From a virus, in the IMG/VR virus record IMGVR_UViG_3300028589_000016, positions 1 to 43,010 of that record: a stretch of DNA of 43,010 nt. One strand, 5' to 3'. Every line of letters starts with the position of its first letter. Position 1 is the stretch's first letter. The notes beneath the pieces are model-generated. The model was not told the origin of the DNA. It saw only the letters and a list, made by a program, of their open reading frames with translations, and searched no databases. Below, one piece after another: positions 1 through 43,010 of the stretch. The translations under genes and the position numbers were made by a program.

Positions 1-1
1 C

Positions 2-235
2 CTGTACGAAGTTCGCCGCACTGACGCTGTCCAGCCGGGGGAGTTCGATAACGCCCTTGTGATCGCTGGTGGTCGGGCGCGTGCCCGTGCTGCTGTTGCC
101 CATCTGGTGCCCAAGGGTGCCAGCGTTGAGGCGCTGCGAGTCGAGACTGTGAATCAGCCGACTGCCCTACTGGCCGCTTATTTCGATGAGCGTCCGGCCG
201 GGTCGGATTTCCCTGAGGCTGATGAAGCCTGGTAA
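2..235 (+). CDS. Conserved small phage protein, 5'-truncated by the window edge
   Basis: This is the C-terminal 77 codons of the gene seen complete at 40492-40833. The reading frame begins with the codon CTG at position 2 and stops with TAA at 233-235. The product is a small soluble-looking domain beginning YEVRRTD, of a type common in actinophages; its function is not known to me. It is followed by an imperfect hairpin (about 237-287) before the next gene. Confidence 0.8.
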   Translation: MYEVRRTDAVQPGEFDNALVIAGGRARARAAVAHLVPKGASVEALRVETVNQPTALLAAYFDERPAGSDFPEADEAW

Positions 236-236
236 C

Positions 237-287
237 GCCAACTGCCCCGTTCTCAGCGCTAGTCGCTGGGTTCGGGGCCAGTGGCAG
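237..287 (+). terminator. Imperfect hairpin, possible terminator
   Basis: GCCAACTGCCCC pairs imperfectly with GGGGCCAGTGGC around an inner CAGCGCTAGTCGCTG hairpin. There is no clear T tract, so termination is uncertain. Confidence 0.35.
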
Positions 288-365
288 TAGAGAGCAACCC
301 CAGCGCTGAGGAGAGACAGCGTGGCGTTCATTTTCACTGCACAGGGCGATCCTAGGAGAGAGAAC

Positions 366-680
366 ATGGCTGACTTCAAGGCTGGAGACAAGGTCACCTA
401 TCGGGGCATGGTCATGCCCGCAGAGGTTCTGTCGGGCCCGCACCGTACGACCGGTCAGCGGCTGCGCTATCTCATCCGCAAGGCGGACGGGAATGTGTCG
501 CTGGTGCCGGTGACTGATCTTCAGCGAGTCGTCCCCCGGCTGGACAAGGTGTCCGGGACGCTCAGCATGCACATTTACGGCCGTCCCTGGTCGGCGCTGG
601 ACACTCCCCGGAGGATGCAGATTGCGACCGCTGCGGTTGCGGCGATCCGTATCGCGGACGAGACGCGCGGAGAGGCGTAA
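366..680 (+). CDS. Hypothetical protein, 104 aa, two possible starts
   Basis: I do not recognise this protein. The ATG at 366 is preceded by AGGAGAG about 6 nt upstream. An in-frame GTG at 321 also has a good GAGGAGAG site and would add 15 residues starting MAFIFTAQGD. Both starts are plausible and both may be used. The body opens with a small basic domain (KAGDKVTYRG) that resembles short SH3-like or Tudor-like phage proteins, and a C-terminal helix rich in Ala and Ile follows. The gene is two bases from the next gene and probably shares its transcript. It is repeated unchanged at 40964-41278. Confidence 0.7.
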   Translation: MADFKAGDKVTYRGMVMPAEVLSGPHRTTGQRLRYLIRKADGNVSLVPVTDLQRVVPRLDKVSGTLSMHIYGRPWSALDTPRRMQIATAAVAAIRIADETRGEA

Positions 681-682
681 GC

Positions 683-967
683 ATGGGGAAGCGTGGGGTA
701 GTTACCGACTATGCCGGTGAGGAACTGTACGCCGGTGATCTGGTGACGTACGCAGTGCGGGCGGGCAACCGAGTGCGCATGACTGACGCTGTCGTGCAGG
801 ATGTCACCACTGAGAACGTGGGGGGCCGTCTGCGTCCGATGCTGCTGGTACAGCCGACCGGCCATGAGTCCGGGTTCACGCGTCGCCGGACGCTCGATCC
901 GGTGAAGATCAGCGCGGAACATGTCCGGCTGGTCACTCCAGACTTTGTCAACCAGGGCGAGGAGTAG
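683..967 (+). CDS. Hypothetical protein, 94 aa
   Basis: The ATG follows the previous stop by two bases, so translation is likely coupled. The product begins MGKRGVVTDY and contains YAGDLVTYAVRAGNRVRM, again a small beta-rich basic domain similar in layout to its upstream neighbour (GD.VTY in both). The two may be diverged paralogues; that is an inference from short shared patterns only. No catalytic motif, signal peptide or membrane segment is visible. A strong hairpin terminator follows at 975-1004. Duplicated at 41281-41565. Confidence 0.75.
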   Translation: MGKRGVVTDYAGEELYAGDLVTYAVRAGNRVRMTDAVVQDVTTENVGGRLRPMLLVQPTGHESGFTRRRTLDPVKISAEHVRLVTPDFVNQGEE

Positions 968-974
968 GGGAGTT

Positions 975-1004
975 GGGGTCAGTGGGTTATCGCCCGCTGG
1001 CCCC
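975..1004 (+). terminator. Intrinsic terminator
   Basis: A 12-bp stem (GGGGTCAGTGGG with CCCGCTGGCCCC, including G-T pairs) has a 6-nt loop and is followed by TCTCTGCGTT. It separates the two small genes upstream from the operator-preceded gene at 1049. Copy at 41573-41602. Confidence 0.7.
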
Positions 1005-1022
1005 TCTCTGCGTTGAGGCAGG

Positions 1023-1036
1023 TACGAATTTTCGTA
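1023..1036. promoter_or_regulatory. Palindromic operator overlapping a ribosome binding site
   Basis: TACGAATTTTCGTA, one of 15 unique copies of this palindrome in the genome. The sequence runs straight into AGGAGGT (1036-1042), the ribosome binding site for the GTG at 1049. No -35/-10 pair with the usual spacing is evident here. Copy at 41621-41634. Confidence 0.8.
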
Positions 1037-1048
1037 GGAGGTACGCCC

Positions 1049-1225
1049 GTGGAACGGGCTATCAGAGTGGGGAATGCCCCCGCAATGGGTGACGTGCGCA
1101 CGCTGGGGGAGGGTGACACGCTATGGATTGAGTCCCCGATACGCGAGTCGCGCGAGTGGTGCCGTTACGTGGATGCTGTCCGCCATGCCGTGACGCGTGG
1201 CGCTGATGTTAGGTGGCTACGGTGA
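1049..1225 (+). CDS. Hypothetical protein, 58 aa
   Basis: I chose the GTG at 1049 because AGGAGGT lies 6 nt upstream; longer readings would run through the operator palindrome. The product begins MERAIRVGNA and contains a SREWCRYVDAVRHAV segment likely to be helical. No family is recognised. The 3' end overlaps the start of the HNH gene (GTG at 1213), which suggests translational coupling. Its position just behind an operator suggests it is expressed early and silenced in a lysogen, but that is inferred from the site alone. Duplicated at 41647-41823. Confidence 0.65.
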   Translation: MERAIRVGNAPAMGDVRTLGEGDTLWIESPIRESREWCRYVDAVRHAVTRGADVRWLR

Positions 1226-1644
1226 AGGTATGCCGACTATGCGGGCGGGGACGGCCCGCCTCTGAATTCCTCGCCGGTAAGGCGAAGAAACCAACAAGCG
1301 CATGCGCGTCATGTCGCCGGAAGCGCCAGCAGCAACACATACGCAACTTCTATCGGTCGCTTCCCCCGGACAAGCGCCACGAACTGACGCACAAGCGTAG
1401 GGCGCAGGCGTATGGCGTTGAACATGTGCCGTACAGCCGTACGGAGATTCTTGCCCGCTGGGGGCACCGGTGCGCGTACTGCTCTGCGCTGGCCACTCAT
1501 CTGGATCACGTACACCCGCTGTCCAAGGGTGGCGCTGATGTGGAACACAACATCGTGCCAGCGTGCGCGACCTGCAATCTTTCCAAGGGTGCCAAGACAC
1601 TTGCGGAGTGGTCAGAGTCGTTCGGTTCGGAGCCTCCGTTCTAG
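1213..1644 (+). CDS. HNH endonuclease with N-terminal zinc motif
   Basis: 143 residues. An N-terminal CRLCG...CASCR four-cysteine zinc motif (about residues 7-34) is followed by a basic helical linker and a C-terminal HNH core: CAYC, LDHVHPLSKGG, then VPACATCNLSKGAKT. The DH and the NLSK residues needed for a betabetaalpha-metal nuclease are present, so it is probably active. It is likely a free-standing nuclease of the homing or recombination type. It overlaps the gene upstream and ends one base before the directional element at 1645, ahead of the primase. The pair at 7664-8204 is a paralogue in which the two halves are on separate frames. Confidence 0.9.
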   Translation: MATVKVCRLCGRGRPASEFLAGKAKKPTSACASCRRKRQQQHIRNFYRSLPPDKRHELTHKRRAQAYGVEHVPYSRTEILARWGHRCAYCSALATHLDHVHPLSKGGADVEHNIVPACATCNLSKGAKTLAEWSESFGSEPPF

Positions 1645-1660
1645 GTAACCGACTCGCTAG
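1645..1660 (+). promoter_or_regulatory. Directional 16-nt element ahead of primase-helicase
   Basis: GTAACCGACTCGCTAG, one of eight unique copies, immediately after the HNH stop codon and 26 nt before the primase start. A short CCCCT...AGGGG hairpin (1662-1680) follows that would include the ribosome binding site. Copy at 42243-42258. Confidence 0.75.
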
Positions 1661-1686
1661 CCCCTCAGCGAACGAAAGGGGAAACG

Positions 1687-4131
1687 GTGCTTTTCAATGA
1701 CCTACTGAGCCGGTTCGCTGAGGTGACCGAACAGAGTGACGGCGGGTTCCTCGCTGTGTGCCCCTCGCACGGGGATTCCCGCCCGTCGCTGCGCATTTGG
1801 ATTGGCGACGATCGCAAGGGCCGACTCACCTGCCGCGCAGGCTGCGCCACCAAGGATGTGGTTGCTGCGGCTGGTCTGACTTGGGGAGACCTGTTCAACA
1901 TCGAAGGTGACGCACCGACCGTATCCAGCGCCAAACCTGAGTTGGTCGGTCCGAAGCACGTGGCGGCGCTTGACGGTTACGCGCGGGATGCTGCCGACCG
2001 GCTGACCGACTTCAGCGACGAATGGTCGACGATCGCGCGCAACTACCTGAACGATCGGTTCGGCATGTCCGTCGAGACTGCCTACAACCTTGGGGTTGGG
2101 GTGGACGACACGACGGTAAACCCTCTCTTCGGTGCGCTGAGCACGGCTTACAAGCGCTATGCGCGGCTGACGGTGCCTCTGCTCGACTTTGCCGGTACTC
2201 CGCGCGGCTTGCAGGGGCGTGACCTTACCGGCCAGTGTCCGGGGCGCTGGGTGTCGCTGAGCAACCCGGAAGGCTTCAGATGGGCCCCCTACGGCGTATT
2301 CAAGGGCGATGGGGGTTACGGGGTCACCCTGGTGACTGAAGGGCCCGGAGATGGCCTTACGGGCGTCGCAGTGGGCTACGACGTGGTCATGGTCCGGGGC
2401 GCTGCCCTGGTCGGTTCACCCGAGACGCTCAGCGAGATTGCGGACGGTGTGTCTGGTACGCAGGTCATCGCCTGCGGGGACAACGACAGCGCCGGACGGG
2501 AGTTCAACCGCCGTTTGGCGGAGGGTCTGAAGCCGTTCGGTATCACTGTCTACGCGCTGCCCATTCCGACCAACTTGGGACCCAAGTCTGACCTTACGGA
2601 CTGGCGTGGCGCTGAAGGACAGACGTTCGCGCTGAGTCTGCACAAGGCTGTCAAGGCTGCGCGCCCTGTGGTGAAGGCTGAGGACACTGCCCGCGCTGAG
2701 GTCAGCGAGGAACTGAGCGAGGCTACCGGCGCTGACATTGTGTCGCGCGACCAGGGCAACGAAGCGGCGCGCATCCTCGCCGGTCTGCTCGAACGGTACG
2801 GGGACACCGACGCGATGAACGCTCACGCGCTGGTGGCTTGGACCGATGGGCGGATCAAGTATGCGCCCGGACTTGGGTTTTACGTGTGGAACGGCCGCAC
2901 GTGGGAGCGCTCAGAGGTCAAGGTACGTCAGGAGATTCACCGCATGGGCGCTGCCCTGGTGCTCGCTGGCAAGGTCAAGGAAGCGCGCGGGTTCACCATG
3001 ACCACGCGCATCAATGACCTGATGACCGAGTTGCGCAGCGTGCCGAGTGTGTACGTGGCCCCTGGTGATTTCGACAACCGCCCCGAGTTGCTCAGCTTCC
3101 GTAACGGCACTGTCGAGTTGCGTACGGGTCGCCTGCGTCCGCACTCGCAAGAGGACATGCTGACCTACTGTCTCGCGCTGGACTATGACCCTGAGGCGCA
3201 GTGCGCTCGCTGGGAAAAGTTCCTTGAAGAGATCATGCCGGGGATGCCGGACATGCCTGCGTACCTTCAGCGGTTGATCGGGTACGGGATTACGGGTCTC
3301 ACCGATGAGCAGTGTTTCGCGGTGCTCTGGGGGAAGGGCGCTAACGGTAAGAGTGTGCTGACTGACACGCTGTCGGCTGTGTTCGGTTCGGTCACCAAGA
3401 CAACCCCCTTTGCCACGTTTGAGGAAAAGCAATCGGGCGGTATCCCGAACGATATTGCGGCGCTGCGTGGTTCGCGTCTGGTCATGGCGTCTGAGGGCGA
3501 GTCGGGTAAGCCGATGAGCGAGGCTGTACTGAAGCGCGTCACCGGTAAGGACATGGTCAGCGCACGGTTCCTGCGGCAAGAATTCTTTGAGTTCAAGCCG
3601 TCGTTCCTGCTGATGCTGGCGACGAACCACAAACCGAAGTTCAAGGGCCAGGATGATGGTCTATGGCGACGCGTCAAGATGATTCCGTTCAAGCGGTTTT
3701 TCGCTCCGCATGAGCGGGACCATGACCTAGACAAGCGGCTCATGGCTGAGGCGCAGGGCATCGCGGCTTGGGCCGTTCGGGGCGCTGTCGAGTGGTTCGC
3801 GAACGGTCTGCGGGACCCCCAAATCATCACAGCAGCGTCGCGCGAGTACCGCGAAACGTCCGATGCGCTGGTTGGTTTCTTCCCTGGTGTCTACGACCGG
3901 GATGAAGCGTCGCAGGTCCCTGGCGCTGAGGCGTACAACGCCTACCGGGAGTGGTGCGAGGCTGAGGGGCTACCGTCCAAGGAAATTTGGACGCGTCGCG
4001 CATTCTATGACGCGATGGAAGAGCGCCAAGTCACCCGTAAGAAGACGAACAAGGGAATCACGCTGGTGGGTATCCGACTCGCTAGCAGCGAGGCAAAGCC
4101 TACGGGTCCGGGCATCTTTGCCCGCGACTGA
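1687..4131 (+). CDS. DNA primase-helicase (P4 alpha/D5 type)
   Basis: 814 residues, the replicative primase fused to a superfamily 3 helicase. The N-terminus has a CHC2-type zinc motif (C25, H28, C49, C53). A Toprim-type centre follows with TEGPGDG near 217-223 and ACGDND at 262-267. The C-terminal part has a Walker A GKGANGKS at 549-556, a probable Walker B region near MASEGE, and the sensor-like LATNHKP near 644-650, as in D5/P4-family helicases. The GTG start has GAAAGGGG upstream. Proteins of this class make primers and unwind DNA, and in P4 the protein also recognises the origin. It follows the directional element and precedes the polymerase, with which it forms the replication module. 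Confidence 0.95.
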   Translation: MLFNDLLSRFAEVTEQSDGGFLAVCPSHGDSRPSLRIWIGDDRKGRLTCRAGCATKDVVAAAGLTWGDLFNIEGDAPTVSSAKPELVGPKHVAALDGYARDAADRLTDFSDEWSTIARNYLNDRFGMSVETAYNLGVGVDDTTVNPLFGALSTAYKRYARLTVPLLDFAGTPRGLQGRDLTGQCPGRWVSLSNPEGFRWAPYGVFKGDGGYGVTLVTEGPGDGLTGVAVGYDVVMVRGAALVGSPETLSEIADGVSGTQVIACGDNDSAGREFNRRLAEGLKPFGITVYALPIPTNLGPKSDLTDWRGAEGQTFALSLHKAVKAARPVVKAEDTARAEVSEELSEATGADIVSRDQGNEAARILAGLLERYGDTDAMNAHALVAWTDGRIKYAPGLGFYVWNGRTWERSEVKVRQEIHRMGAALVLAGKVKEARGFTMTTRINDLMTELRSVPSVYVAPGDFDNRPELLSFRNGTVELRTGRLRPHSQEDMLTYCLALDYDPEAQCARWEKFLEEIMPGMPDMPAYLQRLIGYGITGLTDEQCFAVLWGKGANGKSVLTDTLSAVFGSVTKTTPFATFEEKQSGGIPNDIAALRGSRLVMASEGESGKPMSEAVLKRVTGKDMVSARFLRQEFFEFKPSFLLMLATNHKPKFKGQDDGLWRRVKMIPFKRFFAPHERDHDLDKRLMAEAQGIAAWAVRGAVEWFANGLRDPQIITAASREYRETSDALVGFFPGVYDRDEASQVPGAEAYNAYREWCEAEGLPSKEIWTRRAFYDAMEERQVTRKKTNKGITLVGIRLASSEAKPTGPGIFARD

Positions 4132-4148
4132 CACAACACGCAGCCTGA

Positions 4149-4183
4149 GGGGTCACCTACGAATTTTCGTACGTGGCCCCTTT
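4149..4183 (+). terminator. Operator palindrome inside a terminator-like hairpin
   Basis: The operator TACGAATTTTCGTA (4158-4171) is nested in an outer stem GGGGTCAC (4149-4156) with GTGGCCCC (4173-4180), followed by TTT. It lies between primase and polymerase and could act as protein roadblock, terminator or both. Confidence 0.7.
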
Positions 4184-4210
4184 GTGCTGCCCATAGAGAG
4201 GGTGCACGCA

Positions 4211-6076
4211 GTGAAGGTTTACGACTACGCCATTGCTGGTGAGCCGGTTACGGTCAAGGTCCCCGAAACCTACGCCGACTTGATCGAGTTTCAGGAATGG
4301 GTGCGGCTGGCGAACGCTCGCGGCCCTATCGCGCTGGACACCGAAACCACTGGCCTTGACATCTACTCGCCCGGCTACCGGCTGCGTACGGTCCAGTTCG
4401 GGGACCGGCATACGGCATGGGTCATCCTGTGGGAGTTGGGCGGGTACTTCCAGCACTTTGCACTGCGTGCGCTGGACTACATTCGCCGCTTCCAGATTCA
4501 CAACGCCCCGTTCGATTGGGCTGTGTTGGACAGGCACGCCTACGGGAACGGGTACCGGGCGACGATTGAGAGCCTCGCGCCGCGCACCATCGATACTCGG
4601 CTGAAGGCTGGTCTAGTCGACCCGCGACAGCCGCAGGAGGGTGGCCGGGGGACTGGTCTGAAGCCGCTCAGCGCCTACTACCTTGACCCGAACGCGCCCG
4701 ACACTCAGGGAGACCTCACGGCGGTATTCCGCTCGCTGAAACTCACCAAGGCTACGGGTTGGGCCGGTATCCCGATCGATCACCCCACGTACCTTCTTTA
4801 CGCTGGCCTTGACGTGATCCTCACTGCCCGGCTGGATACCGCGCTTGACGCTGAGCTGGATGCGCTGGGGGTCCGTCCGGCGCTGATCGAGTATGAGCAT
4901 GAGATAGCCCGCATCTGCGCTGTCATGCAGCGAAAGGGCATGATCCTTGATACCGAGTACACGCAGGCGCTTGACGCCCAACTCGGCGAAGAGGCGCTCA
5001 AGTTTGAGGCTGTCGCGCTCCGCTACGGCGTAGAGAACATCAACGCGACTCGGCAGGTGGTTGACGCTCTGCTCGCGATGGGGGAGACCCTCACCGACCG
5101 TACGGCGTCCGGGGCGTTCAAGGCCGATAAGGCAGTCCTCTGCGCGCTCGCTGACCTTGACCAGAACACTTGGCAGCGACTCGGCAGCCGGACCCCTAAC
5201 CCGCTGGCGGACGCGATCATTCGCAGCAAGCGGGCCGGTAAGTGGCGCAGTTCCTACACTCAGACGTTTCTCGACGTGGCCGACAGCGAAGGTCGCGTGC
5301 ACAGCTTCATCAACAGCATGCAGGCGCGTACGGGGCGCATGAGTGTGACGCGTCCGGCCCTTCAGACCCTGCCTAGCTCTGATCAGATGATCCGGCGCGC
5401 TCTGCTGGCCGAAGAGGGGCACGTCATGGTGTCCACTGACTTTGCGGCTGTCGAACTGCGCGTGTTGGCTGCGCTGGCGGATGTGAAGCGGATGAAGGAA
5501 GCGATCCGGAACGGCGAGGATCTGCATAGCTTCACTGCGCGGCTGGTGTTCGGCCCGGACTTCACTCCGAAGCACCGGAAGATTTCTAAGGGCATCGCGT
5601 TCGGCAAGGTGTACGGGGGTGGCGCTGCCACGATTCAGCGGCAGACGGGTGCGCCCATGGAAGAGGTGAAGCGGGCCCTTGCTGCCTACGACCGTGTGTA
5701 CCCGGAGGTACGGCGTATGTCGAACCGCTGGCAGCGCGAGGCGTACGAAACGGGCATGGTGCATGTGTCTGTCACTGGTCGCAGGCTGCCGCTGGACCGT
5801 GAGCGCACGTACGCCGTTGTGAACTACGCCTGTCAGTCGGCTGCGCGTGACTGTCTGGGGCAGTCGCTGATCAATCTTGAAGAGGCTGGCTTGCTGGAAG
5901 TGCTGCGGCTGCCGATTCATGACGAAGTGCTGGCGAGTGTCCCGGAGGCTGAGGCAGCGGACTACGCGCGTGAGATCGAGCGCTGTATGACGTTTGACCT
6001 GTACGGGGTCCCGATTGAGGCTGAGGCCGAAATCGGCAAGCGTTCGTGGGGGAGTCTGTACGGCGCTGACTACTAA
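4211..6076 (+). CDS. Family A DNA polymerase with 3'-5' exonuclease
   Basis: 621 residues from the GTG at 4211 (GAGAGGG about 9 nt upstream; GTG 4202 is an alternative). The N-terminal half is a proofreading domain: Exo I D43-T-E45, Exo II NAPFD (98-102), Exo III Y197...D201. The C-terminal half has polymerase motif A STDFAAVELR (catalytic D410), motif B KHRKISKGIAFGKVYG, and motif C IHDEV (D571). All catalytic carboxylates are present. It lacks the 5' nuclease domain of cellular Pol I, as is usual for phage enzymes. It copies the phage genome together with the upstream primase-helicase. The reading frame is open upstream through the primase tail, but that part is in another gene and does not resemble a polymerase. 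Confidence 0.96.
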   Translation: MKVYDYAIAGEPVTVKVPETYADLIEFQEWVRLANARGPIALDTETTGLDIYSPGYRLRTVQFGDRHTAWVILWELGGYFQHFALRALDYIRRFQIHNAPFDWAVLDRHAYGNGYRATIESLAPRTIDTRLKAGLVDPRQPQEGGRGTGLKPLSAYYLDPNAPDTQGDLTAVFRSLKLTKATGWAGIPIDHPTYLLYAGLDVILTARLDTALDAELDALGVRPALIEYEHEIARICAVMQRKGMILDTEYTQALDAQLGEEALKFEAVALRYGVENINATRQVVDALLAMGETLTDRTASGAFKADKAVLCALADLDQNTWQRLGSRTPNPLADAIIRSKRAGKWRSSYTQTFLDVADSEGRVHSFINSMQARTGRMSVTRPALQTLPSSDQMIRRALLAEEGHVMVSTDFAAVELRVLAALADVKRMKEAIRNGEDLHSFTARLVFGPDFTPKHRKISKGIAFGKVYGGGAATIQRQTGAPMEEVKRALAAYDRVYPEVRRMSNRWQREAYETGMVHVSVTGRRLPLDRERTYAVVNYACQSAARDCLGQSLINLEEAGLLEVLRLPIHDEVLASVPEAEAADYAREIERCMTFDLYGVPIEAEAEIGKRSWGSLYGADY

Positions 6077-6108
6077 GGGTCGCCTCAGTTACGGCCCCGT
6101 AGCGTGAG

Positions 6109-6150
6109 AAACGGCCATGTTCCTTCTACGGAGCGTGGCCGTTTCGCACT
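6109..6150 (+). terminator. Hairpin downstream of the polymerase
   Basis: GAAACGGCCATG pairs with CGTGGCCGTTTC around a loop of about 18 nt. There is no long T run, but its position 30 nt after the polymerase stop suits a terminator. Confidence 0.5.
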
Positions 6151-6322
6151 TGTGACCTAGGCAACTTCGTCCAAGATCGAACTTTCGAAACACTGGCTTC
6201 ACCCTGCATCTAGTTCCGTCCAACCTCTGATTCTCAGGTATGAGGTTGGGTCACGCCTTCGAAACCTCTGCAACTACATCGGTTAGTAGGTTGTCTAAAG
6301 GTGTGTCACATACGAAAGGCCA

Positions 6323-6351
6323 TTGACCACCTACGAAAAACGGCATTAGAT
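6323..6351 (+). promoter_or_regulatory. Sigma-70 type promoter for the sigma-factor gene
   Basis: TTGACC, 17-nt spacer, TTAGAT. One operator half site lies in the spacer and another just upstream, so the palindrome-binding protein could also act here on half sites. The distance to the start codon at 6531 leaves a long leader containing the directional element. Confidence 0.55.
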
Positions 6352-6481
6352 CAGTCCCACGCCCTACCGAGTCGCCCGGCCGGAGACTCGGAAGAGCAGA
6401 CAGCGACCCACCTGAGAACGGGTCACGTCTGTGTCCTAGCGCTGCCCTCTGACCAGCGCATTCACCGGCCGGACTCCTCAG

Positions 6482-6497
6482 GTAACCGACTCGCTAG
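6482..6497 (+). promoter_or_regulatory. Directional 16-nt element ahead of the sigma factor
   Basis: GTAACCGACTCGCTAG, 33 nt before the ATG of the sigma-like gene. If it is a promoter for that sigma factor, it would form a positive feedback loop. Confidence 0.75.
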
Positions 6498-6530
6498 TCC
6501 CCAGCGAACACACCTGAACGGAGTCATCCC

Positions 6531-7667
6531 ATGCTCACGCTTGCCCAGATTCACGCTGCCCAGACCAACGACCTTGCCGGTATCAGCGCCGTACTGACCG
6601 AAATGGATGAGCGAGTCAAGCGCCTCGCTGCCAGCGCTGCCCGTCGACTGTCGGACCACGGTCACTACCGCGAAGACTTTGAGCAGGATGCCCGAGAGGC
6701 TCTGTTCATGGCGCTGCCTCGCGTGACCGGTGACAGCGTGGACCGTGCGATCGGTTTCCTCTACGCGTCCATTGAGGACGCTCTGAAGGACCGAGTCAGG
6801 GCGATCCGTTACCAGGGCGCGGACAAGGATGCAGTCAAGGTCTTTACGTCCATGCTCGCCCGTACCGACGGGGACGCGCACAAGGCTGAGGTGCTGGCGC
6901 AGACGGAACCGCCCAAGGGTGTGCGACTCGGGGCCGACCGTGCGCAGGCTGCCCGTATCGCGTGGCAGGGGAGTGTCTACCTTGACCGGCAGACCGGCGA
7001 GGGTGAAGCGTCGCTGGCTGACACGCTGGCCGCTCCGCAGGATGACGCGCCGGACGTGGTTCGCCCCAAGGTTGGCCGGGGTGCCGTTCTGGAAGCGCTG
7101 AGCGTCATCGAGCGGTACGTGACCGTTCCCACCGACGCCGACGCCCGTGAGGGGCTGCTGAAGGCTCTGGACACCATGGCTACCGGTTACGCCACCCCGG
7201 ACGCCGTTGAGGCGCTCAGCGAGGCTGTCAGGGTCCCGGCTGACCCCACCACGCGACGACTGGTGCTCGACGCCGTAGCGATCCTGCACAGCAGCGCTTC
7301 AACGGCCACCGATGGCGCTGTCGCCGATGACCTGCGCGACGTGTCCGATGACCTGCGCGATGAGCGTGCGGTGAAGCACCTGAACGTGTCGGCTGCACTC
7401 GACCGCATGGGGGACAAGCAGCGCGACATCCTGCGCTACAGCTTTGGCATCGGTGGCGCGGAAGACTTTGGTTGGGGCGACGCTGGCGACCTTGAAGGAC
7501 TGGCCGAGTTTCTCGGCATGACCACTCACCACGTCAAGACGTACCGCTCTAAGGCTCGCGTCTCGTTCGTTAAGTACTACGTGGCCATCGTGGCTCGCAC
7601 TGAGGCTGAGGCGCTCGCGCTGGCCGATGCGGCTGCCGCCAACCGCACGCAGGCGGGCCGTAAGTGA
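6531..7667 (+). CDS. Phage sigma-70-like RNA polymerase sigma factor
   Basis: 378 residues. Residues about 20-85 look like region 2: helices around VKRLAASAARRLSDH, then YREDFEQDAREALFMALPR and a DRVRAIR segment. A DRQTGEGEASLADTL segment resembles the conserved stretch between regions 3 and 4. The C-terminal part has a region 4 helix-turn-helix: ALDRMGDKQRDILRYSFGIG, then LAEFLGMTTHHVKTYRSKA. Such proteins replace or compete with the host sigma to redirect RNA polymerase. An Ala/Asp-rich stretch of roughly 100 residues lies before region 4. The ATG has ACGGAG upstream. The gene follows the directional element and overlaps the next gene by GTGA. I am confident of the family, less of its target promoters. 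Confidence 0.8.
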   Translation: MLTLAQIHAAQTNDLAGISAVLTEMDERVKRLAASAARRLSDHGHYREDFEQDAREALFMALPRVTGDSVDRAIGFLYASIEDALKDRVRAIRYQGADKDAVKVFTSMLARTDGDAHKAEVLAQTEPPKGVRLGADRAQAARIAWQGSVYLDRQTGEGEASLADTLAAPQDDAPDVVRPKVGRGAVLEALSVIERYVTVPTDADAREGLLKALDTMATGYATPDAVEALSEAVRVPADPTTRRLVLDAVAILHSSASTATDGAVADDLRDVSDDLRDERAVKHLNVSAALDRMGDKQRDILRYSFGIGGAEDFGWGDAGDLEGLAEFLGMTTHHVKTYRSKARVSFVKYYVAIVARTEAEALALADAAAANRTQAGRK

Positions 7668-7969
7668 GCAAGGTCTGTCGTGGGTGTGGGGTCACCAAGC
7701 CTCACACCCACTTCACCCGTGAGAAAAGGGCCCGCGATGGACTCAGGGCCCGCTGTCGAGAGTGCACCAGACAGCAGTCAGCCGAGTGGCGAGCAGCCAA
7801 CCCGGAGCGACGCAAGACGTACGACAGACAGGCAGCGCAGGCGCGCAAGGAATACCAGCGCGAATGGCGTGCGGCCAATCCCGAGCGTGTTCGCGCGTAC
7901 CGACAGACCTACGAGAGCAAGGCGGACGCGCGTGACTACCTCACACAGTGGCGCAAGGCTCATGGCTGA
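7664..7969 (+). CDS. Endo VII/HNH-like protein, N-terminal half (zinc and linker)
   Basis: 101 residues. The N-terminus has CRGCGVTKPHTHF and CRECTRQQ, a four-cysteine zinc motif as in Endo VII and HNH-type phage nucleases. The rest is a basic helical linker in which EWRAANPER occurs twice. There is no nuclease core in this frame. The stop at 7967-7969 overlaps the ATG (7962) of the next frame, which supplies the missing HNH core. In the paralogue at 1213-1644 both parts are one protein. So this is either a split nuclease made from two coupled genes, a frameshifted fusion, or a broken gene. It is coupled to the sigma gene upstream by GTGA. Confidence 0.7.
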   Translation: MSKVCRGCGVTKPHTHFTREKRARDGLRARCRECTRQQSAEWRAANPERRKTYDRQAAQARKEYQREWRAANPERVRAYRQTYESKADARDYLTQWRKAHG

Positions 7970-8204
7970 CGCGTACGCGCGCACTCGCAGGCACCGTACG
8001 GCCCCCTACAAGCGCGCTGAGGTCTTTGCCCGCTGGGGTGGCCGGTGCTGCTACTGCGACGCGCCAGCGGAGCACCTAGACCACGTCACGCCCCTGTCAC
8101 GGGGTGGTCGGGATGTGCTGGCGAACGTCGTCCCTGCCTGCGCTGACTGCAACCTCTCGAAAGCTGCGTTGACCCTCGCTGAGTGGCTGGCAGTGACCGA
8201 GTAA
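7962..8204 (+). CDS. HNH endonuclease core, C-terminal half
   Basis: 80 residues in the +1 frame relative to the gene before. It contains WGGRCCYCDA, LDHVTPLSRGG and VPACADCNLSKAALTLAEWL, the full HNH core with the zinc cysteines and the DH and N residues. The alignment with the 1213-1644 nuclease is continuous from MADAYARTRR onward, so the frame break falls in the linker between zinc motif and core. The ATG lies inside the last codons of the upstream frame, which allows re-initiation. The TAA stop is part of the directional element at 8201. Confidence 0.75.
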   Translation: MADAYARTRRHRTAPYKRAEVFARWGGRCCYCDAPAEHLDHVTPLSRGGRDVLANVVPACADCNLSKAALTLAEWLAVTE

Positions 8205-8216
8205 CCGACTCGCTAG
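8201..8216 (+). promoter_or_regulatory. Directional 16-nt element
   Basis: GTAACCGACTCGCTAG. Its TAA is the stop codon of the HNH core gene, and the next start codon is at 8256. Confidence 0.75.
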
Positions 8217-8255
8217 CCCCCCTTCGAACCCACCGAACGAACGGAGCAACCCGCC

Positions 8256-8420
8256 ATGACGTACACCCTGCGCAACGGCTTCAAGGTCATCACGCGGAAT
8301 GTCGACCAGGGCAAGGAGTTCGAGACGCGAAACCGCAAGGGCGAGACGATCAGCACGGTTCGTCTCGGCTACTTGGACGCGAACGCGCTTATTCGTGATC
8401 TGGCCAAGGTTGCCATCTGA
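8256..8420 (+). CDS. Hypothetical protein, 54 aa
   Basis: ATG at 8256 behind ACGGAG. The product begins MTYTLRNGFKVITRN and ends with DANALIRDLAKVAI; it looks like a small beta hairpin followed by a helix. No family is recognised. It is the first gene after a directional element and shares TGATG with the next gene, so the two are surely translated together. Confidence 0.65.
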   Translation: MTYTLRNGFKVITRNVDQGKEFETRNRKGETISTVRLGYLDANALIRDLAKVAI

Positions 8421-8596
8421 TGGCGGCAGTTGACTCATCACTCAACGACCCTACGCCTACGGGCAGATGGGCAGAGCGAGTCGACATCTACCGGTCGGCT
8501 GTCGCTGAGATCAAGCGGGCCGGATTCCTCACGGATGCCACTCCTGAGGACGCGCTGTATCTCGCGCAGTTCCTCGCAGGTAACGAATTTAGCTAG
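8420..8596 (+). CDS. Hypothetical protein, 58 aa
   Basis: Starts at the ATG that overlaps the previous stop (TGATG). The product begins MAAVDSSLND and contains RVDIYRSAVAEIKRAG and EDALYLAQFLAG, probably two helices. No function can be assigned. The operator hairpin at 8603-8634 follows directly. Confidence 0.6.
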   Translation: MAAVDSSLNDPTPTGRWAERVDIYRSAVAEIKRAGFLTDATPEDALYLAQFLAGNEFS

Positions 8597-8602
8597 CGGG
8601 CA

Positions 8603-8634
8603 GGGGTCACCTACGAATTTTCGTACGTGGCCCC
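8603..8634 (+). promoter_or_regulatory. Operator palindrome in a terminator-like hairpin
   Basis: TACGAATTTTCGTA at 8612-8625 nested in GGGGTCAC (8603-8610) and GTGGCCCC (8627-8634). It lies between the small genes and thyX. The 33-nt block is nearly identical to those at 4149 and 32210. Confidence 0.75.
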
Positions 8635-8659
8635 TCCGCCTTTTGTACTAGGAGAGACC

Positions 8660-9373
8660 TTGCAGGTTGATGTACTGGCGCACACAACGATGGTGCCGCA
8701 TGTGGTCGAAATGGCGTACGACTACGAACCGTTCAGCGATGACAACGTGACCAACGCCGACGGACTTGGGGAGGCTGCGGGCCGCATCTGCTACAAGTCT
8801 TTCAACCGCCCGAACCCCAGCACGGCCACGAATGCCGGTTACATGGCCAACATTCTCAACCAGGGCCACTACAGCGTGACCGAGCATGCCAGCGTGACAT
8901 TCCTGGTGCGCGGTGTGTCCCGCTCGCTGCTGGCTGACTTCACCCGACACCGGCACATCAGCTTCAGCGTGGTTTCGCAGCGCTACGTCAACCATGCGGG
9001 TACAACTCCCGTACTGCCGCCAGCCGTTACCGGCACTGAGGCTGACACCATGCGGAAGAACATGGTTGCCACCGTTGAGGGTGCCTACTCGTTCGCGCTG
9101 GCGCACTACGAAGAGTTGTACCGGAAGCTGCGCGCCCAGGGTCTGGGGCTGAAGGCTGCCCGTGAGGCTGCCCGTTCGGTACTGCCCAATGCGACGCCCG
9201 TGGACATGGTGGTTTCCGGCAACCTCCGCGCATGGCGGGATGTGCTGGGTAAGCGCTGGTCGGTTCACGCCGATGCGGAGATACGCGAAATGGCAGGGCT
9301 CATCCTGGGACACCTGCGGACGATCGCCCCGAACACGGTTCAGGACATTCCGGCTACACCCTACGGGAGTTGA
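8660..9373 (+). CDS. thyX: Flavin-dependent thymidylate synthase
   Basis: 237 residues, a normal ThyX length, from a TTG start chosen because AGGAGAGA lies just upstream. The ThyX signature [14 protein letters not shown] spans residues 96-109. [13 protein letters not shown] upstream and the C-terminal [11 protein letters not shown] also fit the family. The enzyme makes dTMP from dUMP using methylenetetrahydrofolate and FAD. With the dCMP deaminase at 10204 and the dNMP kinase at 35309 it supplies thymidine nucleotides for replication. A GTG/TTG overlap follows and the lipoprotein-like gene begins 2 bases after the stop. Confidence 0.95.
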
Positions 9374-9375
9374 GC

Positions 9376-9576
9376 ATGCGCGTTGCTGCTGTAGCGCTGG
9401 GCGCTGTCGCGCTGGTCATGGTCACGGCTACTGCCTGCGATGACGGGCCCGAGTGTCTCGACTCTCACACCGTTACCAACTTCGTTCCCGTCTACAACGC
9501 CACGACCAAGACAACAACGGTTCAGCCGGTAATCACCGTGGTCTGCGACCGGTATGAGACAGGAGAGAGCAAGTGA
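9376..9576 (+). CDS. Small secreted or lipoprotein-like protein
   Basis: 66 residues. The N-terminus MRVAAVALGAVALVMVTATAC is a hydrophobic signal segment with ATAC at its end, a weak lipobox. The mature part is small and polar with a second and third cysteine. The ATG at 9376 has GGGAG upstream. Small phage lipoproteins often sit on the outside of the cell membrane and block superinfection, but I have no direct evidence for that here. It overlaps the next gene (GTGA). Confidence 0.65.
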   Translation: MRVAAVALGAVALVMVTATACDDGPECLDSHTVTNFVPVYNATTKTTTVQPVITVVCDRYETGESK

Positions 9577-9935
9577 GCGGCATCTACTACAACCCGGAAG
9601 AGTACGGCGTGCGGCTGGTCGGCTCTGTCGACTTGGGTTCGTACGACTGGTGCGGACTGTACGTATTCCAGCGCGAGGCGGACGGCGCACTGCTCTGGGG
9701 CACCGACTCGGGTTGTTCCTGTTACGGCCCGTTCGACAACGAGGGTGCGGAAGCGCTGGAGAGCGTGCCCGTGGGCTACGGCACCAAGTGGCGAGCGTGG
9801 TACCGGGACAACGCGCGCTCTTACGGTGAGTTCGACAGCGAGCGGGATGCGCTGGAGAAACTGATCGGTAAGGTTGGTCAGATCCTGAGCGAGCAGCGAC
9901 GCGTACAACTTCGTAAGGTGGGACACGATGGCTGA
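9573..9935 (+). CDS. Conserved phage protein with DSGCSCYGPF motif
   Basis: 120 residues from a GTG that overlaps the previous stop. The protein has SYDWCGLYVFQ followed by WGTDSGCSCYGPFD, a cysteine-containing signature that recurs in small proteins of many actinophages, possibly the DUF7574 family. A C-terminal helix follows (ERDALEKLIGKVGQIL). Its biochemical role is not known. It overlaps the next gene by eight bases. Confidence 0.7.
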   Translation: MSGIYYNPEEYGVRLVGSVDLGSYDWCGLYVFQREADGALLWGTDSGCSCYGPFDNEGAEALESVPVGYGTKWRAWYRDNARSYGEFDSERDALEKLIGKVGQILSEQRRVQLRKVGHDG

Positions 9936-10128
9936 GCGACAGCGGAACCGCGCGGTTGTCTTCACTGAGGGAAGCGCCGAACCAACGCGGGACAGCATGG
10001 GGAACCCCACTGTCACGGTTCGCGGAACCTTCAGCCAAGAGGGCTATTCGCAGACCAGTACCCTTCACCTCTCGTATCCCGCCTCACTATTGATGTTCGA
10101 AGAACTGAGAGAGGCGCTGGCGCTATGA
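9928..10128 (+). CDS. Hypothetical protein, 66 aa
   Basis: ATG at 9928 with AAGGTGGGA just upstream. The product begins MAERQRNRAVVFTEG and ends with LLMFEELREALAL. It looks like a small beta sheet with a final helix. No family is recognised. It overlaps genes on both sides, so it belongs to the thyX operon. Confidence 0.6.
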   Translation: MAERQRNRAVVFTEGSAEPTRDSMGNPTVTVRGTFSQEGYSQTSTLHLSYPASLLMFEELREALAL

Positions 10129-10214
10129 GCCAGCCGGTACAGGGGGTCATCGTGCTGGTGGTCTACTTCGCCGCTATCGCATGGGCCGTCTACGGGGGCG
10201 AGCGTGACCGGTGA
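10125..10214 (+). CDS. Tiny single-pass membrane protein, 29 aa
   Basis: ATGA overlap with the upstream gene and overlap with the downstream deaminase start. About residues 5-23 form a hydrophobic segment (QGVIVLVVYFAAIAWAVY) followed by a charged tail GGERDR. The overlaps on both ends and the clean hydrophobic helix support a real gene. Function unknown. Confidence 0.5.
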   Translation: MSQPVQGVIVLVVYFAAIAWAVYGGERDR

Positions 10215-10617
10215 TCGCCCTGGTTGGGACGCGTACTTTCTCGCTGGCGCTGCATGGGTGGCTACCCGCGCGGACTGCACCCGTTCGGCTGTCGGGGCGA
10301 TCCTGGTCAACGCACAGCAGGAAGTACGGGGCACGGGCTACAACGGAGCGCCAGCGGGTGTTCCTGGCTGTGCTAGCTCTGGCGCGTGCCCACGGGGAAG
10401 GCTCAGTGCCTCGCAGTGCGCTCCGAATAGCGACTACAGCAACTGTGTTGCCGACCATGCGGAGCGGAACGCGATCCGGCACACGCGCCCGGAGGAACGG
10501 CTAGGGGCGACTCTCTACACCACGCGGGCCCCCTGCCCGGCTTGCTGGACCCTGATACGGGCGAGCGGCATCCTGCGGGTTGTCTGCCCGTCGGCTCGCT
10601 GGACCCTGAAACGCTGA
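10204..10617 (+). CDS. Deoxycytidylate (dCMP) deaminase-like protein
   Basis: 137 residues from the GTG at 10204. The zinc and catalytic motif HAERNA is at H85-E87, and PCPAC supplies C111 and C114, the full set for the cytidine/deoxycytidylate deaminase fold. The long insert with CPRG...QCAPNSDYSNC before the catalytic helix is typical of dCMP deaminases and can hold a second zinc. It converts dCMP to dUMP, the substrate of the ThyX at 8660. It is the last gene of that operon; a composite terminator, operator and promoter follows at once. Confidence 0.88.
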   Translation: MTGDRPGWDAYFLAGAAWVATRADCTRSAVGAILVNAQQEVRGTGYNGAPAGVPGCASSGACPRGRLSASQCAPNSDYSNCVADHAERNAIRHTRPEERLGATLYTTRAPCPACWTLIRASGILRVVCPSARWTLKR

Positions 10618-10623
10618 GAGTAT

Positions 10624-10686
10624 GGCGCAGGTCACATACGAACTTTCGTAGGTGGCTTGCGCCTTCTTTCGTATCTGGACTAACTT
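10624..10686 (+). promoter_or_regulatory. Composite terminator, operator and promoter
   Basis: A 40-bp inverted repeat (10624-10663) centred on the operator TACGAACTTTCGTA (10637-10650) has outer arms GGCGCA and TGCGCC and is followed by TTCTTTC, as in an intrinsic terminator. The -35 box TTGCGC (10657-10662) lies in the right arm, 6 nt after the operator, and TAACTT (10681-10686) is the -10 after an 18-nt spacer. Confidence 0.7.
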
Positions 10687-10728
10687 CGGCCCTGCAAGAC
10701 ACCGACAGCGACACCAGGGAGACACGTC

Positions 10729-10869
10729 ATGCAGGTTATCGACCCGAACGGTTACCGGGGCAGCATTGAGTACGTCTGTGCGGGCGGGGAGTTCGTCATC
10801 GTCGAGTGGGAAGACGGAACCGCTTCCTGCCACCTGTCCGCCATCGCTGGCGAGTGGGTCACGAACTAG
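10729..10869 (+). CDS. Hypothetical early protein, 46 aa
   Basis: ATG at 10729 with AGGGAG upstream. The product reads MQVIDPNGYRGSIEYVCAG and then a WEDGTASCHLSAIAGEWV segment, a small beta-rich domain with two cysteines. It is the first gene behind the operator-controlled promoter at 10657-10686, so it is probably expressed immediately after infection and silent in a lysogen. No known family. Confidence 0.65.
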   Translation: MQVIDPNGYRGSIEYVCAGGEFVIVEWEDGTASCHLSAIAGEWVTN

Positions 10870-10883
10870 AAAGGGGCAGGGCC

Positions 10884-11117
10884 ATGCTGCGACACGCTGA
10901 GAACGTACGGCAGATCACCGACTACCGGGCGGTTGAAACCGGCAAGTTCGTCACGTTCGAGTTTGACTACGTCACGGCGTCGGGTGTTAAGAAGACACTG
11001 AGGCTCGCGCACTGCGACGCCGACCGGATGCGTGCGCTGATCGTGGGGGAGTGTGAAGCGATGGACGACAGCAAGCGGAAGCGTTCGTTCTGGGCGAGCC
11101 TGCGCCGGAAGCGCTGA
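10884..11117 (+). CDS. Hypothetical early protein, 77 aa
   Basis: ATG at 10884 behind GAAAGGGG. The product begins MLRHAENVRQITDYRAV and ends in a very basic tail (DDSKRKRSFWASLRRKR), which suggests nucleic acid or protein-surface binding. No family is recognised. It shares the transcript of the gene at 10729 and is followed by the operator-containing inverted repeat at 11125-11177. Confidence 0.65.
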   Translation: MLRHAENVRQITDYRAVETGKFVTFEFDYVTASGVKKTLRLAHCDADRMRALIVGECEAMDDSKRKRSFWASLRRKR

Positions 11118-11124
11118 CCCCCCT

Positions 11125-11191
11125 AGGGCCCTGTCGACTCACATACGAAAGTTCGTAGGTGGGTTGTGCAGGGCCCTTTCTCATGTATCCT
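11125..11191 (+). promoter_or_regulatory. Composite inverted repeat, operator and promoter
   Basis: The operator TACGAAAGTTCGTA (11144-11157) sits between AGGGCCCTG (11125-11133) and CAGGGCCCT (11169-11177), followed by TTTC. The -35 TTGTGC (11164-11169) is 6 nt after the operator and the -10 TATCCT is at 11186-11191, spacer 16 nt. It separates two early transcripts. Confidence 0.7.
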
Positions 11192-11220
11192 GGTGCCTCA
11201 CCCGATGGAAGGAACCCCGA

Positions 11221-11517
11221 ATGTCCGGCTACCGCCCGCAGAACAGTGGCAACCGAAGTGCGCAGCGTCTCGGGCCGACCATCAGTCGCAGGCTCCGCGC
11301 TGCTGGGTGGAACGTGAGTCCGGCTGCCCGGAAGCACAAGGCAGACGGTATCTACGTCAGCGCCATGGGTGACTTCATTTCCGTTCTGGTCGACTTGGGC
11401 GGCCGTTCCGCTGGCGAGGCGCAGGCACTCGCTGAGACGGTGCGCGGTTGGGGTTGTGTGCCGCAGGTGAAGGACGAAGCGGGTTACTCGCTGGTGCACT
11501 TCACCTACGGTCGCTGA
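11221..11517 (+). CDS. Hypothetical early protein, 98 aa
   Basis: ATG at 11221 with GGAAGGA upstream. The N-terminus is basic (MSGYRPQNSGNRSAQR), then ISRRLRAAGWNVSPAARKHKADG and two beta-alpha segments. The layout, with a strand-rich body and an N-terminal basic tail, could bind nucleic acid, but no known domain is recognised. It is the sole gene between two operator-promoter modules, so it is a separately controlled early gene. Confidence 0.7.
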   Translation: MSGYRPQNSGNRSAQRLGPTISRRLRAAGWNVSPAARKHKADGIYVSAMGDFISVLVDLGGRSAGEAQALAETVRGWGCVPQVKDEAGYSLVHFTYGR

Positions 11518-11541
11518 CCCCGTTCTGCCCTCAGGGTCACC

Positions 11542-11591
11542 TACCAACTTTCGTAGGTGGGTTGCGCTGGGGGCATCGGCATGCCTAAGGT
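11542..11591 (+). promoter_or_regulatory. Operator-promoter module (variant operator)
   Basis: TACCAACTTTCGTA (11542-11555) has one change in the left half site compared with the other copies. TTGCGC (11562-11567) is again 6 nt downstream, and TAAGGT (11586-11591) is the -10 with an 18-nt spacer. Confidence 0.65.
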
Positions 11592-11620
11592 GGGATCACC
11601 ACCGAACGAAAGGCAGCGAA

Positions 11621-11761
11621 ATGAACCTCTACACCGTTGAGACCGAGATGGGAATCATCTACGAAGGGGTGTTCGCCGGTACGAAGCTGGAAGCGGCCAG
11701 CGAAGTGGCGAGGGTGATGGACCCTCAGGATGAGATCCTGGAAGTTCACCGACTGGTCTGA
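11621..11761 (+). CDS. Hypothetical early protein, 46 aa
   Basis: ATG at 11621 with GAAAGGCAG upstream. The product begins MNLYTVETEMGIIYEGVFAG and continues with a helix (KLEAASEVARVM) and ILEVHRLV, a small beta-alpha-beta fold. It stands alone between its operator-promoter module and a strong terminator, so it is a monocistronic early unit. Function unknown. Confidence 0.65.
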   Translation: MNLYTVETEMGIIYEGVFAGTKLEAASEVARVMDPQDEILEVHRLV

Positions 11762-11767
11762 GGAACC

Positions 11768-11794
11768 GGCCCCCGAAAGGGGGCCCTTTCTTTT
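11768..11794 (+). terminator. Strong intrinsic terminator
   Basis: GGCCCCC-GAAA-GGGGGCC with a tetraloop, followed by CTTTCTTTT. It ends the run of small early genes. Confidence 0.9.
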
Positions 11795-11952
11795 GCCCTG
11801 ACACATGATGCATGGGCGCTACATCTATATTTACGGACAGTGACGACTCGTAACACTACGCGTGTGATGAGTAGATAAGGAACGCTTACGGATTCAACTA
11901 TTCCGGTTAACATGGTGTTTACCGTCTGCCCGAATTGAAGAGAGATGCGTTC
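11795..11952 (+). promoter_or_regulatory. AT-richer upstream region with an inverted repeat
   Basis: This stretch is clearly less GC-rich than the rest. It holds an inverted repeat CGGTTAAC-ATGGT-GTTTACCG (about 11903-11923) different from the phage operator, and a possible promoter TTACGG-16-TAACAT. It probably drives the gene at 11953 independently of the TACGAA operators. Confidence 0.45.
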
Positions 11953-12435
11953 ATGATCACCTTTGCTGATCTTGGACCGGTACCAACCGTCCACCTGTTT
12001 CTAGCCGTTCCCGTCCCGCTACTGGCCAGCGGATGGACGTGGGGGCAACTGACTAGCTACCGGGGCCCGCTCGCCCGTGAGTATGCCTACAGCGCCCGAG
12101 AGTGTGAGGCGCTGGTGCGCACCTACGGCACGGCTGTGCCCAGGATCGTCGGCCACCGTGAGCTAGGGCCCCGCTTCCGGGTGTGCGCCAAAGGGCCCGT
12201 AACCGGTCTGACGCTGGGCATCCGCGAGTGGGAGTGGTCGGCCAGCAGACGGGAGTACAAAGCCGTAGGGGAGTACATGTGTGGCTGGCGTGAGGCAGTG
12301 CGCGCCTACTGGATCAAGACCGGCGAGATGATCGAGCGTCAGCGGTTCGACGCCAGCGCGTACCCCGTTGGAGTGATCCCGCTGGCCCCTAGCCCCATCG
12401 CTGGCAAGGTGCCCAGGAAGCGACGCAGCGCGTAG
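11953..12435 (+). CDS. Hypothetical protein, 160 aa, isolated transcription unit
   Basis: ATG at 11953, 9 nt after GAAGAGAG. The protein has a hydrophobic N-terminal part (TVHLFLAVPVPLLASGW), a central basic segment with REYAYSARECEALVRTYG, and a basic C-terminus (KVPRKRRSA). I do not recognise a family or a clear helix-turn-helix. It sits behind a strong terminator with its own AT-rich upstream region and close to the integrase, the position where phages often keep lysogeny or superinfection genes. That context is the only reason to consider it as an immunity gene. Confidence 0.6.
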   Translation: MITFADLGPVPTVHLFLAVPVPLLASGWTWGQLTSYRGPLAREYAYSARECEALVRTYGTAVPRIVGHRELGPRFRVCAKGPVTGLTLGIREWEWSASRREYKAVGEYMCGWREAVRAYWIKTGEMIERQRFDASAYPVGVIPLAPSPIAGKVPRKRRSA

Positions 12436-12444
12436 CCTGCCCCC

Positions 12445-12678
12445 ATGGAAGAGACACCGGCCATGCCACCCAAGGTGAAGACGTACGACAGCCCCAGCGC
12501 GCTGCTGGCCAAGCTGGAAGGGCGCGCAGCCATGTGGGAGCGCGTAGCGCGAGAGAACAAGGAACGGGCGGAAGAGTTTGAGCGGGCAGCGCAGGAGGTA
12601 CGGCAGGGGGCAGCGAGCGTGTCAGTGGGCCGTACAACGTACGTACTCCAGACTGCTGACACCGCACCAGATGCCTAG
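12445..12678 (+). CDS. Small coiled-coil protein, 77 aa
   Basis: ATG at 12445, ten bases after the previous stop. The middle of the protein (SALLAKLEGRAAMWERV... to AAQEVRQG) is a long charged helix with heptad character, probably a dimeric coiled coil. The short C-terminal part (SVGRTTYVLQTAD) looks like a beta hairpin. No family is recognised. It is likely in the same operon as the gene at 11953. Confidence 0.6.
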   Translation: MEETPAMPPKVKTYDSPSALLAKLEGRAAMWERVARENKERAEEFERAAQEVRQGAASVSVGRTTYVLQTADTAPDA

Positions 12679-12692
12679 ATAGCCTAGGGGCA

Positions 12693-12713
12693 TGGTCCGG
12701 TAACGGGCCGGAC
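12693..12713 (+). terminator. Hairpin, probable terminator
   Basis: GGTCCGG and CCGGACC form a stem around a short loop, 15 nt after the stop of the coiled-coil gene. No T run is present. A related palindrome with a T run is at 15157. Confidence 0.5.
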
Positions 12714-12740
12714 CTAGTGGGAAGTTAGGACAACCAAACA

Positions 12741-13052
12741 ATGACCCAAGCGGACAGCGCTCGCGCGCTGCGAATGTCGCTTGACTCGAACCCCAGCGCG
12801 GGCAAGGGACAAGCCACTGCACTTACCCCCTTGCCCAAGGGTTGGGGTTCGTTCTGTTCCAAGCCGGGCAGCGACGAGACGGGACGCTGGTACGCCACTG
12901 CCCCGTGGAACGTGGACGCGCTGAAGACTCGGTTCGGTGCTATGGCCGATGACCTTGAACAGACGGTGTGCGCCGACACGTGGCCTGCGCTGCACAAGGC
13001 CGTTGCCGTTCAGGTCGCGCTGCACCTGAGGCTGATCGGGGGTGCCGAGTGA
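12741..13052 (+). CDS. Hypothetical protein, 103 aa
   Basis: ATG at 12741 with only a weak upstream ribosome binding site. The product begins MTQADSARALRMSLDS, then a proline/glycine-rich segment, then a helical C-terminal half (LKTRFGAMADDLEQTV, WPALHKAVAVQVALHL). No known family. It overlaps the next gene by GTGA. Confidence 0.55.
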   Translation: MTQADSARALRMSLDSNPSAGKGQATALTPLPKGWGSFCSKPGSDETGRWYATAPWNVDALKTRFGAMADDLEQTVCADTWPALHKAVAVQVALHLRLIGGAE

Positions 13053-13318
13053 CTACAGCGATAGCACGGCCCGCGATACCGGCCCCCAGGTACGCACACC
13101 GGCACGTCCCGGCTCGCCTGCCCGGTAGTGAGCGCTGGGGCATCTACGACAGGCGTATGGGCGCGTTCTGCTCGCTGCCTGCGGAGTGGGGTCCGTCGCC
13201 TGCATTGCTGCCGCTCGAATGGCCGGACAGACAGGGGGCCGAAGTGTGGTTGTACCTCTGTCGGGTGGCGTGGGGCGCTGACTTGGTCCCCGTCCCGGAC
13301 GGTTGGAACGGGCGCTAA
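13049..13318 (+). CDS. Hypothetical protein, 89 aa
   Basis: GTG at 13049 overlaps the previous stop. The product begins MTTAIARPAIPAPRYAHRH and contains ERWGIYDRRMGAFCSLP and WPDRQGAEVWLYLCRVAWG. This resembles short actinophage proteins with a WxVxDxRxGxFC-like pattern, but I cannot name a function. The integrase promoter lies immediately downstream. Confidence 0.6.
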   Translation: MTTAIARPAIPAPRYAHRHVPARLPGSERWGIYDRRMGAFCSLPAEWGPSPALLPLEWPDRQGAEVWLYLCRVAWGADLVPVPDGWNGR

Positions 13319-13349
13319 CCGGCGCTTCCGGCCGTGTGGTCCCCTGGGG

Positions 13350-13379
13350 TTGTCTCTTTCGTGGGAAAGCGTCTACCCT
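13350..13379 (+). promoter_or_regulatory. Integrase promoter, leaderless transcript
   Basis: TTGTCT, 18-nt spacer, TACCCT. Only 8 nt separate the -10 box from the integrase ATG and no ribosome binding site is visible, so the transcript should begin at or next to the start codon. No TACGAA operator lies here. CCTGGTGC after the -10 recurs at the promoters at 11186 and 16330. Confidence 0.6.
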
Positions 13380-13387
13380 GGTGCACC

Positions 13388-14806
13388 ATGACAGCACTGA
13401 TATACATCCGACTGAGCCGCGAGACTGCCGAATCCGCCTCAATCGACACACAGCGCAACGCGGCCCGCTTGTGGCTGACGCAGAACGGGTACGACCCTGC
13501 CGACTCTGTTGAGTATGTGGACTCCGGAGTATCCGGCGCAAAACCCCTTGAAGAGCGCGCGGACATGCGCAGGCTCATGCAGGACATCAACCAGCGCCGT
13601 GCCCAGGGTGAAACGTCCTTCATCATCATCGCGTGGAAACTCGACCGCTACGCACGCAGCGTCTCTGAGTTCCTGCGGCTGGTCGCATGGGGCGAGGAAC
13701 GGGGCGCACGACTCGCCACCACCGACAACACCATCAACACGGTCACGCCTACCGGCCGCATGGTCGCTGTCGTGCTCGCAGCGCTGGCCGAGTGGGAACG
13801 CAGCCTGATCACCGGCCGAGTCGTCGCCGGGCAGGCCACCCGACGCACACAGGGCCGATGGGTCACCGGCGCTGCCCCCTACGGCTACCGGATCGAACGG
13901 CGGGACGGCGCTGCCTACCTTGCGATCGATGAAGCGGAGGCAGCCAAGATCAGAGCGGCTGTCGCCAAGCTGCTGACCGACGGGACCGTTACCGGCACGG
14001 CGCGCATGCTGGACATAGGCGAGCGCCAGTGGCGACGCATGCTCACCCGGCAAGATGCCCTCAGGGGCCGACTTCAGCACAACGGGCAACTTGTGCTCAG
14101 CGAAGACGGCGTAACGCCTGTCCAGTTCGCTGACCCGATCATCAACGCTGCTGAGGCGAAAGCCATACGCGAGCGCCTGCACGCCCTTGCAGTCGGCGAG
14201 GAGCGGGCCCCCAGACAGGCAACACCCCTGTGCACTGGTGGACTGGCTACCTGCTGGAAGTGCGGTAAGAACCTCAACGGCGGGAAGCGCCGAGACGGAA
14301 TCCTCCGCTATCGCTGCAAGCAAGGGTGCAGCACCATCAAGGCTGCCGCACTTGACGACAGAGTGAAGGCTGAATTCCTCGCGCGCTGGGGTGCGTTCCC
14401 CGAGCACACCGTACGGCTAGAGGGTGGCAACGATCTGACCGACCAGATGATTGAAGCGCAGGAGCAAGCGGAGCGACTGACAGCGCGCATGGCGACAGCC
14501 GGACCGCTCATGCTGGCGAGCCTTGAGAAGCATGCCGCAGACCTTGAAGCTGCGTACGCCTCTCTGCGGGCCGCACATGACCCGGAGGTACGGGAAGTGC
14601 TGGTGCCCACTGGTAGGACGCTAGAGGGGGCGTGGGATGCCGCAGACAGGGCAGGCAGGACACAGCTACTGAAGGACATGGGTCTGCACGTCGTACTCTT
14701 GGACAAGACACACGCTGACAGGCTGGCCATCACCTGGGCTGTCGGTGGCGATGACCAAGAGTTGGTCGAGATGCTCGGGGACCTAGACGCGAAAGGCGCA
14801 GCATGA
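13388..14806 (+). CDS. int: Large serine integrase
   Basis: 472 residues. The N-terminal resolvase domain starts ALIYIRLSRETAESASIDTQ with catalytic S10 and the arginines R8 and R11, and includes DSGVSGAKPLEERADMRRLM and WKLDRYARS. A recombinase domain follows, then a zinc ribbon with C282, C289 and C292 and the later CKQGC, and a coiled-coil region rich in Glu and Ala before the C-terminus. This is the standard layout of phage large serine integrases such as phiC31, R4 and TG1. It joins attP and attB; for excision it needs a directionality factor, for which the gene at 39575 is a strong candidate. The ATG fits the leaderless promoter at 13350. Confidence 0.97.
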   Translation: MTALIYIRLSRETAESASIDTQRNAARLWLTQNGYDPADSVEYVDSGVSGAKPLEERADMRRLMQDINQRRAQGETSFIIIAWKLDRYARSVSEFLRLVAWGEERGARLATTDNTINTVTPTGRMVAVVLAALAEWERSLITGRVVAGQATRRTQGRWVTGAAPYGYRIERRDGAAYLAIDEAEAAKIRAAVAKLLTDGTVTGTARMLDIGERQWRRMLTRQDALRGRLQHNGQLVLSEDGVTPVQFADPIINAAEAKAIRERLHALAVGEERAPRQATPLCTGGLATCWKCGKNLNGGKRRDGILRYRCKQGCSTIKAAALDDRVKAEFLARWGAFPEHTVRLEGGNDLTDQMIEAQEQAERLTARMATAGPLMLASLEKHAADLEAAYASLRAAHDPEVREVLVPTGRTLEGAWDAADRAGRTQLLKDMGLHVVLLDKTHADRLAITWAVGGDDQELVEMLGDLDAKGAA

Positions 14807-15138
14807 TCACCCACCGTAAGTGTTCGGCGTGCGGGCTGACCAAGCCGGTATCCGAGTACAGTCCCAACCCCCAGGGGCGAGACGGTTACCAGTCCAAGTG
14901 CAAGGCATGCCGGGCGGACGTACAGCGAGCGGCGAACGCTGGCAAGTCCAAAGAAGAGTTGGCCGCGCAGATGGCTGCCTATCGCGCTGGCATCCGTAAG
15001 GACCGGTGTGCGGTGTGCTCGGGGCAGATCAAGGGGCAGGGTATCTGCTCACGCTGTGACAGCTATATCAGCGCGCTGGGTGGCCTTGACGGGCTGAAGC
15101 GGGCAACCCGAGCGGTGAAGTGGCTGCGCTCGCAGTGA
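14803..15138 (+). CDS. Endo VII-like zinc protein lacking the nuclease core
   Basis: 111 residues, ATG overlapping the integrase stop (ATGA). The N-terminus has CSACGLTKPVSEYS and CKACRADV, the zinc motif seen in Endo VII-type proteins. The C-terminus has RCAVCSG, then GICSRCDSYISALGGLDGL and a RAVKWL helix, matching both ends of the Endo VII fold. The stretch between the CxxC pairs that normally carries DHDH is missing, so nuclease activity is unlikely. Coupled translation with the integrase suggests that it works with it or with its DNA, perhaps as a binding cofactor. This role is an inference. Confidence 0.7.
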   Translation: MITHRKCSACGLTKPVSEYSPNPQGRDGYQSKCKACRADVQRAANAGKSKEELAAQMAAYRAGIRKDRCAVCSGQIKGQGICSRCDSYISALGGLDGLKRATRAVKWLRSQ

Positions 15139-15156
15139 TCTAGGACACACCCATAG

Positions 15157-15197
15157 GTAACGGGCCGGACTCGAAAGGGTCACGGCCCGTTACTTTT
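15157..15197 (+). terminator. Intrinsic terminator of the integrase operon
   Basis: GTAACGGGCC pairs with GGCCCGTTAC and is followed by TTTT. Confidence 0.85.
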
Positions 15198-15270
15198 GCC
15201 CTGTCAGCGCGTGAGGGCGTGACGTTTCCGCCTCAGCCCATCAAGATCAACATACCCTCTGACCTGCACA

Positions 15271-15365
15271 AAGTGATGAAGTGACGATTAGACCCCACTC
15301 CCGGTAATACATATAGGTTTCTATAGCGATTACAGAACGGCCCATCGTTCCGTCACTTCGTCACT
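15271..15365. repeat. Nested dyad element, copy A
   Basis: Outer arms AGTGATGAAGTGACG and CGTCACTTCGTCACT pair with one G-T. Each arm is a tandem repeat of GTGACGA-like units. An inner pair GTAAT/ATTAC encloses TATAGGTTTCTATA, itself a hairpin. A second copy with stronger arms is at 38351-38444, and both share GTTTCTATAGCGATTAC and TAGACCCCACT. Both lie about 75 nt after a terminator and just ahead of a directional element. Confidence 0.8.
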
Positions 15366-15396
15366 ACCCCTCACGGACGACTCGCGCACACAGCGG

Positions 15397-15412
15397 GTAA
15401 CCGACTCGCTAG
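15397..15412 (+). promoter_or_regulatory. Directional 16-nt element ahead of the tRNA cluster
   Basis: GTAACCGACTCGCTAG. Unlike the other copies, what follows is not a protein gene but tRNAs, which argues that the element acts in transcription rather than in translation. Confidence 0.75.
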
Positions 15413-15535
15413 TAATAGTGTATGGGGCGGTTGTTCCCGCGCACTCAGGTACTACGATCCGGCGGACTGTGGACCCTTGCCCCTCGCCCAGCGCTCCCCT
15501 GCCTCTCTCTCCCAGGGTTGTAGTGCTGGGCACAT

Positions 15536-15608
15536 GCTTCGTTAGCTCAACGGATAGAGCGCCCGCCTATCGCGCGGGCAGTCACGGGTTCGACTCCCGT
15601 ACGAAGCG
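15536..15608 (+). tRNA. tRNA with anticodon ATC (formally Asp)
   Basis: A complete cloverleaf: acceptor GCTTCGT/ACGAAGC, D arm GCTC/GAGC, anticodon stem CCCGC/GCGGG with loop CTATCGC, T arm ACGGG-TTCGACT-CCCGT, discriminator G, no encoded CCA. The anticodon reads ATC, which would decode GAU (Asp). A34 is unusual for Asp tRNAs. The D arm (TAGCTCAACGGATAGAGC) resembles that of bacterial tRNA-Arg(ACG), so charging identity is open. Confidence 0.85.
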
Positions 15609-15717
15609 CGTGTGAGCCTTGCTCAGCCTTGACCGGCTGCGCTCCGCTCACCCTGGGTGAAACCGGCCCCTACTCCCTGCCTAGTCAGCAGTCGAGCGGG
15701 CAGCGAGTAGCCCTCAA

Positions 15718-15801
15718 CCGCTGATGGTGGAACGGGTAGACACAGCAGGCTTAGAACCTGCCGCGCGCGAGCGCATGGGGGTTCGAATCCCTCTCAGCGG
15801 A
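15718..15801 (+). tRNA. tRNA-Leu(TAG)
   Basis: Class II cloverleaf with acceptor CCGCTGA/TCAGCGG, anticodon stem GCAGG/CCTGC, loop CTTAGAA (anticodon TAG), a long variable arm CGCGCGCGAGCGCAT, T arm GGGGG-TTCGAAT-CCCTC and discriminator A. It reads CUA and CUG. CTA codons are frequent in the structural genes of this phage and rare in high-GC actinobacteria. Confidence 0.93.
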
Positions 15802-15856
15802 CTAACGCGGGTGCCGTGGTCGGTCGACAGGCCGGTTATGTACGCGCCCGCGTGAC

Positions 15857-15929
15857 GTGGGTATGGCGCAGTTGGTAGCGCGCTGGCTTTGGGAGTCAGA
15901 GGTCACAGGTTCGAGACCTGTTGCCCGCA
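15857..15929 (+). tRNA. tRNA-Pro(TGG)
   Basis: Acceptor GTGGGTA/TGCCCGC, D arm GCGC/GCGC, anticodon stem CTGGC/GTCAG with loop TTTGGGA (anticodon TGG), T arm ACAGG-TTCGAGA-CCTGT, discriminator A. Some acceptor pairs are G-T. Confidence 0.9.
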
Positions 15930-15937
15930 CATGAAAA

Positions 15938-15963
15938 GGCCCCTGGTGTGGTCACCAGGGGCC
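15938..15963. terminator. Bidirectional terminator
   Basis: GGCCCCTGGTG pairs with CACCAGGGGCC between the plus-strand tRNAs (AAAA before it) and the minus-strand gene that ends at 15977. Confidence 0.85.
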
Positions 15964-15976
15964 ATTATGGGGCTGA

Positions 15977-16300
15977 TCAGCCCTTGCGCAGCTTGCTGTA
16001 CTCGGTGAGACCCTCAACGGTCAGCGTGTCGATAACGTCCGTAAGGGCCCTGCGAGCGCGCATAACGTCACCCTGTGCGGTGAAGAGCGAGGCAGGCGAC
16101 TTGGCGGCCCTCACGCGTTGCTCAGCGTCCCTGAGGATCTCCGTAGCGTTGAGCGCCTTGCGTACCTGCTGGGCGCTGTAACGCTCCGCGAGGCTCTTAC
16201 CCGTTCCCCAGGGGCGACGGTGCTTGCAGGTGTCAGAGCACAGTTCCGTGACACTGGCCGGGCAGTTGCAGAGGTCGCTTTCGCGGATGATGCGAGTCAT
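15977..16300 (-). CDS. Small cysteine-rich protein, minus strand, 107 aa
   Basis: The ATG at 16298-16300 has GGGAGG upstream; longer readings would enter the promoter and operator. The N-terminus has C11, C13, then C21 and C25 with KHRR after (CNCPASVTELCSDTCKHRR), a possible zinc site. The rest is helical and charged (ERYSAQQVRKALNATEIL...). No family is recognised. It is one of two minus-strand genes and has its own operator-controlled promoter, so it looks like an early gene rather than a lysogenic moron. Confidence 0.7.
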   Translation of the reverse strand: MTRIIRESDLCNCPASVTELCSDTCKHRRPWGTGKSLAERYSAQQVRKALNATEILRDAEQRVRAAKSPASLFTAQGDVMRARRALTDVIDTLTVEGLTEYSKLRKG

Positions 16301-16329
16301 TTTTAGCCTCCCGTAGTGGTTGAGGCACC

Positions 16330-16373
16330 AGGATGACAGGCGATTCGGCTGCGCGCAAGTACGAAAGTTCGTA
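16330..16373 (-). promoter_or_regulatory. Minus-strand operator-promoter module
   Basis: Read on the minus strand: operator (16373-16360), one base, TTGCGC (16358-16353), 17-nt spacer, CATCCT (16335-16330), then GGTGCCTCA. The operator is 1 nt from the -35 instead of 6. On the plus strand the same palindrome lies just upstream of the HNH gene at 16383. Confidence 0.65.
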
Positions 16374-16382
16374 GGTGACCCC

Positions 16383-16751
16383 ATGGCACGCGCATTTAGT
16401 GTCTGTTCTAGCCCTGGATGTCCGATTTTGGTCTATCCGGCGGGCCGATGCGCTGAGTGTAAGGCCCGTGCTGGGGCGCTGAGGCGCTCATCGCAGCGTA
16501 AGGGCTATGGTGCTCAGTGGCAGCGCACACGTAAGGCGTACCTACAGGCTCATCCCTGGTGTGAGTGCGCCGAGTGTGAGGACATGCCTATGCCGCTGAG
16601 GCCGCGTGCGACAGAGGTAGACCACATCGACGGGCTAGGGCCGCTAGGTCCACGGGGCCATGACTGGTCGAACCTGCGCAGTATGACCAAGGCTCATCAC
16701 TCGCGTGAGACAGCGAGGCATCAGCCCGGAGGATGGAACGACCGTGGATGA
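16383..16751 (+). CDS. HNH endonuclease near the terminase genes
   Basis: 122 residues. N-terminal cysteines (CSSPGCPILV and GRCAECKA) form a zinc knuckle, followed by RKGYGAQWQRTRKAYLQAHPWCEC and the core ATEVDHIDGLGP... DWSNLRSMTKAHHSRET, with the DH, N and HH residues of an HNH nuclease. HNH genes of this type beside terminases take part in genome cutting during packaging in several cos phages. Here it lies about 600 nt ahead of the small terminase. The ATG at 16383 has AGGTGA upstream, directly after the operator palindrome. Confidence 0.88.
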   Translation: MARAFSVCSSPGCPILVYPAGRCAECKARAGALRRSSQRKGYGAQWQRTRKAYLQAHPWCECAECEDMPMPLRPRATEVDHIDGLGPLGPRGHDWSNLRSMTKAHHSRETARHQPGGWNDRG

Positions 16752-16925
16752 TCACGCTGTGCATGCACGCTGAGTGAACGTCCCTTGTGTCCGTTTCGAC
16801 CCATAGGGGTGGGGGTGCACCCCTTGACCCCCTGGGGACGTTGAACGCGGGGGAGGGCGCTGTCAGGTGCGCCCGGTTCAGACACCCTATCGTGACGCAC
16901 GTCACACCCCCATTACTTACACACA
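16752..16925. other. Non-coding region, candidate packaging (cos) region
   Basis: About 170 nt with GGGGTGGGGGTGCACCCC and further G and C runs, and a small inverted repeat GTGACG-CA-CGTCAC. It lies between the HNH nuclease and the terminases, where cos sites are often found. The sequence alone does not prove this. Confidence 0.3.
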
Positions 16926-16928
16926 GTG

Positions 16929-16953
16929 AAGGGCCCCCGGCCATGTGACCAGG
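16929..16953 (-). terminator. Terminator of the second minus-strand gene
   Basis: GGGCCCCC...AGGGGCCC stem-loop, 15 nt beyond the minus-strand stop at 16968. Confidence 0.75.
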
Positions 16954-16967
16954 GGCCCGACTCGCTG

Positions 16968-17252
16968 TCAGCGGTTGATGACTTCAAGGGTGTTGGTCGA
17001 GTAGACCGGACCGCCCCTGCGTCGCTGCGTCACTTCCAGATGCTGAAGGACGACCCGACTTACGGTGATCGCTTCCGTCTCACCATCATCCCAATGCATC
17101 CAAGCCTGCGCGGGCACGGCTGCCAGTGAGCCGACCGCTTCCCAGATGGTGTCAGCGTAGATGCGCTCCGGTGCCTCAGGGTCTGGGTTCAGGCTCAGTC
17201 GCTGCCCCTGGTCGTCGTATGCGCTGATCTCATACCGCGTGCTGTCTGCCAC
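16968..17252 (-). CDS. Hypothetical protein, minus strand, 94 aa
   Basis: GTG start at 17252-17250 with GGGAG upstream. The product begins MADSTRYEISAYDDQGQRL and contains a WEAVGSLAAVPAQAW helix and an IYADTIWEAV segment, a small alpha/beta domain. No known family. It is transcribed from the minus-strand operator-promoter module at 17283-17331 and ends in its own terminator, so it is a single-gene early unit facing away from the late operon. Confidence 0.65.
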   Translation of the reverse strand: MADSTRYEISAYDDQGQRLSLNPDPEAPERIYADTIWEAVGSLAAVPAQAWMHWDDGETEAITVSRVVLQHLEVTQRRRGGPVYSTNTLEVINR

Positions 17253-17282
17253 TAGGTCACTCCCTTAATCGGTCGAGTGGCC

Positions 17283-17331
17283 AGCATGCACCAGTGCGGT
17301 TCCCCATGCAAGTCAGGTACGAATATTCGTA
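17283..17331 (-). promoter_or_regulatory. Minus-strand operator-promoter module
   Basis: Minus strand: TACGAATATTCGTA (17331-17318), 6 nt, TTGCAT (17311-17306), 17-nt spacer, CATGCT (17288-17283). On the plus strand the palindrome's right flank (AGGTGAGG) serves as the ribosome binding site of the small terminase gene, so a bound protein could affect both directions. Confidence 0.65.
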
Positions 17332-17346
17332 GGTGAGGTGACAGTC

Positions 17347-17814
17347 ATGGCCAAGGGTGGCGCGCGTGCGCGATCGGGCCCGGTGCCGACCAGTACGGAG
17401 CGCAGCCACAAGGCCAAGGCTGATGCCCAGGGTTGGACCACGCTACCGGCTGATGGCCGTGACGGGCCTACTCCTGCGTTCCCGCTGGACATGGTGAGTC
17501 CGCGTGAGTGGGCTGTCTGGGAGCGTCTCTGGGAGTCTCCGCAGGCTGTCATGTGGGAGCAACTACACCAAGACTTTGAGGTCGCCTCTTATGTGCGGCT
17601 GCTGGTGCGCGCTGAGGGTCCGCGTAGCTCTGCGATTGTGTGGGGGCAGGTGAAGCAATTCGCCGAGTCTCTTGGGTTGAGCGTGAGCGGAATGCAGCGC
17701 AACCGTTGGACCATTGCCAAGATTGACGCTGACGACGACGAGACGAATAACCCTTCCGCTGTCTCTCCTGTTGCGTCACTGACAGCGAGACTGCGGGCGG
17801 TGAACGGTGACTGA
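17347..17814 (+). CDS. Terminase small subunit (probable)
   Basis: 155 residues, directly before the large terminase and overlapping it. The N-terminus is basic and flexible (MAKGGARARSGPVPTSTERS), then come helices PREWAVWERLWESPQAVMWEQL and LVRAEGPRSSAIVWGQVKQFAESLGLSVSGMQRNRW, the last resembling a DNA-binding helix pair. This matches small terminases of actinophages in order and layout. It would recognise the packaging site. ATG at 17347 is preferred over GTG 17338 because AGGTGAGG fits the ATG. Confidence 0.75.
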   Translation: MAKGGARARSGPVPTSTERSHKAKADAQGWTTLPADGRDGPTPAFPLDMVSPREWAVWERLWESPQAVMWEQLHQDFEVASYVRLLVRAEGPRSSAIVWGQVKQFAESLGLSVSGMQRNRWTIAKIDADDDETNNPSAVSPVASLTARLRAVNGD

Positions 17815-19417
17815 CGGTAAGACTTTGGTCGTTACGCTCGCGTGGATTGAGTCCCATGCCGTTATCCCGGATGGATTCAGGCAGGGCGAGCCGTTCGAAA
17901 TGCTGCCTTGGCAACTGAAAGTAGGCGCTGATTTCTATAGCGTGCGCCCGGATGCTGAGGTGGGGCAGAAGTCAACGGCTTTCACCTACCGGCGTGCGCA
18001 GGTCATCATGCCGCAGAAGAGCGGTAAGGGCCCTTTTGCGGCTGCCATCGTGCTCGCTGAGGCTGCCGGACCTACTGTGTTCGCCGGTTTCGCTGAGGGT
18101 GGCGAGCGGTATCGGTGTAAGGATTGGGGTTGCCCTTGCGGGTGGACGTACGACTACGCCCCTGGTGAGCCGATGGGCATGCCGCAGCCGACGCCGCTGA
18201 TTCAGCTACTGGCTACCTCTGAAGATCAGGTCGCCAACGTGTACCGGCCGCTGAAAGCCATGATCAAGCACGGCCCTTGTAGCGCTGTGATGAACGTCCG
18301 TGAGGGGTTCGTCAAGGTCGGTGAAGAGGGCCGTATCGACGTGGTCACGTCGTCTGCTCAGTCGCGACTCGGTAACCCGATTACGTTCGCTGTGCAGGAT
18401 GAGACGGGTACCTACAACGCAACCAACAAGATGATCAAGGTTGCGGAGACTATGCGGCGTGGTCTGGCCGGTATGTCGGGCCGCTCGATCGAGACCACGA
18501 ACGCCTACGATCCTTCCGAGTATTCGACTGCTCAGCGGACGAATGAAGGTAAGGCGGAGGACGTTCTACGGTTCTTCCCGCAGGCTCCGGCCACGCTGAG
18601 TTATCGGAACAAGGCTGAGCGCCGGAAGATTCACAAGGCCGTTTACGCTGGCTGCCCGCATATCGATCTAGACGCTATTGAGGCTGAAGTCTCTGAGCTA
18701 CTGGAGACGGACCCCGGACAGGCTGAGCGGTTTTTCGGTAACCGGGTTGTTGCTGGTCACGGCGCGTGGATTGAACATGCGCAGTGGCTACAGCGGGTCA
18801 GCGACCGCGAGATTCCCAAGCCTTCCGAGTACAAACTGATGAAGGTCCCCATCGTGTTGGGGTTCGACGGCTCAGACTCGGATGACTGGACTGGTGTCCG
18901 CGCTGAGACGCTGGAAGGTTTCCAGTTCACGCCTACGTACGGCCCGAGCAAACTGCCGACCGTATGGGACCCGGCCGAGTGGGGTGGACAGGTTCCCCGG
19001 CTGGAAGTGGATGCAGCCGTAAGCGAGTTGTTCGCCAAGTACGACGTAAAGCTGATGTATTGCGACCCTCCCTATTGGGAGACTGAGGTCGACAATTGGG
19101 CTGAACGCTACGGTGAGCGTCGCGTGGTGCGCTGGCACACTCGGCGTCCCCTTCAGATGCATGCAGCCGCTGAGCGCCTTAAGACGGATGTCATCAAGCG
19201 TGACAGCGGATTCACCCATGACGGTTGCTCGATCACTGAGCGGCACGTCTTCAACGCCCGTATGGCTGCGCGCCCGAGCGACCGTTATGTGCTGGCCAAG
19301 CCAGAGCAACGCCGGAAGATCGATATGGCTGTGGTCAGTGTCCTTACGCATGAGGCTGCCTGCGACGCTATCGCCGCTGGTCTGCTGAAGCGCAAACCGT
19401 TCTACATGTCCGCCTAA
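17807..19417 (+). CDS. terL: Terminase large subunit
   Basis: 536 residues from a GTG overlapping the small subunit gene. ATPase part: Walker A-like PQKSGKG (69-75) and Walker B FAVQDET with D198 and E199. Nuclease part: GFDGSDSDDW with D354, then CDPPYW. A Cys-rich insert (CKDWGCPCGW) lies near residue 105. The protein pumps DNA into the prohead and cuts the concatemer. It is the start of the virion operon; the portal gene follows 15 nt later. Confidence 0.95.
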   Translation: MTDGKTLVVTLAWIESHAVIPDGFRQGEPFEMLPWQLKVGADFYSVRPDAEVGQKSTAFTYRRAQVIMPQKSGKGPFAAAIVLAEAAGPTVFAGFAEGGERYRCKDWGCPCGWTYDYAPGEPMGMPQPTPLIQLLATSEDQVANVYRPLKAMIKHGPCSAVMNVREGFVKVGEEGRIDVVTSSAQSRLGNPITFAVQDETGTYNATNKMIKVAETMRRGLAGMSGRSIETTNAYDPSEYSTAQRTNEGKAEDVLRFFPQAPATLSYRNKAERRKIHKAVYAGCPHIDLDAIEAEVSELLETDPGQAERFFGNRVVAGHGAWIEHAQWLQRVSDREIPKPSEYKLMKVPIVLGFDGSDSDDWTGVRAETLEGFQFTPTYGPSKLPTVWDPAEWGGQVPRLEVDAAVSELFAKYDVKLMYCDPPYWETEVDNWAERYGERRVVRWHTRRPLQMHAAAERLKTDVIKRDSGFTHDGCSITERHVFNARMAARPSDRYVLAKPEQRRKIDMAVVSVLTHEAACDAIAAGLLKRKPFYMSA

Positions 19418-19432
19418 GGAGAAAGAGAGCCT

Positions 19433-20905
19433 ATGGCTACGATCACACAGGCTCTGTCTCTGGTGGGGCTGCTAGAGGATGAACTACTGCGTCGGCGTCC
19501 GAAGATTCAGCTACACGCCGACTACTACCGGGGTGATCAGCGGCTAGCGTTCGCGTCCGATCAGTTCCGGAAGTTCCACGGGGACCGATACCGCAACTTC
19601 GCTGACAATTGGGTTCAGGTGGTTTCTGATTCGCCCGTTGAGCGACTCACGGTTAACGGCATCCTGCCCGCTGGTGTGACTGAGGCCGATTCCGAGTCGT
19701 GGCGTGTCTGGCAGATGAACGGCCTTGACGCTGACTCGCAGCTTGGCTTTCAGGGGGCCGTCAATAGCGCCCGTAGCTTCGTTCTGGTGTGGGGTGATCC
19801 GGATGACGCTGACACTCCTGAGGTGACGTTTGAGGATGCCTCACAGTGCATCGTGGCGTACGTGCCCGGTAGTCGCCGGAAGCGTCGAGCGGCTCTGAAG
19901 CGCTGGGATGATGGCGACCGGTCCTTTGCCACGCTGTATCTCCCCGATGAAGTCTGGAAGTTCGAACGCCCCCTACTCGGGGAGAATTCCAAGTCTCCGC
20001 AGATGGCACAGGTTGACAGTGAGCTAGAGCGTTGGGAAGTGCGGGACACTGGCGCTGAGCCGAACCCGCAGCCGAACCCCATGGGCATGGTGCCGATGGT
20101 GGAACTGCCTAACCGGCCGATGCTGGCTGATGAGCCGATCAGCGATATCGCTGGTGTCATCGCGATGCAGGATGCGGTAAACCTGCTCTGGGCGCAGCTT
20201 TTCACCGCTGCGGATTACGCCTCTTTCCCGCAGCGCATTGTGCTGGGTGCGGAGGTTCCCGAGATTCCTATCTTGGACGCGTCCGGGCAGATCGTTGGTT
20301 CGCGCCCCGTGGACCTAGAGCGGTTCGCGGTCGACCGAGTGATGTTCTTCACCGGTGATGATGTCAAGGTCACCGAATGGACAGCGGCCAACCTTGAGGC
20401 GTACACCAAGATTATTGAGGTGGCAGTCGGTCATATCGCTGCCCAGACTCGCACGCCTCAGCACTACCTAGTTGGCAAGATGGCCAACCTGTCTGGTGAC
20501 GCGCTGATCGCTGCTGAAACCGGACTGGTGAAGCGTGTTGAGGAAAAACAACTGTGGTTCGGGCAGGCGCTGCGTGAGGTATTCCGGCTGATTGCGCTGG
20601 CGCAGGGTGATGACGCCAAGGCTACTGCGGTGGCTGGTGGGCGACTGCTCTGGGCGGATGCTGAGAGCCGTTCGCAGGCGCAGCTATCTGACGCGCTGCT
20701 GAAGCTGAAACAGATTGGTTTCCCGTTCGAGTGGATTGCCCTACGGTACGGGCTCACGCCGACTGAGGTTGCTGACCTACTGCTGATGCGTGACAAGGAA
20801 CTACAGGCTGACCCGATGGGCGCGTTTACCGCGCTGATGGGACGTGACCCCGGAGCGAGCAACGATGGCGATCAGCCGACTAGCCCGGAGGCATCAGGAG
20901 AGTAG
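19433..20905 (+). CDS. Portal protein
   Basis: 490 residues. N-terminal RRPKIQLHADYYRGDQRLAF and the segment NFADNWVQVVSDSPVERL are typical of SPP1 gp6-like portals, as is the later QTRTPQHYLVGKMANLSGDAL. It forms the ring at one vertex through which DNA enters. AAGGAGAAAGAG precedes the ATG. The 3' end overlaps the MuF-like gene by about 40 bases in another frame. Confidence 0.92.
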   Translation: MATITQALSLVGLLEDELLRRRPKIQLHADYYRGDQRLAFASDQFRKFHGDRYRNFADNWVQVVSDSPVERLTVNGILPAGVTEADSESWRVWQMNGLDADSQLGFQGAVNSARSFVLVWGDPDDADTPEVTFEDASQCIVAYVPGSRRKRRAALKRWDDGDRSFATLYLPDEVWKFERPLLGENSKSPQMAQVDSELERWEVRDTGAEPNPQPNPMGMVPMVELPNRPMLADEPISDIAGVIAMQDAVNLLWAQLFTAADYASFPQRIVLGAEVPEIPILDASGQIVGSRPVDLERFAVDRVMFFTGDDVKVTEWTAANLEAYTKIIEVAVGHIAAQTRTPQHYLVGKMANLSGDALIAAETGLVKRVEEKQLWFGQALREVFRLIALAQGDDAKATAVAGGRLLWADAESRSQAQLSDALLKLKQIGFPFEWIALRYGLTPTEVADLLLMRDKELQADPMGAFTALMGRDPGASNDGDQPTSPEASGE

Positions 20906-21770
20906 GGAAGCGCTGGCTGCTACGACTGCCCGCGCGGTGCTGGGGGAGTGGGCAAAGGTTCGCCCCGAGCATGTTGCCCGAGATTGGGCACGGTTGCTTC
21001 CCGCTGTGACTGCAATGGTCCAGCGGGGGCAACTGCATGCCGCACAAGGCTCGCACACGTTCATGCGTGAGTTGCTGGGTGCGGAGGCTGTAGCGGGTGG
21101 TCAGATCGTCCCTGAGCGGTTCGCCGCGCAGACGCCGGACGGTCGGGATGCGATGAAGCTACTGGCGCAGGCTGCCCCCCGCTCGATCTCTGCGCAACGC
21201 AGAGGTATGGGCGCACGGTCGGCGCTGGCGCGTGGTGCTGCGTTTCTGGACATGGTTGTCCGTACGGTTGTGGCTGATACGGGCAGGCAGGCTGATCAGG
21301 CTGCGATGGTGGGAAACCGTAATGTGCGCGCCTACGTGCGCGTGGTGGAACTTCCCGCGTGTTCGCGCTGCATCATCCTTGCTGGCCGTGAGTACGGCGT
21401 CTCTAGCGGCTTTCTGCGGCATCCTCGCTGTGACTGCACGATGGAGCCGGTAACCCGTAAGAACCGACCTACCCCGCCTGATGCGCAGGACATTTTTGAT
21501 GCGATGAGTCCGGCGCAGAGGCGCAAGGTGTTTGGCGACGCTGGCCGTAAGGCGATTGAGGACGGCGCGAACATTTCCAGCGTGGTGAACGCACGCAAGT
21601 CCATGGCGCAGGTTGAGATGTTCGGCCGCACGGTGCAGGCAACCTACGTCGGTACCGGCTCGCGCAAGAAAAAGCGCCCTCCCCGGCTGATGCCTGAAGA
21701 GATTTACAAGCAAGCGGAGTCACGCGAGCACGCGATACGACTGCTCTACAAAAACGGCTACCTCCGCTGA
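20865..21770 (+). CDS. MuF-like minor capsid protein
   Basis: 301 residues. The helical N-terminal half (MAISRLARRHQESREAL...) is followed by AYVRVVELPACSRCIILAGREYG and RHPRCDCTMEPV, a CxxC and CxC cluster characteristic of MuF-type head proteins. Such proteins are carried in the capsid and may help with DNA ejection or assembly. No maturation protease motif is visible. I preferred the ATG at 20865 (GGAG upstream) to GTG 20844. The operator at 21778 follows. Confidence 0.85.
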   Translation: MAISRLARRHQESREALAATTARAVLGEWAKVRPEHVARDWARLLPAVTAMVQRGQLHAAQGSHTFMRELLGAEAVAGGQIVPERFAAQTPDGRDAMKLLAQAAPRSISAQRRGMGARSALARGAAFLDMVVRTVVADTGRQADQAAMVGNRNVRAYVRVVELPACSRCIILAGREYGVSSGFLRHPRCDCTMEPVTRKNRPTPPDAQDIFDAMSPAQRRKVFGDAGRKAIEDGANISSVVNARKSMAQVEMFGRTVQATYVGTGSRKKKRPPRLMPEEIYKQAESREHAIRLLYKNGYLR

Positions 21771-21777
21771 CCCCACC

Positions 21778-21791
21778 TACGAATTTTCGTA
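21778..21791. promoter_or_regulatory. Operator palindrome within the late operon
   Basis: TACGAATTTTCGTA with CAC and GTG flanks, between the MuF-like and scaffold genes. No promoter boxes are seen at the usual spacing, so a roadblock role is more likely. Confidence 0.7.
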
Positions 21792-21836
21792 CGTGCGCGC
21801 AAGGCGCACCACTTGGCCCCGCAATGGAGTTGACGC

Positions 21837-22490
21837 ATGCCTGAAAACGAGACCGCCCCCGCGACTGAGACTGTCACCGACGAGACTGCCAGCGAGGAGA
21901 CGGCGCAGGGCGCTGATACCGCTGGCGAGGGTGACCCGAACCCGGACGGTGCTGAGGCGCTGGGCGACGCCGGTAAGAAGGCGCTTGACTCGATGAAGGG
22001 CAAGTGGAGGGATGAGCGGGACAAGCGTCGCGCGCTGGAAGAGAGGCTAGCGGCGCTGGAGACTGCCCCTAAGGGCAGCGACACTGACCAGCCTGACGCC
22101 AAGACGATCAAGGCGCAGGCCACGCGCGAGGCGAACGCTAAGGCGAACGCGCGCATTCTCCGATCGGAGATCAAGGCTGCGGCTGCGGGGAAGCTAACTG
22201 ACCCTGCTGACGCTCTGGCCTTTCTCGACGTTTCGAAGTTCGAGATTGACGAGAATGGTGACGTGGACGCTGACGAGATCAGCGACGCGATTGAGGAACT
22301 ACTGACTAGGAAGCCACACCTTGCCGCAACGGCACGGCCACGCTTCCAGGGCACTGGCGACGGTGGCGCAGCGCGCAAGGCGACTGGCCCAACTCAGTTG
22401 ACCCGTGAGGAACTTTCCAAGATGTCCCCTGAGGCGATCGTTAAGGCGAAGCGCGAGGGCCGTCTGAAGAACCTCCTATCTGGCAACTAA
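21837..22490 (+). CDS. Capsid scaffolding protein
   Basis: 217 residues. A very acidic N-terminus rich in Thr, Ala and Glu is followed by a long helical segment (KWRDERDKRRALEERLAALE) and a basic C-terminal end (REELSKMSPEAIVKAKREGRLKNLL), the usual pattern of scaffolds, whose C-terminus binds the coat protein. It lies directly before the major capsid gene. ATG at 21837 with GGAG upstream. Confidence 0.87.
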   Translation: MPENETAPATETVTDETASEETAQGADTAGEGDPNPDGAEALGDAGKKALDSMKGKWRDERDKRRALEERLAALETAPKGSDTDQPDAKTIKAQATREANAKANARILRSEIKAAAAGKLTDPADALAFLDVSKFEIDENGDVDADEISDAIEELLTRKPHLAATARPRFQGTGDGGAARKATGPTQLTREELSKMSPEAIVKAKREGRLKNLLSGN

Positions 22491-22546
22491 GCCACTCACC
22501 TTGCCGGACGCATCCGCGCCGGTAACACAACTCCCTAAGAGGAAAC

Positions 22547-23368
22547 ATGGCTGTCACTTCTTTCATTCCGGAGATCTGGAATGCCCAGCTACTGACGGAT
22601 TTCCGTGAGCAGGCTATTGCGGCTGCGCTCACTAACCGTGAGTATGAGGGCAACGCGTCTGCGGGTAACGTCGTCAAGATCAACTCTGCGACTGCCGTTG
22701 CCGTTGCTGACTACAAGGCTGCGGGTCGGACTACTTCCGCCAGCGCTGTCAGCACCACGTCTCAGGATCTGCTCATCGATCAGGAGAAGTCGTTTGACTT
22801 CTACGTGGACGATATCGATAAGGCGCAGGCTGCTGGTTCGATGGACGCGTTCACCCGTTCCGCTGGTGAGGGTCTAGCGGAGGACGCTGATAAGTTCATC
22901 CTGTCCACCGCCATCGCGGCTGCGGGCAGCGTCATCCCGTCCGCCAACCTGACCCCGGTTACTGCCTTCAACGTGCTGCGCGACATGCGTAAGGCGCTGA
23001 ACAAGGCTAAGGTCCCGGCCGGTCAGCGAGTGGTCATCCTCAACGCTGAGTTTGAGGCGCTGCTACTGGAAGCGGACGCCAAGCTGACCAGCGTTGACCA
23101 GAGCGGTTCGCCTGCGGGTCTGCGCGAGGCGTCGCTAGGTCGACTGCTCGGGTTCGACATCTACACCAGTGAGAATCTGCCGACCGTGGATGCTCCGCAG
23201 GCGCTCGCGTTCTACCGCCCGTCGGTGGCGTACGTGTCGCAGGTCGAGAAGACTGAGGCGCTCCGCGCTCAGGATAAGTTCGCTGACCGGCTGCGTGGTC
23301 TGCACGTCTACGGCGCGAAGGTCATCCGCCCGCAGGGTGTCGCTGTCTTCACCGACTCGACTGCCTGA
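22547..23368 (+). CDS. Major capsid protein
   Basis: 273 residues of the HK97 fold, nearer to the P22 coat/actinophage group. MAVTSFIPEIWNAQLLTDF, NREYEGNASAGNVVKIN and SFDFYVDDIDKAQA at the N-terminus, and the C-terminal GRLLGFDIYTSENLP and HVYGAKVIRPQGVAVF, are characteristic. AAGAGGAAAC precedes the ATG. No protease or cleavage site is obvious, which agrees with a separate scaffold. It is followed by an operator hairpin. Confidence 0.93.
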   Translation: MAVTSFIPEIWNAQLLTDFREQAIAAALTNREYEGNASAGNVVKINSATAVAVADYKAAGRTTSASAVSTTSQDLLIDQEKSFDFYVDDIDKAQAAGSMDAFTRSAGEGLAEDADKFILSTAIAAAGSVIPSANLTPVTAFNVLRDMRKALNKAKVPAGQRVVILNAEFEALLLEADAKLTSVDQSGSPAGLREASLGRLLGFDIYTSENLPTVDAPQALAFYRPSVAYVSQVEKTEALRAQDKFADRLRGLHVYGAKVIRPQGVAVFTDSTA

Positions 23369-23380
23369 CGCTCCTGAGTT

Positions 23381-23412
23381 GGGGTCACTTACGAAAGTTC
23401 GTAGGTGACCCC
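23381..23412 (+). terminator. Operator palindrome in a terminator-like hairpin after the capsid gene
   Basis: TACGAAAGTTCGTA (23390-23403) nested in GGGGTCAC and GTGACCCC, a stem that is perfect except for one pair, with a further GTTGG/CCAAC type pairing outside. There is no T run. Confidence 0.7.
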
Positions 23413-23443
23413 CGCTCCCCAACTGAATAGGGGGTTTAACCGT

Positions 23444-23611
23444 ATGGCTTTCGTCATCGGTCCTAACGGCGTGCGCAACTACATGCCGGATGACGTGGCT
23501 TCAAGTCTGGTGGGCAATGGTGAGCGTGGTTACAGCTACGCCGACCCGGAGCCTAAGCCAGCGTCTAAGCCTGCACCTAAGCGGACTACGCGCCGCACAA
23601 CTGCGAAGTGA
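23444..23611 (+). CDS. Small basic virion-region protein, 55 aa
   Basis: ATG at 23444 with AGGGGG upstream; longer readings would include the operator hairpin. The product begins MAFVIGPNGVRNYMPDDV and ends with a Pro/Lys/Ala-rich basic tail (KPASKPAPKRTTRRTT). Small proteins of this kind often follow the capsid gene in actinophages, but their role is not established. It might bind DNA or the capsid through its tail. Confidence 0.65.
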   Translation: MAFVIGPNGVRNYMPDDVASSLVGNGERGYSYADPEPKPASKPAPKRTTRRTTAK

Positions 23612-23622
23612 GGTAACGCCCC

Positions 23623-24195
23623 ATGGCTCTTACTCCGCTGGCGACTGTCGCTGATCTTGAAGCCAGGGGCGTGACCGTTGCGGCTGGTGAGCTAGCCGCA
23701 GTGACTGTCTATCTAGACGTGGCTTCAACGCTGGTGCGTGACGCTGCTGGCTCGCCTGTCAGCCAGACCGAGTCGACCGTGAAGGTTGAGGGTCGGGGCA
23801 CTGACCGGCTGCCACTCCCCGGAGCGCCTGTAACGGCTGTCTCAGCCACTCTGGCGGACGGGGTGGTACTCGGGGACTGCAAGCTACTGAACGGCGCTCT
23901 GTGGCGCGCTGAAGGCTTCGCAGAGGGTACGGAGTACACCGTCACCTACACGCATGGACTAGCTGAGGTTCCTGCCGACATTGTTGACATGGTGTGTCGA
24001 CTGGCTGGCCAGGAACTGATGTCACTGCGTAGTGGTGAAACTGCCTCGCGGCCGGTGAAGACAGAACGCATCGGGGACTACTCAGTCGGGTATGACACTG
24101 AGGTCGAGTCGGGCACGATGGTTCTTACCGACTTTCAGCGCTCGCGGCTGGCTGCGCGGTTCGGCAATGGTGCGGGAACGGTGCGTGCCCGATGA
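23623..24195 (+). CDS. Head-tail adaptor (connector) protein
   Basis: 190 residues. MALTPLATVADLEARGV and the middle TAVSATLADGVVLGD, followed by VTYTHGLAEVPADIVDMVCRLAGQEL and a C-terminal SVGYDTEVESGTMVLTDFQRSRLAARF, match the gp6/gp15-type adaptor proteins that attach below the portal. Order in the operon supports this. The stop overlaps the next ATG. Confidence 0.82.
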   Translation: MALTPLATVADLEARGVTVAAGELAAVTVYLDVASTLVRDAAGSPVSQTESTVKVEGRGTDRLPLPGAPVTAVSATLADGVVLGDCKLLNGALWRAEGFAEGTEYTVTYTHGLAEVPADIVDMVCRLAGQELMSLRSGETASRPVKTERIGDYSVGYDTEVESGTMVLTDFQRSRLAARFGNGAGTVRAR

Positions 24196-24524
24196 GCCGA
24201 CTGGCCCGACTCCTGAACGCTTCCGCTGAGGTTTGGCGACAGTCGCGCACCAGTGATGGCATGGGTGGTTGGGTGGTCGAGTGGGCGAGGGTGGCCACTG
24301 TCCGCGCCCGTTTCTCGCAGCCATCGGCCACCGAACGTGTGGTTGCCGCTCAGAACGGCGCAGACCTGTCGCACGTCGTGTACCTGCTGTCGACCGCTGG
24401 CGTTCAGCGAGGCGACGAACTACGGCGCGGAACGGACGTGTTCACCGTTGCGGCCACCTACGAGCCGAGCGAGCCGAACACCTACCTGCGCGCGGACTGC
24501 AAGCTGCGTCAGTCGGGGGCGTGA
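24192..24524 (+). CDS. Head closure (stopper) protein
   Basis: 110 residues. RLLNASAEVWRQSRTSDGMGG, then VRARFSQPSATERVVAAQ and RRGTDVFTVAATYEPSE, a beta-rich small protein like SPP1 gp16 stoppers. It seals the head after packaging. It overlaps the genes on both sides by ATGA/TGATG. Confidence 0.8.
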   Translation: MSRLARLLNASAEVWRQSRTSDGMGGWVVEWARVATVRARFSQPSATERVVAAQNGADLSHVVYLLSTAGVQRGDELRRGTDVFTVAATYEPSEPNTYLRADCKLRQSGA

Positions 24525-24892
24525 TGGCATCTGGAATGCGTGGCCTGCGTACTGCGCTGGCACGAATACGGCTACTGCCTCAGCGTGCGAACGAAGCACG
24601 GGCGGAAGCGCTACGCGAGTGGGCATCCTCGCTGGAAAAGACAGCGAAGGATCTTGCCCCTAAGCGGACTGGCGCGCTGGCCAACTCGATTGAGGCGCGC
24701 ATCAATACGGGGTCCGGTAAGGCGTGGGTCCAGATTGCCCCCGGTAAGACACGCGAATACGCGTACTACGTCGAGAAAGGCACGTCCAAAATGGACGATC
24801 AGCCGTTTCTCGGTCCCGCCTCGCAGATTCACAGACGTACCGGCGAGCGTGCTTTGCAGCGCGTAGCGCCCCGATTCTTCGGTAGGTGGTGA
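24524..24892 (+). CDS. HK97 gp10-like neck/tail-connector protein
   Basis: 122 residues from the ATG in TGATG. RANEARAEALREWASSLEKTAK, LAPKRTGALANSIEARI, YAYYVEKGTSKM and PFLGPASQ are the conserved pieces of the gp10 family that joins tail to head. The order stopper, gp10-like, terminator is as expected. Confidence 0.87.
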   Translation: MASGMRGLRTALARIRLLPQRANEARAEALREWASSLEKTAKDLAPKRTGALANSIEARINTGSGKAWVQIAPGKTREYAYYVEKGTSKMDDQPFLGPASQIHRRTGERALQRVAPRFFGRW

Positions 24893-25296
24893 CCCTGGCA
24901 ACCGCACTAGCACCACTACAGACAAGCGTGTTTACCGCGCTGAACGGCGCTGCCTCGCTGTCGGGCAGGGTGTTTGACAAGGTTCCGGAGCCTGCCCCGT
25001 ACCCGTTCGTTTCGCTGGGTGCGATCAGCGAACTTCCCGACGACTCGCATGATGCGCAGGGGCTCAACTCGACGGTGACCGTTCACGTTTGGTCCAAGGC
25101 TGCGAGCAAGGCTGAGGCTTACGCCCTCTTCGCTGCGGTAGACGCTGCCCTTGATCGGGTGGCGCTGGTCGTGTCTGGGTTCGTGGACGTTCAGATCAAG
25201 CACACGCAGCACCAAGTCATTCCGGACCCGGACCCGGACGTGACGCACATTAACGCGCAGTATCGCGTACACATGACAAAGGAGAATTCCGAATGA
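24889..25296 (+). CDS. Tail terminator (completion) protein
   Basis: 135 residues from the GTG that overlaps the previous stop. PLQTSVFTALNGAASLSGRVFD, PYPFVSLGAIS, VTVHVWSKAASKAEAY and a final QYRVHMTKE match the DUF3168/gpU-like tail terminators that cap the tail tube. It overlaps the tail tube gene. Confidence 0.83.
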   Translation: MTLATALAPLQTSVFTALNGAASLSGRVFDKVPEPAPYPFVSLGAISELPDDSHDAQGLNSTVTVHVWSKAASKAEAYALFAAVDAALDRVALVVSGFVDVQIKHTQHQVIPDPDPDVTHINAQYRVHMTKENSE

Positions 25297-25715
25297 GCGG
25301 ACTAGACGCATTCGGTATCGAACTTCAGCGAGGCGACGGGGTCACGCCGACTGAGGTCTTTACCGCCATCGGCAAGGTGACGAACGTTTCCGGCCCGGAG
25401 ATTGAGCGCGAGACGTACGACGTTACCGCGCATGACTCGGTTGATGGGTGGCGCGAGTTCATCGGTGGACTGAAGGATGCTGGCGAAGTGTCCATTGAGG
25501 TCAACTATGACCCGCGCGTTCATGACGATCTGATCGCCGATTTTGAGGACACTGCCCCTCGCAGCTACAAGCTAGTTTTCCCCGGCGGGCTAGGGGAGTG
25601 GGGCCTAAAGCTAATCCTCACTGGCTTCAGCCAGGAAGCGCCCGTTGATGACAAGCTGAGCGCTGAACTGACCTTCAAGGTTTCCGGCAAGCCTTCCATC
25701 ACCGCAGGAGTGTAA
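25293..25715 (+). CDS. Major tail tube protein
   Basis: 140 residues. MSGLDAFGIELQRGDG, VSGPEIERETYDVTAHDS, GWREFIGGLKDAGEVSIEVNYDP and ELTFKVSGKPSITAGV match siphophage major tail proteins of the TP901/Streptomyces type. It polymerises around the tape measure. AAAGGAG precedes the ATG. Confidence 0.9.
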   Translation: MSGLDAFGIELQRGDGVTPTEVFTAIGKVTNVSGPEIERETYDVTAHDSVDGWREFIGGLKDAGEVSIEVNYDPRVHDDLIADFEDTAPRSYKLVFPGGLGEWGLKLILTGFSQEAPVDDKLSAELTFKVSGKPSITAGV

Positions 25716-25721
25716 TCACCC

Positions 25722-26090
25722 ATGACGTACCTATCCGCTGAGCAGATCCTAGGCGCTGACGATCTACTGCGAGAGCCGGTAGCGGTTCCCGAGTGGGGAG
25801 GCACCGTCATGGTTCAGGGCATGAACGGCACCGATCGCGACCGTTTCGAAGCGCAGATGCTCAATGAGCAGATGAACGGCGTAGCGAAGGATAAGGCGCT
25901 GGCGAACTACCGTGCTCGCCTCGCGGCTGCCTGTCTGGTGTCTGAGGACGGTAAGCGTCTGTTCCGCTCTGACGCTGAGGTCAAGCGCCTTGGCGAAAAG
26001 AGCGCGCAGGCGCTGAACCGTGTTGTTGAAGTTGCCTCGCGGCTGTCGGGCCTCACGTCGGAAGACGTTGAGGAACTAGTGGGAAACTAA
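25722..26090 (+). CDS. Tail assembly chaperone, short (G-type) product
   Basis: 122 residues from the ATG at 25722, six bases after the tail tube stop. It contains VAVPEWGGTVMVQGMNGTDRDRF and a helical C-terminus LTSEDVEELVGN. It is in the position of lambda gpG. The last codons GTG GGA AAC TAA carry the slippery heptamer GGGAAAC immediately before the stop, so a fraction of ribosomes would continue in the -1 frame. Confidence 0.9.
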   Translation: MTYLSAEQILGADDLLREPVAVPEWGGTVMVQGMNGTDRDRFEAQMLNEQMNGVAKDKALANYRARLAAACLVSEDGKRLFRSDAEVKRLGEKSAQALNRVVEVASRLSGLTSEDVEELVGN

Positions 26091-26422
26091 CGGCCCGCCC
26101 GGAGCGGCAGTTCTATTTCCGGCTCGCTGGTTTCCTTGGTATGCCTGTGGCCGAGTTGCTCGCCCGTACGTCGTCACGCGAACTTTCGGAGTGGCTGGCG
26201 TATGAGCGAGTAACCGGCCCGCTTGATATCCGGCTACGTACGGAGATCTCTGCGGGCATCATCGCTGCGACTGTCGCCAACTCGAACGGCGCAAAACGCA
26301 GAGCGAAACCGTCCGACTTTCTGCCTACGTGGTTCAAGCGTAAGAAGACTGTCCGCGAAATGTGGCAGGAAGTTGTCCGGGCTAACACTGCTCTGGGCGG
26401 ATCGTATAAGCGGGCCGAGTAG
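25722..26422 (+). CDS. Tail assembly chaperone, frameshifted (G-T type) product
   Basis: Reading 25722-26087 and then, after a -1 slip, from 26087 gives about 233 residues. The added part begins LTARPERQFYFRLAGFLGMP and includes AELLARTSSRELSEWLAYER, a well-known signature of siphophage T-type extensions, and a basic end (FLPTWFKRKKT). No independent ribosome binding site supports a separate gene for the second frame. Both products help wrap the tape measure, whose gene follows. Confidence 0.9.
26081..26087 (+). promoter_or_regulatory. Programmed -1 frameshift site
   Basis: G GGA AAC, an X XXY YYZ heptamer, directly ahead of the TAA stop at 26088-26090. The -1 frame is open from 26072 through to 26422. 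Confidence 0.88.
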
Positions 26423-26427
26423 GCACC

Positions 26428-26441
26428 TACGAATTTTCGTA
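26428..26441. promoter_or_regulatory. Operator palindrome ahead of the tape measure gene
   Basis: TACGAATTTTCGTA six bases after the chaperone stop and 23 bases before the tape measure ATG. No -35 box at the 6-nt spacing is seen. Confidence 0.7.
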
Positions 26442-26464
26442 CCTGAATTAGAAAGGGGGTGCCT

Positions 26465-28387
26465 ATGGCCACGCTCGCATCACTAACCGTTGACCTAGGA
26501 ATTGATACCGGCCCGGTAGTCGCTGGGGCGCGGCGCGCGTCGGCTGCTATTCGCTCGATCGGTACCACTGTTGCGGGCATGACGCAGGATGCTGAAGGGA
26601 ACTGGACCGACCTTAACGGCACTGTCCGTTCCGCAGCACACGCGAACATGACCAATGCTCAGCGCATGCGGGATGCTCTGGGTGGCGTGGGCGAGGCACT
26701 GCGCGGTGTGGGCAGCATCGCGCGCTCTGGCATGGCGAGTGGTCTGCGCACCGCTGGCGCAGCCGGTACTAAGACACTCGGGGGACTGACCAAGTCCCTT
26801 GGGGTCATGTCGGTCGGCGCTGTCGGCGCGGCTGGTGCTATGGCTGCGGTCCCGCTGGCATTCGTGGGTCTGGGTGCCATGGTGCTGAAGGAAAACGCGA
26901 CGGTTGTGAGCGCGTTTAGTGGTCTGAAGGATCACGTCACGTCGACTATGCAGAGCCTCGCGCAGCCGATGGTGCAGCCGCTCGCGGATGCCGCTGGCCA
27001 GATGAAGGGCATTTTCGATGAGATAGCGCCGCAGATTGGGCAGGCATTCAAGGCTGCCGGACCGCTGATTGAACCGCTGGTCGGTGGTCTGGGTGAGCTA
27101 GTCAAGGGCGTCATGCCCGGACTGGTGTCCGTCATGGAAAAGGCGGGTCCGCTAGTTGAGGGTCTGGCCGATGCTTTCGCCGGTATCGGTGACGGTATCG
27201 GGGGATTCTTTGAGGGTCTGTCGTCTGGCATCGGTGAAGCGGGCCCCGTGCTTGCCTCGCTGGGCGGCGCGATAGGCGATATCCTGCCCGTTCTGGGTGA
27301 GCTAATGGGTCAGATGCTGCAAGTTGCGGGCCCTGTACTCAGCAAGCTACTCGACGGACTAGGCCCGATCATCGCGCAGCTAGGTGACGCGCTAGGGCCG
27401 GTGATTGAGGCTCTCGGGCCCATTCTCGGGGAACTAGTTGACGCGTTTCTGGCGCTAGTTGAGGCCGTTTCGCCGCTGCTACCGCCGATCATGGAACTAG
27501 TCGCAGCCGTTCTGCCCGCGCTTTCGCCGCTACTCGCTGCGATTGTGCCCATGTTTGAGGCGCTGGGCGAAGTGGTTCAGGCGCTGGTGCCCATTATCGA
27601 GTTTCTGACCCCCATCATTGCGGCGCTGGCGATGATCCTGGCTGATCAACTGGCCGGATTCATCAAGTCTGTTGTTGTGCCAGCGGTGAAGATGATTGCG
27701 GCACTGCTAAAGGGTGACTTTAGCGGGGCTATGGAGTACGCAAAGCAAGCCGTTTCGGGCGCTGCGCGGTTCCTGATGTCTATTTTCACCGAACTGCCGG
27801 GCAAGATTGGCGCTGCGCTGGCTCCGCTGGTCGGTAAGGTCTGGGGCGTCATCCGCGATGCCGGTAGCCGGATGCTTTCTGCGGCCCGTGAGGGCATCGC
27901 GAGCGTGGTTGCCAGGGTCCGTGAGCTACCGGGCAAGGCGCGTAACGCGCTCAGCGGTATCGGCAACGCGCTGAGGGCAGCCGGTATGAATCTGGTGAAG
28001 GGCTTCATCAACGGAATCACGTCAATGTTCGGTTCCGTTAAGTCCAAGCTGGGCGAACTTACGTCCATGCTGCCGGACTGGAAGGGCCCTGAGGCGCTCG
28101 ACCGGAAGATCCTGACCCCTAACGGTCGGATGGTCATCGGTGGTTTCATGCGCGGCATTGACAAGCAAGTCCCGTACCTGCGTAAGCAACTCGGGGGCGT
28201 GACTGCTGATCTGCCAGGAATGGCTATGGACGTGAGTCCAAAGGGTGTGGCTCGCGCTGCACTCACACAGCGTCAGGGACTCACATTCGATGTGACCGGC
28301 GCGGACGAAGATATGAAGCGGCTCATCCGGCGCATTGTGAAGAACGATGGTCGCGGGGATGTTCAGACCGCTTTCGGCGCACGATAG
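26465..28387 (+). CDS. Tail tape measure protein
   Basis: 640 residues from the ATG at 26465 (AAAGGGGG upstream). An N-terminal basic helical region is followed by glycine/alanine-rich hydrophobic segments (LGVMSVGAVGAAGAMAAVPLAF), long repetitive helices with LGEL, LGPI and VPMFEALGEVVQAL repeats, and a C-terminal ALTQRQGLTFDVTGADEDM. Its length would set a tail of modest size. It is the expected gene after the frameshifted chaperones. Confidence 0.93.
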   Translation: MATLASLTVDLGIDTGPVVAGARRASAAIRSIGTTVAGMTQDAEGNWTDLNGTVRSAAHANMTNAQRMRDALGGVGEALRGVGSIARSGMASGLRTAGAAGTKTLGGLTKSLGVMSVGAVGAAGAMAAVPLAFVGLGAMVLKENATVVSAFSGLKDHVTSTMQSLAQPMVQPLADAAGQMKGIFDEIAPQIGQAFKAAGPLIEPLVGGLGELVKGVMPGLVSVMEKAGPLVEGLADAFAGIGDGIGGFFEGLSSGIGEAGPVLASLGGAIGDILPVLGELMGQMLQVAGPVLSKLLDGLGPIIAQLGDALGPVIEALGPILGELVDAFLALVEAVSPLLPPIMELVAAVLPALSPLLAAIVPMFEALGEVVQALVPIIEFLTPIIAALAMILADQLAGFIKSVVVPAVKMIAALLKGDFSGAMEYAKQAVSGAARFLMSIFTELPGKIGAALAPLVGKVWGVIRDAGSRMLSAAREGIASVVARVRELPGKARNALSGIGNALRAAGMNLVKGFINGITSMFGSVKSKLGELTSMLPDWKGPEALDRKILTPNGRMVIGGFMRGIDKQVPYLRKQLGGVTADLPGMAMDVSPKGVARAALTQRQGLTFDVTGADEDMKRLIRRIVKNDGRGDVQTAFGAR

Positions 28388-28402
28388 AGACAGGGGTCAG
28401 CA

Positions 28403-31400
28403 GTGGGCTTTCCGCTAGACATTCGGACGGAACTTTTCATCGGTGGGACGTGGCTGGACGTGAGTCCGGACGTGTACCTACGTGAAGTGAAGAACATCGT
28501 CCGGGGGTTGCGCGACCAGGGTTCCACTGCTGACCCTGCCTCGCTGTCTCTGACGCTGAACAATCGGGCTGGTAAGTACTCGCCCCGGAATGCCATGTCT
28601 CCCCTGTATGGGCTGATAGGCAGGAACACGCCTCTACGGCTGAGCGTGCCGAGTGAGGAAAGCTACCTACAGCTAGATGGCCGTGACGGTTGCGAGGCGA
28701 GCACTCCCGATTCTGCCTCGCTGGATATCACCGGCGATATCGACGTGCGCGCGGAGATCTCGCCGGACTGGTACGGGTCGACTAACCAACTGATCATTGG
28801 CAAGTGGGATTCCGCTGCCCTTCAGTCGAGTTGGTTCGTGCAGGTCTACAACGGCAGCATCTATTTCCGTTACACCATTTCGGGTAACGAGAGTGCGGGT
28901 GGCCGCTGGTTTGCGCGCGGTCTGCCTGCGCTGCCCGAGCGTGCGGCTATCCGCGTGACCATGGATGTTGACAACGGGCGAGGCGGGAATACCGTCACGT
29001 TCTATTGGGCCGAGTCGCTTGACGCTCCGAACGGCTGGACCATGATTCAGCAGCCGGTGACGGTTACGGCGGGCACGTCACCCATCTTTTCCGGCACGGC
29101 CCCCCTGCGTATCGGCGTGACTGACCCCAAGGTTTCCGGGCGCAGGCCGATGACTGGCCGGGGCTACCGGTTTGAGGTTCGGAACGGCATAGATGGCCCT
29201 GTAGTCGCCTCTCCTGACTTTAGGGTTGCCGCCCCTGGCTCTGCCTCTGTGACGGACGCACAGGGCAACGTGTGGACGCTGAGCGGCTCTGCGCAGGTTC
29301 GGGACCGTGCGGACAGGTTCGTCGGTGAGGTGGCCTCTTGGCCTCTGCGCTGGTCGACTGATGACGCCGACATATGGACCCCCATTACGGCTAACGGCAT
29401 CCTGCGTCGACTCGGGCAGGGCACCAAGGCTCTTGACTCGACTCTGCGTCGGCGCATCCCGTCCGGCAACCCCATTGCCTACTGGCCGATGGAGGAACTG
29501 ACGGACGCCGTACAGGCTTACTCGCCTATTCCGGGTGTGCAGCCTGCGTCTGTGTCGTCTGTCGATTGGGCGTCCGCTGACTCGCTGCCTAGCTCTGCGC
29601 CCCTGCCGCGCCTTACCGGCGAGTCGTCGCTGAGTGCGCCAGTGCCGGACGCTGAGCCGGGACAGTGGCACGTCGAAATGGTCTATAACGCTGACAAGAA
29701 AATCCCGATGGAAGATGTGGAGTTTCTGAAGATCCTTTCAGGTAACGGCACTATCCGACAGTGGGTCATTTTCAAGCGGAACACGCTGGTGACCGTTGAG
29801 GGCTATAACGCTGCGGGTACGCGCGTGGTGTGGCAGGGCGCTGTGGTCGGCGCGGACATCTTCAACGACTGGACCCGTTTCCGTTTCTTCGCGTATGACG
29901 CTGATAGCGGTGGCACGTTCACTTGGCGTATCGAGTGGCAGGACCCCGGCGGGGATGCTGGTGGTCTGTCCGGCACGGTTACTGGCACCTGCGGAAGTGT
30001 TTCCATGGTGTCGGCTGACTGGCCTGCGCTGACTGAGGGTTGGGCAGTCGGTCACCTTGCCGTTCTGCGGGAAGCGGGCAGCGCTCTCTACACCGGAAGT
30101 GACAACGCCTACCTTGGCGAGACGGCGCTAACGCGCATGCGCAGGCTGGCCGTTGAAGAGGGTCTCACGCTCACGCGTACACCCGGACGGCTCAGCACTG
30201 AGGCCGTAGGTTTCCAGCGCCGTGACTCGCTGCTGTCGCTGCTAGAGGCTGCCGCAGACGCAGACGGCGGGATGCTGACGGAAGACATGGACCGTATCGG
30301 CCTGCGCTACCGGGACCGTTCGAGCCTGTACGCGCAGGAACCCGCTATCACGCTCAGCTACACGTCTGCTGGCCTAGGGCCCGACCTTGAACCCGTGGAC
30401 GACGACAGCGCAACTGTCAACGATGTGACGGTAGTTCGTGACGGGGGCAGTGCTGGGCGTGCCGTGCTGGAAGAGGGCCCGCTCAGTGTCCAGCCTGCGC
30501 CGGACGGTATCGGCAAGTATGACGCTTCCTACACCGTCAGCCTCGCTCGCGATGATCAGGCAGCGCCGCACGCGCATTGGCGTCTGCACAAGGGCACTTG
30601 GGATGCAGCGCGGTTCCCGACTGTGTCTCTCCTCCTGCACAAGCCGGGGGCCGAGTGGCTTATCCCGCTGGTGCGCAAGCTGCGCGAGGGTGACAAGGTT
30701 CGTATCACTGATCTGCCCGAGTGGGTGAGTCATGACGACGTTGATCTAATCGTCTTGGGCTGGACCGAGCGTCTCGACATGTACCGCTGGGAACTGGACC
30801 TTAACTGCGTCCCGGCTGGCCCATGGGATACGGCTCTCACCGACGCTGCGATTGCGGACACTGATGGCTCTGCGGTGGCTCAGGCTGCTACGGCGTCGGC
30901 CACGTCCCTGGTTGTGCGTACAACTGAGGGCCCGCTATGGGCTGATGACCCCCTGTCCCTGCCGTATGACGTTCGCGTCGCTGGCGAGCACATGCGGGTT
31001 ATGTCGGTCGGTGAACTAGTCGACACTGGCGACCCGTACATGACTACGGGCGCTGCGTGGACCGGTGCTAGCTCAACTGTCGGTTGGCAGAACGGAGTTA
31101 CTCTACCGAACGGCAAGGTTGGGGGAGTGGTTCAGGTCACGCCGAACGGCACCAGCGAGTTTGGTGACGGCGTGTCCCCGATGAGCGCTGCGGGGAGTGT
31201 GACCCCTGGTCGCCGGTACCGGGTTGGCATGTGGGTTTACGCACCTAACGGCCTGTCGGATTTCCGGCCCGCGTTCTACAACTACAACGCTGCGGGTACC
31301 TACTTGGGTACGGCGGTTGCCCCTGCGCAGGCCATTCCCGCTGGTGTGTGGACGTGGACACAGTACGACTTCACCGCAGCCGCTAACACGGTTCGTGGCA

Positions 31401-32203
31401 AGGTTCGTGGTCGGTGGGGTGGCACGCCTAGCGCGCAGCCTATCTACCTGTGGGGTGCCCGCATGTTCGCTGTGTCGGGGCAGTCGGTCAGCGATGAATT
31501 CACGCGCACTGTCACTGACGGTTGGGGTACTTCCGACTCAGGGCACGACTACCTGATTACGGGTGGCGCAGCCGCTACGCGGTTCGCTGTCAACGGCTCG
31601 CAGGGCCAGCACATCATGGGCACGCGGAGTCTCTTCTACACCACGTCGCTACCGACTGTGCAGCTAACTGACGTTGACTTTTCAGCGACGGTAACGGTGC
31701 CGGTTATGCCGACTGGTGACGGGGTCTACACCTACGCGCTTGTGCGGACGAATGCGGATGCGACGAACTACTACTTCGCCCGTATCTGGTGCAAGACGAC
31801 TGGTGTTGCTGAGCTGTCGCTACGGAAGCGCACGCCTACGGAATCGCTACTGGCGACGTACGGGACGACTCTGACCCACACTGCTGGGCAGGGCTACAGG
31901 GTTCGCATCAGCGCCGTAGGGTCGACGATCCGTGCCAAGTTCTGGCGCACGCAGGACAGCGAGCCGCGCGATTGGCAACTAGTCGTCACGGACGCTGAAC
32001 TTGCGGGCCCTGGCGGTGTCGGTGTCCGTTCCTACATCAGCAGCACGAACACGAACACGCTCCCTGTCACTACAGCGTTTGATGCCCTTCAAGTGAACGA
32101 CTCGCAGCACTTCGCGGTGGCTCGCTCGCTGAACGGTGTGGTCAAGGCGCAGCCGGTAGGGGCAAGCGTCTCGGTCGCCAATCCCGCTGTCGTGTCTCTG
32201 TAA
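28403..32203 (+). CDS. Large minor tail protein (tail tip/hub with carbohydrate-binding-like domains)
   Basis: 1266 residues from a GTG with CAGGGGTCAG upstream. The N-terminal segment ELFIGGTWLDVSPDVYLREVKN and SLSLTLNNRAGKYSPRN is typical of actinophage tail tip proteins. Lectin-like or laminin-G-like domains seem present (residues about 95-290 and 1025-1225, with LDITGDIDVRAEISPDW and DVDFSATVTVPVMP), and a CBM-like beta domain near residues 880-1030 (PGRRYRVGMWVYAPNG). It probably combines hub structure and host wall binding. The internal part (LEAAADADGGML) resembles a siphophage tail protein core. Confidence 0.85.
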   Translation: MGFPLDIRTELFIGGTWLDVSPDVYLREVKNIVRGLRDQGSTADPASLSLTLNNRAGKYSPRNAMSPLYGLIGRNTPLRLSVPSEESYLQLDGRDGCEASTPDSASLDITGDIDVRAEISPDWYGSTNQLIIGKWDSAALQSSWFVQVYNGSIYFRYTISGNESAGGRWFARGLPALPERAAIRVTMDVDNGRGGNTVTFYWAESLDAPNGWTMIQQPVTVTAGTSPIFSGTAPLRIGVTDPKVSGRRPMTGRGYRFEVRNGIDGPVVASPDFRVAAPGSASVTDAQGNVWTLSGSAQVRDRADRFVGEVASWPLRWSTDDADIWTPITANGILRRLGQGTKALDSTLRRRIPSGNPIAYWPMEELTDAVQAYSPIPGVQPASVSSVDWASADSLPSSAPLPRLTGESSLSAPVPDAEPGQWHVEMVYNADKKIPMEDVEFLKILSGNGTIRQWVIFKRNTLVTVEGYNAAGTRVVWQGAVVGADIFNDWTRFRFFAYDADSGGTFTWRIEWQDPGGDAGGLSGTVTGTCGSVSMVSADWPALTEGWAVGHLAVLREAGSALYTGSDNAYLGETALTRMRRLAVEEGLTLTRTPGRLSTEAVGFQRRDSLLSLLEAAADADGGMLTEDMDRIGLRYRDRSSLYAQEPAITLSYTSAGLGPDLEPVDDDSATVNDVTVVRDGGSAGRAVLEEGPLSVQPAPDGIGKYDASYTVSLARDDQAAPHAHWRLHKGTWDAARFPTVSLLLHKPGAEWLIPLVRKLREGDKVRITDLPEWVSHDDVDLIVLGWTERLDMYRWELDLNCVPAGPWDTALTDAAIADTDGSAVAQAATASATSLVVRTTEGPLWADDPLSLPYDVRVAGEHMRVMSVGELVDTGDPYMTTGAAWTGASSTVGWQNGVTLPNGKVGGVVQVTPNGTSEFGDGVSPMSAAGSVTPGRRYRVGMWVYAPNGLSDFRPAFYNYNAAGTYLGTAVAPAQAIPAGVWTWTQYDFTAAANTVRGKVRGRWGGTPSAQPIYLWGARMFAVSGQSVSDEFTRTVTDGWGTSDSGHDYLITGGAAATRFAVNGSQGQHIMGTRSLFYTTSLPTVQLTDVDFSATVTVPVMPTGDGVYTYALVRTNADATNYYFARIWCKTTGVAELSLRKRTPTESLLATYGTTLTHTAGQGYRVRISAVGSTIRAKFWRTQDSEPRDWQLVVTDAELAGPGGVGVRSYISSTNTNTLPVTTAFDALQVNDSQHFAVARSLNGVVKAQPVGASVSVANPAVVSL

Positions 32204-32209
32204 CTAGCA

Positions 32210-32241
32210 GGGGTCACCTACGAATTTTCGTACGTGGCCCC
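32210..32241 (+). terminator. Operator palindrome in a terminator-like hairpin
   Basis: TACGAATTTTCGTA (32219-32232) nested in GGGGTCAC and GTGGCCCC, followed by TGCCCCTTTT. It lies between the large tail gene and the tail spike. Confidence 0.72.
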
Positions 32242-32265
32242 TGCCCCTTTTCTCAGGAGAATTCT

Positions 32266-33888
32266 TTGTCTACTCCCGTTGAGGCTTGGCGTCCCGGTAT
32301 GGACATCACCGGCGGACGACTTCAGTACATGCTAGAGCGGCTGAACACTTCCAGCACGATGAATGTTGAGACGTTCGGCGCTGTCGGTGACGGTGTCACG
32401 GACGATACTGCGGCTATTCAGGCTGCGCTCAACTTCGCCAGCGAGAGCGGCGGCGGGCTGGTGCAGTTCACGCCCGGTAAGACGTACGCCATTTCGACGT
32501 TCATTGTCGCCTACGACTACACCACCATTTACGCGTACGGTGCGACGATCAAGAGCATTGGCAATACGGGCATCCTCCGTAACTTCCGCTCTGATGAGAG
32601 TTTCAGCGAGTACGGGGGACACTCGCATATTCAGGTGCTGGGCGGTGTGTGGGACGGTAACGCGTTCAACGGCACTACGGGCAGCGTCACCAGCATGACC
32701 AACATCATGAGTTTCGTACACTGTACGGACATCACTGTGCGGGATGCGACGCTTCAGAATGTGTCGAGTGCTCACGCGCTGGAGTTCAATTCGACCGATG
32801 GTGGACGGGTACTCAACTGCAATTTCTTCGGCTTCCAGGACAACTCAGCTGATGGTTCGCGCGGGTTCGCTGAGGCCGTACAGATCGATATTGCGAAGAG
32901 TGGTTCAGCGTCTATCGGCGCGTTTGATGACACACCCTCGCGCAACATCCTGGTTGATGGCTGCGTGTTCTCAAACTCGGCTCGCTGCGGCTACTTCGGT
33001 CGCGCTGTCGGCTCTCACACGCTGTCCGCTGGCAAGGCGTACTACGGTATTCAGGTGGTGAACAACCGCGTTGATGGCACGCTGCAAGAGGGCATCCGGG
33101 GCTACGGCTGGCGTCGCGCTGTCATCGCTAACAACGTCATCAACTCCAGTGGTTCTAGCGGCATCTGGCTTGGCACCAGCAACCCCAGCAGTATCGCCGT
33201 AGACACCTACGATCTGACGGTGTCCGGCAACACCATCACGAACGCCAAGTCTGACAGTGGTATTCGGGTCATCGGCTACAGCGCCAGCAAGGTGCAGCAA
33301 GCGGTGATTACCGGCAACTCGGTCAACGGTGGTGGCTCTGGCAACGCGAACGGTATTCACGTCGAGTATTGCGAGTCGCCTGCGGTGACCGGTAACACGC
33401 TGGCGTTCGTGCGCGGTACGGGCATCTACAACAACCTTTCTGACTCGGGTTCGATCACCGGCAACACCATTCGGAACAACACGTCTAACGGCATCAACGT
33501 GACGGGTTCCACGGGCACTGTGGTGAGTTCCAACCACGTCAACGGCTGTAGCACGAACCACTGCATTTTCGTCACTACGTCGAATGACTACCTGATCACC
33601 GGCAACCGAGTGACGAACGCGTCCAGCACGGGTGCGGGCATCAGGCTTGGCGACGGCGCGAACGATGGCACGGTGACCAACAACCGCATTGTGAAGGGCA
33701 CTTCACAGAACGGCATCACGACCAGCGGCACCAGCGGTTCGCAGCCGACTGGCGTGACGATCGCCAACAATGATCTAACCGGTAACGGCTGGTCGTCCAC
33801 TGTGGGCATCAGCATCGGTTCGGGCGGTACGGCCACCACGTCATTCAGCGGAGGCAGCACCATTCCGGGCGCGAACCTTGTGAGCTAG
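32266..33888 (+). CDS. Tail spike with pectate-lyase-like beta-helix
   Basis: 540 residues from a TTG, chosen for the CAGGAG site 9 nt upstream. After a short particle-binding N-terminus (STPVEAWRPGMDITGGRL) comes the signature TFGAVGDGVTDDTAAIQAAL of the pectate lyase 3 type. The rest is a right-handed parallel beta-helix with repeated GNTI and SGI turns up to the C-terminus. Such spikes bind and often cut cell-surface polysaccharides. An intact catalytic site cannot be confirmed by eye. Confidence 0.87.
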   Translation: MSTPVEAWRPGMDITGGRLQYMLERLNTSSTMNVETFGAVGDGVTDDTAAIQAALNFASESGGGLVQFTPGKTYAISTFIVAYDYTTIYAYGATIKSIGNTGILRNFRSDESFSEYGGHSHIQVLGGVWDGNAFNGTTGSVTSMTNIMSFVHCTDITVRDATLQNVSSAHALEFNSTDGGRVLNCNFFGFQDNSADGSRGFAEAVQIDIAKSGSASIGAFDDTPSRNILVDGCVFSNSARCGYFGRAVGSHTLSAGKAYYGIQVVNNRVDGTLQEGIRGYGWRRAVIANNVINSSGSSGIWLGTSNPSSIAVDTYDLTVSGNTITNAKSDSGIRVIGYSASKVQQAVITGNSVNGGGSGNANGIHVEYCESPAVTGNTLAFVRGTGIYNNLSDSGSITGNTIRNNTSNGINVTGSTGTVVSSNHVNGCSTNHCIFVTTSNDYLITGNRVTNASSTGAGIRLGDGANDGTVTNNRIVKGTSQNGITTSGTSGSQPTGVTIANNDLTGNGWSSTVGISIGSGGTATTSFSGGSTIPGANLVS

Positions 33889-33892
33889 CACC

Positions 33893-33906
33893 TACGAACT
33901 TTCGTA
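33893..33906. promoter_or_regulatory. Operator palindrome after the tail spike
   Basis: TACGAACTTTCGTA immediately after the tail spike stop, flanked by CAC and GTG, directly before the terminator that holds the directional element. Confidence 0.72.
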
Positions 33907-33909
33907 CGT

Positions 33910-33972
33910 GGTCCGGGGGAGTAACCGACTCGCTAGTGAGTGAGTGTGGTCTACCCCCGGACCGTTTTCTTT
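33910..33972 (+). terminator. Terminator with a directional element in its loop
   Basis: GGTCCGGGGG (33910-33919) pairs with CCCCCGGACC (33954-33963), followed by GTTTTCTTT. The 34-nt loop contains the directional element at 33921-33936. Confidence 0.82.
33921..33936 (+). promoter_or_regulatory. Directional 16-nt element ahead of lysis genes
   Basis: GTAACCGACTCGCTAG inside the loop of the late terminator, 47 nt before the endolysin ATG. Confidence 0.75.
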
Positions 33973-33983
33973 GAAGGGACCCC

Positions 33984-34829
33984 ATGGGTACTAACTGGAT
34001 TCCTGGCGCTGAGCGGCTAGGCGATGGCTCCATTGGCGGGGCCATGGACAGCCCTACCAAGCCAGCGCGCGTGGTCTGGCATTCAACCGAGTCGGGGGCC
34101 GGTGACGCTGCCTTCAAGGCTGTCGCTGGCTACCTGATCAAGATTGGTGCAGAGCCGCACATTCTGTATGACCCCACTACGGACAGGCTTGGGCAGTTCG
34201 GCCCGCTCAATCAGTCGGCCCGCGCGCTGAAGAACGATGGGTCTACGCGCACGAACCGTACCGGCAAGGTGTGCATTCAGATTGAGGTACTGGCGCGAGC
34301 CGCTACGCCGTTCACTGGCTACTGGAAGCCGGGCCCGAACTTCCGCGCGCTGATGGCTGCTATCCGTTCGTGGGGCGTGCCGGACACGTTCCCCATGGGC
34401 GCTCTGGCGAGCCGCTACGCCGACCCTGCGGCTAAGCGCACGCGTGATGTGTGGCTGAGCGAGGGTGGCCACTACGGGCACAGCAACATCCCCGGCAATG
34501 ACCATTGGGACCCCGGCAACATCAGCAAGTCGGCTCTCTTCGCTGCGGCCCCTACGGCTGCCAAGCCTAAGCCTGTGGCCACCTATGAGCCGTTCCCCGG
34601 CGCTGCGTTCTTCAAGCGCAAGCCGAAGAGCGCCATCGTCACGGCCATGGGTAAGCGGCTGGTCGCTGCCGGGTATAAGGGCTACAAGGTTGGTCCGGGC
34701 CCGCAGTGGACCGACGCCGACCGTGAGGCTTACGCGTGGTGGCAGCGCAAGTGCGGCTATTCCGGCGCTGGCGCTGATGGCTGGCCGGGCAAGTCGTCTT
34801 GGGACCGGCTGAAGGTTCCGAACGTCTAG
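33984..34829 (+). CDS. Endolysin: N-acetylmuramoyl-L-alanine amidase with cell-wall binding domain
   Basis: 281 residues. The N-terminal amidase-2 domain has VVWHSTESG (zinc H33), the middle ICIQIEVLARA-like strand (KVCIQIEVL), and GNDHWDPG (H174, D176). The C-terminal domain from about 205 (FPGAAFFKRKPKSAIVTAMGKRL ... GADGWPGKSSWDRLKV) is of the peptidoglycan-binding kind found in actinophage lysins. It cuts the bond between glycan and stem peptide at the end of infection. No signal peptide, so export depends on a holin. The membrane proteins follow. Confidence 0.93.
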   Translation: MGTNWIPGAERLGDGSIGGAMDSPTKPARVVWHSTESGAGDAAFKAVAGYLIKIGAEPHILYDPTTDRLGQFGPLNQSARALKNDGSTRTNRTGKVCIQIEVLARAATPFTGYWKPGPNFRALMAAIRSWGVPDTFPMGALASRYADPAAKRTRDVWLSEGGHYGHSNIPGNDHWDPGNISKSALFAAAPTAAKPKPVATYEPFPGAAFFKRKPKSAIVTAMGKRLVAAGYKGYKVGPGPQWTDADREAYAWWQRKCGYSGAGADGWPGKSSWDRLKVPNV

Positions 34830-34832
34830 GCC

Positions 34833-35075
34833 ATGGCTGAGCAGGAAGATTCCCTAGGTGTCACCATCGGGGCGCGCGAAATCTACGATCAGGTGGTCGG
34901 CCTGCGGGATGACGTGCGCTCCCTGGTGCAGTCGAATGATGCTGTGCAAGAGACCCTCACTGACCATGAGGACAGGCTACGCAGCGTCGAACGCTGGAAG
35001 TACGCAGTACCGACAGCGACCATCGGTGCCATTGTGAGCGCCGGTATCACCATCACTAAAGCCATCGGAGGCTAA
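34833..35075 (+). CDS. Membrane-anchored coiled-coil protein in the lysis cassette
   Basis: 80 residues. A helical coiled-coil (REIYDQVVGLRDDVRSLV to DHEDRLRSVERWKY) is followed by one C-terminal membrane segment (AVPTATIGAIVSAGITITKAI). This fits the small DUF2746-type proteins that lie next to holins. It could be a holin or a holin regulator. The start codon is three bases after the endolysin stop. Confidence 0.7.
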   Translation: MAEQEDSLGVTIGAREIYDQVVGLRDDVRSLVQSNDAVQETLTDHEDRLRSVERWKYAVPTATIGAIVSAGITITKAIGG

Positions 35076-35077
35076 AC

Positions 35078-35257
35078 ATGGGTGAGCATTCCGCCCCTAC
35101 CCCCGGCAAGTTCGTCACGGCTGTGCGCTGGCTGCTGGCCAATAAGGGCAAGGTCGCCTCTGCGCTGATCGTTGCCGTTCCGTTCGTCAGCCGCTATGTC
35201 CCCGGATTCCCCACTGATGAAGTGGTCAGTGTCCTGCGCCTATTCCTGGGTGCCTGA
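35078..35257 (+). CDS. Putative holin, 59 aa
   Basis: ATG at 35078 with CGGAGG upstream, two bases after the previous stop. Residues about 12-40 (KFVTAVRWLLANKGKVASALIVAVPFV) are hydrophobic with some charge; at least one membrane segment is likely and a second weaker one may be at the C-terminus (VVSVLRLFLGA). Its position after the endolysin is the main ground for calling it a holin. Its TGA is followed at once by the directional element. Confidence 0.65.
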   Translation: MGEHSAPTPGKFVTAVRWLLANKGKVASALIVAVPFVSRYVPGFPTDEVVSVLRLFLGA

Positions 35258-35273
35258 GTAACCGACTCGCTAA
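35258..35273 (+). promoter_or_regulatory. Directional element ahead of the dNMP kinase (one base change)
   Basis: GTAACCGACTCGCTAA, directly after the stop of the holin-like gene. It is followed with no gap by the hairpin at 35274-35303. Confidence 0.7.
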
Positions 35274-35303
35274 CCCTCCCCTGAGAACCTACTCAGGGGA
35301 GGG
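35274..35303 (+). promoter_or_regulatory. Perfect hairpin covering a ribosome binding site
   Basis: CCCTCCCCTGAG pairs perfectly with CTCAGGGGAGGG around a 6-nt loop. The right arm contains AGGGGAGGG, the ribosome binding site of the ATG at 35309. It may end the lysis transcript or hide the start site of the kinase gene. Confidence 0.75.
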
Positions 35304-35308
35304 CGCAC

Positions 35309-35857
35309 ATGCGCAACATCGCGTTTATCGGCAAGGCCCGTTCGGGTAAGGACGCGTCGGCACTCTGGCTTGTCCGCCAGCGCGCCTATACCCGGCTCGC
35401 GTTCGCTGACCCGCTCAAGGAAATGGCGCTCAGCGTTGACCCGTACATCCCGACCACCTACGGCGTAACTGTGCGCCTCAGCGCGCTTATCGCTGACGTG
35501 GGTTGGGACTACGCCAAGGATCGCTATCCGGAGGTTCGCCGGACGATTCAGCGCATGGGTCAGAGCGTGCGCGAGCACGATGAAGACTTTTGGGTTCGGA
35601 CGCTGGCGCGCAAGGTGGACAACGCGGATGCGTGGAACCTGCCCGTAGTGGTGACTGACGTCCGGTACCCCAACGAAGCGAACATGCTGCGTGCGCGCGG
35701 GTTCCTGCTGGCGCGGATCGTCCGGCCCGAGCGGCAGATGATCGAGCATGGCAACCACGCCAGCGAGACGGCGCTAGACAGCTTTGAGGCTGACCGGATC
35801 GTCTACAACACTGCGACTCTCGATGACCTGTACCGGCGCGTTGCCGAGTTGGGTTGA
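35309..35857 (+). CDS. Deoxynucleoside monophosphate kinase
   Basis: 182 residues. P-loop GKARSGKD at 8-15, then FADPLKEMALSVDP and a RYPEVRRTIQRMGQSVREHDEDFWV segment, and VVVTDVRYPNEANML with a Walker B-like strand. This layout is that of phage dNMP kinases (T4 gp1 family). It phosphorylates dNMPs, the step after dTMP formation by ThyX. The ATG at 35309 is just after the hairpin. Confidence 0.87.
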   Translation: MRNIAFIGKARSGKDASALWLVRQRAYTRLAFADPLKEMALSVDPYIPTTYGVTVRLSALIADVGWDYAKDRYPEVRRTIQRMGQSVREHDEDFWVRTLARKVDNADAWNLPVVVTDVRYPNEANMLRARGFLLARIVRPERQMIEHGNHASETALDSFEADRIVYNTATLDDLYRRVAELG

Positions 35858-35925
35858 CCTGCACTTTTGCCCCTGGTGGCTGCGCTGACGCGCGGTCGCT
35901 GGGGGCATTTCTGCGTTTGGCCACC

Positions 35926-35975
35926 TACGAATTTTCGTACCTGACTTGCGCCGACCCCCGTTCGTACCCCATGAT
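35926..35975 (+). promoter_or_regulatory. Operator-promoter module
   Basis: TACGAATTTTCGTA (35926-35939), 6 nt, TTGCGC (35946-35951), 18-nt spacer, CATGAT (35970-35975). The flank CCTGAC after the palindrome is the same as at the minus-strand module near 17312. Confidence 0.68.
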
Positions 35976-36011
35976 GGAGACACAACGAAGAACACACCGG
36001 AGGGGAACCCA

Positions 36012-36446
36012 ATGAACTACATCACCGACCGCGACGACCAGGGCCGCTACATCACCACCGCTGAGACCCCGGAGGGTGTGGCCATTTACACCGGCGGCGC
36101 GTACCTCACCTACGGCGCGTCCGTCACCGACGCGAAGTGCTGGGTTGCCTTCCACGGGGAGACGGCGAAGGTGAACGCGGAGGCGCTCGCGGCTGGCAAG
36201 GCGGCCCGCGCGAAGATGGACGCTGAGAACACGGTGACGCTGTCGACCGGTACGCACATCGTGCCCCCGATGATGGCGTTCGAGCTGCGCCAGCCTGCCC
36301 CGCACCCTCGCAACGGGTTCGCTGGCACCCTGGGCAAGCGCATGCGGGCCCGTCAGATGCTCTTCGCGGAGGCTGCCGAACTGTTCGGTATCTCGGCTGC
36401 TGAGGCGCGGACGCTGCCCCGACTCCTGCGCGCTAACAAGTACTGA
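36012..36446 (+). CDS. Operator-controlled early protein, possible DNA-binding C-terminus
   Basis: 144 residues, ATG at 36012 behind GGAGGGGAA. The N-terminal half (MNYITDRDDQGRYITTAETP, GVAIYTGGAYLTYGASV) is beta-rich. The C-terminal end RQMLFAEAAELFGISAAEARTL could be a helix-turn-helix, though it is short. A Cys and several conserved-looking glycines are in the middle. No family is recognised. It is the only gene between the module at 35926 and a terminator, so it is a single-gene early unit and one of the regulator candidates. Confidence 0.65.
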   Translation: MNYITDRDDQGRYITTAETPEGVAIYTGGAYLTYGASVTDAKCWVAFHGETAKVNAEALAAGKAARAKMDAENTVTLSTGTHIVPPMMAFELRQPAPHPRNGFAGTLGKRMRARQMLFAEAAELFGISAAEARTLPRLLRANKY

Positions 36447-36452
36447 CCTAGT

Positions 36453-36480
36453 GGCCCCTGGCGCTACGGCGCTGGGGGCC
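36453..36480 (+). terminator. GC-rich hairpin terminator
   Basis: GGCCCCTGGCGCT and GGCGCTGGGGGCC form a 13-bp stem with G-T pairs and a 2-nt apparent loop, just before the next operator-promoter module. Confidence 0.7.
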
Positions 36481-36486
36481 CCCAGG

Positions 36487-36535
36487 TACGAATTTTCGTA
36501 AGTGACTTGACATAGGGGCCTGACTACGGAATAGT
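36487..36535 (+). promoter_or_regulatory. Operator-promoter module with consensus -35
   Basis: TACGAATTTTCGTA (36487-36500), 6 nt, TTGACA (36507-36512), 17-nt spacer, AATAGT (36530-36535). The consensus -35 suggests that this is the strongest of the early promoters. Confidence 0.75.
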
Positions 36536-36575
36536 CGGCCCCGGTAACAACGACGACAGGGCAGGGGACGGAACG

Positions 36576-37949
36576 ATGAACTTCAAGCGGACTACGGCGA
36601 GCGGCATCACGCAGTACATCGCTGAGGGCGAGTCGTTCCGTTACAGTGCCCAGCGCAACGGCAAGGTGTGGGCACTGATCGTCACCAAGCTGCGCACCGT
36701 CGCCGGTATCCGCGTGGCTGCCGACGGTCCCCCGCACAAGATCGCCACTCACGACACGCTGGCGCTCTGCAAGGCCGTTTCCGGCGAGTTCGAGACGCTG
36801 GGGGACGACTACCGGAGCGCCGACCACGGCCACCGCGAGCGGTACACCGAAGCGGTTCAGCGCGCCTACGGCGTGACCACCGAAACGCAGGCGGAAGAGC
36901 CTGCCACCACTGAAGGGGAGACGGACATGACGAACGGTAACGACGTGAACACGGAAGAGGGCCGTAAGGTGCTCGACCAGATCATCGCCAACATCGAGCG
37001 GGCCCGTTCGCTGGCGACTGAGGACAACGCGGACGCCCTTGAGACGCTGGGCAAGGAGACCGAGACGCTGATCTCCTCTCTGTCTGGCAGGGGCAGCATC
37101 AAGCACAAGAAGGACTATCGGGACGCGTGGAAGGCTGCCGTTGAGGCCGCGCAGGCTGCCCGTAAGGCCGAGGTCGCGCAGGTCGAGAGCAAGGGCTACG
37201 CCGAATACGACGGTGTGCCCGAGCTGATCGCCATGGGCGCTGAGCGGGTCGCCGAGGGCGTTCGCCTTCAGGTCAAGGTGGGCACGCTCGCCAAGGAAAT
37301 CGCCTCTATCGGTCTCGACGTGGTGCGCCGCCTGCCCAACCGCGAGGGTAACCCGGACATCATGATGACCAGTCAGGAAGCGCGCGACGCCATGAGCGCC
37401 CTGTACGCCAAGGCTGGTGAAGGCTTTGAGCACACGTTCGAGAATGAGCAGTCGCTGAAGAAGTTGCAGCGCAGCGTGCAGTACTACCGGACCGACATCC
37501 GCGCCGAGTACCTGCTGAGCCTTGACGGGGACAGCGCTGAGGCGCAGGCCGAGCGGGAACTGTTCGGCAAGGTGCTGGAGTCCAAGCCGGAAGAGACGCC
37601 CGTTTCCGAGTGGCTCGCCCAGCAGTACGGGACGGCGCTGAAGGGCAAGGCCGCGATCGAGCGGGAAAAGTGGCAGGCCGCGCAGGCCATCGAGTCGGGC
37701 ACCCCGGCCAGCAGCGAGGGTGAGGGCGAGGGGTCCGGCGAGGGTGAGGGCAGCGACAGCGCCAGCACCACGCCGACCGACACGCCGGACGACCGTATCC
37801 GCGCGGTGGTGAAGCGGCTGAAGGCAGACGTGATCAAGGCCAAGCCGGAAGACTTCAGCAAGGCCACCGACGAGACGAAGGAAGCGGTCCGGAGCGAACT
37901 GGAAGAGCTCTACGAAGCGCTTAAGAAGATGATCACCGCGACCCTGTAG
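36576..37949 (+). CDS. Large operator-controlled protein, 457 aa, with an internal start
   Basis: The protein has an N-terminal domain of about 100 residues (MNFKRTTASGITQYIAEGES, HKIATHDTLALCKAVSG), an acidic linker, a mostly helical central domain (residues about 125-375, with YAEYDGVPELIAMGAERVAEGVRL), a Ser/Gly/Glu repeat tract (SSEGEGEGSGEGEGSDSAS) and a helical C-terminus. An in-frame ATG at 36927 has GAAGGGGAG upstream and would give a 340-residue form without the first domain. Third codon positions look richer in G and C than in neighbouring genes, as in a highly expressed gene. It looks like a family common in Streptomyces phages, but I know no function. It is under the strongest-looking operator-controlled promoter. 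Confidence 0.72.
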   Translation: MNFKRTTASGITQYIAEGESFRYSAQRNGKVWALIVTKLRTVAGIRVAADGPPHKIATHDTLALCKAVSGEFETLGDDYRSADHGHRERYTEAVQRAYGVTTETQAEEPATTEGETDMTNGNDVNTEEGRKVLDQIIANIERARSLATEDNADALETLGKETETLISSLSGRGSIKHKKDYRDAWKAAVEAAQAARKAEVAQVESKGYAEYDGVPELIAMGAERVAEGVRLQVKVGTLAKEIASIGLDVVRRLPNREGNPDIMMTSQEARDAMSALYAKAGEGFEHTFENEQSLKKLQRSVQYYRTDIRAEYLLSLDGDSAEAQAERELFGKVLESKPEETPVSEWLAQQYGTALKGKAAIEREKWQAAQAIESGTPASSEGEGEGSGEGEGSDSASTTPTDTPDDRIRAVVKRLKADVIKAKPEDFSKATDETKEAVRSELEELYEALKKMITATL

Positions 37950-37972
37950 GGCGCACCGACCACGTAAGGCAT

Positions 37973-37998
37973 GGGGGGTCCGGGATAACCGGGCCCCC
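37973..37998 (+). terminator. Intrinsic terminator
   Basis: GGGGGTCCGG-GATAA-CCGGGCCCCC, 10-bp stem, followed by TCTCACGTTT. Confidence 0.75.
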
Positions 37999-38016
37999 TC
38001 TCACGTTTGGAGCGAC

Positions 38017-38214
38017 ATGGAACACCTGAACTGCCAAGGCTGCACCGATGACCACACACGCGAGCCGGGACCGATTCAGTTCATCGTGCGGCCGGTGAAG
38101 GCTGGCCACGCTGATAATTCGTTCACCTGTGAGCGCCACCTAGCCATGGTGGTCCGGGCGTACGGTCGGCAGGGGTTCGCCTGTCACGTCAGAACCATCC
38201 GTCTGACGCCCTGA
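38017..38214 (+). CDS. Small Cys/His-rich protein, 65 aa
   Basis: ATG at 38017 with TTTGGAG upstream. CQGC near residue 7 and CERHLAMVVRAYG with a second C/H pair near 38-41 suggest one zinc site. The rest is basic. No family is recognised. It lies between two terminators, so it may be read through from the gene upstream. Confidence 0.6.
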   Translation: MEHLNCQGCTDDHTREPGPIQFIVRPVKAGHADNSFTCERHLAMVVRAYGRQGFACHVRTIRLTP

Positions 38215-38236
38215 GTGCCTCTATGAGCGCCTTCTA

Positions 38237-38275
38237 GCCCCATCTGGCCCCTGAGGTCAGGTGGGGTTCTTTCAT
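38237..38275 (+). terminator. Probable terminator
   Basis: CCCCATCTGG pairs imperfectly with TCAGGTGGGG and is followed by TTCTTT. It is 75 nt ahead of nested dyad copy B, the same spacing as at the first copy. Confidence 0.65.
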
Positions 38276-38350
38276 GCCCGCAGAGAGCCGTACAGACGTT
38301 GTCACGTAGCGTCGGTGGTCTGCCGACACAGCGTAGTCAGCGCCAGAGCA

Positions 38351-38444
38351 AGTGACGAAGTGACGATTTAGACCCCACTTCAGTAATCCCTAAGAGTTTC
38401 TATAGCGATTACTGGACTGCCCATCAAATCGTCACTTCGTCACT
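38351..38444. repeat. Nested dyad element, copy B
   Basis: Perfect 19-bp outer arms (38351-38369 and 38426-38444), each a tandem GTGACGAA-GTGACGAT-type repeat, with inner AGTAATC/GATTACT arms. It shares TAGACCCCACT, GTTTCTATAGCGATTAC and GCCCATC with copy A at 15271-15365. It ends two bases before GGTAACC of the directional element. Confidence 0.85.
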
Positions 38445-38446
38445 AG

Positions 38447-38462
38447 GTAACCGACCCGCTAG
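38447..38462 (+). promoter_or_regulatory. Directional element ahead of the exonuclease (one base change)
   Basis: GTAACCGACCCGCTAG. It directly follows the nested dyad and lies 33 nt before the exonuclease start. Confidence 0.72.
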
Positions 38463-38495
38463 CCCTCAGTCGTACAGACGACGAAAGGGGCCCTA

Positions 38496-39326
38496 GTGGG
38501 AATCCGCACTATCCAGCGCAGTGGCGCGCGGTTTTACTTCAACGAAGATTTTCCGGAGATCAAGTATCCGGGAGTCACGTCCGTAATCGGCATGCTGCCT
38601 AAGCCGTTCCTTGCTTTCTGGCAGGCGAAGATGGTGGCCGAACTGGCCGTTGACTCGCTGGAGTTCATCGAGCAGATGGCGCAGCGGGACCGTGACGGCG
38701 CTATCCAGTATCTGAAGGGCGCTGCGAACCGGTACACCAAGCATCGTGCCGGTATCGGCTCTCAGGCGCATGACCTGTTTGAGCGCATGATTAGGGGCGA
38801 GCGGCTGGCGCGTGTGCACCCGGACATGGCCCCGTACCAGCGCCATTTCGGTGAGTTCCTTGACCTGGTTCAGCCCGAGTTGGTTCGCGCTGAGGATGTG
38901 GCGTGGTCCGATGAGCATGAATACGCCGGATCGTTTGATGCCGTGCTGCGTCTGCGTCTCGATGACCAGGGCCGACCGGACCCCGCTGGCGATCCGGCCC
39001 TTGTGATGACGGACTGGAAGACGTCCAAGAGCACATATCCGGAAGTGGCTTTGCAGATGGCTGCATACGCTCACGCTGACTTCATCATCGCGCCGGACGG
39101 TAGTCGCGAGCCGATGCCCGAGTTTGACGGCGCGTGTGTCCTGCACATCACTGACGAGACGTGGGCATTCAAGCCGGTCCGTATCGACCAGTCGGATGTG
39201 TTTGAGCACTTCCTGTCTCTGCGCCACACGTTCGAGTGGGACAAGCGCGTCTCTAAGACGGTGCTGGGGGACCCCATCGCGACGGGTACGGGTGGTCTGG
39301 TCACCGGCACTCAGCGGAGGGCGTAG
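38496..39326 (+). CDS. RecB/Cas4-type exonuclease (PD-(D/E)XK)
   Basis: 276 residues from a GTG with AAAGGGG upstream. The residues of the nuclease are in place: H92 in IGSQAHDLFERM, SFDAVL with D148, DWKTSK with D173 and K175, and QMAAYA with Q187. These are the motifs of RecB-family/Cas4-like exonucleases common in actinophages. It probably processes DNA ends in recombination or replication. It is the first gene behind dyad copy B and a directional element. The product beginning is MGIRTIQRSGARFYF. Confidence 0.88.
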   Translation: MGIRTIQRSGARFYFNEDFPEIKYPGVTSVIGMLPKPFLAFWQAKMVAELAVDSLEFIEQMAQRDRDGAIQYLKGAANRYTKHRAGIGSQAHDLFERMIRGERLARVHPDMAPYQRHFGEFLDLVQPELVRAEDVAWSDEHEYAGSFDAVLRLRLDDQGRPDPAGDPALVMTDWKTSKSTYPEVALQMAAYAHADFIIAPDGSREPMPEFDGACVLHITDETWAFKPVRIDQSDVFEHFLSLRHTFEWDKRVSKTVLGDPIATGTGGLVTGTQRRA

Positions 39327-39328
39327 GC

Positions 39329-39466
39329 GTGCGCACAGTGGCATCCCTTGCGGCTCTCACGCTGGTCGCTGCTGTCGGCATCTGGGCGTGGTTCTTCGGC
39401 CCGTGTGACCTGTACCGGTTCACAGCGTCCGCAGATGTGCCGGGGCGCTGCCTGATGGGCGAGTAA
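39329..39466 (+). CDS. Tiny membrane protein, 45 aa
   Basis: GTG at 39329, three bases after the exonuclease stop. Residues about 3-23 (TVASLAALTLVAAVGIWAWFF) form one membrane segment, followed by GPCDLYRFT and a second cysteine. GGAGGG upstream is a good ribosome binding site. The TAA stop belongs to the directional element at 39463. Function unknown. Confidence 0.6.
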   Translation: MRTVASLAALTLVAAVGIWAWFFGPCDLYRFTASADVPGRCLMGE

Positions 39467-39478
39467 CCGACTCGCTAG
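39463..39478 (+). promoter_or_regulatory. Directional 16-nt element ahead of the directionality factor
   Basis: GTAACCGACTCGCTAG, overlapping the previous stop codon and followed 12 nt later by a 13-bp hairpin. Confidence 0.75.
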
Positions 39479-39490
39479 CCACTGATCGGA

Positions 39491-39530
39491 GGGGGCAGGG
39501 CAGTTGACGGTGTGCCTGCCCTGCCCCCTT
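39491..39530 (+). terminator. Perfect 13-bp hairpin
   Basis: GGGGGCAGGGCAG pairs with CTGCCCTGCCCCC around a 12-nt loop and is followed by TTCCC. It lies after the directional element and 46 nt before the next ATG, so it would have to be passed by any transcript from that element. Confidence 0.75.
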
Positions 39531-39574
39531 CCCAAGTCACAGACCCTGCGCGCATTCACAGAAAGCGGTATCCC

Positions 39575-40297
39575 ATGGCTCTTCGCATTTTCGACACTGA
39601 CCCTGAGGCCAAGGCTAAGGCGGACAAGGCTGCGGCTGCCCGCGATAAGCCGAAGTTCGAGCGGCCGGTTTTCCAGTTCCGCTCGGGCATGCAGGTTGAC
39701 CGTAAGCCGGTCAGCCTCGCTCACTGGCGTGTTCTGACCGATGACCCGAGCGTGGCGCAGGGCATCGCGGAACTGATGGGCGGGACCCCCGACGAGTATG
39801 ACCCGACGAAGGACATGAACCTGCATGTTCTGACCGAGTCGACCAGCGTTGAGATTGTCATCAACGGCAGCAAGGCCATTGAGGACAAGCTGATTCTCTG
39901 GGGTCCGGGTGGTCCGATCCATGAGTGTGACGGTGAGTTCTACCTGTCGCCTCCGGAGGACAAGGGCCAGCCGTGCGGTTGCCCCCGAACGATGGCTCAG
40001 CGTAAGGACCTTGCGCGGAAGCGTCGGGGCCCGTCGCCTTCTATCAACGTGACTTTCCGTCTCGCTGGCGCTGGTTACGAACTTGGTGCGGGCAAGCTGA
40101 TCGCAACTGCATGGTCGCTGGCTGAGGTCATCCATGAGGTGAAGAACGATCTTGACGCCATCGGTGGTGAGGCGCTCTGTCGGCTGGAGATCGAGCAGGT
40201 GAATTACGTGAACCGCGAGGGTGTCAGCGTTGAGTTCCGTAAGCCGGTTATCACCGTGCTTGGTTCCTACAATGACGCGATTGCCGAAGAGCGCTAG
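39575..40297 (+). CDS. phiC31 Gp3-like recombination directionality factor (probable)
   Basis: 240 residues. LRIFDTDPEAKAKADKAAA at the start, RSGMQVDRKPVSLAHWRVLT, ELMGGTPDEY, IHECDGEFYLSPPEDKGQPCGCP, then KRRGPSPSINVTFRL and KPVITVLGSY match the actinophage family related to the phiC31 Gp3 excision factor. In phiC31, Gp3 binds the integrase and turns it from integration to excision. The gene is 26 kb from the integrase (or about 14 kb round the circle) and lies behind a directional element, so the two can be timed separately. The ATG at 39575 is the first start compatible with the family's N-terminus. Confidence 0.8.
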   Translation: MALRIFDTDPEAKAKADKAAAARDKPKFERPVFQFRSGMQVDRKPVSLAHWRVLTDDPSVAQGIAELMGGTPDEYDPTKDMNLHVLTESTSVEIVINGSKAIEDKLILWGPGGPIHECDGEFYLSPPEDKGQPCGCPRTMAQRKDLARKRRGPSPSINVTFRLAGAGYELGAGKLIATAWSLAEVIHEVKNDLDAIGGEALCRLEIEQVNYVNREGVSVEFRKPVITVLGSYNDAIAEER

Positions 40298-40309
40298 GGG
40301 CGTTGACCG

Positions 40310-40495
40310 ATGCCGCTGAATGAGACTCAGCGGACTCAGACAGTGGGTGTGCTGCGTATGGCCAGTGACGAATACGTGGCACTGCCCCTGTGGGAGTTCC
40401 ACCCCCATTACCGGTCAGCCGTTCTGAGTGAGCGACGCAGGCGCAACATCCTGCAAGGCGACCCGGAACCGATCGGTGACCCCGAGTTTTCGTGA
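40310..40495 (+). CDS. Hypothetical protein, 61 aa
   Basis: ATG at 40310, 12 bases after the stop of the directionality factor. The product begins MPLNETQRTQTVGVLRMAS and contains YVALPLWEFHPHYRSAVLSERRRRNIL, with a basic centre. No known family. It overlaps the next frame by GTGA, so it is in the same operon. Confidence 0.6.
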   Translation: MPLNETQRTQTVGVLRMASDEYVALPLWEFHPHYRSAVLSERRRRNILQGDPEPIGDPEFS

Positions 40496-40833
40496 GCGCT
40501 GACAGCGCCTACGCCATGTTGTTTGTTCTGGCCATGTCTGCCGCTGGTGTTGCCGCAGGCGTGGCCCTTTTTCTCCGGAGAGAGGTTCACCCCATGCCCC
40601 TTTACGAAGTTCGCCGCACTGACGCTGTCCAGCCGGGGGAGTTCGATAACGCCCTTGTGATCGCTGGTGGTCGGGCGCGTGCCCGTGCTGCTGTTGCCCA
40701 TCTGGTGCCCAAGGGTGCCAGCGTTGAGGCGCTGCGAGTCGAGACTGTGAATCAGCCGACTGCCCTACTGGCCGCTTATTTCGATGAGCGTCCGGCCGGG
40801 TCGGATTTCCCTGAGGCTGATGAAGCCTGGTAA
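40492..40833 (+). CDS. Small conserved protein with optional membrane anchor
   Basis: 113 residues from the GTG at 40492 that overlaps the previous stop. Residues about 7-28 (YAMLFVLAMSAAGVAAGVAL) form a membrane helix, followed by the soluble domain MPLYEVRRTD... DEAW. A second in-frame start, ATG 40594, has a much stronger GGAGAGAGG site and gives the 79-residue domain alone. Both forms are plausible: an anchored and a free one. The C-terminal part is the same as the partial gene at 2-235. Function unknown. Confidence 0.6.
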   Translation: MSADSAYAMLFVLAMSAAGVAAGVALFLRREVHPMPLYEVRRTDAVQPGEFDNALVIAGGRARARAAVAHLVPKGASVEALRVETVNQPTALLAAYFDERPAGSDFPEADEAW

Positions 40834-40963
40834 CGCCAACTGCCCCGTTCTCAGCGCTAGTCGCTGGGTTCGGGGCCAGTGGCAGTAGAGAGCAACCCCA
40901 GCGCTGAGGAGAGACAGCGTGGCGTTCATTTTCACTGCACAGGGCGATCCTAGGAGAGAGAAC

Positions 40964-41278
40964 ATGGCTGACTTCAAGGCTGGAGACAAGGTCACCTATC
41001 GGGGCATGGTCATGCCCGCAGAGGTTCTGTCGGGCCCGCACCGTACGACCGGTCAGCGGCTGCGCTATCTCATCCGCAAGGCGGACGGGAATGTGTCGCT
41101 GGTGCCGGTGACTGATCTTCAGCGAGTCGTCCCCCGGCTGGACAAGGTGTCCGGGACGCTCAGCATGCACATTTACGGCCGTCCCTGGTCGGCGCTGGAC
41201 ACTCCCCGGAGGATGCAGATTGCGACCGCTGCGGTTGCGGCGATCCGTATCGCGGACGAGACGCGCGGAGAGGCGTAA
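40964..41278 (+). CDS. Hypothetical protein, 104 aa (repeat copy of 366-680)
   Basis: Identical copy in the right terminal redundancy, including both candidate starts (GTG 40919 and ATG 40964). Not a separate gene in the unit genome. Confidence 0.7.
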   Translation: MADFKAGDKVTYRGMVMPAEVLSGPHRTTGQRLRYLIRKADGNVSLVPVTDLQRVVPRLDKVSGTLSMHIYGRPWSALDTPRRMQIATAAVAAIRIADETRGEA

Positions 41279-41280
41279 GC

Positions 41281-41565
41281 ATGGGGAAGCGTGGGGTAGT
41301 TACCGACTATGCCGGTGAGGAACTGTACGCCGGTGATCTGGTGACGTACGCAGTGCGGGCGGGCAACCGAGTGCGCATGACTGACGCTGTCGTGCAGGAT
41401 GTCACCACTGAGAACGTGGGGGGCCGTCTGCGTCCGATGCTGCTGGTACAGCCGACCGGCCATGAGTCCGGGTTCACGCGTCGCCGGACGCTCGATCCGG
41501 TGAAGATCAGCGCGGAACATGTCCGGCTGGTCACTCCAGACTTTGTCAACCAGGGCGAGGAGTAG
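41281..41565 (+). CDS. Hypothetical protein, 94 aa (repeat copy of 683-967)
   Basis: Identical copy in the right terminal redundancy; see the left copy. The terminator copy is at 41573-41602. Confidence 0.75.
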   Translation: MGKRGVVTDYAGEELYAGDLVTYAVRAGNRVRMTDAVVQDVTTENVGGRLRPMLLVQPTGHESGFTRRRTLDPVKISAEHVRLVTPDFVNQGEE

Positions 41566-41620
41566 GGGAGTTGGGGTCAGTGGGTTATCGCCCGCTGGCC
41601 CCTCTCTGCGTTGAGGCAGG

Positions 41621-41634
41621 TACGAATTTTCGTA
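41621..41634. promoter_or_regulatory. Operator palindrome (repeat copy of 1023-1036)
   Basis: TACGAATTTTCGTA in the right terminal redundancy, identical to the left copy. Confidence 0.8.
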
Positions 41635-41646
41635 GGAGGTACGCCC

Positions 41647-41823
41647 GTGGAACGGGCTATCAGAGTGGGGAATGCCCCCGCAATGGGTGACGTGCGCACG
41701 CTGGGGGAGGGTGACACGCTATGGATTGAGTCCCCGATACGCGAGTCGCGCGAGTGGTGCCGTTACGTGGATGCTGTCCGCCATGCCGTGACGCGTGGCG
41801 CTGATGTTAGGTGGCTACGGTGA
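41647..41823 (+). CDS. Hypothetical protein, 58 aa (repeat copy of 1049-1225)
   Basis: Identical copy in the right terminal redundancy, with the same operator-overlapping ribosome binding site. Confidence 0.65.
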   Translation: MERAIRVGNAPAMGDVRTLGEGDTLWIESPIRESREWCRYVDAVRHAVTRGADVRWLR

Positions 41824-42242
41824 AGGTATGCCGACTATGCGGGCGGGGACGGCCCGCCTCTGAATTCCTCGCCGGTAAGGCGAAGAAACCAACAAGCGCA
41901 TGCGCGTCATGTCGCCGGAAGCGCCAGCAGCAACACATACGCAACTTCTATCGGTCGCTTCCCCCGGACAAGCGCCACGAACTGACGCACAAGCGTAGGG
42001 CGCAGGCGTATGGCGTTGAACATGTGCCGTACAGCCGTACGGAGATTCTTGCCCGCTGGGGGCACCGGTGCGCGTACTGCTCTGCGCTGGCCACTCATCT
42101 GGATCACGTACACCCGCTGTCCAAGGGTGGCGCTGATGTGGAACACAACATCGTGCCAGCGTGCGCGACCTGCAATCTTTCCAAGGGTGCCAAGACACTT
42201 GCGGAGTGGTCAGAGTCGTTCGGTTCGGAGCCTCCGTTCTAG
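41811..42242 (+). CDS. HNH endonuclease (repeat copy of 1213-1644)
   Basis: Identical copy in the right terminal redundancy, with the same zinc and HNH motifs. Confidence 0.9.
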   Translation: MATVKVCRLCGRGRPASEFLAGKAKKPTSACASCRRKRQQQHIRNFYRSLPPDKRHELTHKRRAQAYGVEHVPYSRTEILARWGHRCAYCSALATHLDHVHPLSKGGADVEHNIVPACATCNLSKGAKTLAEWSESFGSEPPF

Positions 42243-42258
42243 GTAACCGACTCGCTAG
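42243..42258 (+). promoter_or_regulatory. Directional 16-nt element (repeat copy of 1645-1660)
   Basis: GTAACCGACTCGCTAG ahead of the partial primase copy. Confidence 0.75.
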
Positions 42259-42284
42259 CCCCTCAGCGAACGAAAGGGGAAACG

Positions 42285-43010
42285 GTGCTTTTCAATGACC
42301 TACTGAGCCGGTTCGCTGAGGTGACCGAACAGAGTGACGGCGGGTTCCTCGCTGTGTGCCCCTCGCACGGGGATTCCCGCCCGTCGCTGCGCATTTGGAT
42401 TGGCGACGATCGCAAGGGCCGACTCACCTGCCGCGCAGGCTGCGCCACCAAGGATGTGGTTGCTGCGGCTGGTCTGACTTGGGGAGACCTGTTCAACATC
42501 GAAGGTGACGCACCGACCGTATCCAGCGCCAAACCTGAGTTGGTCGGTCCGAAGCACGTGGCGGCGCTTGACGGTTACGCGCGGGATGCTGCCGACCGGC
42601 TGACCGACTTCAGCGACGAATGGTCGACGATCGCGCGCAACTACCTCAACGATCGGTTCGGCATGTCCGTCGAGACTGCCTACAACCTTGGGGTTGGGGT
42701 GGACGACACGACGGTAAACCCTCTCTTCGGTGCGCTGAGCACGGCCTACAAGCGCTATGCGCGGCTGACGGTGCCTCTGCTCGACTTTGCCGGTACTCCG
42801 CGCGGCTTGCAGGGGCGTGACCTTACCGGCCAGTGTCCGGGGCGCTGGGTGTCGCTGAGCAACCCGGAAGGCTTCAGATGGGCCCCTTACGGCGTGTTCA
42901 AGGGTGATGGGGGTTACGGGGTCACCCTGGTGACTGAAGGGCCCGGTGATGGCCTTACGGGCGTCGCAGTGGGCTACGACGTGGTCATGGTCCGGGGCGC
43001 TGCCCTGGTC
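42285..43010 (+). CDS. DNA primase-helicase, 3'-truncated by the window edge (repeat copy)
   Basis: The first 242 codons of the gene at 1687-4131, covering the zinc motif and the start of the Toprim part. Six of the seven differences between the terminal copies are here (42647, 42746, 42887, 42896, 42905, 42947); all are third-position changes that keep the amino acid (Leu, Ala, Pro, Val, Gly, Gly). Confidence 0.93.
   Translation, partial: MLFNDLLSRFAEVTEQSDGGFLAVCPSHGDSRPSLRIWIGDDRKGRLTCRAGCATKDVVAAAGLTWGDLFNIEGDAPTVSSAKPELVGPKHVAALDGYARDAADRLTDFSDEWSTIARNYLNDRFGMSVETAYNLGVGVDDTTVNPLFGALSTAYKRYARLTVPLLDFAGTPRGLQGRDLTGQCPGRWVSLSNPEGFRWAPYGVFKGDGGYGVTLVTEGPGDGLTGVAVGYDVVMVRGAALV

Follow-up and report, generated by a model that had tools for sequence, protein, structure and literature searches.

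A directional 16-nt block that recurs in the Streptomyces phage DNA analysed here is most probably the recognition block of a promoter regulon served by the sigma factor that the phage itself encodes, a reading to which we give a probability of about 0.88. Computational analysis shows that the block is repeated, occupies conserved slots, co-diverges with the sigma factor, is coupled half by half to distinct sigma domains and is followed at a fixed distance by a pyrimidine–purine (YR) element; from this we infer that the sigma factor binds the block and activates transcription. A promoter for the phage sigma factor was one of two explanations put forward in the original prediction, and it is strongly supported by the co-divergence, the coupling between halves and domains, the natural domain swaps and the fixed-spacing YR initiator.

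A repeated block in conserved slots

The window, i.e. the whole 43,010-nt stretch of viral DNA under study, contains nine unique copies of the block in a 16-mer search over its full length, all on the plus strand (Table 1). The eight plus-strand, near-identical sites initially listed are all present, six of them exact and two with one mismatch, but a ninth genuine copy at 4070 (GTATCCGACTCGCTAG) had been overlooked. It stands within the primase gene, at its 3' end and immediately 5' of the DNA polymerase gene, and is retained at the same place in relatives, with Rowa carrying its own version of the block there. When up to three mismatches are allowed, 13 matches are found in the window against 0.28 expected in shuffles (minus strand included), and none of 100 shuffles reaches 13. 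Since the window is terminally redundant (unit of 40598 bp, the first 2412 bp recurring at the end with 7 differences), the match at 42243–42258 is a terminal duplicate of the 1645 copy and represents the same site. The match at 26210, which has three mismatches and lies within a gene, is probably a chance occurrence. Overlap of the block with the preceding stop codon, described earlier as frequent, is seen at 1645, 8201 and 35258 and holds for some copies only. We agree with the earlier argument that the copy preceding the tRNAs speaks against a role in translation, and a translation signal was rejected owing to this slot.

Table 1. Putative promoter blocks of the window and related regulatory features
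Feature	Position	Strand	Match to 16-mer	Inferred +1	Remarks
Putative promoter block, primase slot	1645..1660	+	exact	1670	YR at 1669/1670; primase gene from GTG 1687; duplicate at 42243-42258; phiC31 has its own block in the same slot
Putative promoter block, DNA polymerase slot	4070..4085	+	1 mismatch	4095	within primase 3' end; kept in relatives; polymerase start candidates 4184-4211
Putative promoter block, sigma-factor slot	6482..6497	+	exact	6506-6507	possible autoregulation
Putative promoter block, gp13 slot	8201..8216	+	exact	8226	
Putative promoter block, tRNA slot	15397..15412	+	exact	15422	tRNA-Asp from 15536
Putative promoter block, endolysin slot	33921..33936	+	exact	33946	in hairpin loop
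Putative promoter block, dNMP kinase slot	35258..35273	+	1 mismatch	35283	
Putative promoter block, exonuclease slot	38447..38462	+	1 mismatch	38472	
Putative promoter block, RDF slot	39463..39478	+	exact	39488	RDF from ATG 39575
Phage sigma-70-family factor, 378 aa	6531..7667	+			phiC31 gp12 family; inferred block reader
phiC31-type repressor c	36576..37949	+			PF25746, E 5e-69; separate regulator with its own palindromic operators
Possible host-type promoter	6324..6355	+			TTGACC, 17 nt, TTAGAT; read by eye

Gene homology and the repressor, which falls in the family 'Streptomyces phage repressor protein c' (PF25746), place the phage in the phiC31 (Lomovskayavirus-like) family. blastp against phiC31 identifies homologues of the primase, polymerase, sigma factor, gp13, dNMP kinase, exonuclease, recombination directionality factor (RDF) and repressor, all at E 4e-9 or better, and the endolysin has a phiC31 homologue as well. 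The small gene that had been noticed after the 8201 block starts at ATG 8256 and encodes the gp13 homologue (41% identity, E 4e-9). The gene after 39463 is the RDF, as proposed (40% identity to phiC31 gp3, E 1e-42), but it does not begin near 39504 as had been supposed (Table 1).

phiC31 has a directional repeat of its own, GTTGCCGACTCCCTTA, which precedes gp46, dNMP kinase, exonuclease, gp2, RDF, primase and polymerase, as well as sigma, gp13, gp25 and tRNA. We take these copies to be the phage-specific early promoters of phiC31, which were reportedly characterized by Ingham, Smith and colleagues in the 1990s. Eight of the nine slots are common to the window and phiC31, the exception being the endolysin slot, and the two repeats have the core GTnnCCGACTCnCT in common; by slots and core alike, the window blocks correspond to a phiC31-type early promoter set. 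For instance, the counterpart of the exonuclease-slot block is found at 21761 in phiC31, again before the exonuclease, and the tRNA slot with a similar leader also occurs in phiC31, phiBT1, TG1, Rowa and Dubu.

Block sequence follows the sigma factor

For comparison, the complete genomes of 19 named relatives were read together with 80 viral contigs that encode a sigma homologue. De novo searches (about 90 phages and contigs) revealed, in most relatives, a 16-nt block located 41–63 nt 5' of the sigma start and present in 3–15 copies on the plus strand, while being rare or absent on the minus strand. Its sequence varies by sub-family, with versions such as GTAACCGACTCGCTAG, GTAACCGACTCGACAG, GTAATCGAACCGCTAG, GCGTTCGAACCGCTAG and GCGTTCGACT..ACAG, besides GCATTCGACTCACTAG, GTCACCGACTCCCTTA, CTTAACCCACTCACTC, GGAATCCCCTCCGCTC and others. 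The automatic search gave no convincing block in a few loci (e.g. L076, L147 and L150); in Dubu and phiSASD1, the block is present in the genome but is not the top repeat 5' of the sigma gene. Scanning genome contigs with the window 16-mer matched ten stretches, one of which, a Streptomyces stretch with two exact copies (L154), looks related; for unrelated bacteria, which have one match each, chance is the probable explanation.

Among related phages, block similarity is correlated with sigma identity at a Spearman coefficient of 0.69, compared with 0.34 for the polymerase and 0.46 for the primase. The partial correlation between block and sigma factor is 0.61 (0/300 permutations), against 0.06 for the polymerase given sigma and primase. 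Nine further genes show correlations of −0.02 to 0.63 with the block, and the sigma partial given each of them remains at 0.56–0.81 (0/300 permutations each); none of the eleven other genes tracks the block as well as sigma. Small residual correlations after sigma (0.11–0.18) are seen for HNH7, RDF and primase. The signal is essentially unchanged (correlation 0.67, partial 0.58) once copies within 1.5 kb of the sigma gene are set aside.

Sigma domains and block halves

Profile searches and structure prediction indicate that the product of 6531–7667 is a sigma-70-family factor. Its Pfam matches to Sigma70 region 2 and region 4 are both under Pfam's cut-off; in the PDB, its profile matches sigma factors only, over these same two regions. 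The AF2 model (pLDDT 87.6) displays helices for regions 2, 3 and 4, so that both regions expected of the family are recovered by the PDB profile search and by the modelled helices, and the top Foldseek matches of the model are sigma factors, with weak E-values.

Positions 0–4 of the block covary preferentially with region 4 and positions 12–14 with region 2 (p 0.001–0.005 when positions are permuted, 3–4 of 21 circular shifts doing as well). At the residue level, D337 goes with a C at block position 1 (14/16 versus 1/32) and Q341 with a T or C at position 0 (8/8 versus 0/39), counts that are only partly corrected for phylogeny and correspond, depending on the tree, to 3–5 changes for C1, 6–7 for D337 and 2–3 for the T/C0–Q341 pair. 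An A at block position 12 accompanies the loss of K103 and R90. Residue T337 of the window protein aligns with Q589 of sigma-70, which contacts the −35 element.

Three comparisons between phages show the two domains and the two half-blocks moving together. For L087 and L077, identity reaches 84% in region 2 against 39% in region 4, and only the 3' half is common to their blocks; similarly, L101 and L091 (76% and 39%) have the 3' half in common and not the 5' half. Conversely, for L101 and L087, identity is 44% in region 2 against 71% in the recognition helix, and only the 5' half is common to their blocks. As judged from these sequences, natural domain swaps exchange the matching half-block.

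The alternative that survives best is that the block is the site of another phage regulator, such as an activator working with the host sigma factor, and that the sigma gene simply travels along with it. A DNA-binding activator with a contiguous 16-nt site would be quite ordinary, and the link between block and sigma factor comes here from sequence comparison. However, sigma outperforms every other gene tested, the coupled positions fall, in the expected order, on region 2 and on the recognition helix of region 4, and the domain swaps match the half-block swaps. We consider this alternative improbable.

A second element and the predicted start site

The original prediction stated that no second conserved block could be found by eye. 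This proved wrong, as a second element appears once many copies are aligned at the block (64 non-redundant phages, all with a block version of their own and together contributing 478 copies). Positions 24–29 after the block start read [CT][GA]AAGG, with an information content of 0.24–0.66 bits, whereas the largest random value is 0.064; from position 25 onward, T is under-represented. A YR step is found at 24/25 in 78% of the copies, versus 6–31% elsewhere in positions 16–39. In the window, it is exactly at 24/25 in eight of nine copies, the purine being one base earlier at 6482. Position 25 after the block start is thus the predicted transcription +1. This start also fits the tRNA slot, where no ribosome site is involved.

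With position 25 as +1, the block extends from about −28 to −9 and a T occupies −12 in 80% of the copies. Regarding a classical −35/−10 arrangement, the 478 copies display no strong conserved element 5' of −28, with only a weak preference for C near −34. If the 3' half acts as a −10 element, the 5' hexamer would be located about 7 bp from it versus 17, which is at once the most unusual and the least secure of our claims; the layout is apparently compacted by one DNA turn relative to −35/−10 promoters. We see even chances that a sigma-70-family factor recognizes one uninterrupted promoter whose region-4 site directly adjoins the −10 site, which would require region 4 to be placed differently on the polymerase, and that dozens of phages constitute a natural sigma/promoter library with halves exchanged by domain swapping.

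Hairpins and RNA-based readings

Three copies of the block lie in or before strong hairpins. At 33921, read-through RNA folds at −38.4 kcal/mol and RNA from +1 at −7.1 kcal/mol; at 35258, the corresponding values are −33.2 kcal/mol for the read-through hairpin and −2.4 kcal/mol. In both cases the 5' arm of the hairpin is upstream of the inferred +1, and therefore only read-through RNA can fold it. These two hairpins look as if they trap read-through RNA while leaving newly started transcripts free. At 39463, the strong hairpin begins at +1, within the transcript.

Such hairpins were at the origin of the second explanation first proposed, an antitermination or put/nut-like RNA signal that modifies the polymerase transcribing through it. 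Read-through RNA would carry the block, which also pairs slightly better with its own leader than with those of other phages (mean −1.15 kcal/mol per phage, a difference confounded by base composition). Nevertheless, folding the block with 29 further nt yields no consistent structure of the nut/put type except for the 35258 hairpin, the YR start element is fixed 25 nt downstream and the block co-diverges with the sigma factor. Besides, the block would be upstream of any RNA started at the inferred +1. The antitermination explanation is not supported by these data and appears very unlikely.

In mycobacteriophage L5 and Streptomyces phage R4, stoperators are sites at which the repressor stops elongating polymerase. 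Stoperators of R4-type phages are described in PMC10276819, and the block is asymmetric, directional, repeated about ten times and placed in short intergenic gaps. A stoperator-like or operator site for a repressor halting the polymerase is nevertheless the least credible reading of all: a palindromic repeat distinct from the block (CCTACGAANNTTCGTAGG, 16 copies in the window) suits the c repressor, the divergence of the block goes with sigma, and such a site would leave the YR element unexplained. The block also resembles the core of T7 promoters (CGACTCxCTA); a T7-like promoter was rejected, as none of the larger window ORFs tested proved to be a single-subunit RNA polymerase.

Relation to known systems

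Systems of this kind are known; to our knowledge, the novelty lies in the reader protein, the initiation element, the residue rules and the compact layout. The closest relatives are the early promoters of phiC31, which belong to the same phage family and from which the window set differs in block sequence; the reader, the initiation element and the correspondence between halves and domains are proposed here. T4 gp55 and SPO1 gp28 are likewise phage sigma factors that redirect the host polymerase to a phage regulon. In contrast to them, regions 2, 3 and 4 are all present here, and the promoter would be one contiguous block from about −28 to −9 instead of a −10 element alone or a −35/−10 pair. 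As in ECF and other alternative sigma factors, region 4 would set specificity at the upstream element and region 2 at the −10 element, but the upstream element would adjoin the −10 part, with about 7 bp between the hexamers versus 16–17. Finally, sigma-54 promoters (−24/−12) have a similar span relative to the start, a likeness of geometry only, the window protein being of the sigma-70 family.

The early promoters of phiC31-type phages have long been known; this work proposes one candidate protein as their reader and predicts the exact base at which each of them starts. The pairing rules between residues and bases (D337 with C, Q341 with T/C) are testable, as are the natural domain swaps. If the compact geometry is true, a sigma-70-type factor would function on promoters that fall short of the textbook spacing by about one helical turn. 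Moreover, diverged sigma/promoter pairs are numerous in the family and may be mutually exclusive.

Proposed mechanism and first sigma synthesis

We propose that the sigma factor directs host RNA polymerase to the nine places, where the 5' half of the block would be read by region 4 and its 3' half, serving as a −10-like element, by region 2, and where transcription would start at the YR step 25 nt after the first block base. As the sigma gene itself lies behind a block, its expression would be subject to positive feedback. In the endolysin and dNMP kinase slots, starting past the 5' arm of the hairpin would allow the transcript to escape the structure that catches read-through RNA. The whole programme may be held off by repressor c via its separate palindromic operators, and the first sigma synthesis may come from a host-type promoter. 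A consensus scan for a host promoter before the sigma gene found none; the sequence read by eye at 6324–6355 is a candidate for this role. It is situated, alongside operator-like half sites, in the 400-nt gap that precedes the sigma gene.

Operator-like repeats and conserved leaders

The palindrome CCTACGAANNTTCGTAGG, which matches the window 16 times against 0.04 expected (one match being a terminal duplicate), is probably the operator for the phiC31-type repressor c; its phiC31 counterpart is CCTACTCACGTGAGTAGG. Upstream of the gene for the phage sigma factor, the inferred reader of the 16-nt promoter block, lies a 400-nt gap without coding. Within it, a TTGACC/TTAGAT pair is found together with operator-like half sites, and this pair may be a host-type promoter for initial sigma synthesis.

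Features in the window
Feature	Coordinates
Palindromic repeat CCTACGAANNTTCGTAGG	16 sites, 1021 to 41619
Non-coding gap	6077-6481
96-nt direct repeat, copy 1	15271-15366
96-nt direct repeat, copy 2	38350-38445
tRNA-slot leader	15422-15535
RDF-slot hairpin region	39488-39575

In the tRNA slot, a conserved leader of ∼115 nt separates the inferred +1 from tRNA-Asp. It recurs in phiC31, phiBT1, TG1, Rowa and others, comparison among relatives reveals hairpin pairs altered on both sides, and a search of Rfam returned no family match. A strong hairpin also stands right at the inferred start of the transcript for the recombination directionality factor (RDF), whose RNA folds from +1 at -43.4 kcal/mol. 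This hairpin is a possible attenuator, and similar G-rich stretches open the leaders after apparent RDF-slot blocks in some relatives.

The two copies of a 96-nt direct repeat (76% identity) sit slightly 5' of the tRNA and exonuclease blocks, respectively. In the related contigs L021, L023 and L032, the apparent tRNA slot carries a tandem double block, GTAACCGGCACGCTAG preceding GTAACCGACTCGCTAG; the L023 version differs by one base. Doubled blocks also occur in Heather, RemusLoopin and Sebastisaurus.

Follow-up and report, generated by a model that had tools for sequence, protein, structure and literature searches.

A gp12-type sigma factor, its probable promoter box and a candidate leader gate in a phiC31-like temperate phage

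Phages of the phiC31 type underlie much Streptomyces genetics, and the early promoters of phiC31 were reportedly described as phage-specific in the 1990s. In the literature that we searched, the factor behind the phage-specific promoters of phiC31-type phages was not found named. T4 gp55 and the SPO1 sigma factors are phage sigma factors for timed expression, and the gp12 protein considered here resembles them in this respect; T4 late promoters, however, carry a single -10-like box, whereas the promoters attributed to gp12 have their strong box upstream, in a -35-like position. Phage 7-11 (SaPh711_gp47) and phiEco32 (gp36) encode sigma-70-family factors with their own promoter sets (PMC8948821). 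The likeness to the system proposed here is that a phage sigma-70-family factor drives a set of phage promoters, which in 7-11 are bipartite too (PMC8948821), but the promoter sequences are unrelated, and the genes served are middle and late genes there and mostly replication genes plus the sigma gene itself here. No mRNA gate was found described for the 7-11 and phiEco32 sigma systems (PMC8948821). Such a gate operates on T4 gene e (lysozyme), where read-through mRNA forms a helix that blocks the Shine-Dalgarno sequence, and mRNA begun at promoters within the helix lacks it (PMC3014915). The same gate logic is proposed below for the gp12 leader, with the difference that in T4 a lysis gene is gated, whereas the gene gated here would be that of the sigma factor firing the promoter.

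The DNA analysed, hereafter the window, is the whole of positions 1 to 43,010 (43,010 nt) of the IMG/VR virus record IMGVR_UViG_3300028589_000016. Both in the genes it carries and in their order it matches the temperate Streptomyces phages of the phiC31 type, and the virus is one of soil bacteria. The gene at 6531-7667 (+ strand) follows the DNA polymerase gene and a gap of ~450 nt, as it does in phiC31, BT1, TG1, and the further named phages compared. phiC31 gp12 (NP_047957.1) and its homologues in Lomovskayavirus and Vashvirus belong to the same family and occupy the same gene position after DNA polymerase. The window protein, here also called gp12, shares 47% identity with phiC31 gp12, already named 'RNA polymerase sigma factor' in RefSeq; the sigma label itself is consequently not new. 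The gap before gp12 (6077-6530) keeps a length of ~390-530 nt in all relatives (e.g. L003, L010, L011, L014, L015, L019, and L020). A terminator-like hairpin, recognised by eye, follows the DNA polymerase gene at 6109-6144 (+ strand). Also within the gap is a conserved block that resembles GGTTACGCCTTCGAA and can still be made out in very distant phages; a promoter, an RNA, or a replication origin are candidate roles for it.

The open reading frame spans exactly 6531-7667 and encodes 378 amino acids, all of which are matched by PHROG 15865, 'RNA polymerase sigma factor' (aa 1-378, E 5.9e-115). An earlier sequence-only reading had noticed region 2-like and region 4-like segments and proposed HMM searches and structure prediction as checks. 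Both segments were borne out, the domain-level HMM evidence residing in the family rather than in the single sequence. On the window protein alone, Pfam Sigma70_r2 (aa 27-91, E 0.0013) and Sigma70_r4 (aa 289-342, E 0.0048) both fell under the gathering score, and the NCBIfam sigma70-ECF superfamily match (E 3.5e-7) was below the family cutoff. Sigma70_r2 was matched in 43 of 46 gp12 homologues (best E 2e-9), and the family profile matched region 2 of solved sigma factors (E 6e-7) and region 4 of RpoD/SigA (E 5.6e-5 to 7e-4). The AlphaFold2 model (mean pLDDT 87.6) agreed: its best PDB fold matches were all sigma factors, with weak full-length E-values (0.017) that probably reflect flexibly joined domains, and its region 2 matched that of sigmaE (2map) with an rmsd of 2.6 over 97 columns. 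On the combined evidence of sequence and predicted fold, the gene encodes a sigma-70-family factor.

Region 2 comprises aa 27-91 (6609-6803). Region 4 comprises aa 271-354 (7341-7592) and is delimited by RpoD/SigA region 4 alignments, together with the co-divergence and residue association described below; its helix-turn-helix is weak on single sequences and emerges from the profile match and from predicted helices at 295-354, with a predicted recognition helix at ~aa 332-346 that includes residues 338 and 343. The 'long insert' that had been noted between these regions is present as a segment, yet it really consists of two parts. The first, a conserved region-3-like stretch with a finger-like motif (SLD...SLADTL; aa 99-177, 6825-7061), was defined by alignment and by Sigma70_r3 matches in three family members, its likeness to the sigma70 finger being judged by eye. 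The second is a clade-specific helical insert (aa 178-265, 7062-7325), modelled mostly with high pLDDT and missing from the aligned Rowa, Shaeky, and Sebastisaurus clades. Because these two parts separate regions 2 and 4, gp12 does not have the ECF (group 4) architecture, in which only regions 2 and 4 are present with a short linker. The gp12 homologues of Sycamore (L017:28152-28946) and Shady (L018:28335-29138) are annotated as RNA polymerase alpha subunit, a label that looks like misannotation of a sigma factor. In L244 and L245 (same record as L121) a gp12 copy seems to be broken in two, and its second part contains a TAG.

A directional element, GTAACCGACTCGCTAG, precedes gp12 at 6482-6497 (+ strand), where it would serve as a -35-like box. 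A motif scan of the window returned ten sites at 0-1 mismatch, all on the + strand, one of them the terminal repeat of another. Besides the gp12 copy, these lie upstream of the genes for primase (1645-1660) and DNA polymerase (4070-4085), a small gene positioned like gp13 of phiC31 (8201-8216), the tRNA cluster (15397-15412), the genes for endolysin (33921-33936), dNMP kinase (35258-35273), and exonuclease (38447-38462), and a phiC31 gp3-like gene (recombination directionality factor; 39463-39478). At up to three mismatches there are 13 matches in the window, versus 0.28 expected by chance. Within each genome the copies hardly vary over a block of ~15-16 nt and are found on the coding strand only, in intergenic positions or before tRNAs; forward copies are many and reverse copies almost none. 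Versions differ by lineage (phiC31's own element, GGTTGCCGACTCCCTT, is unlike that of the window), most having a YCGACTC-like core in common, and the 3' half is pyrimidine-rich in most lineages. In nearly all of 74 loci, the copy before gp12 is the version of the directional repeat that belongs to that genome; it stands ~43-57 nt from the gp12 start. When 25 further contigs were checked, all eight repeated-copy contigs of at least 16.8 kb encoded gp12, and those without gp12 were short or single-copy.

A sigma-dependent promoter normally has two boxes. In 12 genomes tested with five-column windows (p<=0.005), a second, YGARG-like box was found at columns 23-29, counted from the first G of the element, giving two conserved boxes with the same spacing in 11 of the 12; L028 was the one genome in which it was not detected. 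In the window the second, -10-like box is CGAAC (6505-6509, + strand), and the two boxes together predict a transcription start at ~6515-6518. The second box is weak, above all in the window itself (p 0.002-0.003), and the 16 nt of the element are long for a -35 box, which counts against reading it as a promoter box.

The link between gp12 and the element was assessed in 46 phages, with the element consensus built from copies separated from gp12 by more than 1.3 kb. Element distance followed gp12 distance (Mantel 0.688; partial 0.585, 0/1000 permutations). Distances of all proteins correlate with the element to some degree, and the partial values for other early proteins were 0.17 for exonuclease, 0.07 for gp3, 0.02 for gp4, 0.20 for primase, and -0.03 for polymerase. 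Within gp12, the partial value was 0.606 for region 4 versus 0.20-0.32 for region 2. Since column-by-column association is strongly confounded by ancestry, only patterns of gp12 alone and a tree test were used. In all 46 phages, the identity of residues 338 and 343 goes with that of element base 3: residue 338 is Ala in 20/20 phages with a GGC-type element and never Ala in the 26 of GGT type, and residue 343 is Leu or His in all 20 with C at base 3 and Arg, Lys, or Phe in all 26 with T. In a tree built without region 4, supported branches force four independent changes (L007, L038, L051, and L049), and residue and base switch together each time; the choice of residue 338 was post hoc, and a sign test on four switches cannot reach p 0.05.

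The sequence-only reading had offered the sigma factor, by inference, as partner of the directional element. That pairing is supported because the two co-occur, because they co-diverge in region 4 when distal copies are used and other proteins are controlled for, and because the second box makes the element bipartite. The directional element is thus very probably the promoter box of the gp12 sigma factor. No link of gp12 to the element sites was found in the literature, in a search that did not reach the early phiC31 promoter studies.

The gp12 copy of the element differs from the others in its RNA context. It lies within a leader hairpin (6472-6525, + strand) whose outer stem pairs 6472-6483 with 6512-6517 and 6520-6525, and whose inner stem pairs 6491-6495 with 6503-6507; the GGAG at 6520-6523 sits in the 3' arm of the outer stem. 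Twenty gp12 leaders were tested, and each folds more stably than its own shuffles (z -2.2 to -5.1). A common plan recurs in most of 65 distinct leaders: an outer stem (Shine-Dalgarno in the 3' arm), an asymmetric loop with the left part of the element, and an inner stem. In nearly all loci the element lies within the 5' half of the hairpin, upstream of a start site that is itself predicted. The hairpin is kept in fold rather than in sequence: the arms vary between lineages yet match each other. RNAalifold on MAFFT alignments did not recover it, finding almost no pairs because the arms were misaligned, and alignment-free arm swaps were used in its place. Cognate arms out-paired swapped arms in both stems (outer -16.7 vs -12.4, inner -8.9 vs -6.1 kcal/mol; 0/10000), an effect that was not seen in 41 control genes. 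As in T4 gene e, the Shine-Dalgarno is mostly paired in the long, read-through RNA (53 of 64 leaders); in the short RNA this holds for 20 of 64. For the window, the long message folds at -21.4 kcal/mol and the element-started message at -8.0 kcal/mol over 55 nt, the latter still pairing the Shine-Dalgarno weakly (low unpaired probability); control genes also have partly paired sites.

Further upstream is a host-type promoter (TTGACC-18-TAGATC, 6323-6352, + strand) with one operator half site in its spacer (6329-6338) and a second at 6308-6317, an arrangement repeated in L005, L014 (Rowa), L043, L046, L051, and L056. The sequence-only reading was right that both this promoter and the directional element precede the gene, but the simple early start that it drew from the host-type promoter is not supported, since transcripts from there would carry the conserved SD-hiding hairpin and should by themselves give little gp12. 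The self-reinforcement that it also expected is retained in altered form, as a process that this arrangement appears to gate.

We therefore propose the following model, which as a whole we regard as fairly probable. gp12 would guide the core RNA polymerase of the host to some nine phage promoters, at which the directional element would act as a -35-type box recognised chiefly by region 4, and the weak YGARG box ~8-9 nt downstream as a -10-type box. The promoter of gp12 itself would lie within the 5' half of the conserved hairpin that hides its Shine-Dalgarno. Messages running in from upstream, including those from the operator-controlled promoter at 6323, would keep the whole hairpin and hence be poorly translated; element-started messages would begin just before the GGAG, lack the blocking arm (6472-6483), and be translated. 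In a temperate phage, such a gate would prevent stray read-through in the prophage from switching the factor on, and the switch, once begun, would be steep. The first gp12 molecules could come from leaky translation or from a hairpin-opening factor. More tentatively, at somewhat short of even odds, we suggest that this temperate actinophage family evolves sigma factors and promoter boxes as lineage-matched pairs, with sigma mRNA efficiently translated only when self-started, as a positive-feedback gate for the lytic switch. Neither the gp12 leader gate nor the link of gp12 to the element through region 4 was found in the literature searched, and we take the leader hairpin to be new here. The result provides a testable factor, a two-box promoter, and two residues (338 and 343) predicted to set specificity, along with dozens of natural sigma-promoter pairs that might lack cross-talk, and the leader gate could account for the silence of the phage sigma factor in the prophage state.

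The sigma-promoter part of this model is common to the alternative that has to be taken most seriously, namely that the hairpin acts as a regulated switch, which a protein, a small RNA, or temperature would open, rather than as a gate bypassed by promoter choice. The sigma mRNAs of rpoH and rpoS are controlled in this mode and provide a precedent, and the conserved gap of ~390-530 nt, with other conserved blocks upstream of gp12, would suit such control. Against this, the promoter lies inside the hairpin, so that bypass needs no extra factor, and no Rfam family matches the gp12 leader; we consider a regulated switch unlikely, though a serious contender.

Considerably less probable is that the element is no promoter at all, and acts as an RNA signal (a translation operator or processing site) bound as RNA by gp12 or another protein. 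Its place inside the conserved hairpin of most gp12 leaders invites this reading, as does the ability of its pyrimidine-rich 3' half to pair with Shine-Dalgarno sequences at some sites. A general role as an RNA hairpin with the Shine-Dalgarno was dropped after flank swaps within genomes: with the gp12 site left out, 8 of 10 genomes showed no pairing specific to the site. Hence no consistent element-linked hairpin occurs outside the gp12 site, and the proposed gating would be special to gp12. Element copies also precede tRNA genes, the second box keeps its spacing regardless of structure, and co-divergence is strongest in region 4, a domain that reads DNA.

The stoperators of phage L5 are directional and intergenic. 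Stoperators have also been described for R4 (PMC10276819). That the element is likewise a site of some other regulator, or a promoter for another phage factor, with the gp12 match due to shared ancestry, would accord with its directional, intergenic placement and with the correlation, to some degree, of all protein distances with the element, but is the least probable reading of all, given that the partial correlation is large for gp12 only (repressor, polymerase, and others being much weaker) and that palindromic repeats form a separate repressor-type site.

Fifteen such palindromic operator-like sites (TACGAAnnTTCGTA) occur in the window, at 1023, 4158, 8612, 10637, 11144, 11542, 16360, 17318, 21778, 23390, 26428, 32219, 33893, 35926, and 36487; most of them occupy gaps different from those of the element. 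Every relative carries a palindrome of its own, and the two site systems thus diverge in parallel.

The ends of the window repeat each other (1-2412 and 40599-43010; 2405 of 2412 positions identical), and seven mismatches in 2412 bases are odd for a simple circular assembly overlap. In phiC31 (L003), positions 31424-31510 give a tRNA match (Rfam, 53.6 bits) that is absent from the RefSeq table. A pair of 96-nt repeats (15271-15366 and 38350-38445, 76% alike) lies with each copy just upstream of an element copy, and the second (38351-38444) has inverted arms of 42 nt.
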